From positions 124,001 through 188,000 of the forward strand of contig JAENRS010000014.1 of assembly GCA_018466975.1 (NCBI GenBank): a stretch of 64,000 bases of DNA. Direction: 5' to 3'. This document shows, piece by piece, positions 1-64,000 of the stretch (position 1 is its first letter; the number at the start of each line of letters is the position of its first letter). The position numbers were made by a program, and so were the translations under genes. A model generated the notes under the pieces. It was not told where the DNA came from and did no database searches. It saw nothing but the letters and a program-made list of their open reading frames with translations. The DNA comes from Sparassis latifolia (lineage: Eukaryota; Basidiomycota; Agaricomycetes; Polyporales; Sparassidaceae).

Positions 1-428
1 GTACGGTTTCGCAAATTACGGTGGCAACGCGTCTTCACTCGTCCTATTCAATGGAGAACACAGCTGTGGCACTGGCAGATGGCCCTCGTGCAACAGTGGA
101 CCTTCCAACTAAGAAACATCCTCAGAACAACTTGAATGGTACCGCATTGATGTTTCATTATACCTGAAAATTTCTCTGAATGGAGGGACCCAGAAATGTG
201 TCAGATTCTAGTCTTTGAATTCGGCAACTTCCGTCGAAATTGCGGTCGGCTCCCGGGCCCGGGACGTACGTGCACATCGTTAAATAGCAACCCGTCCACC
301 CTGTCCTCCCCACTCAGTAAGGGATTATTTTGTAGTCTGCTTACCCGAGAAAAATTTAAGCTCTAGTAAGTAATCGTAAGCCCATTGATTTGAGGTCGCG
401 CAGAAGACTATAGATCCACGACCTCAGC
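1..428. other. Upstream flank, no gene recognised
   Basis: No convincing coding exon or RNA gene is visible here. The stretch contains a GC-rich patch around 250-265 and a pyrimidine-rich patch around 295-320, and probably holds the promoter and 5' leader of the DUF3605 gene that starts at 429. Confidence 0.4.
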
Positions 429-1514
429 ATGGTCCTCACACCGGGAGATATTCCTCTGGGGACCGGACCACCCACCCGGGAGGAATTACTCATCTATTAC
501 CCTGCGAAATTTACCTGGAAGCAGTTAAAGACGTTCGTCAATTCGGGGTAGGCCCATAAGTTATTCCTAGTCACCCTTCCAATCCCATTCTCACCTCTGC
601 CAAGTGATCTACGGCTGCTCCAGCGCGACAAGAAACTGCATCTTAGATTCTCAGAATATATGAAAGGTATTCAAGCGCAGTATGGGTCCACGGGTATTTC
701 CCTTCTCTGCGTCTACAAGTTTATTGTTGACTGTGGATGTGCGCAGTGAACTATCTTCTCACCAAGCGTTTGCGGTGGGGAGAACCTGATAGGCAGTCGC
801 GCCTTTGCTCTCTGCTAGACGAAGATCATTCTGTACTCGATGGACTGGACAGCGATTGTAACGAGACCTCCACCGAGCTTCCGCCCATTTCCGCCGACGC
901 GCCCCATCATTTCACCGCGGATACTCCCCCGGAGCTGATCAGTATCATTATGAACGATTGGCCGTACTCCGGTAAGCTACGTCTCGTCTTTCCACGAGCA
1001 TGCTCTACTAATATTTGAACAGTACCTCCGGAGGTCGAGCACATTCTCATCTGGACGCGTCTTCCCCTCCTTCGTCCATCGATCCCGCCCTCCATTGCGT
1101 CTCACCTACTAGAATACGGATTATGGGGCTTCACGGGCAACACCGAGCCCCCGCCCTCACCGAGCACGCTCCCAGAGTGTCTGCCTGCGCTTGCAGATTG
1201 GAACTTCACTCCAGACAACATTGTGCATCCTCCTCCGAGGACGGAAAAAGAAGAAGCTCTTCTGCGTGAGACGATAGATGAAATCTCGGAGTTTGTGCGA
1301 CGGAAGTGGAAGGAAGCTGAGTGGGAGACGGCATGGTTCGTGAATCCCTCGGTATGTGGGAACATACGTGATGCGGTGCCAAAATTGAATTTCCTTGGTT
1401 TTAAAACAGAGATGGCAGAGTGTTCCGGGTTTGGCACATATACACGTCCTTGCAAAGCATAAGCCCTCCGAGGAGATAAATTCCTCTGACAAAATCTCAC
1501 GCAAATATATCTAA
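429..1514 (+). CDS. DUF3605-type fungal protein, copy 1 (intact)
   Basis: Five exons: 429-547, 605-693, 747-971, 1023-1351 and 1410-1514, all with GT/AG introns of 51-58 bp and consistent phases. The N-terminus reads MVLTPGDIPLGTGPPTREEL. The centre carries NDWPYSV-PPEVEHILIWTRLP followed by LWGFTG, and the last exon ends RWQSVPGLAHIHVLAKHK. I recognise the WPYS, EVEH-IWT, WGFTG, WFVNP and QSVPGLAHIHV blocks as the fungal DUF3605 family, whose biochemical function is unknown to me. A close paralogue with the same intron positions lies inverted at 62492-63560, and a fragment of a third copy lies near 31.7-32.0 kb. The C-terminal frame is chosen because splicing at 1351/1410 restores the conserved QSVPGLAHIHV block, while read-through does not. 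The exon structure is well supported. The family name comes from memory of the motif. Confidence 0.8.
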
Positions 1515-1744
1515 TGCATGCCGTATTGGCCTGTTTATCCATGTTCTTGGATATATACCTACTATCTGCATAGATACAGTTTGTCCTAGTTTTCAGTTGG
1601 CTCTGCTCTGCAGTATGCGAAGTCGTGATGATGAAGCACATGGTCGCGACGCATGTTGCGCGTGATCAGACGCGTTCAGTTATCTCGATATGGTAATTAA
1701 AGCGAACCTCATCAGATTTCTTGACCACGAACTATCTTCCGATC

Positions 1745-3000
1745 ATGGCACGCGTTTTCTCTCTGCAAGGAAAAGGATTGAAGCTCAACACGAGAGCCGA
1801 TATCGAGCCATACCTCAAGGACGTCCCAACAACGATCGAGGAGATCCACCTCGGAGGAAACACCGTCGGAGTGGAGGCGGCGCAAGCACTTGCAGAGTTT
1901 CTCACAAAGACGACCGCTCTCAGGGTGGGTGATAGCTCCCTCGAATAACTATGTCTTTATAACGCTCCGAGCTCTTCTAGATTGCTGATTTCGCAGACAT
2001 CTTCACCGGACGTCTGATCAGCGAGATCCCACAAGCACTTTCCGCTATTTGCGATGCACTCATACCCAAGACTACCCTTATAGAGATCGACCTCAGTGAT
2101 AATGCTTTCGGCGGACGATCCGTAGACCCAATGGTTCCCTTCCTCTCGCAGAACCGCTCTTTCCAAGTCCTGAAGCTGAACAACAACGGCTTGGGACCTG
2201 CAGGTGGCGCAACTGTGGCCGAAGCTCTGCTGCGCTCCGCTGAGCTCAGTGCCTCGAAGGGCGAGCCCTCTAACCTCCGCATCGTCATGTGCGGGCGAAA
2301 TCGTCTAGAGGACGGTTCCGCACCCGTGTGGGCCAAGGCGCTTGCTGCACATGGTCGACTGGAGGAGGTGCGCATGCCGCAGAACGGTATCCGTATGTCG
2401 GGTTCGGTCGCGCTCGTACATGGGCTCTCAGGCTGTCCGCGACTCGCCCATTTGGACTTGCAGGATAACACGTTCGGCGACGCCGGCTCGTCGGCAATGG
2501 CCGCGTCTCTGCGGTCGTGGCCCGCGCTGAGGCATCTGAACCTGTCCGACTGTGTGCTTGCAGAGGAGGGTGCTGTGTCCCCAATTGTAGAGGCACTTGC
2601 GGCTGGATCGAACCCCAAGCTCGAGGTACTGCAGCTGCAGAACAATAACTTGGAGACGCAGTCGTTCGCCCTCCTTGCGCAGGGCGTCGATATGCACCTG
2701 CCGGTGCTGAAGACGCTTGAGGTGCAGTGGAACGAGATTGAAGAAGATGACGAAGGCATCGAGGCGTTGCACGGATCGTTGAAGAAGAGGGGAGGAAGGC
2801 TTATCGTTGAAGATGAGGAGGAGGAGGAGGAGGAGGAAGAGGAGGAAGAGGAAGAGGAAGAAAAAGAGGAGGAATCCAAAGCCAAGGAAGAAGAGGAGGC
2901 AGAAACGAATCCTACTCCTCCTGTACCCGCACCGAAGGCTGCCGCTAAGGATGCGGCGGATGAACTAGCAGATTTGATGGGCAAGGTCGAAATTCGGTGA
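1745..3000 (+). CDS. rna1: Ran GTPase-activating protein (RanGAP1/Rna1)
   Basis: Two exons, 1745-1924 and 1981-3000, encode 399 aa. The start MARVFSLQGKGLKLNTRADI is followed by a series of leucine-rich repeats (for example LKLNNNGLGPAGG and LDLQDNTFGDAG) and an uninterrupted Glu-rich tract near the C-terminus, coded around 2812-2880. This is the classic RanGAP layout, and the length matches the fungal family. DIFTGRLISEIP immediately after the intron contains the conserved arginine region used in GTPase activation. RanGAP stimulates GTP hydrolysis by Ran in the cytosol and so powers nuclear transport, the same process served by the TPR/Mlp nucleoporin at 35-42 kb. A short lysine/alanine-rich tail follows the acidic block. 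The start is the first ATG that keeps the LRR frame. Confidence 0.93.
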
Positions 3001-3435
3001 TCGTCTTTCCAATGGGCGTAGTGGCCTCTTCATTGTATACCATAGCGTAGCGGCACTTATCGGTGAAGGTACCCATCTGTATCTTAGAGTTATGGTAGAG
3101 CTGAATCTCCCAAATGCAACGCGCGCCAACCTGAGATCGGTACGAGATCTAGGGCGACGACTCACTAGAGGTTCCGTACACGGCAAATCTACTAAATATT
3201 CCACAAGGTGCAATTTACCACCGTCTTGCGTCCCCCCAAATTGGCGAGACTGCTTTATCAGAATTCTGCAGGCCCGGTGAGGATACACACTTGGGGTCCG
3301 TTGATATACTTACTGTAAGCGAATCATAGTAAGTTCTCCCGTAGAGTTCTCTTAGACGGACCGAGGAAGATCGCGGTTGGATCTGCATAGAACTTGAAGA
3401 CAAATATCATTTGGAGCTCCATCATCAGCCAAAAA

Positions 3436-4739
3436 ATGTCACTTTCGAAACGGTGTGGAAGGCCTCCGCAGCACAGGGCTTTCCAGCCCGGGAAAAGGCA
3501 TATGGACCTCCTACCATCCATCAGCCGAAGCAGCGGATTGGACAAGGATGGTGATGCGTAAGCCCCATCGATGTCCTGCATAAAATTATGTGAAACCATT
3601 CAGCATACTCCAACAGGCTGACAGACTTCACGGTCCAAGAAGAATACCGTGAATACATTCAAGGAAAGGTGTGGGCGCCGTATTAATTTCCACTCTAGAG
3701 GCTGATCTTCGTCGTCCAAGTTGGAAGAGTATTGGCGGCGTCGTGGTGCTCCAGACGCAGAAAAAGGGCGACAAGACGTTGAGCAGAACTTGCTCATTTT
3801 GTTCCGTGAGTGGACGAGTTCAATCTTACATCAGTGGTCTGGATCTGAGGAATTCTCAGGCAAGCTAAGAGAAGGAGTTCTATCGTCCAATCGCAGTGAC
3901 GAATTTGCTTTGAAAGGTACACAAACTCGAGATATTCTTCCGCTATATGCGTGACTTTTTACTGACTGCTCATTTCTGTAGTCTATGAGACTTCCGTCCA
4001 CCTCTCTATCTTGTTCCACAGCCCAGGGCAAACCACATCAACTCTTTCACATCTCCTCCCAGAACTCTATCTGCGTGTCTTTCCTTCACCTCCACCATTT
4101 GCAGATTCGGGCCATCCTGCGTTCCCAACAACCATCCTCGCGCTCTTGCACAACCTCATCTCGGGCTATCCGTCGCAGAGCCGGTACCACGAGCTGTTGC
4201 ACTCACTACCACGTACTTTTCTACCCCGTGATTCAGACGCATATCGATGGATGGACGACTTGACTCGCACTCTCCGCAGGCGTAATTACGCGCGGTTGGA
4301 GAGGTTAACACAGCGGGACGCATTCGCAAGTTTTGCCGCGCCTGATAAAGTCACGTCGTCCGGCCATGCTGGCAAGGACGGCTCGACTGCAGACGCGGAT
4401 AACCGGGCCAAGAGCCTTCACCTTGAGGCACTATGTACACTCGTCGATGCTGTACGCGCCAAAGCGCGCGAAACAGCATGGCGTATCTTGCGCGGCGCTT
4501 ACCGCGAACTAACCTGCCCTCTTCCCGGACGCACCGCCGAGGTACCTCTGACGACCAGCGAGTGGCTGGCCCGCTCACTCACTCTGCGGTCTGTTTTACC
4601 GCAACGTATCGATCATAGTATATCCATCGCGCAGCTGGTGGACGACTGGTTGAATGGCAAGTGCAAGGAAGGGGAAGTGAGACGTAAAGAAGGTATAGAG
4701 GGTAGGTGGATCGTGTGCAAGGTTCCCGTCAAGGCGTGA
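3436..4739 (+). CDS. SAC3/GANP-like domain protein (5' end uncertain)
   Basis: Exons 3436-3557, 3617-3668, 3721-3916 and 3982-4739 join in phase to 375 aa. The core contains LREGVLSSNRSDEFALK joined to VYETSVHLSILF, then LSHLLPELY, a helical stretch with LRRRNYARLERL, and a late LVDAVRAKARETAWRILR segment. The order 'FTVxVYETHA...L', helical repeats, then 'R..aW' resembles the SAC3/GANP/LENG8 superfamily of mRNA-export and transcription-coupled scaffolds. I assign it on pattern only. The frame stays open upstream, and a coding-looking exon ends at a GTAAGC donor near 3315, so the true start may lie near 3.1 kb. The stop is 60 bp from the convergent PPCDC stop. Confidence 0.5.
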
Positions 4740-4799
4740 AAGACATGATGTTCAAGAGATACACCTCCCTTCGCGTTACATTGAATATAATACGGAGCA

Positions 4800-5726
4800 T
4801 TATGCTGTATTCTTCCTCACGAGACCGAACTTGTCGACTACGACTTGGACGACATCTTTCCACTCGGTCATGGCTCCTAAGCCTGCGCATGGTGAGCAAG
4901 ATTTCGGGAGTCCATACCATAGAACTCACCAATGTCACCGCAGGCGAGGGTCTTCCCGATTGGACCGACTACGTCGTATCCAATGACCTCACGTACGACG
5001 CGAATGTGCTCGCTTGTAAGAGGATGTTCATACATCAGGGTGTTCATGGCGGGAAAAACGTATGTCGGTGTGGTAGGTGCCAGAGCGCGCAGCAGTGAAG
5101 TCTAAACGGGCAGCAGGGTCGATTTTCTTGCCAGACGAGGAGATACAGAAAAGCCGTACCGCTAGATTATCGCATATACCACTCGCAATCTTTGCGAGTG
5201 TATTTGCTGAGCAAGGCGCAATAATGACGATGTCGGCCCACCTCCGCAACTCAATGTGCAGAATGGGGTCGCTGATGCGAAACGCTCCCTGCGGCAAATG
5301 TCACAGAGGCAATAAAACATGGTAACTATACGCACATCTTCTGTCCATTCATCTTCGTCTCGCCACACTCGAGCGCCTGCTCTCTCCACGGCGCCGACGT
5401 CGAAGAATGCAAGGGAAGGCTTGGTCGATACGACCTCGACTTTCACTGCCCTATACTGCGGGACGAGTATCGACCATCAACGTAAGGAATCAGCCAAGGT
5501 CAGCATCCAGACAATGCATGCAAGAGTAGTTAGCACCGACGGACAACAACTCAGACACTATCAGGGGGGCTTTGATGGATGCCACGCTGCCTGTGGTCAT
5601 TAGCAGAACATGTGTGCACCCCGGCCTCCGCTCATCCTCGGCAAGAAATGTCCTCTTCACCATGTCGCAACGTTGAGCAGCAAAACTGGCAAACTCTTCG
5701 GTAGATTCGACCCCCGCGATTGACAT
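4800..5726 (-). CDS. Phosphopantothenoylcysteine decarboxylase (PPCDC)
   Basis: Five exons on the minus strand: 5541-5726, 5336-5455, 5160-5288, 4930-5101 and 4800-4876, giving 227 aa. The Hal3/Coab/Dfp flavoprotein fold is evident: HVLLMTTGSVASIKAP near the N-terminus (flavin phosphate loop), KVEVVSTKPSLAFF, RRWADIVIIAPCSANTLAKI, then FPAMNTLMYEHP (the substrate-binding PxMN motif) and GPIGKTLACGDIGMGAMTE, whose ACGD cysteine is the catalytic residue of decarboxylases. The enzyme converts phosphopantothenoylcysteine to phosphopantetheine in coenzyme A synthesis. Catalytic Asn and Cys are both present, so this is probably an active enzyme rather than a Hal3-type regulator. The first donor (after codon TCC at 5541) is slightly non-consensus. 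The others are typical. Confidence 0.92.
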
Positions 5727-5860
5727 CCGTGACCAGTCACGTGGGCACCGTCACTGTTCGAGCCTCACCTCACTGTGAGCAACGGCGAGCTCACTATGTG
5801 GGGTCCAGGCGCGGGGGCGCCGTCACTGTTTTTCGCGACGCGACCCCTCACCTAGTCTAG

Positions 5861-5900
5861 GATCATTATCCGGGAGCCCACTGAGAAGTCCCCCGTGGGA
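5861..5900 (+). repeat. Left inverted repeat of copy A
   Basis: About 40 bp that matches the reverse complement of 7654-7692 apart from a short divergent stretch (ATCCGGGAGC against ACCGATGAC). The conserved core is CTGAGAAGTCCCCCGTGGGA. It lies 8 bp inside the left boundary, whereas the right partner lies about 66 bp inside the right boundary, so the repeats are subterminal and asymmetric. Confidence 0.85.
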
Positions 5901-6039
5901 GTTTTTGAGCTACGTGCCAGACAGCGGAAGGGACGGCTGCGTCATCGGCACTAAACTATAATTCCCAAAATGCGTCGGTGGCAGAGATGTCAGTCAACTC
6001 TGTATGTATGCTACGTAGCTGTAATCCACGCCGTTCTCT

Positions 6040-7063
6040 ATGTCCATCATACCTGCAGAAGGCTCTTCAGAATGGCTCGAGTCGCTGATCATTCAGAAGT
6101 GTCCCTCGGTTCGCGATTTCCAGCTACGCCATGGCATGGACCTCATCCGCGGCAAGGATCTGTTCCTCGTCATCGCGCCGGGCCAGGGAAGACGACGGTT
6201 ATGCATGCTCCGCTACTGGCTGCACAAGCCCAGATGAAGATAGGAATAGCTCTCATGATTGTGCCTACTAAATTGCTAGCATTGCAGCAGATACTGTTGT
6301 GCTGACAAGCACACCGACAGTAGTTTCATTCTGACCTTGAGTATAGGAAACTGTGGCCAATAGCCGCGGAATTCGTGCACTGGCTATCAACGAAGACACT
6401 ATGAGAGAAGCATACCACAACAATCGCGATCTTCTGGCCGAGCTTGTCAGCGAAGAGGACATTCGTCTCGCCATCATGAGCCCTCAAATGCTCCGGTCAA
6501 AATGCGTTCGTAGCCTGCTGTCGCAGCAAGCTGTCAAGAGTCTTGTCTGCTGGTTCTTCGTTGACGAAGCCCACCTCGTCGACGAACAGAGTGGCGAGTG
6601 GATCGAGATCTTCAAGTCCATCAAGACTATGCGCGCTATCTTGTCAGCTCGGACAGTTTGGGCAGCGTTCACTGGCACGGCGACTCCATCTCGGACTCTG
6701 GTTCTCGCTGAAAATCTGGGCTTCCAACCTGGGCACTATGTCAATGCTCGGTACTCGGTTGACTGCTCCAACATCAAATATATCCCGCGGTTCTTCGAGC
6801 ATGCTGTCTCTGGCACGGACTTCCTCGACATCAGCTTCCTGATACCCCTGGAGATGGCTTCCACCACCGATATCACAACAACTCTGATCTTTTGCCAGAC
6901 TATCGAGCTCGGCTACAAAATCATGTCTTTTCTCGATCGCCTTATCCCTGAAGCAGTACCTCATCGCAACAAGATCATTAAACTCTACAACTCATTCATG
7001 CCTGCGACGTACCGACAACGCTTCGTACAGGACCGTTTGAGCGGTGCTGAACTGCATATGTAG
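6040..7063 (+). pseudogene. RecQ-like DEAH helicase fragment inside copy A
   Basis: The reading frame begins MSIIPAEGSSEWLES and runs to LIRGKDLFLVIAPG. It then breaks at the Walker A motif, and GPGKTTVMHAPLLAAQ continues in another frame, so one base has been lost in the P-loop codons near 6178-6195. Further on are VANSRGIRALAINEDT, SEEDIRLAIMSPQ, the DEAH-type motif II WFFVDEAHLVDE, motif III AFTGTATPSR, and ITTTLIFCQTIELG. This order is that of a superfamily 2 RecQ-type helicase, as found in telomere-linked and transposon-borne fungal helicases. The frame stops at 7063 before the last helicase motifs, so the C-terminus is missing. It is almost certainly non-functional. Confidence 0.75.
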
Positions 7064-7653
7064 ACACTTGCGGGATGAGCAGATTCAAAGGCGCGCGCGA
7101 ACGCGTCGGCGAAACTGGACTAGATCGTAGCGGGGGGTAAAGTGATGCTGTGTAACCTCCGTGCATTTCCCGTCGTGCATAGCGAACATCTTGCAGGCCA
7201 TTGTGCACATGCGCGCGACCTCGTGAAATTTCCGAGTTGTCCTGAGTCCCTGACTCCGATTCCGCTAAGCTCAGTGACCTCGAGTGCATCCCGAACTCAC
7301 TATCATCCTGAGTATTTACACCAGGAGATAAATCTATACATAAGGCTTATGAGAATCATCCGACGTTAGTGTGGTGACATTCTCACGATGAATAAAATGA
7401 TACGGATAGCCACTGGCAGGCTGGGATATCTGCGGAAGACTGAAGGATCGGCTGAGTACCTGAGGGCCCATATGTACAGATCCGAATATGTCGCCATCAT
7501 CCTGGATGTCGTCAGTAGGTGGAACCGTCGCCATGAGAACTTTTTACAGCACGCGAAGCTTGTACACAGGTAAGACGCGCCTGTGGCTGCACGCGACTTG
7601 AGCGCTAAAGATTCGTGCGTCGAATTGCCGTCGGCATCGTTCAAAGTCCGGTT

Positions 7654-7692
7654 TCCCACGGGGGACTTCTCAGCGGGTCATCGGTAATGATC
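7654..7692 (+). repeat. Right inverted repeat of copy A
   Basis: Partner of 5861-5900 in inverted orientation, containing TCCCACGGGGGACTTCTCAG. The same pair appears in copy B (30801-30840 and 31660-31700 regions). Confidence 0.85.
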
Positions 7693-7829
7693 TCAGCCTC
7701 TATTACAAAGGAACGACTGTCTTCCTGCAGGTAACTAGAGGCTGTATCTATGAGCCTAGGGGCCCGTGGGGCGGCAATTTTGACAGCTCTCTTTCTACCA
7801 TTTGTACGCTTTGCTCAATGAAGGTGGAC

Positions 7830-7950
7830 ATCCATGGCCATAGGACCTCGAAAGCGCCTCATCCCGTCCGATCTGCGAAGTTAAGCGAGGTGCCGCCCAG
7901 TTAGTAGTACCACGGTGCCAGTGGGGAACCACGCGGGAGGGTGCTGTGGT
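7830..7950 (+). rRNA. 5S rRNA, degenerate copy
   Basis: The 5' two thirds follow fungal 5S rRNA closely (ATCCATGGCCATAGGACCTC, then CATCCCGTCCGATCTGCGAA and GCCGCCCAGTTAGTA), and the end GGGTGCTGTGGTTTTT includes a pol III T-run. Compared with the copy at 62061-62176 it has extra bases after GTTAGTA and around CGGTGCCAGTGGGG, and it lacks the AATCCT segment before GGTGCTGTGG. It is therefore probably a pseudogene or variant. It lies 62 bp past the GGGGCCCGT duplication at the right edge of copy A. See the finding on the split 5S-DUF3605 locus. Confidence 0.75.
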
Positions 7951-8151
7951 TTTTCAGTTTTTATCTTACCCCGCGTTTAGCTTCTCCCTATTCACAACAA
8001 ATGTCTTCGTACGGACAAGGTAATATATATCACGATGCTGAAGGCAGCATCACCTGGAATTAATACCCAATGTGTACACCGTATAGTAAATGATATTTAT
8101 GCCTCTTAGTAGTCATCTATCTTATTTGAACCTTCGCTTTTGATCTGTACT

Positions 8152-8185
<34 letters not shown>

Positions 8186-8959
8186 CCATGTTGTCGTCCC
8201 GGCCTCGATGAATGTGGAATTTTATCGTCGCCGATAGCTCATCCAACCCTCTATACCCGCCCCATGATGGGCATCCAGCGTACGGAGTTGGCGTTCCCGA
8301 CATTGGGCAAACGCAGCCAGACACACCCTGACCATCATCCACCAGTCCAATCGCACATCCATCCCCGCAGCACGCCAACCAGCTCATCGTCACTTCCTCT
8401 ACCACTCGGTCTGTCGCATTCATGAACCATCATCGTTTGTCCTAGGATGGACGACTGCCGGCAACCGGGTTGGATTATGTAAGGGGTTGGTACAGAGGTG
8501 GGTCCTTGGTTGATGCTTTCCCCTCCTTTCAAGGAGTCCTTTCTTCCGGCGTAACCCCCATCCACCTACATGGTCTTATCACGGTGATCCTGTACTCCAG
8601 GTAGCGGAGTGCTAGTCCGCCAACGTCCCGCTCATGCCATTGTAGATCCGCTGCTCCATACATACTTGGTTCGTCGAGGCCTGTCGTAGACATGTCCTAA
8701 GCCCACTGGGGCGAAGGCGGATATAGTATTGTAAACATTGTAAACAAGCTATATACATATTCATCTACTTTAATTTAATTACGAGTAACTGTGACGCCGG
8801 ATGGAGCAAGCTAACCAGCGGTTGCACCAAGGTCGTGCAAGTGTCTATTGAATGGGTAAGCTCCTAGAGATAGCTGCGTAGATTGAATTTCCCGGTCTGC
8901 TAGACCTGCATAGATCTGCATCAATGATCAGTTTCTATCAATCCATACGGACAGTACAC
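7951..8959. other. Intergenic, no gene recognised
   Basis: No gene was recognised in this kilobase. It holds the 5S terminator T-run, a (ACA)n microsatellite, a moderately GC-rich stretch (8230-8700) with no sustained conserved frame, and an AT-rich patch around 8730-8790 (ATTGTAAACA repeated twice). The last 100 bp are probably the 3' UTR of the minus-strand PrpD gene. Confidence 0.4.
8152..8187 (+). repeat. (ACA)12 microsatellite
   Basis: Twelve uninterrupted ACA trinucleotides. Not in a recognised coding frame. Confidence 0.95.
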
Positions 8960-10492
8960 TCACGACTTTTGCTCCGCAATAAAACCATCCACCCAATCGC
9001 ACACCCTCATCTCTTCCATCTCCTCCCGCATGCCCTGGTCCCAAACCGTAACAGGGTCGCGCAGCACGCCGCTCGTCAGCTCGATGAACTTCTCCCTCGT
9101 ACGCTCGGGTGTATCCTCACGATTCGGATGCCCAACGGGGCGCTCAACAAGCACCTCGTCGAGCACTGTCCCGTCGTCCATCGTCACCAGGAGCGCGCTC
9201 GCAGCCTTTTTCGCGCTCATATCATGATAATCCCTCGTCATCTGCGGGTCCTCCACCATCGTCATCTTCGCACGGAGCGCCTCGACGCGCGGATCGCTCG
9301 TCCATGGGGACGCGTCCGCATAGTCGCCCGCCGCGGGCCACCCGCCCTTGAGGAGCGTGACCGCAACCATATACCGCATGCAATGGTCGCGGTCCGCGGC
9401 ATTGTGCAGCGGCCCTGTCTTGTCGATGATCGTCATCGCCGCCGCCTGCGTGCGGATGCGGATATCGCGCACGCGCTCGAGGCGCCCGCGCAGCTGCGTG
9501 GAGAGCGACAGTGCAGCTTCGACCGCAGCGATCCCGTGGCCCTCCGCCACGGCAAGCTTGATGAAGAAGTGCTCGATGACGAGCGTGCGGAAGGGCACGG
9601 GAAGCTCGAACACGCGCCCGCCGAAGCTCGTCGCATAGAACCCCCAGGTGGGCGCCGTGAGCACGGTTGGGAAGCCTGGTTGGCCGGACTTGGTCATGAG
9701 GACGAGGTGTACGGCGCGCATGCACGCGTCCCCTGCCGCCCAACCTTTGCGCGGGCTGAAGGGCGGTAGTGAGGTCAGTGCAGGTAACTGGAGGATTGTG
9801 GATAGGCGTACCTGGTGTTGGGACCCTGCCTGTAGATCCGGAGCGGTTGTCCGTCAGCGAAGGCCTGGCTGATTGCGTCATTGGCCTGTGCACGCGTGAG
9901 GCCCATGAGCTTGGAGACCACCGCTGTCGCGGCGATCTTGACCAGAACAACGTGGTCAATTCCGACTTTGTTGAACGCGTTTTTGATCTGCACAGTCCAT
10001 CATAAAGACAGGACTTAAAGTACTGATACAGCATACCTGAAAAACACCTTGAATCTCATAGGCTTTGATAATAGCCTCAAGGACGTCCTTCATCTTGATA
10101 CTGTCGTCACCAGACTTACTGAACCAGTATGCGACCGGGAGAATGGCACCGATATTGTCGGACGGATGGCCCCACTCCGCACCGGGAAACGCGTCGCTGT
10201 GGTCGAGATAGCGGATGAGGGAACCGAGGTCGAACGCCGCCTTGAGTGGGTCAAGCACGTAAGGCGTCGCGGGGAGTGGGAAGCCATTAGGTACGACAGT
10301 CCCCTTGACGGTAGGCCCTATAAAGCTGCTGCAGACAGGGACGCTCTCAATGGCGCAGGCAAGAGAGTCGAGCAGCGCGACGTGAGCGCGCATCCATGCA
10401 TTTGTGGAGGATATTTGATAATTGAAGACGTAGTCAGAAATGGACTGAATAACAGCGTCAAATGGGGGACGAGTGTTGTCGGTTGATGCCAT
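8960..10492 (-). CDS. prpD: MmgE/PrpD family protein, probably 2-methylcitrate dehydratase
   Basis: Three exons on the minus strand (10037-10492, 9812-9987 and 8960-9755) give 475 aa, the normal PrpD length. The protein begins [15 protein letters not shown]. Family blocks are [12 protein letters not shown] near the N-terminus, [49 protein letters not shown], and across the second intron [21 protein letters not shown] (broken by the splice), then [15 protein letters not shown]. Matching of all blocks through both introns confirms the splicing. PrpD dehydrates 2-methylcitrate in the methylcitrate cycle that clears propionyl-CoA. In fungi this is mitochondrial, but I see no clear presequence with this start. 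An upstream in-frame ATG at 10579 would add 29 residues. A TATA element lies about 100 bp upstream. Confidence 0.9.
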
Positions 10493-10590
10493 TGGGATGA
10501 GGGGATAATTTAAGAGTGTGCAGCCTCTTTTGTTGCACGGCAAATTTTTGTAGGGAGATGGAGCCCACTTTGCAGTCAAACGATGGCACC

Positions 10591-10596
10591 TTTATA
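10591..10596 (-). promoter_or_regulatory. TATA box of prpD
   Basis: On the minus strand the sequence reads CCCTTATAAAGG, with TATAAA about 100 bp before the prpD ATG at 10492. The position suits a short 5' leader. Confidence 0.5.
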
Positions 10597-10599
10597 AGG

Positions 10600-11242
10600 G
10601 AGCTTCGGCGTCAGGGCTGGTCGCTTTGGTTGACTTGTGAAAGTGGAAGCAGGCGCGGGTGAAATCATATGAAACAGTCACCTGCCTTTATTTACAAGTC
10701 TGCGCTCTCAGAAACCACACTTCCATGTATTCCAAGCACGGTATGTCTGAGGGTGTTCTAAACGGAAGTAGACCGGTCAAATATGAGCCATCCAGGCGGA
10801 ACGTTGGTCGGCGCATATGATGCTTGGCACGTTAGAACCATATCACTCGCCTGCTTAAATCGAATCACGATACAGGACTGGAATGTGACAATGATCCGCG
10901 GGAAATCTGGGATATCACGGGCAAGATATCACAGGCCCGATAAAACTACAGAGGACTCAAAGGAGGAGGCCTGTCTCTCGTTGGCCACGCCACCGAGCGC
11001 GTCTACAGCATGACGTAAGCACAGATCGTCACGTCGATCGATAAAACTCCAATCTAGATCTGCAACGACGACAGTGGATGTGCATGCCAGCTGCACTCCC
11101 GCGCAAATGCGTGTAAAATTCCACTCGCACATGCGCCATACTAAGCGCTACAAAGGAGTAAAATACCTGTACAAGCCTAGCTGTATCACAGGGGTGTCCC
11201 TAAGGTGCAGGGGCAAAACTTCTGGCCCAAACTCAGCTCAGC
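10600..11242. other. Intergenic between prpD and the flavin reductase-like gene
   Basis: No coding exon with conserved motifs was found on either strand. Expected contents are the prpD promoter (left part) and the 3' UTR of the next minus-strand gene (right part). A short repeat AGATATCACGGGCAAGATATCAC lies around 10910-10932. Confidence 0.4.
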
Positions 11243-12419
11243 TCACTGCAGCTCACTGATCGCCGCGCCATCTACCGCCCACGTCCCGCGTGGGACGCGG
11301 AAAGGGTCGGACTGGCGCGAGTATGTGATGTCACCCAGACGTCCTACCGCATTCAGCTTCACCGGGTCCACCAGTCCGCGCTCGTTCAGCACGTCCTTCC
11401 GCACGTGGATATACTTCACCAGCCCGAGGACCAGTGTCGTCGTCGCCTTGCCTGTCTCGGGATGCACGATCTCGTGGGACTGGAACAGCTGCAGATCCTG
11501 CGTCGGCGAACATCAACCGTCTCGAGGAGTACTATTGGTCCGTACCTCGCACTCCATGCTGAACGCGCTCTCCTTAACGCGCGCCGCCTTTATCTTGATC
11601 TGTGGCACGCAGAAATAGCAGAGTAAAAGTTAGACTCCGACAGCACTCAAATGGCACTATACGCACGCTCGGCTCTTTCGTCAGCCCGCTTAGCGGCCAT
11701 TCGCTGACCTCCGTGGGCGCGTCCACCGCCGTGGCGTTCGCACCCGCGACAAACGCGTGGCTGATAATATTCACCGTGAACTCTTTCGTGCTCACTACAT
11801 TCCGCAGCGTGTCCTTGAAGCCGCGGGCGCCCGGCAGGTGCAACACCGCGAAAGACACGACGGGTGGATCGAATGTGACCTACAGCGCGCTCAGAGTTCA
11901 AAGTCGTATGGGAAATACTCCGTCAGTGCTCACCATATTGAACCAGCTGGTAGAACGCGTTGATGACGGCCGCATCAGTGCGAGAGTAGGTGTATAGATG
12001 GGGAACGCGACTTTACCTGAACGGCGCGAGGTTCTCCGTACCCGTCTCGGATATGGAGGAGACAAACGCTATCGGACGGGGATGATCCGCTAATCATGAG
12101 AGCATACTGCCACCCCCAGTCAGTGCGAGCTCCCTCCCAGCTTACATTAACCGGACGGACACTCACCAATCTCCTGCACCCGCCGACGCACGCATGACGC
12201 CGCGAGGAACCGCAAGGAACTGAACGGGCGACCAACTCACGAGGGGTCCGCAGTCGCGGCGTCGACGACCTGGAAACCGGCCTTCTCGCCCGCAAGCCAC
12301 TCGCGCCCTTCGAGCGTCGCGTCTACCTTCTGCCCAAACGTCCACCCCGGTACGGGCGGCGTGGTGAACTTGGCTCGCGCGTCGTGGGTAAATGGGGGGA
12401 GGTCATCGATGGAGCCCAT
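11243..12419 (-). CDS. Flavin reductase-like FMN-binding protein (frame broken in this assembly)
   Basis: Seven exons on the minus strand: 12241-12419, a 7-nt microexon 12167-12173, 12017-12106, a 13-nt exon 11934-11946, 11667-11879, 11546-11599 and 11243-11497. The start is MGSIDDLPPFTHDARAKF. Then come YALMISG and PRPIAFVSSISETGTENLAPF, the hallmark of the flavin reductase-like / flavoredoxin split barrel, followed by VTFDPPVVSFAVLHLPG, KEFTVNIISHAFVAGANATA, ESAFSMECE and LVLGLVKYIHV. Members bind FMN and reduce or transfer flavin. The substrate is unknown. Between YALMISG and PRPIAF (about 12076-12084) the frame shifts, so the sequence as given does not translate through. I treat this as a likely small indel. 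The tiny exons are supported because they alone connect DPS-RL-YALMISG and APF-SWFNM-VTFDPP. Confidence 0.75.
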
Positions 12420-13232
12420 GTTCGAGCGGGAGTGTGGGGATGAGCTAGAAAGGCGAGCTAGTGAGGTAGGGTAGCTTAGTGTTACGGCTGCGTAGCGATA
12501 GCAGGCGGGCCTTAATTAGCGGGTGCGCATGTGGTTGAATCCTCGGGTCCAGCGCTCACTCAGCATCCTGGTCGTTTACCCAGGCTGATGGGTACCGCGA
12601 TGCCACGACGCGGACAACGGTGAGAAAGCGGTGAGAACAGATCGGATACCACACCCTGCACACATCTTTGATCCGAGCCTGCTCCTGCGTACGATGTATG
12701 AGCTTATCGGAGTGTTTGTCCAAAAGTCGCAGACGAGGGGCACGAGATTTGTTACCAGCAGAGATGAGAGCGCATCGTAACGCGAGGTAAGGCATACTAC
12801 ACTTGGTGACACAGGATTACTGTAGTGTATGCACGACCGCTGGAATGTGCCCGATGCGGTGCATGAACACAGTGCGGCATACTGTGCAGCCGGTGAGAGG
12901 AGGTATCGTGGAGTGCAGGGGTCGACTCATCACGATCTAGTGTTTGAAACTCGAAGCTGCAATTGAAGTATAGCGTCTACTAAAGCTGTATTGGTGTACG
13001 CCGGGTTTAGGAGATCGGCTCGGAAATCATGCAAGTAAAATTTGGAGTGTTATTACACTAGCCATTCAGTACACTGCAACTCTACAGGCGCCTCAGTTGG
13101 CAATGCGGAGAGATAGGTAGTGTTCGTTTCGTGATAATACACAAACAACCAGCAAGAACGTGGCGCGCCTCCGAGCTCAGGCTCAGCAACACGGGAAGAC
13201 AGAGAGAACTTCCAGTCCAGCGAATATACAGA
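12420..13232. other. Intergenic, no gene recognised
   Basis: About 0.8 kb between the flavin reductase-like gene and cofilin, both on the minus strand. No conserved coding exon or RNA gene was recognised. It should contain the promoter of the former and the 3' UTR of the latter. Confidence 0.4.
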
Positions 13233-13844
13233 TTAGTTTCCTCGGGACACTTTGTCCAGTACTGCGGGAAAGGAGTGCAGTCAGCGTTGCGCCATGGCAG
13301 ATGTCAGGAAGGTGGGTGAGGTTAGGGGAATACGTACCGCTTTCGTACGCTACCTCGCTGTAATCCGTGCCCTGGATCTCGTGCGCGACGCCGACGAGGG
13401 AACGTCGGAGACCGTCCTTCGACGACGCGAACATCATCTTCGCCTTGATCTTTGCATCATCTGGGGACCTGCACGCACAATTCGTCAACACAACACATCT
13501 GACGTCGAACAAGAAGCGACGGGCACGCACCAGGAGAAAAAGGTGATCTTGTTCCGTATCCCGCCCTCCTTCTCGTATTCGAAGTCGTAGATAGCCCAGC
13601 GGCACTCGCCCTCGGGGAGGTCCGCGAGGAAGTCCTCGTAGCTCTTGGATGGAGACGTCTTCTCCACGACGACCTCCGTGTGTTCGTCGTTGATCTTGAA
13701 AATGATGTACTTGCTCTTTTTGCCAAGCTTGAGCTCCTGGAACGCTTCAAGACATTCCGAGTTCACGCCGATTCCGGAGGCCTGTCGAGAGCACACGATC
13801 AGCATCGCCGCAACGTAGCTGCGCGAAAAAAGTAGACGCACCAT
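13233..13844 (-). CDS. cof1: Cofilin (ADF/cofilin actin-severing protein)
   Basis: Four exons on the minus strand: 13842-13844 (only the start codon), 13531-13781, 13338-13468 and 13233-13261, giving 137 aa, the usual cofilin size. The protein reads [20 protein letters not shown] at the N-terminus, where the serine after Met-Ala is the usual phosphoregulated position. It continues [80 protein letters not shown] and ends [21 protein letters not shown]. The long actin-binding helix ([10 protein letters not shown]) is intact. Cofilin binds and severs ADP-actin filaments. The ATG-only first exon is supported because the alternative read-through start lacks the conserved N-terminal serine. It is followed on the same strand by alpha-actinin, another actin regulator. 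Confidence 0.95.
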
Positions 13845-14125
13845 GGCTGCAAGCGTACGTAGATGATTGTGAGGTGGAGGTAGATATAGAGATTGGACGG
13901 AGAGCTGGTGGTGAAGCTTTGAAGAGGCTATCTAATAGCAGATAAATCGCGATGGTGGCTGTGACAACGGCGATTGCCACTCTGATTGGACGAGGCCCAG
14001 TGGCTGCGGGCGTACTTACTCGCGCAGGCGCAGCTCCTCTGCGATCTGTTTCTCAATCTATTTGCCTGTTCAAACGTATCCGAGTCCATAAAATACACAA
14101 GAATTTCATGATCTGCTCGGGCACT

Positions 14126-16966
14126 TCACTCAAAAACGTGGTCCAGCCACGCCTCGTAATCATACTCAGGCTCCCCCGCACCGTTCTGCGCACTGACAGA
14201 CGGCATGACCTCGCGCAGATACTCAATCGCGCTCGTCGGCAGTTGCGCGATCCGCAGGTCGAGCTCTGTCACGAACGGCTGCATGGGCGTCAGTGTCACT
14301 AGGCCGAAAGAGGTAAAGAGGTTTAAATTGACCTTCTCCGCAGCGATGCCCCGGAAGGCGTCGCGCAGCTGCTCCGGCGACGTCTGATCCTCCGTGATAT
14401 CGACCTGGAGTCAGGAGTAAGCGCTGTGAACTCACGAAGGACCAAGCGGCGCATACCAAGAGATTGATGAACGCCTCGAACGTCACTGCGCCGTAGTCTT
14501 GCATGAGGTGGTCGTAGATAATGTCCATATCCTCGTCCTGCGGATGCGGCGGGTACCTCAATGAAGAGTCGCAAGTAAGGATGAACAAGCACATACCGAG
14601 TAGACGATCCCCAGACTGGCGAGTGCGCTGACTATCTCCGTTTGGTTGAGCGTATTCGATTCGTCGCGGGCAAAGTACCGGAATGTGCTCTCGAACTGTT
14701 CGAGCTGCGCCGGAGTCAAGTTCGTCATGTTACGCGAGACTATCTGCTCCGCCATAGCCTTGGTCAGTACACTGCATACAGCAGATGTCCGCACAATGCG
14801 CAGAAGCAGAAGCAGAATGGCACCTGATTATCGATAAACGCGATCTTTTTCGACACGCTCTGTGCGAGGAGCTCGAGCTCGAACTGTAAGTCCTGGCACG
14901 TAAAGACGGTATAGTCGTTCTCATCCACATTTGCCGCTCGGCACTCGTCTTCGGCTGCCGCCACCTCAGCGAGCGCGACCGACAGCGCGGGCATCCTAGT
15001 GTTTAGCTCGTGTACCAGCTCTTGCTGCGCCTGCCGATGACATGTGAGCTGTAGTATACGCCAAAGCAGATGATGCGCACCTCAAGGGGCGCTTCGACTG
15101 ATGTCAATTCAGAGGAAAACGCATGCAGGCGTCGCTCAAAGTTGTTCGCGAGGTCGGCGTATTTGACACGCAACGATTCCTTAATTCTATCAGTCCCATA
15201 TTGAGCAACCGGTTCAAAGACCTCAAAAGTCGTCAGACTTACTGTCGTATCTGCGCATTAATTGCGCGAGACCGCTTCGCCTCCGACGCCAGTAGCATGT
15301 TCCACTCCGTGTCCAAATCCTATCACACATCAATCACAACAAGCATGAGCACCCGCCACACATGCACCTCACGCAGGGTGAGGGAGCGCCGGACCTACCG
15401 CGATGGCAAGACCGGGCGGGGGAACGTACTCCCTTAGCCTGTACGTGCGCAGCTTCGTCTGCACATTCCCGAAGAGCGTCGCGACGTCCTGCTTCTCGGT
15501 AACCCACGCGCGCTTCGTGCGCTGTTTGTAGGTGCTGAAGTTCATCGAGTGCTCCTTCGCGTCCGCGTACGTGCCTATGAACTGGATCACAGACCATTGG
15601 ATTTGAATGTTGGACATCGCTGCTAGTAGCTGCGGAGCATGGAGTCAGAAATCGAGGAAATGGCACGATAAGATGGATGCGGACAGCTCGAACACGCCGC
15701 TCGTAGTCGTTCTTGCTGACCCATACTGATTGCATTAGCTCTGCGAACTTCTCTACTCGACGCGATTCATTCACGGCTTGATCTAGCAAAGGTTCACGTT
15801 AGAGACGGGCATGTAGCCTGATGGCGAGCCTTACCCATGGAAGAGAAGGCATGGAAGAAGCTAGCAATGTAGGTCATGACGCTACGCTCGTCTGGATGAT
15901 TAGTATCGCACAAATCGGCTACTTCTAGAAGTTGCTGGAGACGTCTTAACCCTGTGAAGTTGGTGTAGGGGACAGCAGAATCAACATACGGGAATGCCTA
16001 GATGATCGGTGGCTACTTGGAAAGCGAGGCGGGTATTTCCATGTCGGTCATTCTAGTAAGAGGGCTATAAGAGATTAGCAAGATCGTAGGACCTCGTAAG
16101 ACTACCTTGTCCAACTTGTCGTAATCAATGAGATCGGGCCGATGGCAATGAATCAGAGCGCATCTGTAGGAGTAAATGAGACTACAATTACCATGTTGTC
16201 ACAATTCCACTGACAATGCCAGACCATCGGACCAGCTGAGGAGAAATCTTGCACGTTGACTTCCTTGTACGGGGCAGTCTTGCGCTGACACCAGAGCAGG
16301 AGACCCTCTTTTGCCGAGAGGCCTTCTTCGCTTTCACATACGCATTACTCAGCGTGTAGCCTATAAAATATGAGGTGGCTACAGACAGACCTGATCTCTG
16401 CGATGGTAAAGCGGAGGATGAGAGTCCAAATCATGCCAAGGATGAGCTTTAGGTTGCCATCGATGATATCTGGTCGAGAGTCAGTTCGCCAGGGAACACG
16501 GAGAGTAGCTGATACCACCTTCTGGGCCGATGTTGGTGAGCTTTACGCCTCGCGACGTGATGAACTCCAATGCTTTATTCACATTCTCAGCCTTCTGAAC
16601 GCGCATTCTCGGAGCCTTATTGTATCTTCCGAGAGAGGTATCGCCTGCATGCTATTTGAGATGCTGTGCCGCATATTCTGCGCCTACTTACCCATGATTT
16701 CCTGCCCGGCGTTGGTAATTGGTTGTGTTCAGATAAAAATAACGAACGAGATTCACCATGAGTTGAATCAGTCGCACACCATCCGATAGATCCTTGACAA
16801 GGGATGTCATTGGTGGATGTCCATTGGACTCTAGTTTAGTGTTGAGCCTAAGATGTGTATGAGCCTGGGCTGCGCCGAGCACTCCAAGGACAGGTATGAC
16901 ACGCGCCATCTGCAGAACGTTCGTTCCTGGACACCGCGTGAACGCGCCTCAAGAGACTCCATCATA
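14126..16966 (-). CDS. ain1: Alpha-actinin (actin cross-linker)
   Basis: A minus-strand gene with many short introns. It begins [20 protein letters not shown], joins to [20 protein letters not shown] and [10 protein letters not shown] (first calponin-homology domain), then [19 protein letters not shown] and the second CH domain with [19 protein letters not shown] (approximate reading around 16.1-16.3 kb). Spectrin-type helices follow ([36 protein letters not shown]), then EF-hand-like repeats ([40 protein letters not shown]), and it ends [12 protein letters not shown]. This is the fungal Ain1 layout: CH-CH, short rod, EF-hands. The first intron appears to use a GC donor (see findings). I did not fix every internal exon boundary. 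It shares a 468-bp divergent promoter with SSRP1. Confidence 0.88.
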
Positions 16967-17434
16967 TGCTACACTGTGCAGTCTGAAGCAGAGAGAAAAA
17001 GCTAGCAGAGGGTGAGGCTTAAGTGAGTAGCGAGTGCACCGCTGAGAGCCGGTTGAAGGGGAGCAACTTTCCAACTCCGAAAATGCACATTTCTCATTGA
17101 GAAATGTCACTGTCACTGTCGACAGGCGTCTGCTCATCACTTCGGAGTCCTCTTGAATATTTGGTTTCCATCCTACTATTATTTCACCAGTATAATTGGC
17201 GAGTATGGGGCGCATGAGAAATTCAACCAATGCGCGGCGCAATTGACGATGAGTTGTCCCTCACGAACGCGTCTTGTCACGTCACGCTAAAAGCATTGTA
17301 ACAATTGCCAGCACGTGGGAAAGCCTGCATTTGTAACCTCAGACCCGAGACGCGTCCCAAGTAAGTAAGTACCTTGCACTCTCTCCTCAACACGACCGTC
17401 TCCCCCTTCCTCCTCAACACGACCTACAACAACA
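16967..17434. promoter_or_regulatory. Divergent promoter region, alpha-actinin / SSRP1
   Basis: 468 bp separate the alpha-actinin start (minus) from the SSRP1 start (plus). The right end is pyrimidine-rich with repeated CTCCTCAACACGACC (17388-17425), typical of fungal leaders just before an ATG. No clear TATA was seen. Confidence 0.5.
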
Positions 17435-19737
17435 ATGACGACCCAATTCGACCGTATTTATCATGACCTATCTCCTGAGGTTGGCAGTAAGTCTCATCGT
17501 GTCCGCGGACGGTGCTTTGTCTCACAGTCTTGCAGAATTCCGTGTTGCAGCAAGCGGAATGGCATGGAAGGGCGAGGAAAGTGAGGCCATGGTTGCGGTA
17601 ACATCCACAGACATCAAGTGGGCGCAATGGCTGCGTGTAGCTCGCAACTACCAGCTTCGCGTCGGCTTGAAGGACAGGTCGCGGGAGACGTTCGATGGCT
17701 TCTCGCGCGAGGTGCGCCATGAGATTCGCGACCTATTGACTCATTTTCACGCTACGTTTCGCACAGGACCATGATAAGCTTGCTCAACTCCTCAGGCAGC
17801 ACTTCAGTATCACTCTCGAGACGAAGGAAGTTTCCCTGAAAGGGTGGAACTGGGGCATGACTGACTTCCAAGGTAAGTGCGGTGTCTCTAGTGTGCACAA
17901 ATATGCTCAAGGTGCTGGATCAAACAGGGCAGGACCTCGCCTTCCTCGTCTCCAACAAAACCTCGTTTGAGCTGCCGCTCACGCAAGTCGCCAACTCGAA
18001 CATCGCTGGTAAGACAGAGGTCTCCCTCGAGTTCGCTACGCCCTCGAACAAAAAGGCCGCCCGGAACGCGCCCGACGAGATGGTCGAGATCCGGTTCTAC
18101 GTACCAGGCACCCACACGCGCAGCGCGCGGGGCTCCGACGCGGGCTCGCAGAAATCCGATGAAGAAGACGAGGAGGAGGAGATCAGCGCTGCCCAGGCAT
18201 TCCACGACTCCGTCAAGGATAAGGCGGAGATTGGCCAGGTCGCGGGCGATATCATCCTCAGCTTCGAGGAGGTGCTCGTCCTCACGCCCCGCGGTCGCTA
18301 CGACGTTGACATGTTCCCCGAGTTCTTGCGGCTACGGGGCAAGACGTACGACTACAAGATCATGTACTCGAGCATCTCGAGGTTGTTTTTGCTACCCAAG
18401 GATGACCTGCATGTGCTGTTCATCGTAAGTAAACTACATTGCTGCCGCTTGGCGAGTTATTTATGGCATTGCAGCTTGGGCTCAGCATACCAATCAGACA
18501 AGGACAGACCCGCTACCAGTACCTTGTGATGCAGTTCAGCCGTGAAGAGGAAATTACTGCAGAGCTCAACATGACAGAGTCAGTTCTCGGCCTTTTCTGT
18601 GCTCCTTGCTAAGGGATCTCACGTTCCTGCTCCCCACAGCGAGGAAGTCGCCAAATACGACCGCCTGAAGAAAAATTATGAAGATCCAACGTTCGAAGTC
18701 GTCTCGGGCGTCTTCCGGGCGCTCTCCGGCAAGAAGATCATTGGCACGGGCAGCTTCCAGAGGTACGTGGCACCCGTCCAGCGCAGCACGCCCAGCCACT
18801 GACACCGTCGCGCAGCCACGACGGGCACGCAGGAGTGAAGGCGAACCTGAAAGCGGTGCAGGGCGACCTGTACATGCTCGAAAAATACATCTTCTTCGTG
18901 TCGAAGCAGCCTACGCTGCTGGAGCTCTCGGAGCTGCACCAGGTCGTATTCTCCCGGCTCGGCGCGGGGATGGGCGCGACGGCCGCGCGCACGTTCGACC
19001 TGAAGATCGTGACGCGGAACGGGCCCGAGTACACGTTCACGTCGATCAGCAAGGAGGAGCACGACGGACTCGACGCGTACCTCAAGGAGAAGAAGGTCCG
19101 CGTCAAGAACGAGATGATGGAGGGCGAGCTCATCATGGGCGCCGGCGACGACGAGGACGAGGAGATGCAGAGCGTTGCGAGCAGCGGCGAGGAGGTGCCC
19201 AAGCCCCGGCTGGGCGGCGACGACGAGGACAGCGAAGAGGGTACGTGTTGCTTCTCTCCCGATAGTCTCGTTTCTCACTTGCTTCCCGCAGATGAGGACT
19301 TCCAGGCATCAGATTCGGACTCGGGCTCCCCAACTGAGAGCGACTCCTCTGACGGCGGCGGCAAGACCGCTTCCGACGCGAGCGGCGACCGCGAGTTCAC
19401 CAAAGCCGCGAAGGGGAAGGGCAAGGCTTCCAGGAAGAAGGCGGCCGCGAAGAAAGCAAACGGGAAGGCGCGAGAGAGTGGGCCTGAGGACGAGGAGAAG
19501 CCAAAGAAAGCGGCGCCGAAGCCGAAGCCCAAACCGAAGAAGGGGAGCGGGGACGAGGCGGAGGAGAAGCCGAAGAAGGCGGCGGCGCCCCGACCTAAGC
19601 CAAAGCCGAAGAAGGGCAGCGACGACGATGCGATGGACGTCGACGATGAGAAGCCACGGCCAAAACCTAAGCCGAAAGCAAAAGACAGCGCAGAAGAGGG
19701 TCCAGCGAAGAAGAAGATCAAGAAGTCGTCAGACTGA
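17435..19737 (+). CDS. pob3: FACT complex subunit Pob3/SSRP1
   Basis: Eight exons: 17435-17486, 17536-17711, 17767-17872, 17928-18424, 18475-18578, 18640-18762, 18816-19240 and 19292-19737, encoding 642 aa with all phases consistent. Key blocks are [62 protein letters not shown], the conserved [12 protein letters not shown] of the middle double-PH module, and [20 protein letters not shown]. With Spt16 it forms FACT, the histone chaperone that opens and rebuilds nucleosomes for transcription and replication. An acidic stretch ([20 protein letters not shown]) is followed by a Lys-Pro rich tail with repeated [10 protein letters not shown] units. No HMG box is present, as expected for the fungal Pob3 form that relies on a separate Nhp6-type HMG protein. 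Confidence 0.95.
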
Positions 19738-20029
19738 CTGCGTTCTGCGTGTTCGATTTTTCCCCGCCGGACTATCTACATAGCCGTCCCTCACACTCTC
19801 CGCTGTTCTTCTGTTGTATAAAATTCACTGCTAATATTGTTCACATCTACATCTCTCATACATATGTACAGACCGCGCTACAGATAGACTGAGATACAAC
19901 GTCAACGAACGTGCGAGATAGGCAGTGTAGGCAATAGGCTGTGCATGTGCACACGAACAACACAAGAACGACAAGTTTAAATCTAGGTATATACGCGAGA
20001 GAGGTATAGCTAGCGCCAAATAGCCGCGG

Positions 20030-23000
20030 CTATGGCTTGCGTCTACCCAGGAGCGACCCTGGCTCGAAATCGATAGAGGAACTGCTATAATCAAGTTTTT
20101 GCGGGACGTTGACGAGGGGTTGTGCGGGGCGCTGGCCGGGACGCGTCGCCACCCGGGACAGCCCAGCGGAAGACAGCACGTTGCGTTCTTGGTACAAGAC
20201 ATATGACTGACAGAGCTCGTCAGCGACATAAAGCAGGGTGAAAATTGAAGAGGGACACACCCGGGCGACGAGGATCTTCTCGACCCACTTCCTGCCCTCG
20301 CTCTCGCCGCAGGAGAAGATGTGCACGTAGTCCGCGGTGTTCTCGAAGAACGACAGGCTGTCCGTGGACTTGATCGCGAACACGTACTGCTTCGGCGCCT
20401 TGTGCGGCCGCGCGAAGATGTACGCGTCAAAGTTGTTCAGCGAGCAGAGGAACGTCTGGTCCTTCCCCTGCGAAAGACTAGTCAGACGAATGCACGCCCA
20501 GCGCAACATGGGGACATGGCTTACGGTGTCGCGCTTGGAGAGCCAGAGGCTGTGTTCACGAAGCTCGAGCCATCGCTTCTGCCACTTGCCGCGCTTGTAC
20601 TCGTGCTGCACGTACCCGCTGCACACCGGCGAGCTAGAGGGGACAGCCTGCGGCATAGGCAACGCATGTAAGCGAACTCGTCCTGGGCTCTGACACACAA
20701 TACACACCGATCGACTGAGCATATTCGCCCACACCGTCCTCTTGATGACCAAAAAATTGACAGTCCTGTCGGTATTCCAAGAACCGCACACGTCCGAAAG
20801 CAGCTCAAAATTCCGCACAGGCCGCTCTGCACCAGCACAAGCATCATCAGCTCACCGGTTAACAACGCCAAAGAAAAAGGAAAAAAACCCACCCATGCCA
20901 AAATCCTGCGACACCTCCCACACCATCCACCCACTCCCACTCCCGCCCTGCTCCAGCCCGCCCTGCGCGTCCACCACCTGCATCACGTCCCCCGCCGTCG
21001 TCGCCGCCCCAATCTCCACCAAGCAAAACCGCTGCATATTCCCCACAAATATCCGCTGCTGCCACACCGCCGGCGCCTTCGCCTGGTACGGCGGCGGCTG
21101 CGAGTAGCTCCCCGCCGCAGCGTGGCCCGGCACGAACCCCGCGGGGAGCGGCGGGGCCGGCTGCGCGTCCGCAGACGACGGCTTGCGCGCACGCGAGCGG
21201 TCGCGCTCGCCCGGGTGGCGGTCGGGGCTCGCCCTGCGCGACGGCGCGCGCAGCGAGCGCGCCCTGTCGACGCCGGCCCCGCTCGGTTCGTCGAGCCGCG
21301 GGCTGGAAGGCGGGAGCGTCGGCACGGCGGGCATAGGCTCCTGCGGGACGGGCACGCGGGTGCGCGCGACGCTCCTGCTGCGGCCCACGGAGCCAGAGGC
21401 GGAACCCGAGCCAGAGTTGGCGTACGCGCGTGCGTCCGCGGCGGGCGTCGCGGAGCGGTGGAAGGAGCGGGAGGGGCGGAGGCTATTGCTGCGCCCGCGG
21501 GCGTCTTCGCCCGAGGACTCTGTCGCGACGCGCGAGGGCTGGCGCTGCAGCAGCGCGAGGTCCGCGTTCTGGCCGTAGCTCTGGCTGGAGGAGATGCTCG
21601 TGTCCGGCGGGAAGTCCGGGGGCGCGAGCGCCTTGGGGTGGAGGTCGACGGAGGGCCGCTTGCGGGTGAGCGCGGCGGGGAGGACGGAGCGCGCCTGGAG
21701 GCCCATGAGCTTCTTCGTGAGCTCGCCGACGGCGATGGGCGAGGAGGCGTTCCCCGGGAGCGTCTTCGTCCGGGGTCTGTTGGCAGAGCGCGCGGGGTAA
21801 GCTGGCGGCGGCGGTACCGGCGCTGGCACGGGCACCGGCGCAGGCGCAGGCGCAGGTGCGGGGGCAGATTTGAAGCTCGGGCTCGGGGGCATGGGCGGCG
21901 GCGGCTGGGGCGCCTCGCGCACATGCCGCGCCGGGCGCACCTGGCGCCGCTGGTCGATCTCGTCGCGCACCTGCCGGCGGATGGTGCGCTGCGCCTTGAG
22001 TGCAGAGGGGATCTGCTGCGCGAGCGGCACGTCGTCCTCGTGGGAGGGGGGCGCGGGGCGGTGGCGCGACGGCGTCGCCGAGCGCGAGGGGCGGCGCGAG
22101 AGGTCGTCCCCGCCAAAGTCAAGCGCGGTGACGAAGTCGTCCGAGCTCTCATCTCCGTCCCCGTCCCCGTCTCCCTCATCTTCCTCCTCGTCATCTTCCG
22201 TCTCGCTCGGCGTAGACAGCGACGGCGTCGCACGCGGATTGCGCCCGTCGTCGCCATCGCGTCCATCGCGTCCGCCCGCGCCGCCAAAGCCGTTCCCGCC
22301 AGTATGGCCGTTGCCGTTACCGTAGCCATTGCCATAATACCCATTCGACCGTCCATTCCCGTAGCTCCCAGAGCTGCCCCCATAGTATCTACCTCCCCCA
22401 TTCGTCTCTCCGCGCCGCGCGCCGCCCTCGCCCCCATCCACCGGCTCCCCGCTCTCAGATCCCTCCGCGGGACCCTCGACCGACCTGATCGAGTACCGCG
22501 AGCCCGTAGAGGACGAGGACAAGCGCCGGCTAAAGCGCGTCATCTTCGCCCTCGCGTCGTCCTCCCAGAACTCCGCCGCCGCAGCGCGCGCGGGGAACGG
22601 CGGCCACGCGTACCCAAAGTCCGCCCCGAGCGCGTCGCCGTAGTCGCAGTCGGACGACGCGGCGGAGCTGCTGCTGCGCGAGTGGCTGCCCAGTGCCGGG
22701 CGCGCGAGCGCGCGGACCGTGTCCGCCGAGGTGCCCGGCTCCGCGACGAGCTTCGCGAGGCGCGTCGGGTCGAGCGCGGGGAAGGGCGTCCTGGCGAGCG
22801 CGGAGAGCGCGTGGGCGTAGCTGTAGTCGAGCGAGGCGAACAGGTCTTCTTCGAGCACGCGCGTGTAGCGCGGGGGCGGCGGCGACGGGAGGTCGCCGTC
22901 GATCGTCAGGAACGAGTTGGTCGAGCTGGGGGATGGGGGGCACAGCGAGGGGGGCGGGGCGACAGTGCCAGAGGGTGGGGAGACGGTACGGGAGGGCGGG

Positions 23001-24090
23001 GAGATAGTGCCAGAATGCGGGAAAACAGCATCAGAGACAGTACCAGAGAGTGCGTACGCCGCATCAGAGGGGGGAGAGACAGTACCAGAGAGTGCGTACG
23101 CCGCATCAGAGGGGAGAGAGACAGTACCAGAGAGCGCGTAGACCGCATCTCTGGACGGGGAGACAGAGGACGAGGAGACACTACCAGAGGGGAGGAACAC
23201 CACATCTCTACAAGGGGAAACAGCGCCCGATGGACCGGGCTGGGACCGGACAGTAGCAAAAGGCACGTTCGCCGCCACCGACTCACAAGACCGTGTACTC
23301 GCGACGCTGCTCGTCTCAGCCGCGTCCCCCTCAGGCCCAACCTCCAGCTGCACATCGACCATCATCCGCGAATCCCGAATGACACTCAGCTCCGTCGGCC
23401 GCCGCATATGCCGCCGCCGCTTCGTCTCCAGCACGGGCGCAGGCTCAGGCTCCGCCCACGGCTCCGCGGGGAGCTGCGCGCCGACGCGTCCGCGGGGGAC
23501 CTACGTCCGCTCAATCAACACCTCAGCACACGACCATGCGCGGGTGCACGTACCTTGGGGACCACGACGTGGGACTGCGCGAGCGTGTTGAGGGACGGGA
23601 GGGACGGGCGCGGGCGGAACGCGGGGCGGGTGTGCGCCGACTGGGCTTGGCCGGAGGACTTGGGGCGGACGAGCTCGGCCGGGCGGGGGAGGACCGGCGA
23701 CGCGAGCGGCGAGCGCAGGGGCGACACCGGCGCGGCGTCCGAGAAATCGAGCGGGGGCAGCCGCGGGCTGCGCTCCGACGGCGCGGGCGACAGGTTCGCG
23801 AACGGGTCCGAGTCTAGCAGGTCGGGCGGCGGCGAGTGGCGGCGCGCCGTCCCGAGATCGAGCAGCGGGAGGTCGGGGAGGGACGACACTGAGCCGAAGC
23901 GCGACGAGGAGGAGGAGGGGGAGGGGGACGCGGGTGAGAGCGTCGCCGCCGAGCTCGCGCGGGAGCGTGTGCGCGTGCGCGCGTGTGTGCGAGGGGACGG
24001 GGTCGCGGGCCTCGCGGGGGAGTCTGGCGCGCTCGCGAGCTGCACCACCGTCGCGAAGAGCGACTGCACCGAGCGCCGTTTCTTCACCAT
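20030..24090 (-). CDS. Large Ras-association plus PH domain protein
   Basis: Six exons on the minus strand: 23554-24090, 20893-23500, 20708-20826, 20525-20647, 20261-20467 and 20030-20206, giving 1256 aa with all phases consistent. The first ~900 residues are Ser/Pro/Arg-rich low-complexity sequence starting MVKKRRSVQSLFATVVQLAS, with a Gly/Asn-rich patch near the middle. The C-terminal third is folded. An RA-like segment spans RIFVGNMQRFCLVEIGAATT to WNTDRTVNFLVIKR across an intron, and a PH domain follows (CSGYVQHEYKRGKWQKRWLE, LWLSKRDTGKDQTFLCSL, YVFAIKSTDSLSFFENTADY, EGRKWVEKILVAR). RA-PH tandems are found in Ras/Rap effectors of the Grb7/RIAM/lamellipodin kind. I infer a Ras-type GTPase effector acting at the membrane. 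The exact fungal orthologue is not recognised. The gene is convergent with SSRP1 (292 bp apart). Confidence 0.8.
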
Positions 24091-24731
24091 CCTGCAGCGT
24101 GCACTAGTTCTGCGGGGGATCCGCTGCCTTTTACGCCGAGCACGCTCGGGGAATGGACGACGCGCTAGGGGCGAGCAGCAGCAGCGATAGCGCTCCTGGG
24201 AAAGAGATGGCAATGCGTCAGATCTGCCTGCCCCGTCCGTTCCATCTCTGTGCCTCAAGAATGAAAATCCTAGGACGTCATGTGACGTCCCTCCCCCATC
24301 TGCCATCCGGAAGCAGAATTCCACCACCCCGAAACGCGCGATCTTTCTGCCTGGACCCGCGCATACGAGGGCAGAGAATGACTCATGAGCGGGTCGCATC
24401 ACGACGTCGTGCCCGCAACAATCGGCGTCTCAACGAACTTCCCCAGTGAGAATGAGCCCGACTGGGGAACATACTCGCACCCGGTGGGTCGCTGCAGCAT
24501 CGAAGGCGGGTCAGATGGGGCGACGCCTGCGAACGCCGGCACTCAACGCGCGAGAAGCGCGCAGAGACGTAATGGGGAAAAACGACGAGAAGGTGGTACG
24601 GACAGGTGGAGAGGACGGTACCCCGCCCTCGCTCGTCCTCTGTCTCAGCGGGGCAGTTCGCGTGGCAGAACGGTCGCAGACGCACTGTCCATGGGGCACA
24701 CCACCCCGAGCTTCCTCGGCGAGGATAGCAA

Positions 24732-25067
24732 TCATCGCGACCCTCGCAGGATATTCCCCACGGCCATGATGACATGACGCAAGCGGGGACGTAAAGGAGG
24801 AAAGTCAGCACTCACGCGCGAAGGACCATACGGGGAGCCCGCTGACAGAGACGGCGCGCTGCTGAAAGCACGCTTCTGGCCGGGACTTGCGACTGAGAGC
24901 GTTTTGAGGACGGATTGGCCGGAGAGAGAAGCGGAGAGGCCGAGGAGGAGAATATGGAGATGGAATGGGGAGGAGCGCTGAAGATCTAGAACGGACGACT
25001 GCAGTCCGCGGTCGAAATGTGCGTCCGCGCGCAGAGACGCTGCTGCTGCTGCGGCTGCCAGAGCCAT
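24732..25067 (-). CDS. Possible small gene or 5' exon, unknown
   Basis: A frame opening MALAAAAAAASLRADAHFDR on the minus strand starts about 100 bp after a TATATAAGG element (25168-25176). It contains a hydrophobic stretch (HLHILLLGLSASL) and meets a strong GTGAGT donor near 24816. It could be a separate small gene or an upstream exon in the leader of the RA-PH gene that starts at 24090. No family is recognised and the frame is GC-rich enough to be accidental. Confidence 0.25.
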   Translation of the reverse strand: MALAAAAAAASLRADAHFDRGLQSSVLDLQRSSPFHLHILLLGLSASLSGQSVLKTLSVASPGQKRAFSSAPSLSAGSPYGPSRVSADFPPLRPRLRHVIMAVGNILRGSR

Positions 25068-25167
25068 GCAAGCGAGGCGGATGCGGGTGATTGAAGGGGA
25101 TATCGAGGGGATCAGAGGACCTGGCACCGTGGTCGTCGCCTGCCAACGCGGACGCTGGCTGTGCGCT

Positions 25168-25176
25168 CCTTATATA
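25168..25176 (-). promoter_or_regulatory. Possible TATA box (minus strand)
   Basis: The minus strand reads GCTATATAAGGAGC. It is placed to drive a minus-strand transcript starting near 25.14 kb, toward the small frame at 25067 and the RA-PH gene. Confidence 0.35.
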
Positions 25177-26393
25177 GCAGGCACCAGTCTCACACACCCA
25201 CCCTTCTCTGCCACGGTCAGAGCTGCGGTGCTACTACAGCGACCGCGCTGCTCTGTCATCGTCTCCCGCGCGGCCAGCGGCGGTGTGCTCGCTGTCGCGC
25301 CCAGCGTCGCTCGCTGTCGGGGCCCCGGCCAACCAATGGGAGCGCGGCAGATGACGTCGACATGACCCCAAAATGCATATCCAATAGCCGCCTCCGTGCT
25401 CTTCCAGCAGCCCAACCTCCGATCGTCTCCCTCTCCTTTTCTGCCAGCTCATCCCCGATAACGCGAGCGTCCTCTGCTGAAGCGCCCACCGCCTCCGTTC
25501 TCGCTGGGCCGTGTCCTGCGATCCTGTCTTCTCGGACGCCCTCCATCTGCACCGCTCCCTCACGCCTCCTCGCCCATGTCCCTGTCACCCGCGAAGCTCA
25601 CAACGCGCTCCTGCTTCCTCGAGCGCGCGGGGCCCCTTACAAGCGTTCCGCATACACGGACGCTACGTTTTCTGCATACAGGCCCAGGGTCCATGGGTAC
25701 GTTTCGACAGATAACGCGCGATGTCCTCCGCGCCCCGCGTCGTCTCACCTTCCGATAACGCGCAACGTGAGTGAACAAATATATATTGTGCACCAACTAC
25801 TGCAGAGCCAGGATACTACGGCACGCCCATACCTCTCCCCGCGGCGCGGCTGCCCCGTCCCACACCGCAAAGCCACCCACGCGATCGTCCGTCAACGTCA
25901 TCATCGTGGGTACTACACCCCGCCTTCAGTGTTGCGCCTCAGCGGACGCGAGCACGTCTCTCGACGTCCGCTCACTGTCGAGCACCGTCCAACGTTCCAG
26001 CCGCGGCACCAGCTCGTGGCACCCAGTCAAAGGGTCGAGCATGCAGACTCCAGAAGACCGCGAGTCAGCACCCGCACCGGCGATCTCAGCAGCCACAGGG
26101 CGTACTTCACCACAGACAACCTACGTCCCTGCGCTCGACGCATCCCCCGTCGTCCAGCTCCAACCCAACGCGCACAACCTCAATAACGAACACGGCACCA
26201 ACGTCTGCATATAGCAATTTCCACTCAGAATGGGGTATATCTGCATTTTCTTTGCGCCTTCCGCTCCCCTTTAAAGTGCCCGCTTCGTACAATCCCACGT
26301 ATGTCTATCCGACGAAAGAGGCAGGCTGGTCGCTCCAGGCTCAGGTAGGTAGGTATCCAGGGCTTTCCTTTGTTATCCCTACTTCCTCACTCC
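25177..26393. other. Gene-poor stretch, no supported gene
   Basis: The stretch has long open frames on the plus strand (for example 25161-26186), but their composition is Arg/Ser/Pro-rich with no conserved motif, as expected from GC-rich non-coding DNA. No RNA gene was seen. Confidence 0.4.
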
Positions 26394-26600
26394 GGCTTAG
26401 GCTGCAGCACTCGTACGAACTTGTACCAGTCATGTCAGACGACACGTCGCACATCGACCTCAATGCTGCATATGATATCCTCCCTGAACACCCCGGCTTC
26501 GGCTGCAGCGCACTTTCGTACGCTCATGAAGTTGCAGTACCAGTCATATCGGCCGACACGTCGCAGGTCCACTATCGCATATGATATCCTCCATGAACTT
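26394..26600 (+). repeat. Imperfect tandem duplication, two ~105-bp units
   Basis: Unit 1 is about 26394-26494 and unit 2 about 26495-26600. Both run GGCTT-GGCTGCAGC, CGTACG, TACCAGTCAT, GACACGTCGCA and CATATGATATCCTCC in the same order and spacing with scattered substitutions. This is an old tandem duplication in non-coding DNA. Confidence 0.85.
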
Positions 26601-27013
26601 TGCCATCGTCCTTTGATACTCAGAGTCATCGTCTCAAAGGCCCAGCGCGTGGACTGGTGCCAGGCAAGGGCGGAGATCTTCCGACGAGCGGAAGGGTTCG
26701 GGATCAGCGCCCCCTTGTGCATAGAACAAGCTCATGCGAGGGAGTTTACGGATGGAAGACGTGGAGGATATCGCAGGCGAAGTCGACGATCTGCATGAAG
26801 TGCCTGCCGCGTGTTCCTGCGCAGTTTCCTCGGGATAGGGTGCGCGTTCTCGTGGTTGTGACGTGATCGAAAGTGGCGGCTGAGTTAACTTCGTATTTTT
26901 GTAATGTGTGGTTTTTTGATTTTATTACTATAGCGTGCTGTGGACGACGCATCTAGTCCTCCACCTCTTGGCCGTGAGTTTTCCTTGGTCGTCAGTTAGA
27001 CGGGGGCTAATAC

Positions 27014-27900
27014 TTGGCGTCAGCGCACGTCCGACGAACCGAGACCGTCGCTGCACTGTATGATGCGCTCAACCGCTATCACTTCATTCGGGCATATTCC
27101 TTCTTTATTATGAGAGCGGTTGACTCCAAAGGTACTCAGGTTCGGGGTACGCTGGCCAGCGGCAAGACCACTCTGGCTACACTGCTGTTCGGTCACATTC
27201 GTGCTGAGGAGCCGAACACGGTCGTGTGCTGGATTGGCTCGTGGCCCGAGTCTATCCGCTACGAGTATAACGGCTACCGAGGGTGGCTGCTGCAACGCAG
27301 GGGCTTCGTCGAAGATGGTGTTGTGATCATTGGCGAAGTGCAGAACACCTACTGGGACTCCGGGTTCTGGAACTCATTTCTGAAAGACATGGGCCTTGGA
27401 TGCGCGTGATCCTGTTTGCGAGCTGTGGTGACCCTCGATATTCGGACGCTCGGACGAACGTGCTCGCATCCCCCCCCCGGTTCGAAGAGTCACTTTGCAG
27501 CGCGCGAAGGTCGCCTTCAGCCGGTGGGGGCTCTTCCTCACACCCGGGGAGTACGAGGATCTTGTGAACACGCTCTGTGAATCTCACTGCCGGCCACGTC
27601 GGGGCTCTCCCCGATATGTTTACCACTGCCCGTGCTTCACGTGTACGTATCCACATCTTGTCCAGGGAAGTTACCAAGCTAAGATGCGTTGCGGTCGTAC
27701 CGCAGTCTCAGATCCTCTGGACGACTCTTCACGACGTCTATCGTTGGAGAATTTCAGCGCACGAGAGCTTCTCGTCTCGTAGAAACATCGCTCCAACAAG
27801 GTTGACCACGACCTGAAGAGCTGCAGGATGTGACGACCGCCCGCGTATTTCGCACTGTCCTGACGACGGGAGTTAACACCGAAGCGCGCTCCCATGGAAG
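27014..27900 (+). pseudogene. Broken P-loop NTPase-like gene of a basidiomycete repeat family
   Basis: The frame has ALYDALNRYHFIRAYS, then RGTLASGKTTLATLLFGHIR (a Walker A, xxxxGKTT-like), VVCWIGSWPESIRYEYNGYR, WLLQRRGFVEDGVVIIGEVQ, where a Walker B acid would be expected in VVIIxE, and YWDSGFWNSFLKDMGLG. It then stops and continues in another frame with MRVILFASCGDPRY and later TPGEYEDLV and TGHVGALPDM. This looks like a multi-copy fungal P-loop family of unknown role (often resembling Crinkler or NLR-like ATPases), and the frame changes show it is decayed. The family name is uncertain. Confidence 0.5.
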
Positions 27901-28228
27901 AAGATCAGGATGCTCTCTGATGGTGCACTTCAGACGCGGCTGGCTGCACGCCGATGCCCCACTGATCGGTCATGCATTGCGTAGAAGAAGTGTCCCGGTG
28001 CATGGACTCGATCATGCACACTGTTGCTAAGAATGCGCTCCTCTGCCTCGAAGCAAACTTGTGCAATCTTCTCGTACGGTTGGAGCCCATGTGGACCTAA
28101 CACAGCTAGACTGCCTTCGCCGGCAAGCCGGCAAGTGTAGCTATTCGAAATATTAATGTACTTTCGTTAGCACTTTACCGAACTACGCTCCAGCCGTATA
28201 AATATAATGATGTAGGGAGATCGAACAA

Positions 28229-28332
28229 GCCTGCCTAGCTCAATCGGATAGAGCGTCAGACTTTTAAAGCGCGGGGGTCGAACCCGCCAAAATTCCCATC
28301 TGAAGGCTGCGGGTTCGACCCCCGCGGTGGGC
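28229..28332 (+). tRNA. tRNA-Lys (anticodon TTT) with a 31-nt intron
   Basis: Acceptor strands GCCTGCC (28229) and GGTGGGC (ending 28332) pair over 7 bp with two wobbles. The D-arm region TAGCTCAATCGGATAGAGC carries the A box. The anticodon stem TCAGA pairs with TCTGA around loop CTTTTAA, giving anticodon TTT. The T-arm GCGGGTTCGACCCCCGC holds the B box GGTTCGACC. Position 37 is followed by an intron at 28267-28297. The intron contains a perfect 17-nt reverse complement of the T-arm (see findings). A T-rich run (TTTGTTTTTG) follows about 11 bp downstream and can serve as the pol III terminator. Confidence 0.85.
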
Positions 28333-30127
28333 TAGTGATTTGTTTTTGTCTCTTGGAACTATCTCACTCATCATTTTTTGCTGTTGTCAACCTAGCTGTT
28401 TGCCAGTTTTGCAGCTCAACATTTTTTTTTGGCTTCAAATTTATTTGTCTGCAAGGGCCCTATGGTAGACATTGTACTGACATAGCTAACTGGTGGAGGG
28501 AGCTGGTGAGGGGGTTGAAGTGAACATGATGCTTATGCATAGCTTGGGCTGGAGAGGCTGGAAGGGGAGAGAAGTCACTAGTAGTGTGTGTAGTATAATA
28601 GGTATTGAAAAGGAGGGTGTGAAGTTGTACATGACCAGACCTTTGCGGCACTGTAATTATTTTCTTTTTATCCAGAGTCATTTCTTATTGTTATGACTCA
28701 GACTCCTATTATCACATTTTCTATTGTTATTTCTATTGAAGGCACTTTTCTATTATTTAGATTTTCTCACCTTCTTTAGTATATAAACCCTGGCAGTCCA
28801 CTTGGACTTGCAGAGGAATTCTGTTGTGTTAGGGCTGGTGGTTTCCCAATCAGGAAACATATATTAGTCAGCACATAGGTATGTCGGAGAACATACTGGA
28901 ATCTCCTAGAATTACTGTGTAGTATAAATATATGGCCCCAACCGCATGAGCTCCTCATGCGCTTGTGACCCATGGCCTAACAGCGTGAGTAGTAGTGATC
29001 AACCTCACAATATGTTGTCCTAAAAGTATAGGACATTCTTCTCACCCCAGTAGTCACTAGTCGGTATATACTCAAGTTCATACTTACCTGAATACAGTGT
29101 TATTCAGGTATAGCATCCTAGGCATCAAGCAAGTCATAACTCAGTCATCTGTCAGTCGGTCATCTGTTTACTTGGCCACTTATTACTCGGTCATACTCTC
29201 TGTCTTAATACAAGACAGTCTTTCCATCTTACTCACACACACACTCTTACACTTGATTACTACCAGGTAACCAAGCAATTACTACATTGAATACACTAAG
29301 GAATATTTCCCAACTTTGTTCAAGTCCAGTGACCTCAGGAGGATTTTGTTTTGGGTTGTGTTTTATCCAAGACACCATTCTCATCTGTCAATGCACTTCA
29401 CAAGTTTTGGCCACTGACACTGGGAAAGCATCAACCCTTGACCTCCCTTGTGTGGGTCTGTCACCTTGTACATGCCAGTTATCGCCTGCATGCACTCAGT
29501 CTGGAAGAACCTGTGTCAGTATGGCATGGACGGTGAGTGTGCATGCACACATCAAGAAGCATATCATGAGGGGATGTGTGGTTAGAGCTAGAGCAGGAGG
29601 CACGAGTGATGGCTGCACATCTGCAACACTGTGCAGCTGTGATTCGCCTGCAAATTCACACACTGAAACTCGTGATTTACCCTCAAACTGTTTGCCTGGG
29701 ATTTGTAGGGCTTAAGTGTGCACAAGCATAGGGGATGAGTGCTCCTGCTCGAGCTCACATATGTCAGGACTGTGTTTGCTGTGGTCATAGATGTACTATC
29801 TAAACATGCTTAGAATTAATGCTAGTACATGTATTCCAATAGCTGCATACCCTCGACAGTCAATTACTTTCCTAAAAAGAGCCCCACCACAGTTCCCATT
29901 GCTGTAAACCATGTACATATGGGCATGCATCTGGATATGCATTTTATAAGCATTTGCCACCAGTGCCTAAGCAGTGCCAAAGTCTCAACATTAATCCTGG
30001 GCTAATGTCAAAGACTGTGACTGCCCTTACAATGCCGTGGATGCAACCTCTTTACAGCCTAGAAACTACTGTACTCCAATGACCTTAGGTTCACAGGGTG
30101 TGACCTGTGACATGCCAAATTGCATTT
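28333..30127. other. AT-rich block of foreign-looking composition
   Basis: Immediately after the tRNA-Lys 3' end the base composition drops to clearly AT-rich for 1.8 kb, then returns abruptly to GC-rich at about 30128 (AACGGCCGCC). No supported gene is present. Within it are two TATA-like sites (AGTATATAAACCC near 28780 and AGTATAAATATATGG near 28921), pyrimidine/CA repeats near 29230-29260, a perfect palindrome TGTGCATGCACA near 29537, and a cluster of perfect hairpins. It could be the remains of a retroelement (LTR-like) inserted next to the tRNA gene. I could not find matching LTRs or a coding domain. Confidence 0.45.
28841..29218. repeat. Cluster of five short perfect hairpins
   Basis: Perfect inverted repeats are GTTTCC/GGAAAC (28841-28858), CGCATGAG/CTCATGCG with a 3-nt loop (28943-28961), TGTCCTA/TAGGACA (29016-29035), TACCTGAATA/TATTCAGGTA (29085-29110) and CTGTCTT/AAGACAG (29200-29218). 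They are spaced about 70-110 bp apart. Confidence 0.8.
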
Positions 30128-30749
30128 TTTAACGGCCGCCATACCTGGCGCTCTTCGGGCTCGTCGCTGTGAGGCGGGGTGTCGCGTCCTCGTCACGTGC
30201 TCCCAATTTTGTCCAGAGATGGTCTGGGAGAATTAGCACACACTCGGCCTGAGACTCGGCGGGCGACGCGTGGGCTGTACACGCGACGGCTACATCGAAA
30301 CGACCACGCGGAAGGTTGCTCGCGTGTTGTACGCTGGGCTCACGATGCGGGGAGACGGTACGCGATGAGAGGTGTACACGGGAAGAGACGTGACGTAGCA
30401 GGAGCGGCGGCTCTAGCGTACATGTCGCATACTCGCGACTCTGTCCAGAAAGTCTAGGAGAACACACACACGCCTCGCGCAGTATGCCAGACCGCGACAC
30501 AGTAGGTGTCGCTCCGTGAGAAACATTGCGAGGCCCGCGCTTCGAGGGCGCTCTCGAGAATGGGTGCAGGGATCAAATTGCTCCGCGAGAAACAGTGAGC
30601 CCCGTCGTGTGCAGGCATCGCTCCGATAGTGCAGCTGGCTGTCGCTCACAGTGAGATGAGGCAGGAGATCGTGACACTCGAGATGGTGAGGCGGGAGATG
30701 GTCACAGTGAGGTGAGGCGGGAGATTGTGAGGCTCGAGATGGTGAGGGG
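30128..30749. other. Non-coding flank of copy B with degenerate short repeats
   Basis: No gene recognised. The part next to copy B (30650-30749) repeats GAGATGGTGAGG / CGGGAGAT / GTGAGGTGAGG several times. Related words (GAGCCTCACCTCACTGTGAGC) occur left of copy A at about 5758-5785, supporting a former junction between the two flanks. Confidence 0.5.
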
Positions 30750-31707
30750 TAGGCTCATAGATACAGCCTCTAGTTACCTGCAGGAAGACAGTCGTTCCTT
30801 TGTAATAGAGGCTGAGATCATTACCGATGACCCGCTGAGAAGTCCCCCGTGGGAAACCGGACTTTGAACGATGCCGACGGCAATTCGACGCACGAATCTT
30901 TAGCGCTCAAGTCGCGTGCAGCCACAGGCGCGTCTTACCTGTGTACAAGCTTCACGTGCTGTAAAAAGTTCTCATGGCGACGGTGCTTCGTCAATGAAGA
31001 ACCAGCAGACAAGACTCTTGACAGCTTGCTGCGACAGCAGGCTACGAACGCGTTTTGACCGGAGCGTTTGAGGGCTCATGATGGCGAGACGAATGTCCTC
31101 TCTGCTGACAAGCTCGGCCAGAAGATCGCGATTGTTGTGGTATGCTTCTCTCATAGTGTCTTCGTTGATAGCCAGTGCACGAATTCCGCGGCTATTGGCC
31201 ACAGTTTCCTATACTCAAGGTCAGAATGAAACTACTGTCGGTGTGCTTGTCAGCACGACAGTACCTGCTGCAATGCTAGCAATTTAGTAGGCACAATCAT
31301 GAGAGCTATTCCTATCTTCATCTGGGCTTGTGCAGCCAGTAGCGGAGCATGCATAACTGTCGTCTTCCCTGGCCCGGCGCGATGACGAGGAACAGATCCT
31401 TGCCGCGGATGAGGTCCATGCCATGGCGTAGCTGGAAATCGCGAACCGAGGGACACTTCTGAATGATCAGCGACTCGAGCCATTCTGAAGAGCTTTCTGC
31501 AGGTATGATGGACATAGAGAACGGTGTGGATTACAGCTACGTAGCATACATACAGAGTTGACGCGACTGACATCTCTGCCACCGACGCGTTTTGGGAATT
31601 ATAGTTTAGTGCCGATGACGCAGCCGTCCCTTCCGCTGTCTGGCACGTAGCTCAAAAACTCCCACGGGGGACTTCTCAGTGGGTTCCCGGATAATGATCC
31701 TAGACTA
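30750..31707 (-). mobile_element. TIR-flanked helicase repeat, copy B (internally deleted)
   Basis: It is the inverse-orientation copy of 5853-7758, nearly identical at both ends but only 958 bp. The segment equivalent to 6571-7523 of copy A is missing, with the junction near 30984 inside the DEAH motif. It keeps both inverted repeats and the helicase N-terminal part (MSIIPAESSSEWLES, GPGKTTVMHAPLL, VANSRGIRALAINEDT), including the same Walker A frame break. It is flanked by GGTGAGGGG (30741-30749) and ACGGGCCCC (31708-31716). Read on its own strand these equal the left flank of A and the right flank of A respectively. Confidence 0.85.
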
Positions 31708-31716
31708 ACGGGCCCC

Positions 31717-31990
31717 CACCTTTCCACCACTACCACAAGTCTGCCACTCGATTTTTATTCCTCATCGTCGCAGAAATATATTTCCAACATCTACTCTCTA
31801 TTGAGCTGCTCAATGTGTGGTCTTATTTATTGGAGCCTGCTTTGTCTCATGTAAGTACCGTATAGTATGTCTAGGTCACAACTTCTTCACTCCAGTCTGA
31901 GATCTTTCTTGCAACAGTTAGGAGTTCTCACATCTCACAACTCACAGGACGGCTCACAAACCATGCCGTCTCCCACTCGTCCCGCCCGTG
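31717..31990 (-). pseudogene. Remnant of a third DUF3605 copy (C-terminal exon and 3' flank)
   Basis: 31723-31920 aligns with the 3' flank of the 62492-63560 gene (about 62236-62430; shared words CCACTCGAT, AGAAATATATTTCC, CCTGCTTTGTCTCATGTAAGTA and GAGATCTTTCT). The end at about 31960-31985, on the minus strand, reads DEWETAWFVSRP, the conserved end of exon 4, before similarity stops. Everything upstream of this in the gene is gone. Confidence 0.75.
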
Positions 31991-33229
31991 AAACAGTGCA
32001 CAGACAGAAGTAAGGTACTAAGGTCTTCATGAAAACAGGATATGGCGAGAAGGCAAGAAGTACATACAGGATCTAGGAGCTTGCTGGCTACCGCTCCGCA
32101 CCCGTGATTGTATCTTTCTTGAAATACATCTATGCAGCGCTAAGAGTCCTCGATCATTGTTCACTGGAAGGATGAGGGGAGGTAGTATACAAGAAGCGAT
32201 ACATCCATTCCGGCAAGAGAACATTTTCTGGCAATTTAAACTCCTTAGCACAACACTCCCAATCATGAAGGTAAAGGAGTGGAGACATGTTCTCGCTCTA
32301 ATCATGTCACTGTTAGAAAGCATCTGTACAATGAGCGTCCGAGACACACCTTGACTCCCCTGCGGTTAGCAGTGTCACCAAGAACAACAACTAGTTCCTT
32401 GGGTTTTAATTCATGGAGTACGTCGTATCATCTGTTAAGAAACGATCCATCGATATAAAAATCCTCTTCGGAAGACTCGGAATATAGCATCATGTATTCT
32501 GCGAGACGGTAGGAAGTGAAGCATGCAATAGGATAGGGGTCAACCTGCGCCGAGTCCGAGGCGGAGATGGCACCCTTTCAAGGTCCGCGCATAACTAAGT
32601 TCTAACCACTCCTCGACGCACGAGAGCGACCCCGCCAGCCAGGGCAGCTGAACGCAGCTAGAATCTCCAGTCATCAAGCTTGGGCCAGCCTTCTCGCTCT
32701 TACTAGTATTTATGTCACGGAAAAGTCTTATATCCAGTGCCGACCCCCAGCATCTTCGAGCATTTGGAAGAACATTGAGGTATCAACAAACCTCATCCCC
32801 CCATCACAGCCACCCACAAAGGCAGGCTGATTGCAAGTCTGTAGCAAGGCACTCTTCACAAAGGTACGGCACCCGCACCAGACCCCACGGGTCATCTGCT
32901 TCTAGATCTTGTTTTTCCAGCTCGTGTTACGAGAAGTCCTGCCAGAAAAGGCGCACAAGTCAGAAATGTCCTCAGGCTCATTTTATACAGCGCCCAATGA
33001 CAACGGACGCCCTATAAGATAGGTTTACGGACACATCACAGGGCGTCCAGTGCAGGGCTACCGGCACGTCATGCGCCCTCTCGCGTTATGAGGCTATAGT
33101 GCATTGACACATTAATTAATATGGTATTTATTACAGGACGTGGATAGTCAAACCTTCACCCTGTACGGTTGCTCCCAGTATAAAGGGGCGCGTATTCACG
33201 CGCTTCTTGTCTGGGTTCAGCATTCCAGC
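31991..33229. other. Intergenic, no gene recognised
   Basis: About 1.2 kb between the DUF3605 remnant and the DCAF4-like gene. Open frames are short and without known motifs, and no RNA gene was recognised. The right end should contain the promoter of the WD-repeat gene. Confidence 0.4.
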
Positions 33230-34966
33230 ATGCCCCGCGAACTGCCCGGCCTGTATTATGATGAGGAGAAGAAACGCTACTTCCCTTTGTCGTCCAAACC
33301 ACAAGCACCTCCTGTCATCCGCCCTAAGCGCCCTCTACTGTCTAAACGTGAGAACACGCAGAAAGATGGTAGGTTAATGTCTGGACGTGCGATGGGCAAG
33401 GGCACCGTGTGGGCGGCAACAGAGAGAATGCGGGGTTCACTCGCCGGTTCTCGCAGAAGACGTACTGTGCAGTAGGTTGTCCTTTCAAGTGACATTTTGT
33501 ATGGCGTTTGATCTGTTCTGCAGCGACGTTCTTGCGTTTCATATCGCAACGACCTCGCAAGGCACCAGTCACTTCATTACCGACGCAGCGAACAATGCTG
33601 TAACAGCGTTCCAAGTCTATGTAAACAATACTTGCTTTTTATACGTCCATATTTCCCACAAGCTGACATCCGATCAAGGACGACACATCATACAATGGTG
33701 GCCCTTTCTCTGTCCTCGCGGGAGACACCCAAGGTTGGCTGTACTCACTATCGGGTCATACTTACAACACTATCCGCCGGCGGGAGCTGAGTATGGCCTC
33801 TTCAGTACGTCTACGTGCTCACTCCGCCTGGACGCATAAGCTTAACGTTCAAGCACAGATTTCCGCAATCTGCAGATCGGGCGAGCGCTGTGTGTGCGTT
33901 GCGTTTACATCGCAGATCAGAAGAGTCCGTCTGACTGTTTACTGGCACTAGTGCGATTTCCTTTGGACAACCCTGTAAAATTGTCATCCAAGAGTCTCAT
34001 CCGGTAGAGTACGTACGTCTCTTGTATGTGTTTATCCGGTGATTTTGACTTGCAGCAGAACGTGGACTGTTCTTGGATTGCCCCAGAAAGTTTGCCATGA
34101 CGTCTGGACGGCGGACCTGCACGAGTGCAGCCTGGCCCTTGGAACCGCGAAGAAGGGCATCCTGATACCAGACATCACGACGGGCCGCGGCATGCAGTCC
34201 CTCGACATTGGCAGCGATGTCCTGTCAGTACATCAGCAACCTGTCAGTATGATTGTGTCCTCCATTCGTCGAAGATCTGACCTCGACTCAGCACCTCGTG
34301 TACATTGGTGCGCGTAACGGTGGAATCCATCGCTTCGACACGCGCGAGACGTTCGAGAGGCAGGCGGTGTTCAACAGTCGCTTCACGAGCACGAGGAGTT
34401 CGATCACGCACCTCAGCGTCGTGCGGGAGTGGGAACTGCTCGTTAGCACGATCCGCGGTGACGTGAGTATTTAATCCTTCATGAAGCGCTAATGTCCTGA
34501 CATACTTTGTCATAGCTGGAGACCCACGATCTGCGTTTTCCGCGCGGCTCGACACCGTTGATGTGCTTTGCGGGGCATGTCAACTCCTATACGGCCAAGC
34601 TGGTGTGCCTCTTACCTCTCGTGTTCACGCGATCCAACGTTCTGACGTTTGTCACAGGGCCTCGTGGTCGATTCGACCCAAGACTTCGTCTTCGCGGGGG
34701 GGCAGGACTGCCGCATGCGCGCATGGTCATTGCGCACTGGGCAGCCTGCCCTCCCACCTGTCCTCCCGTGTTCCACATCATACTCATCTACTGCAGCGTC
34801 TGACGAACAGGCACTTCCTCCCGAGCTACAGCCCTTCCGGCGAACGTTCGACTTACCTGTTGTCGCCATGCAGGTCACGGAAAGCGAGCGCGGGACCTGC
34901 CTCTGGGCCGCCTCCGCAGGCGAGCTCCACCGCTATAATCTTGGCCAGCAGAGCACGGCTGTATGA
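33230..34966 (+). CDS. WD40-repeat protein, DCAF4-like
   Basis: The start MPRELPGLYYDEEKKRYFPL matches the 'LPGFYYDpexxRYFPI' N-terminus of DDB1- and CUL4-associated factor 4. Later exons carry WD-type strands: VLAGDTQGWLYSLS (about 33.71-33.76 kb), DVWTADLHECSLALGTAKKG, LVYIGARNGGIHRFDTRETF, SSITHLSVVREWELLVSTIR and finally GHVNSYTAKL joined to GLVVDSTQDFVFAGGQDCRM-RAWSLRTG. The protein ends LGQQSTAV. At least five short introns are needed, and I have not fixed all boundaries in 33360-34110. By family it is a substrate receptor for CUL4-DDB1 ubiquitin ligases. It is convergent with TPR/Mlp (230 bp between stops). Confidence 0.65.
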
Positions 34967-35196
34967 TTCATCAGACTTTATCTTTGTACTATTCTCGTAT
35001 CCGTGAAAATCTTTTCATGTGACATGACGGCGTTCCTACGGTGGGGATGTTCATTATCGCGGCTGGTCCAGCCGTGCGTGTTTCTTGCTACCGACAATGA
35101 AGTACAGGTCTATAATTTACAGTAATGCGCTCTAACAATACAAACGGCAGAACAAGATGCACTAGATATCACAGAAAGCCAAAGATTAACGAAGCG

Positions 35197-38100
35197 TCAA
35201 GATGGTGGTGGTACACGATCCCGACGTAACTGCACAGGCTTGGCGTCGGGTTTCAATCTCTTCACCAGCGAGTCATCCGACGACGCTTCGCCGTCCTCCC
35301 TTGCACGCTTGCTCGCGCCGATAATCGAAACACCATCCATAGGGGATGTTGGCGATACTGGCGGTCCACCACGCCCTGCGCCACGAATGTTCAGGCCGGC
35401 GGAGGCTCGAGGGATACCGCGACCTCGACCGCGGCTGGGGCCATCGGCAGGATGCGGCATAGACGGTCTGCGAGGAAGCGTCCGGTTCGTAGAAGCGGCA
35501 GTTGGAGCGGTCGGACCTGTTGCAGGTTTAGGAGGTGGATGAGTAGACGTGCTCGCAGCTGCGGGAGGCGGATGAGCAGACGTGCTTGCTGCGGCAGGAG
35601 CTGGCGTTGCAGCTGGAGGTGCAGCCGGTGCTGGTGCAGCATCAGGGAGCGGAATCATACCGGCATCCTGCCACTCCTTGATTTTGAACTCTAATTCTTT
35701 CATCCTGGTTTGAGTCTTGATCAGCTGCGAGTCTTTTAGCTTGACTTTCGCCGCCTGCTCCATGCGTCCACGCTCCACGGCTGCAGCAATTTCCTCTTCA
35801 AGGTGTTCCCTCATCTTCGCCTCATGAGCAGCTATCGCACCCCGGATGACCTGATTCTGATTCCCTGAGGTAGCGTGTGCATTTTGTGCAAGAGCCTCTT
35901 GCCGTGCAGCCGCAGCGGCTTTCTCAATGGCGGCCTTGAGTTCCTCCTGATGCTGCTTCGTCAAACGATCCCGTAGCTCCTCCAGCTCCAGTACATGACG
36001 ACTAGCAGTCTCCTCCGCAGAAGTTGAAGGCACCATTTCACGTTTCAGCTCCTCCACCGCCGTTTTGACGGCAGCTTGCTGTTGCGCAATGGCGCGCTCA
36101 TGCTCTGAGGCTCGTGACCTCTGCAAGCTGTCTATCATCGCTTTAAGGTTATCCTGGAAGAGACGATGATAAGCTACACGACGAGGTCAAGCTCTGTGAA
36201 ATACCCACGTTGACAGAGAGGGCGCGCTTGTGATCTTCGTCGGCCTTCTGGGCTTGCCTGACAGCAGCCTGTACATACGAGATGAGTTGAGAGCGACATG
36301 ATGGAATATACGACCTCTACGCACTTCAGCCTGAGCCGAAGCGTCATCACGAGCCTTGATAAGTTCAGCCTTCTCTGACGGCCACTGTTCCGTCTGGGAG
36401 CCACTAGCTGAAATCGCAGCCGTGGTCGACCACGACTCCTTCTCAGCAAGTAGTTGATCCTTTTCCCGCTGAACGATGGCCTAGAAGCGACGTTAATCCT
36501 GTCTAGTGGCAACAAACTCGTGACTTACATGAACTGAGGTGACGTTGGCACGAGCCGATCTCTCGTCAACAAGAGCCTTCTCCAACGCAGTTTTTTCGGT
36601 ACGCAATGCCTCCAATTGCTGAGAAAGCTCCAGCTCTTTGGAAGGCTCAGATACTCCACTTTGGATCTTGGTCTTGAGCTCGTCCCTTTCGCTCGAGAGA
36701 GTTGCTAAACTATCCCGGAGCGGTGCCAGCTCCTTCGACAGGGTCTCGACCTCGGCCTTCAATCTGCCCATTTGCGTCTTGAATCTTTCATTGTTCTGCT
36801 TTCCGATGTCCTTCAGCTTGAAGTTACCGCTTTCCAGTTGTGCAACCTATGAATCATGGTCTGTCAGAAATATTTACAACGGAGTGTAAAAGTCTTGCCT
36901 TCGCATGCAGATCGTCAGCTTCCCGCGTTCGCTCTGCAGCAGCACTCTCCAGCTGAGCTTTTTGAGTGGTAAGCTGATCAATCTCATCCTTGAGAGATTG
37001 CACTTCTGCAGGGTCTATACGATCGTACTGTCCCCCACTTGTCAGGACAATCAGTAATTGGACACATGAGGTGGGGCGCACTTTAGTGAGCAGCTGAGTA
37101 TTACGCTCTCTCCACTTCCGGCTCTCCTCTTCTAGATGCTTGATTTGCTCGTTCTTCGCCTCGAGTTCTGCCTGAGCAACACGCAACGACTCCTTCGCAG
37201 GATCCAACTCCACAGAGATTTGCTTCAACTTGGCGTCCAACTCCACGCAACGTCTAGTGTACTTTTCGCAATCTGCACGCAGAGTGGCATTGCTTTCCCG
37301 TACAATAGCAAGTTGATTGATCCTGTCAACCAATTCGGCATGTTGGGCATCAGACGCGGCGGCTTCAACAGCACGTTCCCGTTCCTGCCGAGGGCACTAT
37401 TATTAGGAGCATATTGTTTTTGGGAGGCATGTCACATTACCTCGGAAAGCTCATTGCGGGTTTTTTCCAGACTCTGATTCAAATGTTCTATCTGAGTCTT
37501 TAGACGCGTAGTCTCCTGCTTGCTGAGTTCAAGTTGAAGATCGACGATTTCCTTCTCTCTGCGCAAGTATGTCACAACAGAGCGGAGTTCAGAAAGCTTG
37601 GTATCTTGGTCGGCGGAGTCTTCTCCAGAGACGAGGGATGACGATGCATCTACAGCCTGGCGAATGCGAGCCGCCTGCGAACTGACGGATTCCAGATGCT
37701 GATGCAGGAGGTTGTTCTGATTAGCCAGGTCCTTGCATCTAATAATCGAGGATCAGATCACGCGTTGTGCTGACATTCAGGAAAACAACGGGTAGTACTT
37801 ACCTCGTCTGGAGGTCTGAGACCTCCTTGTCGAGGGCATCCTTCTGTTGCTTCCAGCTAGCTTCAGATGCGGCAAGCTTGGCCTCTGCTGTTTCACGAGC
37901 AGTGCGATGGTCCCTGGACACAGATGTTGCCTGGCTTAGTTGCCGCTTGAGATCCTCAACTAACTTGATAGCCTCAGCGTGAGCCATAAGCTCGTGAGCA
38001 TAACGCTCCTCGGCTGCCTACATGACCGGTCAGCGTTACTGTTAGTCTTCCCTTTCAACGACATTACCTTGGCTCGCTGTTCTTGTTGGCGGATCTCAGT

Positions 38101-41100
38101 CTCCCGTGATGCACGATCGCTCTCTGAGTTCTTCTCGGACGTGGTGATATCAACAATAGTATCCTCCAACGTCTTCTTGTCGTTTGCCCATGCGACTCGT
38201 TCGGTATCAAGCGTACGATGTACTTCGCCGTACTTCTCTGTCGTCTGTACGAAGTCCTGCTGTATGGCCTGGAGCCGCTCTTGAAGGGCGTCGTACGCAG
38301 CCTGGTAAAAATCCATCAGGGTACCAAGGATAGTGCATGTGTGTATATCGCACCTTCTGTCTGGCAAGTTCAGCCTCGGTTGAAGCTTTGTATTCGTCAT
38401 GAGTAGCATTCATGGTGGCAAGAGCAGTTTCGTTCGCCTGGCTGATCTCCTGGAACTGCTGAACGTGACTTTTAGCAGCGACCAAGTCAACCTCTGCAAC
38501 TTTCAGTGCAGACCTGTCCAAGCGTAAATAGTGGAAGTAAGAGTCTACGCAGTTACTCACCGAAGTTCAGCAACCTCTTGCTCTAGAGCCTGTCCGCGTG
38601 TCAGGTCTTCATCAGTACGCTGAGCGACGCTGTTGACACCACTGGATCTTCTCTCGTAAACAGCAAGCTTCTCCTCGTTGCCCTGGAGCTGTCTTGTCAA
38701 TTGCTCCACGCGCTCCTCAAGATGTTTTCTGCTTGTCTCCGCGCTGACCAGAGATTCACGAGTCTTTGCAAAGTCATCTGTCTACGAAGGTGCCACACAA
38801 TATTTGAGTTAATTGATACGAATAGATGCCGACAACCACTGACCATCTTGTCAATACGAGTTTGCATCTCCTTCAATTCGATGTCTTTCTGAAGGGTCAG
38901 GTGTCTCACGGAACCGCGCTCCTGTTGCAGGTGAGTCCGCAAGTCCTGACTGGAAGACCGTAAGGATCAAACAAAATTATTTGGAAGTAAGGGTTCGTAC
39001 GTCTGGTTCTCCAACATCTTGATCTGGTTCTCCAGACGCCGCCTGTCATTCTCGCCGGATCGCTCAAGATCGTTGTGCATCTTCTGAACATTGGCAACCA
39101 AGTCGGAGAGATGCGAACGCTCCATAGCCAGTGCCTTATTATCGTCCGCAAGGCGACCTTTCACGCTCTACTGGGAGATGAGACATAAGACGCAGCATAT
39201 AACTGTGATGACGCACCTCCCAGATCTTCTTCTCAGCGAGCAAGTTAGCACGCTCATTCCGCAGTTGCTCGACGGCAGCGTTCGTGGTGAGCAAGTCCTC
39301 AGAGACACGGTTGCACTCGATGTCGATACGGGTGTATTGATCATACAGCTGCTGGTTGCGTTTGGTAAGATTATCCAACTCACGGCTTTGAACTGTCGTC
39401 TGTTCCTGCAACATACGATGACGCTCTGAGAGTAAAAAAGTGAACATTAGCAGTCTTATCAAGCGGCAACACTCACCATTTAAGTATTCTATCTTCGCAT
39501 TAGCTTTAGCGAGCGATGTACCTTGCAAAGAGGCTTCTTTTCGCGCAGTGTCGGCTTCTTCCCGCAGCCGGGTGGAGTCGTCACCCATTTCAGTTCGGTA
39601 GGCCTCGAACTGACTTTGGGTTTCTGCCAGTAGTCTCTCAAGCTCGGATTGTGAGACCGAACTTTCAGTAGGACTACTAAGGTCCTCCCCATTAACACCG
39701 TGGGCAGGGCGACCCGAGGCGCGTTCCTCTCCAGCATGCTGCGTAATGTGTCCCGCTCCTTCATGTATGCCTGTATAGTCAGATCGCTGTTCTTCTTATG
39801 GGCATCCAGTTGCTCCGTCAGCCGCTTGATCGCTTCATAGGATTCAACCACGGCATCCGCCCCCTCCTGATCCAGCGCTGTGCGATACTCCTTCTCTTCC
39901 GACTCCATCTTCGCACTCAGCTCGCGGACAATTTTGAGCAGCCGTTGATTCTGCTCCTGCAGCTCAGGGATGGAGCGGAAAAGCACCAGGTTGTTCGTGA
40001 TAACCGTGTGAACATCATGCACGGGCTGTAGACTGTCGTCCTGATCCAGTTCATGATCCGGTGGAATGGATGGGTCCTGCGTACGGCCAAGCTCCTTCGT
40101 CAGGGCGCGTACTTGTCGACCAAGATCGCCCAGCTGCACCGATAAGAGCTTATTCTCGCGAGTGCTGCTGTCGAACTTCTGTCCGTTCTCCTCTGCTGAT
40201 GCAGCGTAAGCATCCCGTTCAGACAGGGTCTGAGATAGTTGAGCGGCAAGTTGACTTGCTTCAGACTGCAGTCGTTCGTACTCCGCCCGTTGCTGCGTAA
40301 GAATGGGAGCCTAAAAATACACCAAGACATTAAAAGGCTTTCGTGACATAGCAAATTGTCTTACCCTCTCTTCAATCTGGGCCAGGACGGCGGACATCGT
40401 CCGGTCCATGTGGTCGCACTCCGCTGACTTCCTCGCGTACTCCTCCTGCAACTTCACGAACTCAGAATAGACTTCTGTGAACGTCTTGCCACCCTTCTGC
40501 GACCTACTCGCCATTGCCACAGTGGGGCTCAGACCCATCATGCCTTGCACGAGTAAATCAGATGTGCCGTTTGCCGAGAGGGTCGACGGCCCACGCGCAG
40601 GAGTACTCGGCGCACTGACACCAAATACAGTCGGGATGGGGAATTCGCCCCGATCCATCTTGTCAAGGACGCCCTGCAGTTCTTCCATCCGCTTCTCCGC
40701 GTCCTCCGCCCGTTGCTTCTGGTTCTCGATCTCGTCCCTCAGTGCCGCTTCGCGTTGCTCCGCGCGATCACCGACATCAGCCCACTCCTTCTCGATTCCA
40801 TCCACGATCGCCTTGGCTTGCACCTCCCGTGCCTCCATCATCTCCACCAGTCGCCGCAGCCCGGCTGCCTCGCTCGAATACGTCGCTTCCTGCTCCGCCA
40901 ATTGCCCAGTCAGATCCTGCACACGTTCCAACGCCTGTGTCAGCTGGTGCGACTGCGACATCTGCGCAGACTGCAACGCCTTGAGCGTGCTCTCCGTGGC
41001 AGCGTGTGTCTGCGCGAGGGCGTCGTGCGCGGCCTGCAGCTGAGAGATCTCTGCGTGTTTCGCCCGGCGGTACTTGGTGAACTCGTCGGACTTGGTCACT

Positions 41101-42015
41101 AGGTCCTGTGACATCCGTGCCGCTTCCTCCTTGGCAAGTGCCAGCTGCTGGGTGGCCGAATCCAACATGAACTTTGTGAATGTGAGTTATGATTCCGGTA
41201 GTGACGTAACAGTACATGTACCTTCGTCGACGTCTCCGACGAACGAAGCTCTCTGACTTGGCTCTCAAGCGCTTGATGTTCCTGACGAGCCTGTTTGAGG
41301 TTGCCGCGCAGTGTCCGAATCTCCTCTGCAAGGGAGAATGAAAATTATGGTCAAGAGGAGCAACGCCGTCACATACCTTCGCGCTGCGCACTCCCATCTT
41401 CGAGTCTGCTCACAACGCCAACAAGGTCGCGCTTTTCGCGTTCTACGTCTTCAACACGGTGCTTCAGCGTCTCAACTTCCGTTGAGGAAGCTGTTTGCGT
41501 AGTCGAAATTGCGCTGATCTGAGTCTGCAGTGTGACTTTCGAGGTAGCTGTGGAAGAGGTTCACATTGTGTTCGTCAAATCTGCGACAGGCACTAACCTA
41601 GCTCTTCTTTCTCCTGTTTGACTTGAGCCAACTCCTTCTGCACTCCATCGAGTGTGGCCTCAAGCTCCGCTGTAGTACTTTCTCGGTCTTGGAGTGCCTG
41701 GTCAAGTTCAATTTCTTTACGTTCAAATTCTGCACGCGTCTCTTCGAGCTCGCGTTGGACAGACTGGTTCTCAGACAACTGAGTCACGATCCATCTGTAG
41801 AGAGCGACTATTGAGTCTGGTGATGGCGAAGTAAGTGAAATGTCTGGCAAAAGATTCGCCAGAACGTCAGTGTCCAAGTCGTCTGGAATAACGACGGTGA
41901 TGGAGGTGGGTTGGGAGGTTGTAGCCTCAGCTGGAGCAGGAGAGTTTTCGCGTGTAGAAGCAGCCGCTGCCGCTGCGGCAGCGGCAGCCTTGCTTTTTCT
42001 GCGAGTCTTCATCAT
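35197..42015 (-). CDS. TPR/Mlp-type nuclear basket nucleoporin
   Basis: A very long minus-strand coiled-coil protein (roughly 1,900-2,000 aa over about 15 exons). It begins MMKTRRKSKAAAAAAAAAA, followed by heptad-rich helices. The TPR/MLP domain signature is SIPELQEQNQRLLKIVRELS with VITNNLVLFR just before (about 39.9-40.0 kb), and KTFTEVYSEFVKLQEEYARK precedes it. Coiled coil continues to about 35.65 kb. The tail is disordered, Pro/Ala/Arg-Gly rich (GLNIRGAGRGG, VSIIGASKRARED) and ends VQLRRDRVPPPS, which suits the C-terminal tail of Mlp proteins. It sits at the nuclear pore basket and is involved in mRNA quality control and checkpoint anchoring. It is divergently paired with Mob2. Confidence 0.9.
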
Positions 42016-42390
42016 GTCTGGATGACGCCAGACGTGGAAGGGGAAGGATATATGGAAGGAGATGACACCGAACACGGTGGTGGCGGCGGCGGAGTGGAGT
42101 GTGGCGGAGGTTATTTGGCGTTCTTGTCTAAAGGCCTCGGATTCAAATAGGGACAAATATACCTCCCGAAAAGGAAATCGCACTTGGTATATCTCCCAGC
42201 TTCGGTCACGTTACTCTGCCAACATCTGAACGTCGAGCGACGGCCGCGGTGAACGTTTGAACGACTGTCACCCTCATTCATCGACCTGCACCTGCTGAAT
42301 GTGACTTACTTACCTGTTCTATACGATTTTTCTGAACTTCTTTTGAAACTCCATCCTCGAATATCTTTCTCGCATCAAACGTAGATCGTG
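42016..42390. promoter_or_regulatory. Divergent promoter region, TPR / Mob2
   Basis: 375 bp separate the TPR start (minus) and the Mob2 start (plus). It contains no recognised coding exon. No clear TATA was seen. Confidence 0.5.
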
Positions 42391-43356
42391 ATGTCGTTCT
42401 TCAACTCGATAGGGTATGTGCATCGCTTCACTGTGCAACAAATATTTTGACTTGTCTGCCCAGACGATCAATGACGCGTGCTCCACGCCCTCCCAGACGT
42501 TCGACGACACCCACGTCGTCCAGTTTTCCCTCAAACGAGAATCTGCCTGGCGCTGTAGTAACACATACATCAGTTCCTAGACCGCTTTATCTTTCCAGCC
42601 CTTTTGTAGACGCGGCTCTCGTTAAGGGAAACTTTAAGCATATAGTCATGTTGCCAAAATATGCGGACGTCATGGAGTGGGTTGCGGTTAACAGTGCGTG
42701 TCGTGGCTACCCGCGCATTCCTGGAGGGACTGTATCTCATGCTTTGTGTGTTCCTTTTCAGTCTTTGATTTTTATCAAAATCTCAACCAGTTCTACGGGG
42801 TGCTTGCTGAGTGCTGTACCCAACAATCATGTCCGACGATGGCTGCCGGGCCCACGTAAGTTACTATTCCTGTAATCTCTCTGAAGATGTGGCTATCGGG
42901 TCAATCAGGCTCAGCTACACATGGGTCAACCAGGATCGCAAGAGCGTTCAACTCCCTGCCCCCACATACATCGACTATGTAATGACGTGGGTGCAGAATT
43001 CGCTTGACGACGAGACCGTCTTCCCTACCAAGTCTGGTACGTGACTGAATTATGTCCCTTCCGACCGCGTCTAATCTTTTATTCAGGTCGCGAATTCTCC
43101 CAGAACTTTCCTCCACCGTGAAGCACATCTATCGCCAACTGCTGCGTGTTTTCGCACATCTCTACCACGCGCACTATCCGCAGATCCTCCATCTCCGCAG
43201 CGAGCCGCATTTCAACTCACTATTTGCTCATTTCCTCGCTTTTGGCAAGGAGTACGAGCTGTTGGACATCAAGGACGTGAAGGGCCAGTCAAACTCCCGG
43301 TGGGCGTCGGCGCGCTCTTGGAAAAGTGGAAGGAGATGGGCATCCTGGAGTCATGA
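42391..43356 (+). CDS. mob2: Mob2-type activator of NDR kinase (frame broken in this assembly)
   Basis: Exons are 42391-42413, 42464-42693, 42762-42855, 42909-43036 and 43087-43356. MSFFNSIGRSMTRAPRP is followed by RPLYLSSPFVDAALVKGNFK, a signature that separates Mob2 from Mob1. Then come MLPKYADVMEWVAVNIFDFY, the zinc-site cysteines in ECCTQQSCPTM, LPAPTYIDYVMTWVQNSLDD, HIYRQLLRVFAHLYHAHYPQ with the zinc-binding His, and FAHFLAFGKEYELLDIKDVK. Mob2 activates the NDR kinase Orb6/Cbk1 for polarised growth. Two frame changes occur in the last exon, between NFPP and TVKHIY near 43113 and between VKGQ and KLPVGVGALLEKW near 43287. Read literally, a stop comes at 43119. Both breaks need just one extra base, so an intact gene with sequence errors is the simpler view. 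Confidence 0.88.
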
Positions 43357-43981
43357 GGTATGGGTTATTATACCTGCACGGTTATCCGCTGCACGAGAGC
43401 AGCGCTACTCGGGATCGCTTGTACAAGTAGAAGTGGAGGCGACTGGTTCGTCGTATATACCATATGAAATCCATGTTTTCGGCTTCACTTTAGGATGGCG
43501 GGGACAGAGAGTTGTTTGCCGTCCACCGGGTTGGCTGTCAATACTAATTGCACTCTCAGTTGCAACTTGCCCAGGTCAATGATCGATATAACTCAGGAGG
43601 CTCTGGAGAATTAAGGTATGTTTATTGGTAAGGGTCACAGACCCAATAGCTTCATCCCGACTCAGCGTACATGAGCATGATCAAAGCGTTAGCAATAAAT
43701 TCTACATCAAGATTCGTAAAGATGCGTAACCGATCGTGCAAAACATGAACACTAAATATGACGAGAACACGAGAGCGACCGAGCAACAATGCCTACGACG
43801 TGCGAAATGCGAATGAGATGCAAGAATGCAGGGATATATGCAATATGGGACAAAATATACCGAAGTCCAGAGTTAAAGATGATGTGTGCGTTAGTGTCAA
43901 CGAAAAGGCGTGTAGCGGAGTGAACGAATGATACCGGATCTACTAGATGGACCGGATAGGTGAAGGAAGGCAGGTGCACTA
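43357..43981. other. Convergent 3' region between Mob2 and the kinase
   Basis: 625 bp without a recognised gene. It should hold both 3' UTRs. TA-rich words (ATATGCAATATGGG, AAATATGACG) near 43750-43860 could serve 3' end formation. Confidence 0.4.
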
Positions 43982-46900
43982 TCAGAGAGCCTTGGAGAAT
44001 CTTGTGGACACGGTCTTCCCTGAGACGATGGCCTTGAAAGCCTTACGGACAATTGTAACGGTAGTCTTGTTGGTGTCATGAGGAGGGGTCGTTTGCCTAT
44101 AGGTGGAATGACGACGCCGAATTCGTCGACAGAGCATGCTTGCATGTCGTCACTGGAAATGGGAGGAGGCATAGGACGCCGCGAAGAATGAAAGAGTTTC
44201 TGGTTGCGCTTGTATGCTGTCGCATTCTGAGGGGGCACATTCAGCACAGGCCCTACGTTATCAGACTGGTATCCGCGGCCCATGCGTTTCACTCCGGCTG
44301 TGGACATCAGGAATCTGTCCCCCGACATCAGTTAAATTACGAATTTTATATGCAAAGAACGTACCGATCGTATACGCCTTCAATGTGTTTCCGAGCGGGG
44401 GTGTCAAGGATGTTCGCAGGCGCCTGAGGCCTGGGAGGATAAGGGTCGACATGGAAAGGCGACGACGTCAATTCGTCCAACGACTTGTCGCGCTGGTTAC
44501 CCGATTGATCCGTTGGCACAGGGGAAGCAGGGGAAGAGGCGATAAAGATGTTCTTATCCACCACTTCGGATAGTCTCTGAGGACGAAGTGGGGGCGAAAC
44601 TACTGCATGTCACGGTCAGCGCGCGCATGACAATACTCTGATGCAGTGCACTTACATTTCTCCCGTCCAAGCTCGAACTCCAACTTCGCCACAGGAGTGA
44701 TTGGCCCGATATGGTTGAGGTCATTCTGCGACCTGGACTTCTCCTTGAGTTTCGAAGGCGAAGAACTCACACTGATCTCCAGGCTGATCTTCTTCTTGCT
44801 AGTGGGCTCTGGTGAAATGGACGCAACAGTAGCTCGCCTTCTCCGCGAAGGCGTTTGCGGCACCGCCGGGGTTCCAGAGACGCGGCTGAGCTCCTCCGAA
44901 GGAATAGTGGGCAGAGTGTGGTCAATGACACTGCTCGCGTTGGCTCGAGAAGCATTGGCTGTGAAGTACCCGGTAGTCCCGCCAACAGATGTCATACTCT
45001 GATCCATCTGTGACGAGTCGTATTCGTCAACAAAGATATGGTTCGCCGCCAGGATCTTGCGAGGTACTCGTGAAGACCGGTTAGTGCGAGTCAAGGATGC
45101 CCGTCGGGACACAGGGCTGAGAGGTAGTGCCGGAGGTGGCACGTCGCTGCTGGTGGACGCTGAGAAGGTTTGCCGGGCATCCTCGACTACCTCTGAAGTA
45201 TGGCTTAGTTCGAAATTGGTAGAGCAATAAAAAATATTACACACTCTCGACGCTGCGTATCCAAAGAGTCATGCGATCAACTTCGTTCGAAGCTTCCATC
45301 TCGTCATTCGGCAGTGAAGAATTTGCTACATGGCGCGTTTATCAGCTCGAAATCGTGTAATGTTCCACTTGATTTGAGACACTCACTTGACCTCGATAAC
45401 TCATCGCCTACGAATGCTCGTGGACTCAAGCTGCCACTAGGCTCGCGATGTGAAGTTTCATCAAGGAGCATCAACATGGGAGTGGACCTTCCCAGAGCCT
45501 GCGTCGACGACCTGTACAGCTTGAGTGTCTTGTCTGAAATTCAAACCGATTGAGAAGAAGCGTTACAGCGTAACGCGCGAGTATGAACCGCACCAAACAT
45601 CCCAAAAGACAACTTCAGACTCTGCTTCAGAAGGCTGATACCAGATTCGTTGCCAGAGCGAGAGTACACTTCGTTAGGGAGCCAGCTGCATTCTGAAGGA
45701 TCTACGACTCCGAGATTGTCAGCTGAAGTCCTAAGCATTTGAATATATCTCACCTTCGATGACTGGGCTCAGCGGTGGAGTAACCAACGCGCTGTCAGGA
45801 GGACTTAGAGACCTCGACTTTCCAAGTCTGACCTTGGGATCTTCGAGCTCCTTCTCCAGTTGCAGCACTCGCGCCAAGTCCTCACGCTCCCGCGCAAGCT
45901 CGCGCTCCTCTGCGAGTTCGCGCTGACGCTTTAGCTCGCGCTCGCGATCTTCCTGCTGACGGACACGATCCTTCTCTTCTTCCAGCGCTCTCCCGCGTTC
46001 TCTCTCACGTTCCATCTCACGTTCCTCTCGCGCTCCTCCTCTGCCTCCTTCAGTCTCTCCTCCAGCATCTCCATCTCCCTGAGGCGCTCGCGCTCCTCTC
46101 TCACCACTCCCTCATGCGATCCCGCACGGAGCTTTTGTTCTCCTCTTCTCAGTCTTGTTGGGTTCTACGTTCCGGTTGATGCCCGTGAGATCCCTGAACA
46201 CGCGGCTTCTGCGCGAACCCTTGTCCTTCTCGAGCGCAGGGACGCCCAAATTCTCCCTGTCCTTGAAATGAATACTTGGCGTATGCTGCGACGCCGGGGA
46301 GCTTGGAGGAGTGGGGCTGCGTGGGCCCAGTGGTTTGCGTGTCATCCTCGCGGTTTTGACCTGAGACGTCTGCGGAGCGTTCTCCTTTGCCGCCGCCGAG
46401 TTCGAGACAATCCTTCGCACAGCAGGGGGAGAGTGTTTCACGGGAGAAAGGGTGGCTAGTAGAGACGGCATAGCGGCATTCTTCCTCGTCTGGCTGACGC
46501 CGCGCGCTGCTCGTCCCAATGTGAATATCATTCACTGGTCAAGCCATTTGGTACATACCTTCAAAGACCTGCACCCTTGGTTGGGACTGCGAACGTGAAT
46601 GATGCAAGGGTTGCAACGCGCTTGCTGGACGATCGGCCTTCCGGTGCATAGCCCTAGGACCTGTGCCGGACGAACGTGTCACATTCTCCTTGACCTCCAC
46701 CTTCCTAGCTTTCTCCCTCTCCGTCTTGGGCTTCTCCTTCTGCGCTCGTGGAGACCAGGGTGGAATGTCAAAAAGCTTAGACACGTCCTTCTCCAGTCCA
46801 AGGGAGAGTGCAGGCGCGTGCGAGGTTGTTGCTTTCCCTATTCATGTGTTACGTACATTCATATTTTCTGGACGCGAATACTCACGAGAGTTCGGGATGA

Positions 46901-48183
46901 GAATCTCACTCTGCGACCAGTAGTTATCAGTCATAGCTTCTGACGCCGTGCACCGAAGATCGGCGTTGGGGAGGATCATCCTGAGAAGTAGGTTCTCCAT
47001 GCCCTTGGACATCTTCCAGTTGCCAACCCATTTGCCGCTCAGCTGCAGACGTTTTATGTAAACATCAAATATGTCCCAAAGACATCGAAATGCTTACTGT
47101 ACGGTTCCAATACTCCTCCAGATCCTCCTTGGTAGAAAACTGCTCACCTTCTGAATATTCAAACGGCGTACGTCCTATCAGGACCTCGAAGAATGTGATT
47201 CCGAGTGACCAGATATCCGACTTGCGCGTGTCGTGAGGAAGACCTCGAGCACGTTCAGGTGAAAGATACTGTGAATTGATTATGTTGTCAGCCAGTTCTT
47301 ACATTAACAATACCTCGAAGCACCTCCGGAGTTCCGTACGAAAGATTGCTGTGGAATGCATTGGACGTATCAACGTCGTATCGTTCTGCAAAGCCAAAAT
47401 CAATGAGAACAGGTACATTGTCCTGTGAAAGGAGAATATTGGCAGGCCTGTTTATGAAAATCACATCAGTGAACAAAATGGAGCGTATGCTTGGCACGTA
47501 CTTGATATCATTGTGAACTACACCGCGCTTGTGGATGAACTGAATACCTGAAAGCAAAGAATGGAACCAGTCTTTCGCATGCGATTCCGGAACCTCGACC
47601 GGAATGAGGCGTGGGTGGAACGCCCTGCGAAGTAATTTAGCAACATTGCCATATCACAATAAAGACCCAAAATATACGCGGCAAGAAAGCCAGAACCAGA
47701 CGTGTCCGACTGACAGAAACTTACATGGTAATCAAAGCATATGATGGGGTGATGATGAAAGAATAGAAAGGGATAATCGAAGGATGAGGTTCGTGCTTGA
47801 ACGTTCGAACAACTTTCATTTCATTCCATCTGCGAATATCGTCAATTCTTGGAACTTAACTTTGAAAAGTAAGCCATACAATGATCTGACGCGAGCAGCA
47901 GTGGTGGATGTCTTGGAGCGGTGTACGAGCTTCACGGCGATCTTGGTGTCGCGCATGGCGTGTGGGCTGTGCGACGGCGACGCAGGGTCTGGCTTGGGGC
48001 GACATAACCAAACGCTGCCCCAATTTCCAAAACCAATCTGAATTATAAAGATAAGTCTCGCCGACTAAGTTTCACAGCCAAATGGTCCATTACTTCTTCG
48101 ATGAACCGTAGCCTATCAGCCAGTACTTGATCAGAGATAGAGAAAATGTCAGTAGCTTCTTGAGGTGGTTGAGGAGCGACCAT
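43982..48183 (-). CDS. Ser/Thr protein kinase with a long disordered tail
   Basis: The start is MVAPQPPQEATDIFSISDQV. The Gly loop reads IGFGNWGSVWLC after splicing, with the lysine motif KIAVKLVHR. The catalytic loop is KRGVVHNDIK-PANILLSQD (HND instead of HRD), the metal motif LIDFGFAERY, and the activation segment SNLSYGTPE. Substrate-lobe motifs follow (SPERARGLPHDTRKSDIWSL, GITFFEVLIGRTPFEY). About 650 residues of tail then include MSKLFDIPPWSPRAQKEKPK, Ser/Pro-rich runs, a highly charged Glu/Arg helix near 45.8-46.0 kb (for example EREDLARVLQLEKELEDPK) and a C-terminus FKAIVSGKTVSTRFSKAL. The substrate is unknown. A one-base frame change at about 44085 separates VVIPPIGKRP from the C-terminal block. 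The asparagine in HND marks a non-RD kinase, so the activation loop may not need phosphorylation. Confidence 0.8.
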
Positions 48184-48598
48184 GGCGAGCAGAGTATAAT
48201 TACAGGACGTTGGAGGGGAGGGGGAGACAAAGCCGGAGAGGACCTCAACGACGGCTATCACTGAGACGACATGCACTAGGAGCGGCAACAAGAACAGCGT
48301 GCCTTCGCTTCCCGAGTTCAACTTGCCGTGAGAAAGTTTGAGCCACAGGCGCGTCTCGTCACGCGTCGGTCACGCGTGTATTCTGTCACCGTAGACATCG
48401 CACAAATAGGCCAATAATACACGACGTAGAACAGTGCAATAACATTGTGGTCGGTCTTATGATGATAAGGGAAAGGCAACACGCGTGGCTCATAAATAAG
48501 CTAACGGATCCGCATTGATACAGAAAGCCTCAAACCTTGACGCAGCAACCATTCAGTTATGAATAGGTGAATTGCCGCGACGACCTACCTCTAGCCAG
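48184..48598. other. Intergenic, kinase promoter
   Basis: Between the kinase start and the stop of the homeodomain gene, both on the minus strand. No other gene was recognised. Confidence 0.4.
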
Positions 48599-50088
48599 TC
48601 ATGCTTCTTCCGCCACATTGACTGGGCCAATCGACTCCACAGTTTTCTCGAATATTGCCTGGCTGCCACTGGTGTCCAATACGCTGTCGAAGAAGAGCGA
48701 GACATCGCCAGAGGGAGTCAGCAGCTCTTCTTCATCGTCCGTATCCTCGTCTCGGAGCGCGTTGTTATCAAGCAAGGGGGATTGAATTTGCGTGTACGGA
48801 CCAGCGTGGCAGGCCGTTTCGGTGAGACTGTGCGAGCACGACATTCTAACCATATCTTGCGATCCTGAAAATTAACGGTATCTAGCGACGTCAAGGAGAG
48901 CCAACTGAGCCAGCTACTTGCCCGAAGCCCACATATGCGCCTGCGTGACGACCGGGCTCTGCGCATTTCCATCCATGCCACGCTCGGCTAGGTGGACACT
49001 CTCAGCGAACGCCGCTCGTATCCTCTTCGTCAGCGCGGCGAGGTCCGAGTACCGCGTCTTGAATGAAACCGGCGGCGGATGATACATGAAATTCACGCTT
49101 TCATTCGCCAGGACGTTGGTAGAGTGAGAGAACATGGACGGGTCGAAAGACATGACAGATGCCGGCCGCTGGCCGAGCGCAGTGAGATAGCCCGAGAGCT
49201 CAGAGGGACGGGCAGCCTCGAGAGGGACAGGGTCAGAAGCTTCAAAGAGCAGCTGGGAAAGGTAGGCCATGTTGGAGCTGTGAGAGTCCGTAGCAGGCGC
49301 CTGGGTGGGATAGAGTGGGAATGCTGGTATAATCGGGACCAGAGGCTGCGAGACAGAGCTGGGAAACACGGAATGATCTGGAGCCGCTCTGGAGCTCTCT
49401 CTTCCTTGAATATCCATCGGTACAAACGTCATAGGGAAAGCAACAGGAATATAACCCAGAGAAGGAGACTGGATCAAAGAGCGCAACTGCAATTCGTTTT
49501 GGAAGGGCAGAGACAATGCAGTGGAGAGCTCAGCAGGAGCCACAGTGTTCCGGAAAGAGGCGTTAAAGGGTACCATGAAGGAAGAACCAGGTCCCGTCAC
49601 ATACGCCTTAGAGGACGAAGCGTGGGGGAGACCATCTAGTGCCAAAGAATGGAAGTGTCCTCGACGTATGACGGAAGAGTACGTTCCGTGGTGGTGGTCT
49701 GACTCAACGTGAACAGCGGAATCTTGATTTGAATCAGCAGCACAACTTGTTTGAGTTGACAGTTTAGCAGAAGTGGATATCTCCTCGTCTGCACGCGTGC
49801 TCTTGACTTTTGAATACCGGCGTTTTTGTTCCAACCATTTTCGGATCCATTTCTCTGGTCTATTCAGACACCCGAAACCCACAGTTCAGACGCCAGAGAG
49901 ACGAGCTAAATTAGAACATACAGTCCGGTCTCTTCAACACCTTGTGAGAGAGTTCGCTTATTCGATGCATAGCCCGACGGTTTGTAGATGTTGCTGAGCG
50001 CGACGAGCTGAACGTCCGTTGGATGGATTCTTCCTTTAGGTGATTTTGGGGCACTCCATGACTTGGTGGCGGTTGTGTTGAGACTCAT
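48599..50088 (-). CDS. Homeodomain transcription factor with atypical recognition helix
   Basis: Three exons on the minus strand (49922-50088, 48918-49859 and 48599-48845) give 451 aa with exact phases. The homeodomain lies at the N-terminus: KGRIHPTDVQLVALSNIYKP, then SGYASNKRTLSQGVEETGL, then across the intron PEKWIRKWLEQKRRYSKVKS. The spacing fits a standard 60-residue fold, but helix 3 reads KWLEQKRR where most homeodomains have WFQNRR, so the almost invariant Asn51 appears to be Gln. The middle is Ser/Pro-rich. The C-terminus is acidic (LRDEDTDDEEELLTPSGDVS LFF, in two pieces) and could be an activation region. The third exon is reached from a donor at 48917 to acceptor AG at 48846-48847, which keeps the acidic frame. 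No typical mating-type neighbours are present, so I would not call this an HD mating gene. Confidence 0.75.
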
Positions 50089-50659
50089 CTTGAATTTGTC
50101 CAGGGGTTTGTTAGTAGGTGCACGAAGAGGAGGATGCAGGATCGTTTTCCACGTCTATGCAGGCGATACAGAAAGGAGATGAGATGTTGACAGTATCCAG
50201 AGATCTGGATATGTATGTATCCGCACCGAGACTTCAGGTCCTGTTGGAAAAGCTTGAGAAACTTACACCCCGATGACTCAAAATGAGACCAAGGGATTCC
50301 TGAGGTGTGAGGCGGTCGCCAAAGGAAAGGAAATAGAGACGTGCCGTTGTAGAGTCTGAGATCTGAGGCCTGATGCAGATGAGCGGGACAAGTTCAAGTT
50401 GAAAATGCTTGTTGCGGGCGGCCGGTACTGCCACGTCAAATCAACGATAGCTATATGCACGCAAAAAAATGTCGGTGGCAATTGTCAAGTACGTACGCAG
50501 CTGCACTGGACTACAAAGCGACATGAGAGACGGGCGTACAAATGTGGTACTACTGATACATTTTCCAAAATCTTCCCGCAGAAGCCCAATGTACAAAGGA
50601 AACGCACACAAAATAAGAAGCATATAATTCAACGGTCCCACGATTGCGTATGCGGGGGA
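50089..50659. other. Intergenic, no gene recognised
   Basis: Contains the homeodomain gene promoter and the 3' UTR of the transporter gene. No conserved exon was seen on either strand. Confidence 0.4.
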
Positions 50660-52384
50660 CTAGAACTTCCCAACAATTCTGCCAGCAGCCCATACAAGGC
50701 CTCCGCCGCTAACGGGAACCAGTAACAGCCAGACTCCGAGGTCCCAGATGATGCGCTTGCCCAGCCTACGCCGCTGTAAGGTGCGTTCCTTGCGCTGCAG
50801 CAGCTCGTCGTGTCGCGAGTCACTCATGGCAGAGCTCGGTTCGGGGGTGAAGGGGGAAGCCGCCGTCACTGGCGTACTCGGGGGGATGATGATTGAGAGG
50901 GGTTCCCGAAAATTGTGCAATGTGATGTGGATGAATGCTGTGCGGCCGGTAAGAAAATGTTATACAACGTAAAAACAGTGAAACCGTACCAGGTAACATG
51001 TATGTGCTCAGGAACGCCAGCACAAGCAAAAAGTCACTTAGGACACCCGACAGGGAACGTGGGAGCAGAGATAAACAAAGAATAATGGCATACAACAACG
51101 ACCTAGAAAGAGGGAAATTTGTCGCGTGGCGAATTGAGAATGGAATAGGGAGAGGTGGGGAGGAAATCAATACGGCCGGTAAGGATAGTGCAAGCGCTAC
51201 GGCGTTAGAAAGCGCAGTAAGAATCTTGAGTGTCGCCGTGGGAAGCGTCTGCGAGGATGTGAGGTGCTGCGCAATGACACCGCTACACATAGCACTTACC
51301 GGAGAATTGGCAGGAGATTGGAAAAATACGAGTGGAAAAATACAGAGTGCAGCTAACCCTATGGACAGCACGGATAGAAGCTTGAAGGACTGCGACCGTC
51401 TCGGCCGATCTTGTGCAGCTTGGATTGTGCCCTTCAGGGCAGCATACAACGGAATGGTTGAAGATGTGGAGAACGCAAAGGCAATAATTGCTGCTACGTT
51501 GTCAGCTGTGGACAATGTCGTCATAGTATTAAAGGACGTACACGATCCTTCCCAGAGTATTCCCAATGACGCTGAACCCGGGTTAACCACGAGCATCCCC
51601 TTTGCATGTGCATACGCCGTACACGCAAACCACGCAGCATAAGCGGTTACAGATATCCACGAAGCGTACAGAACGCTAGTAGCTCCCAGAGATGGTGCAA
51701 AGCATATAGGACAAATCACGGCCGCCAGGATGATGGTCAGTAAAACCCTGGGCGGGATGACCAAGGTCGCAGGTACAAGAGGTAAGAGGACATCCACCGC
51801 AGCTGAGGGCGTTACATTTAGTCATACGTCGTGGGCGGGTAAGGAGCCAACGCACCTCTCAAGTACAGTGCAGCTATCAAGACTCGCAGAAGTCCTACAC
51901 CGAATCGTACAAGCTGGCGCAATAGCCAACGTGTACCCTCCTTCCGCCTATCGCGAGCAAACGTCTGCAGTACGATCTCCTCCAGGTCCGCACGGCGAAC
52001 GTATCGGGCAAGCATGTACCAAATCTGACGAGTCAAGGCGGACAGGCCGGCGAAGAACAGCAGGACAGGGATGCCATATCTCAACGGGAGGCCTGCATCG
52101 GGCACGAGGAACGCTCCGAGCTTCAGGAACGGTGAAAGGAGGTACAGGAAGACGGTGAGAGAGGACAGCGGGGGCACCGAGGAAGACAACAAGCGGTCTG
52201 TCTGTTCCGTGAGATCGTCGTCGGTCTCATCGTCGCTGGTGAAGTCGAACGGGTGGCTTTCGGTAGTGTCCTCGACGTCTGGCTCGAGGATGAGCGCCGC
52301 GGACGAGTCGAAGCCGCCAATGGGGGAACGTCGACCAGAACTGAGGGATTCCGCGCTCGTCGAGGAGCGTGGACTGCCAGACAT
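50660..52384 (-). CDS. Multi-pass membrane transporter, amino-acid-permease-like
   Basis: Three exons (51856-52384, 50990-51802 and 50660-50937) give 539 aa. The hydrophilic N-terminus MSGSPRSSTSAESLSSGRRS is Ser/Asp/Glu-rich. About ten hydrophobic segments follow, for example VFLYLLSPFLKLGAFLV, YGIPVLLFFAGLSAL, VLLTIILAAVICPICFAPSL, SVLYASWISVTAYAAWFACT, SVLSIGLAALCIFPLVFF, LSLPAVLISSPPLPIPF and, across the last intron, FLVLAFLSTYMLPAFIHITL. The tail is charged (SRHDELLQRKERTLQRRRLG) with a final hydrophobic segment LGVWLLLVPVSGGGLVWAAG. The layout (soluble N-tail, 10-11 helices, 'YMLPAFIHI' near the end) resembles vacuolar AVT/SLC38-type amino acid transporters, but sequence identity to a named family is not certain. 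Confidence 0.6.
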
Positions 52385-52817
52385 CGTTGGAGAAACGAGC
52401 GTGTTGCAGATCCAGTCTGCGGAAGCTTGGCCGACTTATCGGGAGAGGGAAAGAGGGGGCGCCTTTCATTGCCAAGGCTGGCCTCGAATGCAGACAGTAT
52501 CGACCGACTGCTCAACTTTTCGAATCCGTGCACAAGCTGAACGCGAATGTCGGTTGACTACTCTACGTATACTCTACGTACAGATATACAAAGTCGTGAA
52601 ATCGGATAGAAAGCCAACGTCTGCGCAGTAATGTAGTGCTTGCTGTGCGCAATTCGAGCCAGTCAGGCGGCTGCACTTATGACTTATTTAATGCGCGCTA
52701 TAGGTCAGCAGGACCGTAGCTACACTATGTTTGCGCCTTTGTTTCTCGCGTCCAGATAGAAGTTTACTAAATGGTTTTCTCCGTGTTGTATATAATTGAT
52801 ATATTTTACGGAACAGC

Positions 52818-54200
52818 TCACTCCTTGGACTCGGCCGCAGCCTCCTTCTGAGTGTCGTCCTGGGGAGCATCTTTAGATGATTCCTCTGAGCCCTTTTGCT
52901 CGTGAACAGTCTCGGAGGTTTGCGCCTGAGCGTATTCCGCTTCCGTGCGCTGGACGTCTTTGGGAGAATCCTGGTCCTGCAAAAGAGTGAGCGACTCGGC
53001 AGAAACAGTAGTGTACCATAAAACGTACGATTGCCTGACGTGTGGATGAGTTTATCTCGCCATCTGAGACTTGCTCACCCTCGCTGTCGGCGACAGGGCC
53101 GACTTGCTCGGTAGTCTGGTGGACGTTATGAGTACAACATAGAGCGATCCTGGCGAAAACACAACGACGTACTGCCTGCTCCTCAGCAACCTCTGCGTCC
53201 TTCGGAGAATCAGTGTTCTGTCGAGTCGTGCGTCAGCCAAAGTATCCAGAAGCTCCCCACGTTGCAACAAGCAGAAAGAAAAGCGATTGTCGGAAGAGCA
53301 GAGAGCACCCTTGGCCGAGATTCCTTCTTCGCCATGTGGTTAAAAGGCAGTTTACTCAGCCTGGTGTTCGTTGGCCAAAGCAGACTTCTCATGGATTACT
53401 GCACTGGACGCAACGGACGATAGAAGAGAATGCTCGACGATGATGGAGACTGCAGACACATCTAAAACCTCGCACCGTGCCTACTCCCCGTCGTTTCAAT
53501 TTTCCGTGCAGTGACACTGCTAATCGAAGGCCTTTACAACTGGATCAACACCCGCGTGAATTCTGCATAGCGCGGCCATCTTGCAGTTGCGGCATTAGGG
53601 AGATACATCACATAGAAACCTCATTGAATGGCAGGGATACACCCTTCAGAGGCTAGACGAGGTCAAATGTGATTCCGCGAAAGTAGGAAAGACTACGAGT
53701 GACTGCCCACATACTGCTATGAGTCGTCAGACACAAAACTCACAAAGGCATCCTGCATGGTCGTCTGTACTTCCGCAGCAGCGACCTCAGTGCCCTCGTC
53801 ATCCTTCACAGGGACCAGTGTCTTGGACGGGACATGTCCGTGCGACGGGTTGTGCCCGTGTGACGAATCGTCCGCCTTTTTAACCGTAGGGATCAGCAGC
53901 CAGAGTGCCTGGGTGAAGATCACTAGTGAGCTCGTGCCCTACGGTGCCGACGAAAAAATAAAACATACAAGTGGACCGAAAAATAAAGCAGAACCAATCT
54001 AATTCGATCGAAGACAATTAGCAGGGAGGACGGGTACCTTCTCCAAAGAAGACACTGACTATCCAAGGCTTGTCACTTCCTGGCTCGCTGTGCTGGGCCG
54101 TGCTCATGAGTCTTCTCGACGCGCCGGTACTACCGCGGCTAGCGCGGATAGGCGGCCGTACGACCAGGGACAATAATCGACGTCCGAGACGAGAGGCCAT
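52818..54200 (-). CDS. Small, probably mitochondrial, single-helix membrane protein with DSPKD repeats
   Basis: The start MASRLGRRLLSLVVRPPIRA with many Arg and no acidic residues is a typical mitochondrial presequence. After two introns the protein continues GSDKPWI-IGSALFFGPLALWLLIP, one hydrophobic helix. It is then acidic and His-rich (KKADDSSHGHNPSHGHVPSK, VKDDEGTEVAAAEVQTTMQD). After a roughly 500-bp intron-like gap come short exons with NTDSPKDAEVAEEQA, GPVADSEGEQVSDGE and QDSPKDVQRTEAEYAQAQ, and the end DTQKEAAAESKE at 52818. I recall similar uncharacterised fungal proteins (W-I-x-G-S-x-L-x-F-G-P then K-D-D-E-G-T). No function is known. The exon edges in 52980-53220 are tentative. Confidence 0.55.
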
Positions 54201-54385
54201 CGTCGTCGTAGAGTGCAGAGACGTGTCAAGCTTGGCCGAATTCCGGATGAGACCGGTCGGCGAAATGGCAGAATAGTGGTCGCCAGAAATTAAATTATTA
54301 TGTAATAATTAAATGAAATTAATTCAAGTTGCGCAAGGAAGAATTCACTCTGCAGCTCTGCACGGAGCTCAGTATATATACATAC

Positions 54386-54546
54386 CTCCTCCTCCAAACT
54401 CGTAGAACCATCCATACGTCCCTGCGAAGACATCCGTGAATTGGAAGGTCTGGGGAAACCGTCCGAGAGCGGGAGAGTCCGGGAGGCTCTCATGCCAAAC
54501 GTACTTGAGGCTGCAGGGCAGCACGGGGTAGTCTCCCGTAGGCAGA
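54386..54546 (-). pseudogene. Isolated coding exon fragment, unknown family
   Basis: A minus-strand exon bounded by an AG acceptor (54547-54548) and a GTATGT donor (54384-54385) reads LPTGDYPVLPCSLKYVWHES, then LPDSPALGRFPQTFQFTDVF and AGTYGWFYEFGGG. The aromatic, varied composition is that of a real protein. The intron that should follow runs into the start of the 54200 gene without a partner exon, so this is probably a relic of a truncated gene. The family was not identified. Confidence 0.4.
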
Positions 54547-56527
54547 CTACAAAATGATCCCTATGAGTGAGGGAGGCGACGGGATCATAAGCACGGGGCA
54601 GCCTCAGACCGCCACCAGGATGGCCCGGCAGATGCATCACACAGGATCGATACCGTATCGCACACATCCCCCGGCCGCGGAATGCAAGCCGCACTCACTC
54701 TTCTCTCCATCCGCTGCTTGCCATAAACACCCTCTCCTCCTCCAGCAGCCCCCATGTCCTCGCGTCAACCATGACACAGAACCTGGCAGCATAATAATGG
54801 CTTTCCTAATCACCCTTGTCAGCCTGATGCGCCTTTACGCAAATCTGACGCTGCTGCAGCACTGGGGTACCTCGCATCTCCATCATCCCTGTCTTAGGCC
54901 CGTCCACGGCCCGTCTATCACTAGTTTGCTAATCCTGGTGCGTCGCGTCTTCGACGCGGAAATGAGCATCCCACCCCTCCCCGGCGTCCGCCAGCCTATC
55001 TGTGTTTATCTCGAGCAGACTTCCCGCTCCAACGGTTTACGACAAATGTTTGTCATGCTGACTGTGTGCTCCTCACACACACGCACACACAGACCGCAGA
55101 CTCAGTAGCCTGCCGCATCGCACCGGCACCGTTCCTGGCCTCGCCTACCGTCTCTATTTAGCTCGGGCCTCTGGCAAGCATGCGCGTGCGGCTGCGTAAA
55201 GTCTATCGGCCAACCCGACTTCGCGCCCCGCTCGAGAGAATGACTGGTCAACCTTGAAGCTTGAGCTTGTGCGCCTTTACGTATGGATTGGATCTTATTG
55301 CTGCGTCTGCGATGCCCAATCACCGGTCAATATTCAATATTCACGTCCACGCAAAGGATATGCTTCAGAATTGGCTCGCTCTGCTGTTGTCCGCTGAATT
55401 TAGAGACCTTGACTTGGTAGATGACTTCTCTCATATCGCACGCATTCGCGTGGTGTCCATGCTGCAACTCACCGGCGCGGACCGCCACCAGCATTCTCAA
55501 CCACTCGGATTGCAAGATTATGAAATGCACTGTTTTACGCGAGCGCAAGTCGCGCTGTTCAAATTAAAATTTTGTAAGTCTCTGAGCCACCCTCTGCCAA
55601 ACCGTTTGGGCTGACGTAGTTCTCTCATGGCAGCCCCTCCCAAACCCCTCGGTGTCATCGGGTTTCCCGGGGACACGGTTACCATCTCCCCGTACGCTAA
55701 CTGCGAACGTTTTGTTGCGGCGCCCGTCTTCAGGATCAGTGTTCTGAACAGCCGCCGTGTCACTGGACGGCCAGCCGGACTGAACCCCGGCGGCGTGCAC
55801 ACCAGTCTTGTAGCTCCGGGGGACTCAGCTAGACGGGCGACGGACGGCCAGCCCCCCCCCTCTTTAGAACCACAACAAATGCGTTGGACTGGATTTCCGT
55901 GAACCCCGGATTCTTGCCCCACCTCGGAGGGAGTGGAAAAAATCGTCAGTCCGCCATGGTTACGGCAGAAGTACTGCGGCTGGTTCGTTCTCGGGCGTGG
56001 GTTGCCTCCACGGTCGTGATGAACAACCGCGTCTTTGCAGTTCGACTTCTGACTCTTTGAGTCGTGACAACGTTAGTCCAGGCTCAATTTGTTTGCACAT
56101 TTTTCAGATACGGCGTCCGTGGGATAGCATAAATACTGCAAGCTCGCCGTCTCCGGAGTCGGACGCACTCGCGACCTATCTTTCGCGGTACACTGCGCGA
56201 CGCGAGGGCGTATCGCGTTTTTACGTGTGGAGCAGGTGATATAGTTCGATCGCGATAGGCGCCCACACGCGTACACAAGGGCAAACAACGCGCTCGCGAC
56301 TAAGATGGATGTTAGAAGATTGCAAACGGCTGTAATATGCACGACCTTGGTTCGACGACGGCAGCCTTCCATGCTCACTCAGGATCAATGCACCCCTGCA
56401 CCTGGTATTTCACCTGGTATTATGGTTGCTCGTAACCGAAACAAAGTAGATAAACTCGTATACAGCCCGTTACAGATCAACAGCGACGTTCAAATAAGAT
56501 AAATGCCTAACACGCATAAATACCCCA
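54547..56527. other. Two kilobases with no supported gene
   Basis: Several open frames are present (for example 54554-55108 plus and 55627-55902 plus), but they lack conserved motifs. Features seen are a CA-rich run near 55076-55092, a C9 tract at 55851-55859, a short direct repeat GGACGGCCAGCC (about 55768 and 55842), and a CpG-rich patch 55780-55850. No RNA gene recognised. Confidence 0.4.
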
Positions 56528-59500
56528 TCATAAGATATCCGCCACTTCCTCCTCTTCCTCTTCATCACTCGAGTTCGTGGCGAAAGAGGCATGCGCAGAA
56601 GGTGCATCATCTCCTTCTGGGTCGCTGCTATCGTGTATCGATATCGGTGGCGACGCGGGGCGGGGAACACTGTGTTTCAAGGATTGTTAGTTATCAGCAA
56701 CCAGTCAGGAAGTGCTCTCACCTTTTCCTGGCAGGTGCGCTCTTCCGTCTCTTCGGAGCCTCGTCTTCCGTCGTGTCGTGTATAGAAATGGGGGGCGACG
56801 GGTCACGTGGAGCACTGGATACACCACGGTCATGTCAGCATTAGGAAGAACCCACACGGACGAAGGGACGCACCTCTTTCTTGCCGCTGTACTTGTCCGC
56901 TTTTTCGGCTGCCGAGAAGGCATAGGTGTCACGTCTTCAAAATCGCTGTCCATTTCCTTCTTCGGTGTGAGGGCGACTGCCACTGCCTTCCTGGTTTTCT
57001 CCGCTCTGCACGAACATTTCATCAGTACAACACTAATTTTCCACCATGACGTGACGTACACAGAACGCCTCGGCATGACGCGCGCAGGTGGCGTAGCTTC
57101 CGTCTGTTCATCAGACTCGTCATCGGAAAGGGAGAGGCGGCGTCTCCTGTCAAATGGCAGCGAGTCAGCTTTGCATCCAAGCAACCATGTGAAGAGAAGT
57201 GTGTATTCACTTCAATTTACCCTTACTACTGGCTTTGCGGGCATGAGAAGGTGGGACGTCATCTGCGTCGGACGCGAGGCCACTGGCAGCTGAACCTGTC
57301 GCGATGCTCTCAGATCGTCTGCGCCCAAGAACGACAACGTTAGTAAGTCAAGAAGTATGTGGAAATTAGGGCAGGGAATATAGGGCAGCCTACCGTTTTC
57401 TGGCAGTCTTCTGCGGGATCTTCACGTCCTCGTCCTCGTCACCATCCTCGGCCTTCATCTCGTCCAGAAATTCGAAGAGCTCCTTGAGGTACTCCAGCTG
57501 GCGATAGTCGTCCTCGCTAAAGTCCTCCAGCTGCTTCTCGAACTTCTTCGAGATCGTGTTGTCGAACTTTATGAAGGCGTTGTGGGAGGTCGTATCGCGG
57601 AGTGGACGGCGCTGTTTGACGGGTCAGAAGAAGGATTAGCGGAAGCGGACCATGGATAAACGGGGTCTCGTACCGAGCGCAGGTTGTGCGTGAGCAACTT
57701 CAGAGTGCGAATCTTGTCGTCGTCCACAGCCTCGGGTATGTGGAGCTTGCCCAGCATTTGACACAGACCTTTCATATCGTCCTCTGTCCCCGACAAATAT
57801 TAAGACAGGACATCACCAACGCATAATAAGGGAAAGCGCGCACTCTCAAGCTCCTTATTGAATAACGCCCTCACGATATCGCTTGCAAAATCGACATGAA
57901 TAGCTTCGTCCGCAGAGATACCTTGTACACCCTTAGCGACAGCGCTGCATCAAGTGCGTCAGCGCGGCGATATTGTACGGAACAATGACACGCACGCGGC
58001 CTTCTGTGGGTCTGTCCAGTCCACAAACATAAGCCCCACTTGTGCCGGGCTGACCATCTCCTCGTCACCGTCCCAGTCTCTGTATACGTTGACCAGCTGC
58101 TCGTACAGAGGGATAAAGATCTAGTCGACGACAAAGGAGCATTCAGTATTCTCCTTGTGGCTTCAATTTCTGGAGAGTCCCACCTTCTGCATGCGACGTT
58201 GATTCGTAGGGGACGAATATGAGTAGACGGGAAAGAAGTACGACAAGCACTGGCGAAGCTCCTGGTTCGGCAAGGTCTCGGGCGAGATATAGATCAGCAT
58301 AAGACTCCTGAGCATCTATACACTGTATCAACACCGGGGTGCAAATATCGTTAGATGAGAATACAGACTCGGTCATCCGCGATCATGCCAGAAAGCATGA
58401 GCTTTGAAATGCCCATGCAAAGCAAGGCCTGCACCTTGTCTGACTCCTCATTTTCGAGCTGATACAGGAGGAAATCGACGATGCGCTCTGCCTGGGAGCG
58501 CGTCAGCTATCCATCACGCACAGGAGAGTTACAGCACAGAAGACGCACGTTGGCGCTGCCGGGCGCGAGGAAGTCGCTCTCGTGCACCATGAGAATGTCA
58601 AATACGATCTGAAGAACATGAATCTTGAGCACTGGTGGCGCGGATTGGACTTGACCGAGGAAGAGCTGGAACGAGTTCAACGCCATGCGCTGCTCCGAGA
58701 ACGGACGGTCAGCATATGATGACCATCGATGACCATTCTTGACGCACTCGTGCAATCAGACAACACAGGCCAAGGCTGACGAGGCCCTTCTCTCTCATAA
58801 TCAACTCTTTACGTTTGACGGCAGGGACGATCAGTTCTCCGAGTATTCCCTCTAACGTCGAGTTCTCTTCGAAAGTCTGTCGGGTGCTTCAGTCCAGCCG
58901 ACTAAGGAGAGAGCGGGAAACACATACTCCGTTCACCCGCTCTAACATGCCGATGCACAGAGACAGACATCGCAGGTCGACGATGTCCGCTCTTGCCCTC
59001 TCCTCCGGTGACATCTCCGCGTTGGGCTTGGGCAGCGCGCGGACAGTCTTGACGGTCGCAGGAGTAGCACCGAAGTCGGTTTCACCATCGTTGATCTCTC
59101 TCTAGGTACCATGGGACGTCAGACATAAGCTGAAATGGAGGTGGTGCCCACTCACAGGCTCGTCATCCGGGTCTGTGGGATCTCTAAGTTCATGAACTAC
59201 TTCTACCACTACGCGAATGAGATCGCGCTCATTCGGCGAGAGGGTCCTCAATACGTCGAGACACCGTGCAACCAGACCTTCCGGTAACGCGTCCTGGGAG
59301 ATCATGTCGCCTGCGGAGCACGATTTAAGCTCAGCATCAGAGAAGTGTACATAAGGTACTTACGGACGAGCTGGAACATCTTCCTCCGCCCGATCTCATC
59401 TGCATAATCGAGGTTCACAGCGGTCTTGAGCATTTCGGCAATGACAAACTCCCGGTCCATCCGCTGCTCCTCTCTTTTCTCATGCGCGTCGTCATCGTCG

Positions 59501-61050
59501 TCCATGCCTGCGCGCAGGAGCTGCTCTTCCTCCTCTTCTTGGATGTATTCCAGCAGCTCGTTGTATGCTGATTGGATTCGGAAGGCCAACGCGGTCACGA
59601 CTGGAAGCACAGACTCCAGCCTGTTGTCATCCTTCGTGACAATGCAGTGGTCGACAAACACGCGCGCTAGGAATGCCTTCTCTGGCGTTAGAGAGGTCCA
59701 GTAATTGTCTGCCAACAAACGCATAAGGACCCTTCAGAACTACGCTCCCATGCAGCACTCACCGCTAAACTGTACGTTGTCAAAAATATCGACTCTGGCT
59801 TCGAATACACGTGAGATTGCGTCCTCGGCAATCTGCATGCCTTCCATGAGATCGAACAGTTTCAAGAACGCTACGAGGTCCGCTTGGATCCCGTCGTCTT
59901 CGCCGGCCTCGCTTTTGGCCGCGCTCGCGGACGACATCGACCCACGTACCGACAAGCTTCGCTGCCGCGGCCTTGACGGTCTCTTCGCGGTCCCCCAGCC
60001 CATTGCGGACGATCAACTCGCGCTGTGCGATGGAGAGAGCGCGGGGGTGTGCGATGCCAATGCCTGCATCGGTGTCGGGCAGACATTGCTGCTCGAGCAC
60101 AGTGGAGTAGACGAGCCGCCGCAGGGTTGTGTCGACGTCGCGTGTGCGCGCGAGGATGTGTGGGAGCGTCTCCTCGTTCAGCTGCAGGTTCACCAGGGCG
60201 GCGCGCCGGACGTCACTGTAACAGACAAAAAAGACTTGAGAGGAAAAATAGAGGGAACGACAGCACTGTATCACGTACGCCGAGGTGTCATATGTCAGTG
60301 TGTCGAGAAGCAATTCCTGGATGCTAGTTTCGTCCTCCTCCAACTCGGCGATGTTCTCGGACGGGGCGAGTTTAGAGAGCGCGAGCACCGTCTGTGCTCG
60401 TATTGGAGGCTCCTTATCCCGTATGCGCTCTAGGAGGCTGGTGCGCATAGAAAGGTAGAGGTCTTCACTGTACCGCACGTTGTAAGATTGCCACACGGAG
60501 GAGATCAGAAGGACATACTCTATTTCTCCAAGGTGCAGAATCATGTCCGCGATGCACTGTACGACTCGGAAACGTACAACTTTATCTTTCGCAACACATC
60601 CCTTCAGGAGGAACTTGAGCACGCGGGTGACGAACCTGGACGCGGTGGTGTCCTCGTCCTCGTCCATCTCCTTCCTCTTGCGTTCTTCAACAGCTAAACC
60701 GCAAGTGAGCAATTTGCCTGCGTGGTATTTATCTACTCACCCTTCTCGTTAATAAATCTGACATACCCTCCAACGAACTTCATGATCCTGTCGGCCACCG
60801 TCACGCCCTTCTTCATCGGCAGCACACGCGCCAGCATGTCAAGCATGACGTCCTCAAATTCACGCTCACCAACGAGCTTGATGCTCCTGCCGTTCTGCAC
60901 GGGCTCTGTGTGTGTCGCGGCATCGGTCTGGAGTTTGTAGAGCGCGACGAAGTTCTTCTGGTGGTTTGCTGCGGTAGACTGTGCTTGGTCAAATATTCTG
61001 GCTATAGCTTGTGGAAGAACTTCTAAATCAGAGACTGTGCGTGCGGGCAT
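56528..61050 (-). CDS. cnd3: Condensin complex subunit Cnd3/Ycg1 (CAP-G)
   Basis: The minus-strand start is MPARTVSDLEVLPQAIARIF. The HEAT-repeat N-terminal region contains RFVTRVLKFLLKGCVAKDKV, VRFRVVQCIADMILHLGEIE, RTSLLERIRDKEPPIRAQTV, LALSKLAPSE and DVRRAALVNLQLNEETLPHI, the typical CAP-G/Cnd3 arrangement. Later exons include KMFQLVRKYL, RCLDVLRTLSPNERDLIRVV and LLYQLENEESDKVQALLCMG (near 58.4 kb). The C-terminus is charged and Ser/Glu-rich, with nuclear-type basic patches, ending EEVADIL. It binds condensin's kleisin and DNA in mitotic chromosome compaction. A frame change at about 59922-59930, between GTWVDVVRE and AAKSEAGEDDGIQADLVAFL, falls in a CG-rich run. About 15 introns are needed. 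I checked only the junctions near conserved blocks. Confidence 0.85.
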
Positions 61051-61420
61051 GATAACCAGTTGCTCGTCGTGGTCGACGACGAACGCGTATTACCCCTGCC
61101 GGCCAACCGCCCGAGCAAGTTCAACGCGCAACGCGCAGAACACGTGATCCGTGACAATACAAACGCGTCCGACTCTACACGTGTATACTCACCCTCGCCT
61201 TGGCGTCGGCAATGGACACAGCTAGCAGGTCATCTTGAATTCATTCACATCTGCCACCCTGTAATCTATCATCAGAGTGCTTCCAAATCTTTCCATGTCC
61301 ATCACCGACGCTCCGAGCTATCAGAGTGCGAGAAGCAACGGGGCGACCAAGTCAGGTCGGAACAGCAAAGCCGACTGAGCACAGCGGGTACGGCTGGAGG
61401 GCAGACAGACCGGAGAGTGT

Positions 61421-61583
61421 CCTTGCAGTGACACGGAGGTCAGTGGATGCACCAGGACAGTGAGTCTCTGATATATTCATACCTTGCAGTGACACGGAGG
61501 TCACTGCAACAGCTGTAAGTAATGGTACATGTAAATAGGAAAAAGGGAGATGTACGTGGATGCACCAGGACAGTGAGTCTCTG
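61421..61583 (+). repeat. Interleaved direct repeats upstream of cnd3
   Basis: CCTTGCAGTGACACGGAGGT occurs at 61421-61440 and again at 61482-61501. A 28-bp word starting GTGGATGCACCAGGACAGTG occurs at 61443-61470 and again at 61556-61583. The order is a-b-a-b with different spacers (12 bp and 54 bp), so one unit was duplicated with an insertion or partial loss. Confidence 0.9.
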
Positions 61584-61589
61584 GGGCAT

Positions 61590-62060
61590 CCGACGACCAA
61601 CGGTAAGGTATATACGACGATCAGCGTCGCCGGCTACGGCTAGCGATAGCGCCGAGGTGTTGAGTAGATACGGGTGAAAAAGGACAAACCGAACCGGGTA
61701 TAACGCACGTTCTGAGGAACGTGCCAGGTCATCTCCTCGGACTCCTGAGCTCCTCGGACTACAGATTGCGACACGAGCCCACCGCACACCGCCCTACTTG
61801 TCACACGTGAGACGTGATGGTCCACACAGACTGCTTCAAGTTGATGCAGTTCAATATCCAATCTGGTCAGTTTAATGGGTCTCTAGCATGGTGTACTAAG
61901 ATGAACTTTGGTTGTGTTTCTTGTGTTGTGCACGCCTTCGATATTACCCTCCCGGTGATGCTACCTTCACGATATGACACAAGAATACCATGTCCATAGG
62001 AAGGAGTTCGTCTTAAATAGAGAGAATCTTAAACTTGAGCTTGAGGTCCCCAAAATAAAA
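61590..62060. other. Intergenic, downstream of the 5S gene
   Basis: No gene recognised. The T-rich terminator for the minus-strand 5S (TTTTATTTTGGGG on that strand) lies at about 62048-62060. Confidence 0.4.
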
Positions 62061-62176
62061 CCACAGCACCCAGGATTCCCGCGTGGTCCCCCACCGTGGT
62101 ACTAACTGGGCGGCACCTCGGTTAACTTCGCAGATCAGACGGGATGCGGTGCTTTCGAGGTCCTATGGCCGTGGAT
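62061..62176 (-). rRNA. 5S rRNA
   Basis: On the minus strand it begins ATCCACGGCCATAGGACCTC and includes CATCCCGTCTGATCTGCGAA, GTTAACCGAGGTGCCGCCCA, GTTAGTACCACGGTGGGGGA and CCACGCGGGAATCCTGGGTG, ending CTGTGG with T-runs after it. Length (about 116-118 nt) and all internal promoter blocks are those of fungal 5S rRNA. A TATA-like ATATAAAGC lies upstream at about 62200. It is adjacent to, and on the same strand as, the DUF3605 gene. Confidence 0.93.
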
Positions 62177-62491
62177 ATCTATCCTAATTCGACAAAGTAT
62201 ATAAAGCATAGAAAAAGAACTCTCGCAACCCACAGCTTTCCACCACAAGTTTGCCACTCGATTATCATTCCTCGTTGCAGAAATATATTTCCGTCAAACT
62301 ATGCTCCGGCATCTACCCTCCGCTAAGCCGCTCAATACTGCTCTTATTTATTGGAACCTGCTTTGTCTCATGTAAGTATCGTAATGGTGTGTCTAGCTCA
62401 CGACGCAGTCCGAGATCTTTCTAATAACAGTTGGCCCTGTCAATCATCCTCTATGAGCACATGAAGAAACTCTCTATTCTCTTACAATGGA

Positions 62492-63560
62492 TCATGCTTT
62501 TACTTTCTCTTCGAGCGACTTATATCTGGCAAAAACGTGGATGTGCGCCAAACCTGGAACACTCTGCAATCTCTGCATCCAAAACAAGTGATATCAGTAC
62601 ACGCTCGGTATCATATATTCCAGAGCTTACAGGAGGGTTTACAAACCACGCCGTCTCCCACTCGTCCTCCTTCCACCGCCGCCTCACAAATTCAGCAATT
62701 TCACTCCCAGCCTCGCGCACGAGTGCTTCCTCTTCCTCCGTTCCAGGCGGGGAGCGCACGAGCTTGTCCAAACTGACGTTCCAATCTGCGAGCGCAGGCA
62801 GGCACTCTGGTAGTGTGCTTGGCGAAGGAGGGGGTTCTGTGTTGCCTGTGAAACCCCACATCCCGTCCTGCAGCAGCCGAGGTGCGACCGAGGGTGGAAG
62901 CGACGGCGGAAATATAGGGAGACGCGTCCAGATGAGAGTGTGTTCGATTTCCGGAGGGACTGTACAGATGTGAGCACAGAATACGCTAGGCCAGCACCGG
63001 CTGGCTCACCTGAATACGGCCAATCGTTCATGATAACACTGATCAGCTCCGGGGGAGTATCTGCGATAAAATATTCGGGAGAGTCGGCAGGAATGGAAGG
63101 AAGCTCCGCGGGAATCCTGTCAGAGACGTGTAATCCACTAGGAGCAGAACGATCTCGGTCCAGTCGAGAAGGAAGGCTCGACTGGCTATCCGGTTCTCCC
63201 CATCGCAAGCGCTTGCAGAGAAGGTAGTTCACTGTGCTGAAGTTCCACGAACATATATCCAAGCGAAAAATATAAAGAACGTACCCGTGGAGTCATACTG
63301 TGCCCGGATCCGTTTGGCCCATGCATCGTATCTGATCTGCAGCTTCTTGTCCCGCTTCAGGAGCCCAAGATCGCTTTACAATGGTTAGATTGCAGAAGAC
63401 AGACGATCAGGAATCACTCACGAACTTACCCCGAGTTAACGAAGGTCTTCAGTTGCTTCCAGGTGAATTTGGCGGGGTAGTGAACGAGTAACTCCTCGCG
63501 GGTGGGTGGTCCAATTCCCAGAGGAACGTTCTCCGGTGTGAGCGTCTGGCTGATGGTCAT
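62492..63560 (-). CDS. DUF3605-type fungal protein, copy 2 (intact)
   Basis: Five exons on the minus strand: 63430-63560, 63285-63373, 63010-63231, 62631-62959 and 62492-62572. Phases and exon 2 length (89 nt) are identical to copy 1 at 429-1514. The start is MTISQTLTPENVPLGIGPPT. It continues KFTWKQLKTFVNSG, NYLLCKRLRWGEPDSQSS, PEYFIADTPPELISVIMNDW, WPYS-V-PPEIEHTLIWTRLP, MWGFTGNTE, WETAWFVNPP, and ends RLQSVPGLAHIHVFARYKSL then EEKVKA. Function unknown. The two copies lie 61 kb apart in opposite orientation and are clearly recent paralogues, diverged mainly in the acidic loop and the last residues. Confidence 0.82.
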
Positions 63561-64000
63561 GGATCTATGCTACATACTTGGATGAGCCTTTCGCATCGGG
63601 TCTATCACAAAGACGTGCATACGTATATTCGATTCAGGATGGTTAGTGGATGCCTTCCCGTAGCCGTTTAGAAACGTTCTAATCTAAATTTCGTCTCTAA
63701 ATCAGGCCGGCACGTCGGCAAATTGATCTCCGCATACCGTGAGAGCAAAGTGAGCTCTTTCTAAACCTTATATCTGGAAGGGGGGGGTCGACCCCCCCTT
63801 CCAGATTCTAAACGTCTCTCTAAAGGACCCCGGATTATAGGTGGGGAACCCTGAGTGCCATCCGGACAAATTTTGGGCGAAATCCACGCACAACCCTGAT
63901 ATAATCCAGACAGTTTGGAAGAAATTTTTTGAAAAGCCTGGTGCTGGTGCAGACATTTTGGCCCCATAGAGCCCTCGGCGAGCGCCAAAATGGCGCTTTC
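63561..64000. other. Right edge, no gene recognised
   Basis: Upstream flank of the DUF3605 copy 2. It contains a long G/C palindrome and repeat-like sequence (GGGGAACCCTGAGTG, CCATCCGGACAAATTTTGGG) that may belong to an element continuing past the window. Confidence 0.4.
63770..63806. repeat. Long palindrome with G8/C7 arms
   Basis: ATCTGGAA, then eight G, TCGA, seven C, then TTCCAGAT: arms of about 17 bp around a SalI-like GTCGAC centre, with a one-base difference in the homopolymer length. It could be the terminus of an inverted-repeat element. Confidence 0.85.

What the first reader, a model, noticed from the sequence alone, without database searches (positions are those of the whole stretch)
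5844..31716. Exchanged 9-bp duplications reveal a ~23-kb inversion between two inverted helicase repeats
Seen directly: repeat A (plus, 5853-7758) has CCCCTCACC on its left and GGGGCCCGT on its right. Repeat B (minus, 30750-31707), read on its own strand, has GGGGCCCGT on its left and CCCCTCACC on its right. Neither copy has matching flanks of its own, yet each 9-mer is perfectly duplicated across the pair. Established: a transposon makes a direct target duplication on insertion, and crossover between inverted copies flips the interval and swaps outer flanks. Inference: each element originally had its own 9-bp duplication, then recombination inverted about 7.76-30.74 kb, including prpD, the flavin reductase-like gene, cofilin, alpha-actinin, pob3, the RA-PH gene and the tRNA-Lys. 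Both crossover products survive, which is rarely readable from one sequence.
Basis: partly seen in the sequence, partly recalled or inferred. Interest (0 to 1): 0.92.

Follow-up and report, generated by a model that had tools for sequence, protein, structure and literature searches.

The report
Transposon pair flipped 23-kb chromosome segment
In one of the two versions of this stretch held in a mushroom genome assembly (very probably a cauliflower mushroom, Sparassis), two copies of a jumping element recombined and turned 23,000 bases of chromosome around; the assembly's other version still shows the original order and both sites before the elements landed.

Summary
Elements A (5853-7758, +) and B (30750-31707, -) carry exchanged 9-bp flanks (X=CCCCTCACC, Y=GGGGCCCGT). 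Of 14 other copies in the same assembly with both ends found, 13 have a perfect 9-bp duplication of their own and one has 8/9.

Scaffold C9 of the same assembly carries a second version of the region with 7.76-30.75 kb in the opposite orientation, no element at either junction, and a single X and a single Y there. C9 is therefore the pre-insertion, pre-inversion order.

A and B are reciprocal mosaics of two subfamilies: alleles swapped at two diagnostic sites up to column 214, both of one parent's type at the next two, unswapped from column 451. This fits a left-arm crossover with a short conversion tract and argues against aberrant transposition.

It is a textbook transposon-mediated inversion (precedent: Drosophila Galileo), well documented because both arrangements sit in one assembly. 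No reads were available to exclude misassembly of C13 formally. The divergence profile does not tell the two orders apart. The element's superfamily is unassigned; it looks non-autonomous.

The parts
5844..5852 (+). target site X (CCCCTCACC), outer copy, left of element A
   Evidence: single copy in the empty site at C9:2419331-2419339
5853..7758 (+). element A: 1906-bp full-length copy, mosaic (left ~210 bp short-type, rest full-type)
6062..6090 (+). interval in A where the short-type left part changes to the full-type rest (inferred crossover interval, between columns 214 and 244)
7759..7767 (+). target site Y (GGGGCCCGT), inner copy, right of element A
7759..30749 (.). inverted segment relative to C9
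9605..10447 (-). PrpD-family gene (exon matches) inside the inversion
   Evidence: C13:133605-134447; opposite strand on C9
13339..13754 (-). cofilin gene (exon matches) inside the inversion
   Evidence: C13:137339-137754; opposite strand on C9
16520..16843 (-). CH-domain match (alpha-actinin-like) inside the inversion
   Evidence: score at the cut-off, two stops inside the match
17861..18526 (+). pob3/SSRP1 exon inside the inversion
28228..28334 (+). tRNA-Lys(TTT) with 31-nt intron inside the inversion
   Evidence: ARAGORN with introns; missed by the default scan
30741..30749 (-). target site X, inner copy, own-strand right of element B
30750..31707 (-). element B: 958-bp short-subfamily copy, mosaic (left part full-type, rest short-type)
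31265..31493 (-). outer bounds of the putative conversion tract in B: full-type alleles from about 31464 to at least 31370, short-type again at 31264
31708..31716 (-). target site Y, outer copy, own-strand left of element B
   Evidence: single copy in the empty site at C9:2451613-2451621

Best explanation
A short copy of a 9-bp-duplicating mobile element inserted at X and a full-length copy inserted in the opposite orientation at Y (X and Y are 32 kb apart on C9; the turned segment is 23 kb on C13). Homologous (ectopic) recombination between the left arms of the two inverted copies, with a conversion tract of roughly 100-240 bp, then inverted the interval. The crossover exchanged the duplications and left both elements as reciprocal mosaics. 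C9 keeps the original, element-free order. Shown: exchanged duplications, empty sites, opposite orientation, mosaicism. Inferred: a single crossover, its homologous-recombination mechanism, and that C9 and C13 are two nuclear haplotypes.
For: Exchanged 9-mers. 13 of 14 other copies with perfect own 9-bp duplications, the 14th 8/9. C9 has the interval reversed with a single X and a single Y at the junctions and no element match in the 70 kb compared, and the predicted empty sites at 110/111 and 111/111. Diagnostic columns 183 and 214: A short-type, B full-type; 286 and 345: both full-type; 451, 613 and the internal deletion: A full-type, B short-type. Among the 13 copies aligned, A shares a 5-bp deletion (columns 141-145) only with short copy L010, and B shares column 24 A only with full copy L005. 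The Y site on C9 is flanked on both sides by sequence close to C13, so the Y insertion, and the inversion after it, are probably young.
Against: No reads could be mapped. Several copies carry single-base deletions, which I take for imperfect polishing of long reads, so alleles inside the repeats could partly be consensus errors. Columns 119 and 357 do not fit the simple mosaic; both are CpG-type transitions, so recurrence is plausible. The labels rest on few sites (183, 214, 286, 345, 451, 613); the interrupted full-length copy L008 has short-type alleles at five of these six, so 'full-type' means six other full-length copies, not all; site 286 is also T in two of those six. At 1825 both A and B have the G of the short type, which L005 has too. 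The C9/C13 divergence profile does not favour either order: counted as switches between high and low divergence, both orders need the same number, because a low patch at 5.0-5.85 kb adjoins the low 7.76-20 kb part in the C13 order.
Confidence: 0.93

Rival explanations
1. C13 is misassembled: the haplotype really has X-short-X and Y-full-Y uninverted, and the assembler flipped the interval between two near-identical inverted copies.
For: Would give the same exchanged flanks and a simple mosaic. C13 is exactly 220,000 bases and its part near 17.5 kb matches C15, so its history in the assembly is not clean.
Against: No N in the window. The elements are at most 1.9 kb, short for long reads (technology inferred from contiguity and indel errors, not shown). 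A plain flip predicts a reciprocal mosaic, not the tract at 286 and 345 where both copies carry the same parental type, though polishing could produce that.
Confidence: 0.05
2. Aberrant transposition: ends of two elements (hybrid-element insertion), or intramolecular replicative transposition, made the inversion and the exchanged duplications together.
For: These routes can give the same exchanged target duplications (hybrid insertion: Galileo paper PMC2775673, passages seen; the replicative case is recalled).
Against: They predict two identical copies (for hybrid insertion so stated in PMC2775673). A and B differ by a 948-bp internal deletion that B shares with five dispersed copies, and are reciprocal mosaics.
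Confidence: 0.02
3. The C13 order is ancestral and C9 is derived by loss of both elements and re-inversion.
For: Nothing specific; the divergence profile does not exclude it.
Against: C9 has single, unduplicated X and Y in unbroken context at both junctions; precise loss at two sites plus re-inversion is far less economical.
Confidence: 0.01

Closest known systems
Drosophila buzzatii inversion 2z3, generated by Galileo (PMC2775673; passages seen)
   Same: Two transposon copies in opposite orientation at the breakpoints, exchanged target duplications, chimeric copies, single target copies in the non-inverted chromosome, ectopic recombination as the mechanism
   Different: Fly, 7-bp duplications of a P-superfamily element, breakpoint insertions of 2.9 and 4.8 kb; here a basidiomycete, 9-bp duplications of an unassigned element, a 23-kb segment, and both arrangements inside one assembly
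Maize inversions by alternative transposition (PMC8225341; listing and start of abstract only)
   Same: Inversion made by transposon ends
   Different: Transposase-driven (Ac/Ds, recalled); no mosaic of two different copies expected (inference)
Transposon-related structural variants in Marasmius oreades monokaryotic protoclones (PMC9674265; passages seen)
   Same: Mushroom; [quoted passage not shown]
   Different: That inversion concerns one hAT copy of a nearby pair with the middle deleted; the passages seen mention no exchanged target duplications

Membership tests
transposon-mediated inversion by ectopic recombination | two inverted homologous copies at the breakpoints | tested here: met
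transposon-mediated inversion by ectopic recombination | target duplications exchanged between the copies | tested here: met
transposon-mediated inversion by ectopic recombination | single target copies and opposite orientation in a non-inverted chromosome | tested here: met
transposon-mediated inversion by ectopic recombination | both copies chimeric | tested here: met
   few diagnostic sites, both copies alike at 286 and 345
aberrant (hybrid-element) transposition | the two copies are identical | tested here: not met
   1906 vs 958 bp, different subfamilies
Mutator-like element (MULE; its features recalled) | target duplication of about 9 bp | tested here: met
Mutator-like element (MULE; its features recalled) | MULE transposase and long terminal inverted repeats | tested here: inconclusive
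   No transposase match in the one long ORF of A. The ends read TAG...CTA; a 47-bp inverted repeat of 81% identity starts at base 2 of the left end but 59 bp in from the right end. No transposase family was searched for in the genome

The most novel reading that the evidence does not exclude
The inversion is young and already suppresses exchange between the two nuclear haplotypes: inside it differences have begun to build up (0-5 per kb at 8-20 kb), while the right flank from 33 to 47.6 kb shows none. A live, datable inversion polymorphism in a mushroom, with its ancestral allele in the same assembly. Against it: the left flank is more divergent than the inside (31-58 per kb in most of 0-5 kb), and no test was made. 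On re-checking this I lowered its odds from 0.2 to 0.12.
Probability: 0.12. Interest if true: 0.6.

Novelty: new member of a known kind. Interest (0 to 1): 0.45.

Why it matters
It is a complete case of transposon-driven inversion in a basidiomycete: both sites before insertion, both crossover products, the exchange interval with a conversion tract, and the ancestral arrangement can be read from one assembly. It shows that dispersed 1-2 kb elements recombine in this fungus, and it offers a natural test of recombination suppression between haplotypes.

Tried and rejected
Considered and rejected: chance sharing of the 9-mers (X lies beside CCTCACC-rich sequence, but the C9 empty site settles it); B as a local truncation of A (five other copies share the same deletion); aberrant transposition (copies not identical). 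I first took the divergence profile as support for the C9 order and dropped that on recounting: both orders need equally many switches. A 9942-base query of the interior listed 41 matches, none at its own place or at its C9 counterpart, so shorter queries were used. Papers: no title listed names an inversion in Sparassis; the inversion searches (12 of 17 papers listed) showed no fungal case with exchanged duplications in titles or starts of abstracts, which is not proof of absence; no listed paper held the phrase '9-bp target site duplication' (12 of 375 listed); the search for 41.41 Mb found nothing. Classification of the element's ORF by Pfam, NCBIfam and PDB sequences gave only weak helicase matches. 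Two of the three stretches fetched to look for an autonomous partner proved to hold 60-bp copies; the third (L062) holds two pieces and was not followed.
Full report
OBSERVATION. Element A occupies 5853-7758 (+, 1906 bp) and element B 30750-31707 (-, 958 bp). They match over 143, 578 and 235 bp at 98-100%. A is flanked by CCCCTCACC (X) and GGGGCCCGT (Y); B on its own strand by Y and X. The chance of both exchanges for random 9-mers of this window is 3.5e-11.

THE FAMILY. The window is C13:124001-188000 of a 41.4-Mb, 22-contig assembly. A search with A gave 70 matches, with 40 of 92 candidates scored, so the list is a lower bound. Other copies with both ends found number 14 (L002-L007, the interrupted L008/L009, L010, L011, L012, L014, L015, L019, L030); 13 have a perfect 9-bp duplication and L012 has 8 of 9. 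L006 and L007 share one site, so these are 13 sites. L017 and L018, whose matches stop short of the element's 3' end, were not counted (2 of 9 at the match ends); for L016 and L029 no matching 5' end was found in the stretch held. Five dispersed copies (L010, L011, L012, L014, L015) share B's internal deletion, so B belongs to a short subfamily and is not a local truncation.

THE SECOND ARRANGEMENT. A query from inside the block (12000-14500) found a near-identical copy on the C9 minus strand, and the right flank found the C9 plus strand. With C9:2400001-2470000, window 7759-30750 runs from C9 2451621 down to 2419330, in pieces of 94.7-99.0% identity (short pieces down to 89%) and with about 9 kb extra on C9 around window 23-26 kb, while 3109-5852 and 31708 onwards run on the plus strand. 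C9 has one X at 2419331-2419339 and one Y at 2451613-2451621 at the two junctions; no part of A or B beyond the X and Y bases matched this 70 kb at E 1e-10. Joining the outer flank of one element to the inner flank of the other predicts the empty sites: 111 of 111 bases for Y, 110 of 111 for X. C9 also has two insertions near the right junction that C13 lacks: 6800 bp, and 5671 bp with two identical 294-bp terminal repeats. Opposite strands for cofilin and PrpD on the two contigs agree.

MOSAIC. On alignment of 13 copies, A and B included, and again with the left part of L008, diagnostic columns read: 183 and 214, A short-type and B full-type; 286 and 345, both full-type; 451, 613 and the internal deletion, A full-type and B short-type. 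In one search, A's 5-bp deletion at 141-145 is shared only with short copy L010; B's A at columns 24 and 357 is shared only with full copy L005; A, B and L005 share the 6-bp gap at 255-260. So the exchange lay at window 6062-6090 in A, and B has a tract of the full-type parent ending before 31264. It follows, by inference, that the ancestral left site held a short copy and the right site an L005-like full copy. Columns 119 and 357 do not fit (both CpG-type transitions); at 1825 both A and B have the short-type base, which L005 has as well. L008 is a full-length, interrupted copy with short-type alleles at five of the six left-arm sites, so the short subfamily probably came from such a copy.

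AGE. Mismatches to C9 per kb: 58, 31, 5, 40 and 49 in the first five kb, 3.5 in 5.0-5.85 kb, 4.1 in 7.76-8 kb, 0-5 from 8 to 20 kb, 10-34 from 20 to 31 kb, 3.4 in 31.7-32 kb, 1.0 in 32-33 kb, 0 from 33 to 47.6 kb. The profile does not tell which order is older: both need five switches between high and low. It bears on age in another way. On C9 the Y site lies between two low-divergence stretches, and the Y insertion is on C13 only; so the insertion, and the inversion after it, came after the two versions parted there, unless later exchange made them alike. No absolute date is offered. More mismatches at 7.8-20 kb than at 33-47.6 kb would fit reduced exchange inside the inversion, but no test was made, and the left flank is more divergent than the inside.

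ASSEMBLY. There is no N in the window. C9 has a 100-N gap at 2494353-2494452, just where its match to the window stops at 62428; C18 base 1 matches window 62429 onwards, and its match to C13 ends at C18 base 20000, where C13 goes on with a stretch found at C9:2748902. C13 is exactly 220,000 bases. Round sizes suggest fragments cut during scaffolding (inference). C13 near 17.5 kb matches C15 over 4.9 kb at 97.4%, so C13 may not be allelic to C9 along its whole length; the junctions used here lie in the C9-like part. That C9 and C13 are the two nuclei of a dikaryon is inference.

ORGANISM. The ORF of A matches a Sparassis crispa protein (97%, all of the query) and a S. latifolia protein (96% over 55%) among 11 hits. 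A chromosome-scale long-read and Hi-C assembly of S. latifolia is cited as Yang et al. 2021 in a reference list; that paper is not held, and that it is this assembly is a guess. Polyporales.

MECHANISM AND PRECEDENT. The Galileo paper sets out the test used here: exchanged duplications with chimeric copies mean ectopic recombination; a similar outcome with identical copies means hybrid-element insertion (passages). A and B meet the first. The finding is a new member of that known kind.

Noticed in passing
window 7699-7758; L060 6833-6892; L061 282-341; L064, L065: The last 60 bp of the element occurs alone elsewhere: two solo copies have perfect 9-bp duplications of their own. By eye, L065 has a 9-bp and L064 an 8-bp repeat around a unit with a few extra 3' bases; L063 and L066 showed none. 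An ultra-short mobile unit; 40 places listed (68 candidates), many of them ends of longer copies, 13 of 17 chosen sites not fetched.
   Followed up: partly
C9:2452156-2458955 and 2459341-2465011 (window 32251 and 32630): Two insertions on C9 absent from C13 within a nearly identical tract; the second has identical 294-bp terminal repeats, so probably a very young LTR-type element.
   Followed up: partly
window 62429-64000; C18:1-20000; C9:2494353-2494452: C13 continues into sequence found on contig C18 exactly where C9 has a 100-N gap; the C18 match ends at its base 20000 and C13 is 220,000 bases, as if cut at round sizes in scaffolding.
   Followed up: partly
window 20000-25700; C9:2424547-2436274: GC-rich stretch (up to 74% GC) with a 7-kb difference and a second partial copy on C9.
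   Followed up: no
L007 1501-3410 (C13:17532-19441): Copy with single-base deletions and T-to-C changes crowded in its first ~380 bp, unlike its same-site counterpart L006 on C15; unpolished sequence or real decay.
   Followed up: no
window 28228-28334: tRNA-Lys with a 31-nt intron, missed by the bacterial-mode scan.
   Followed up: yes
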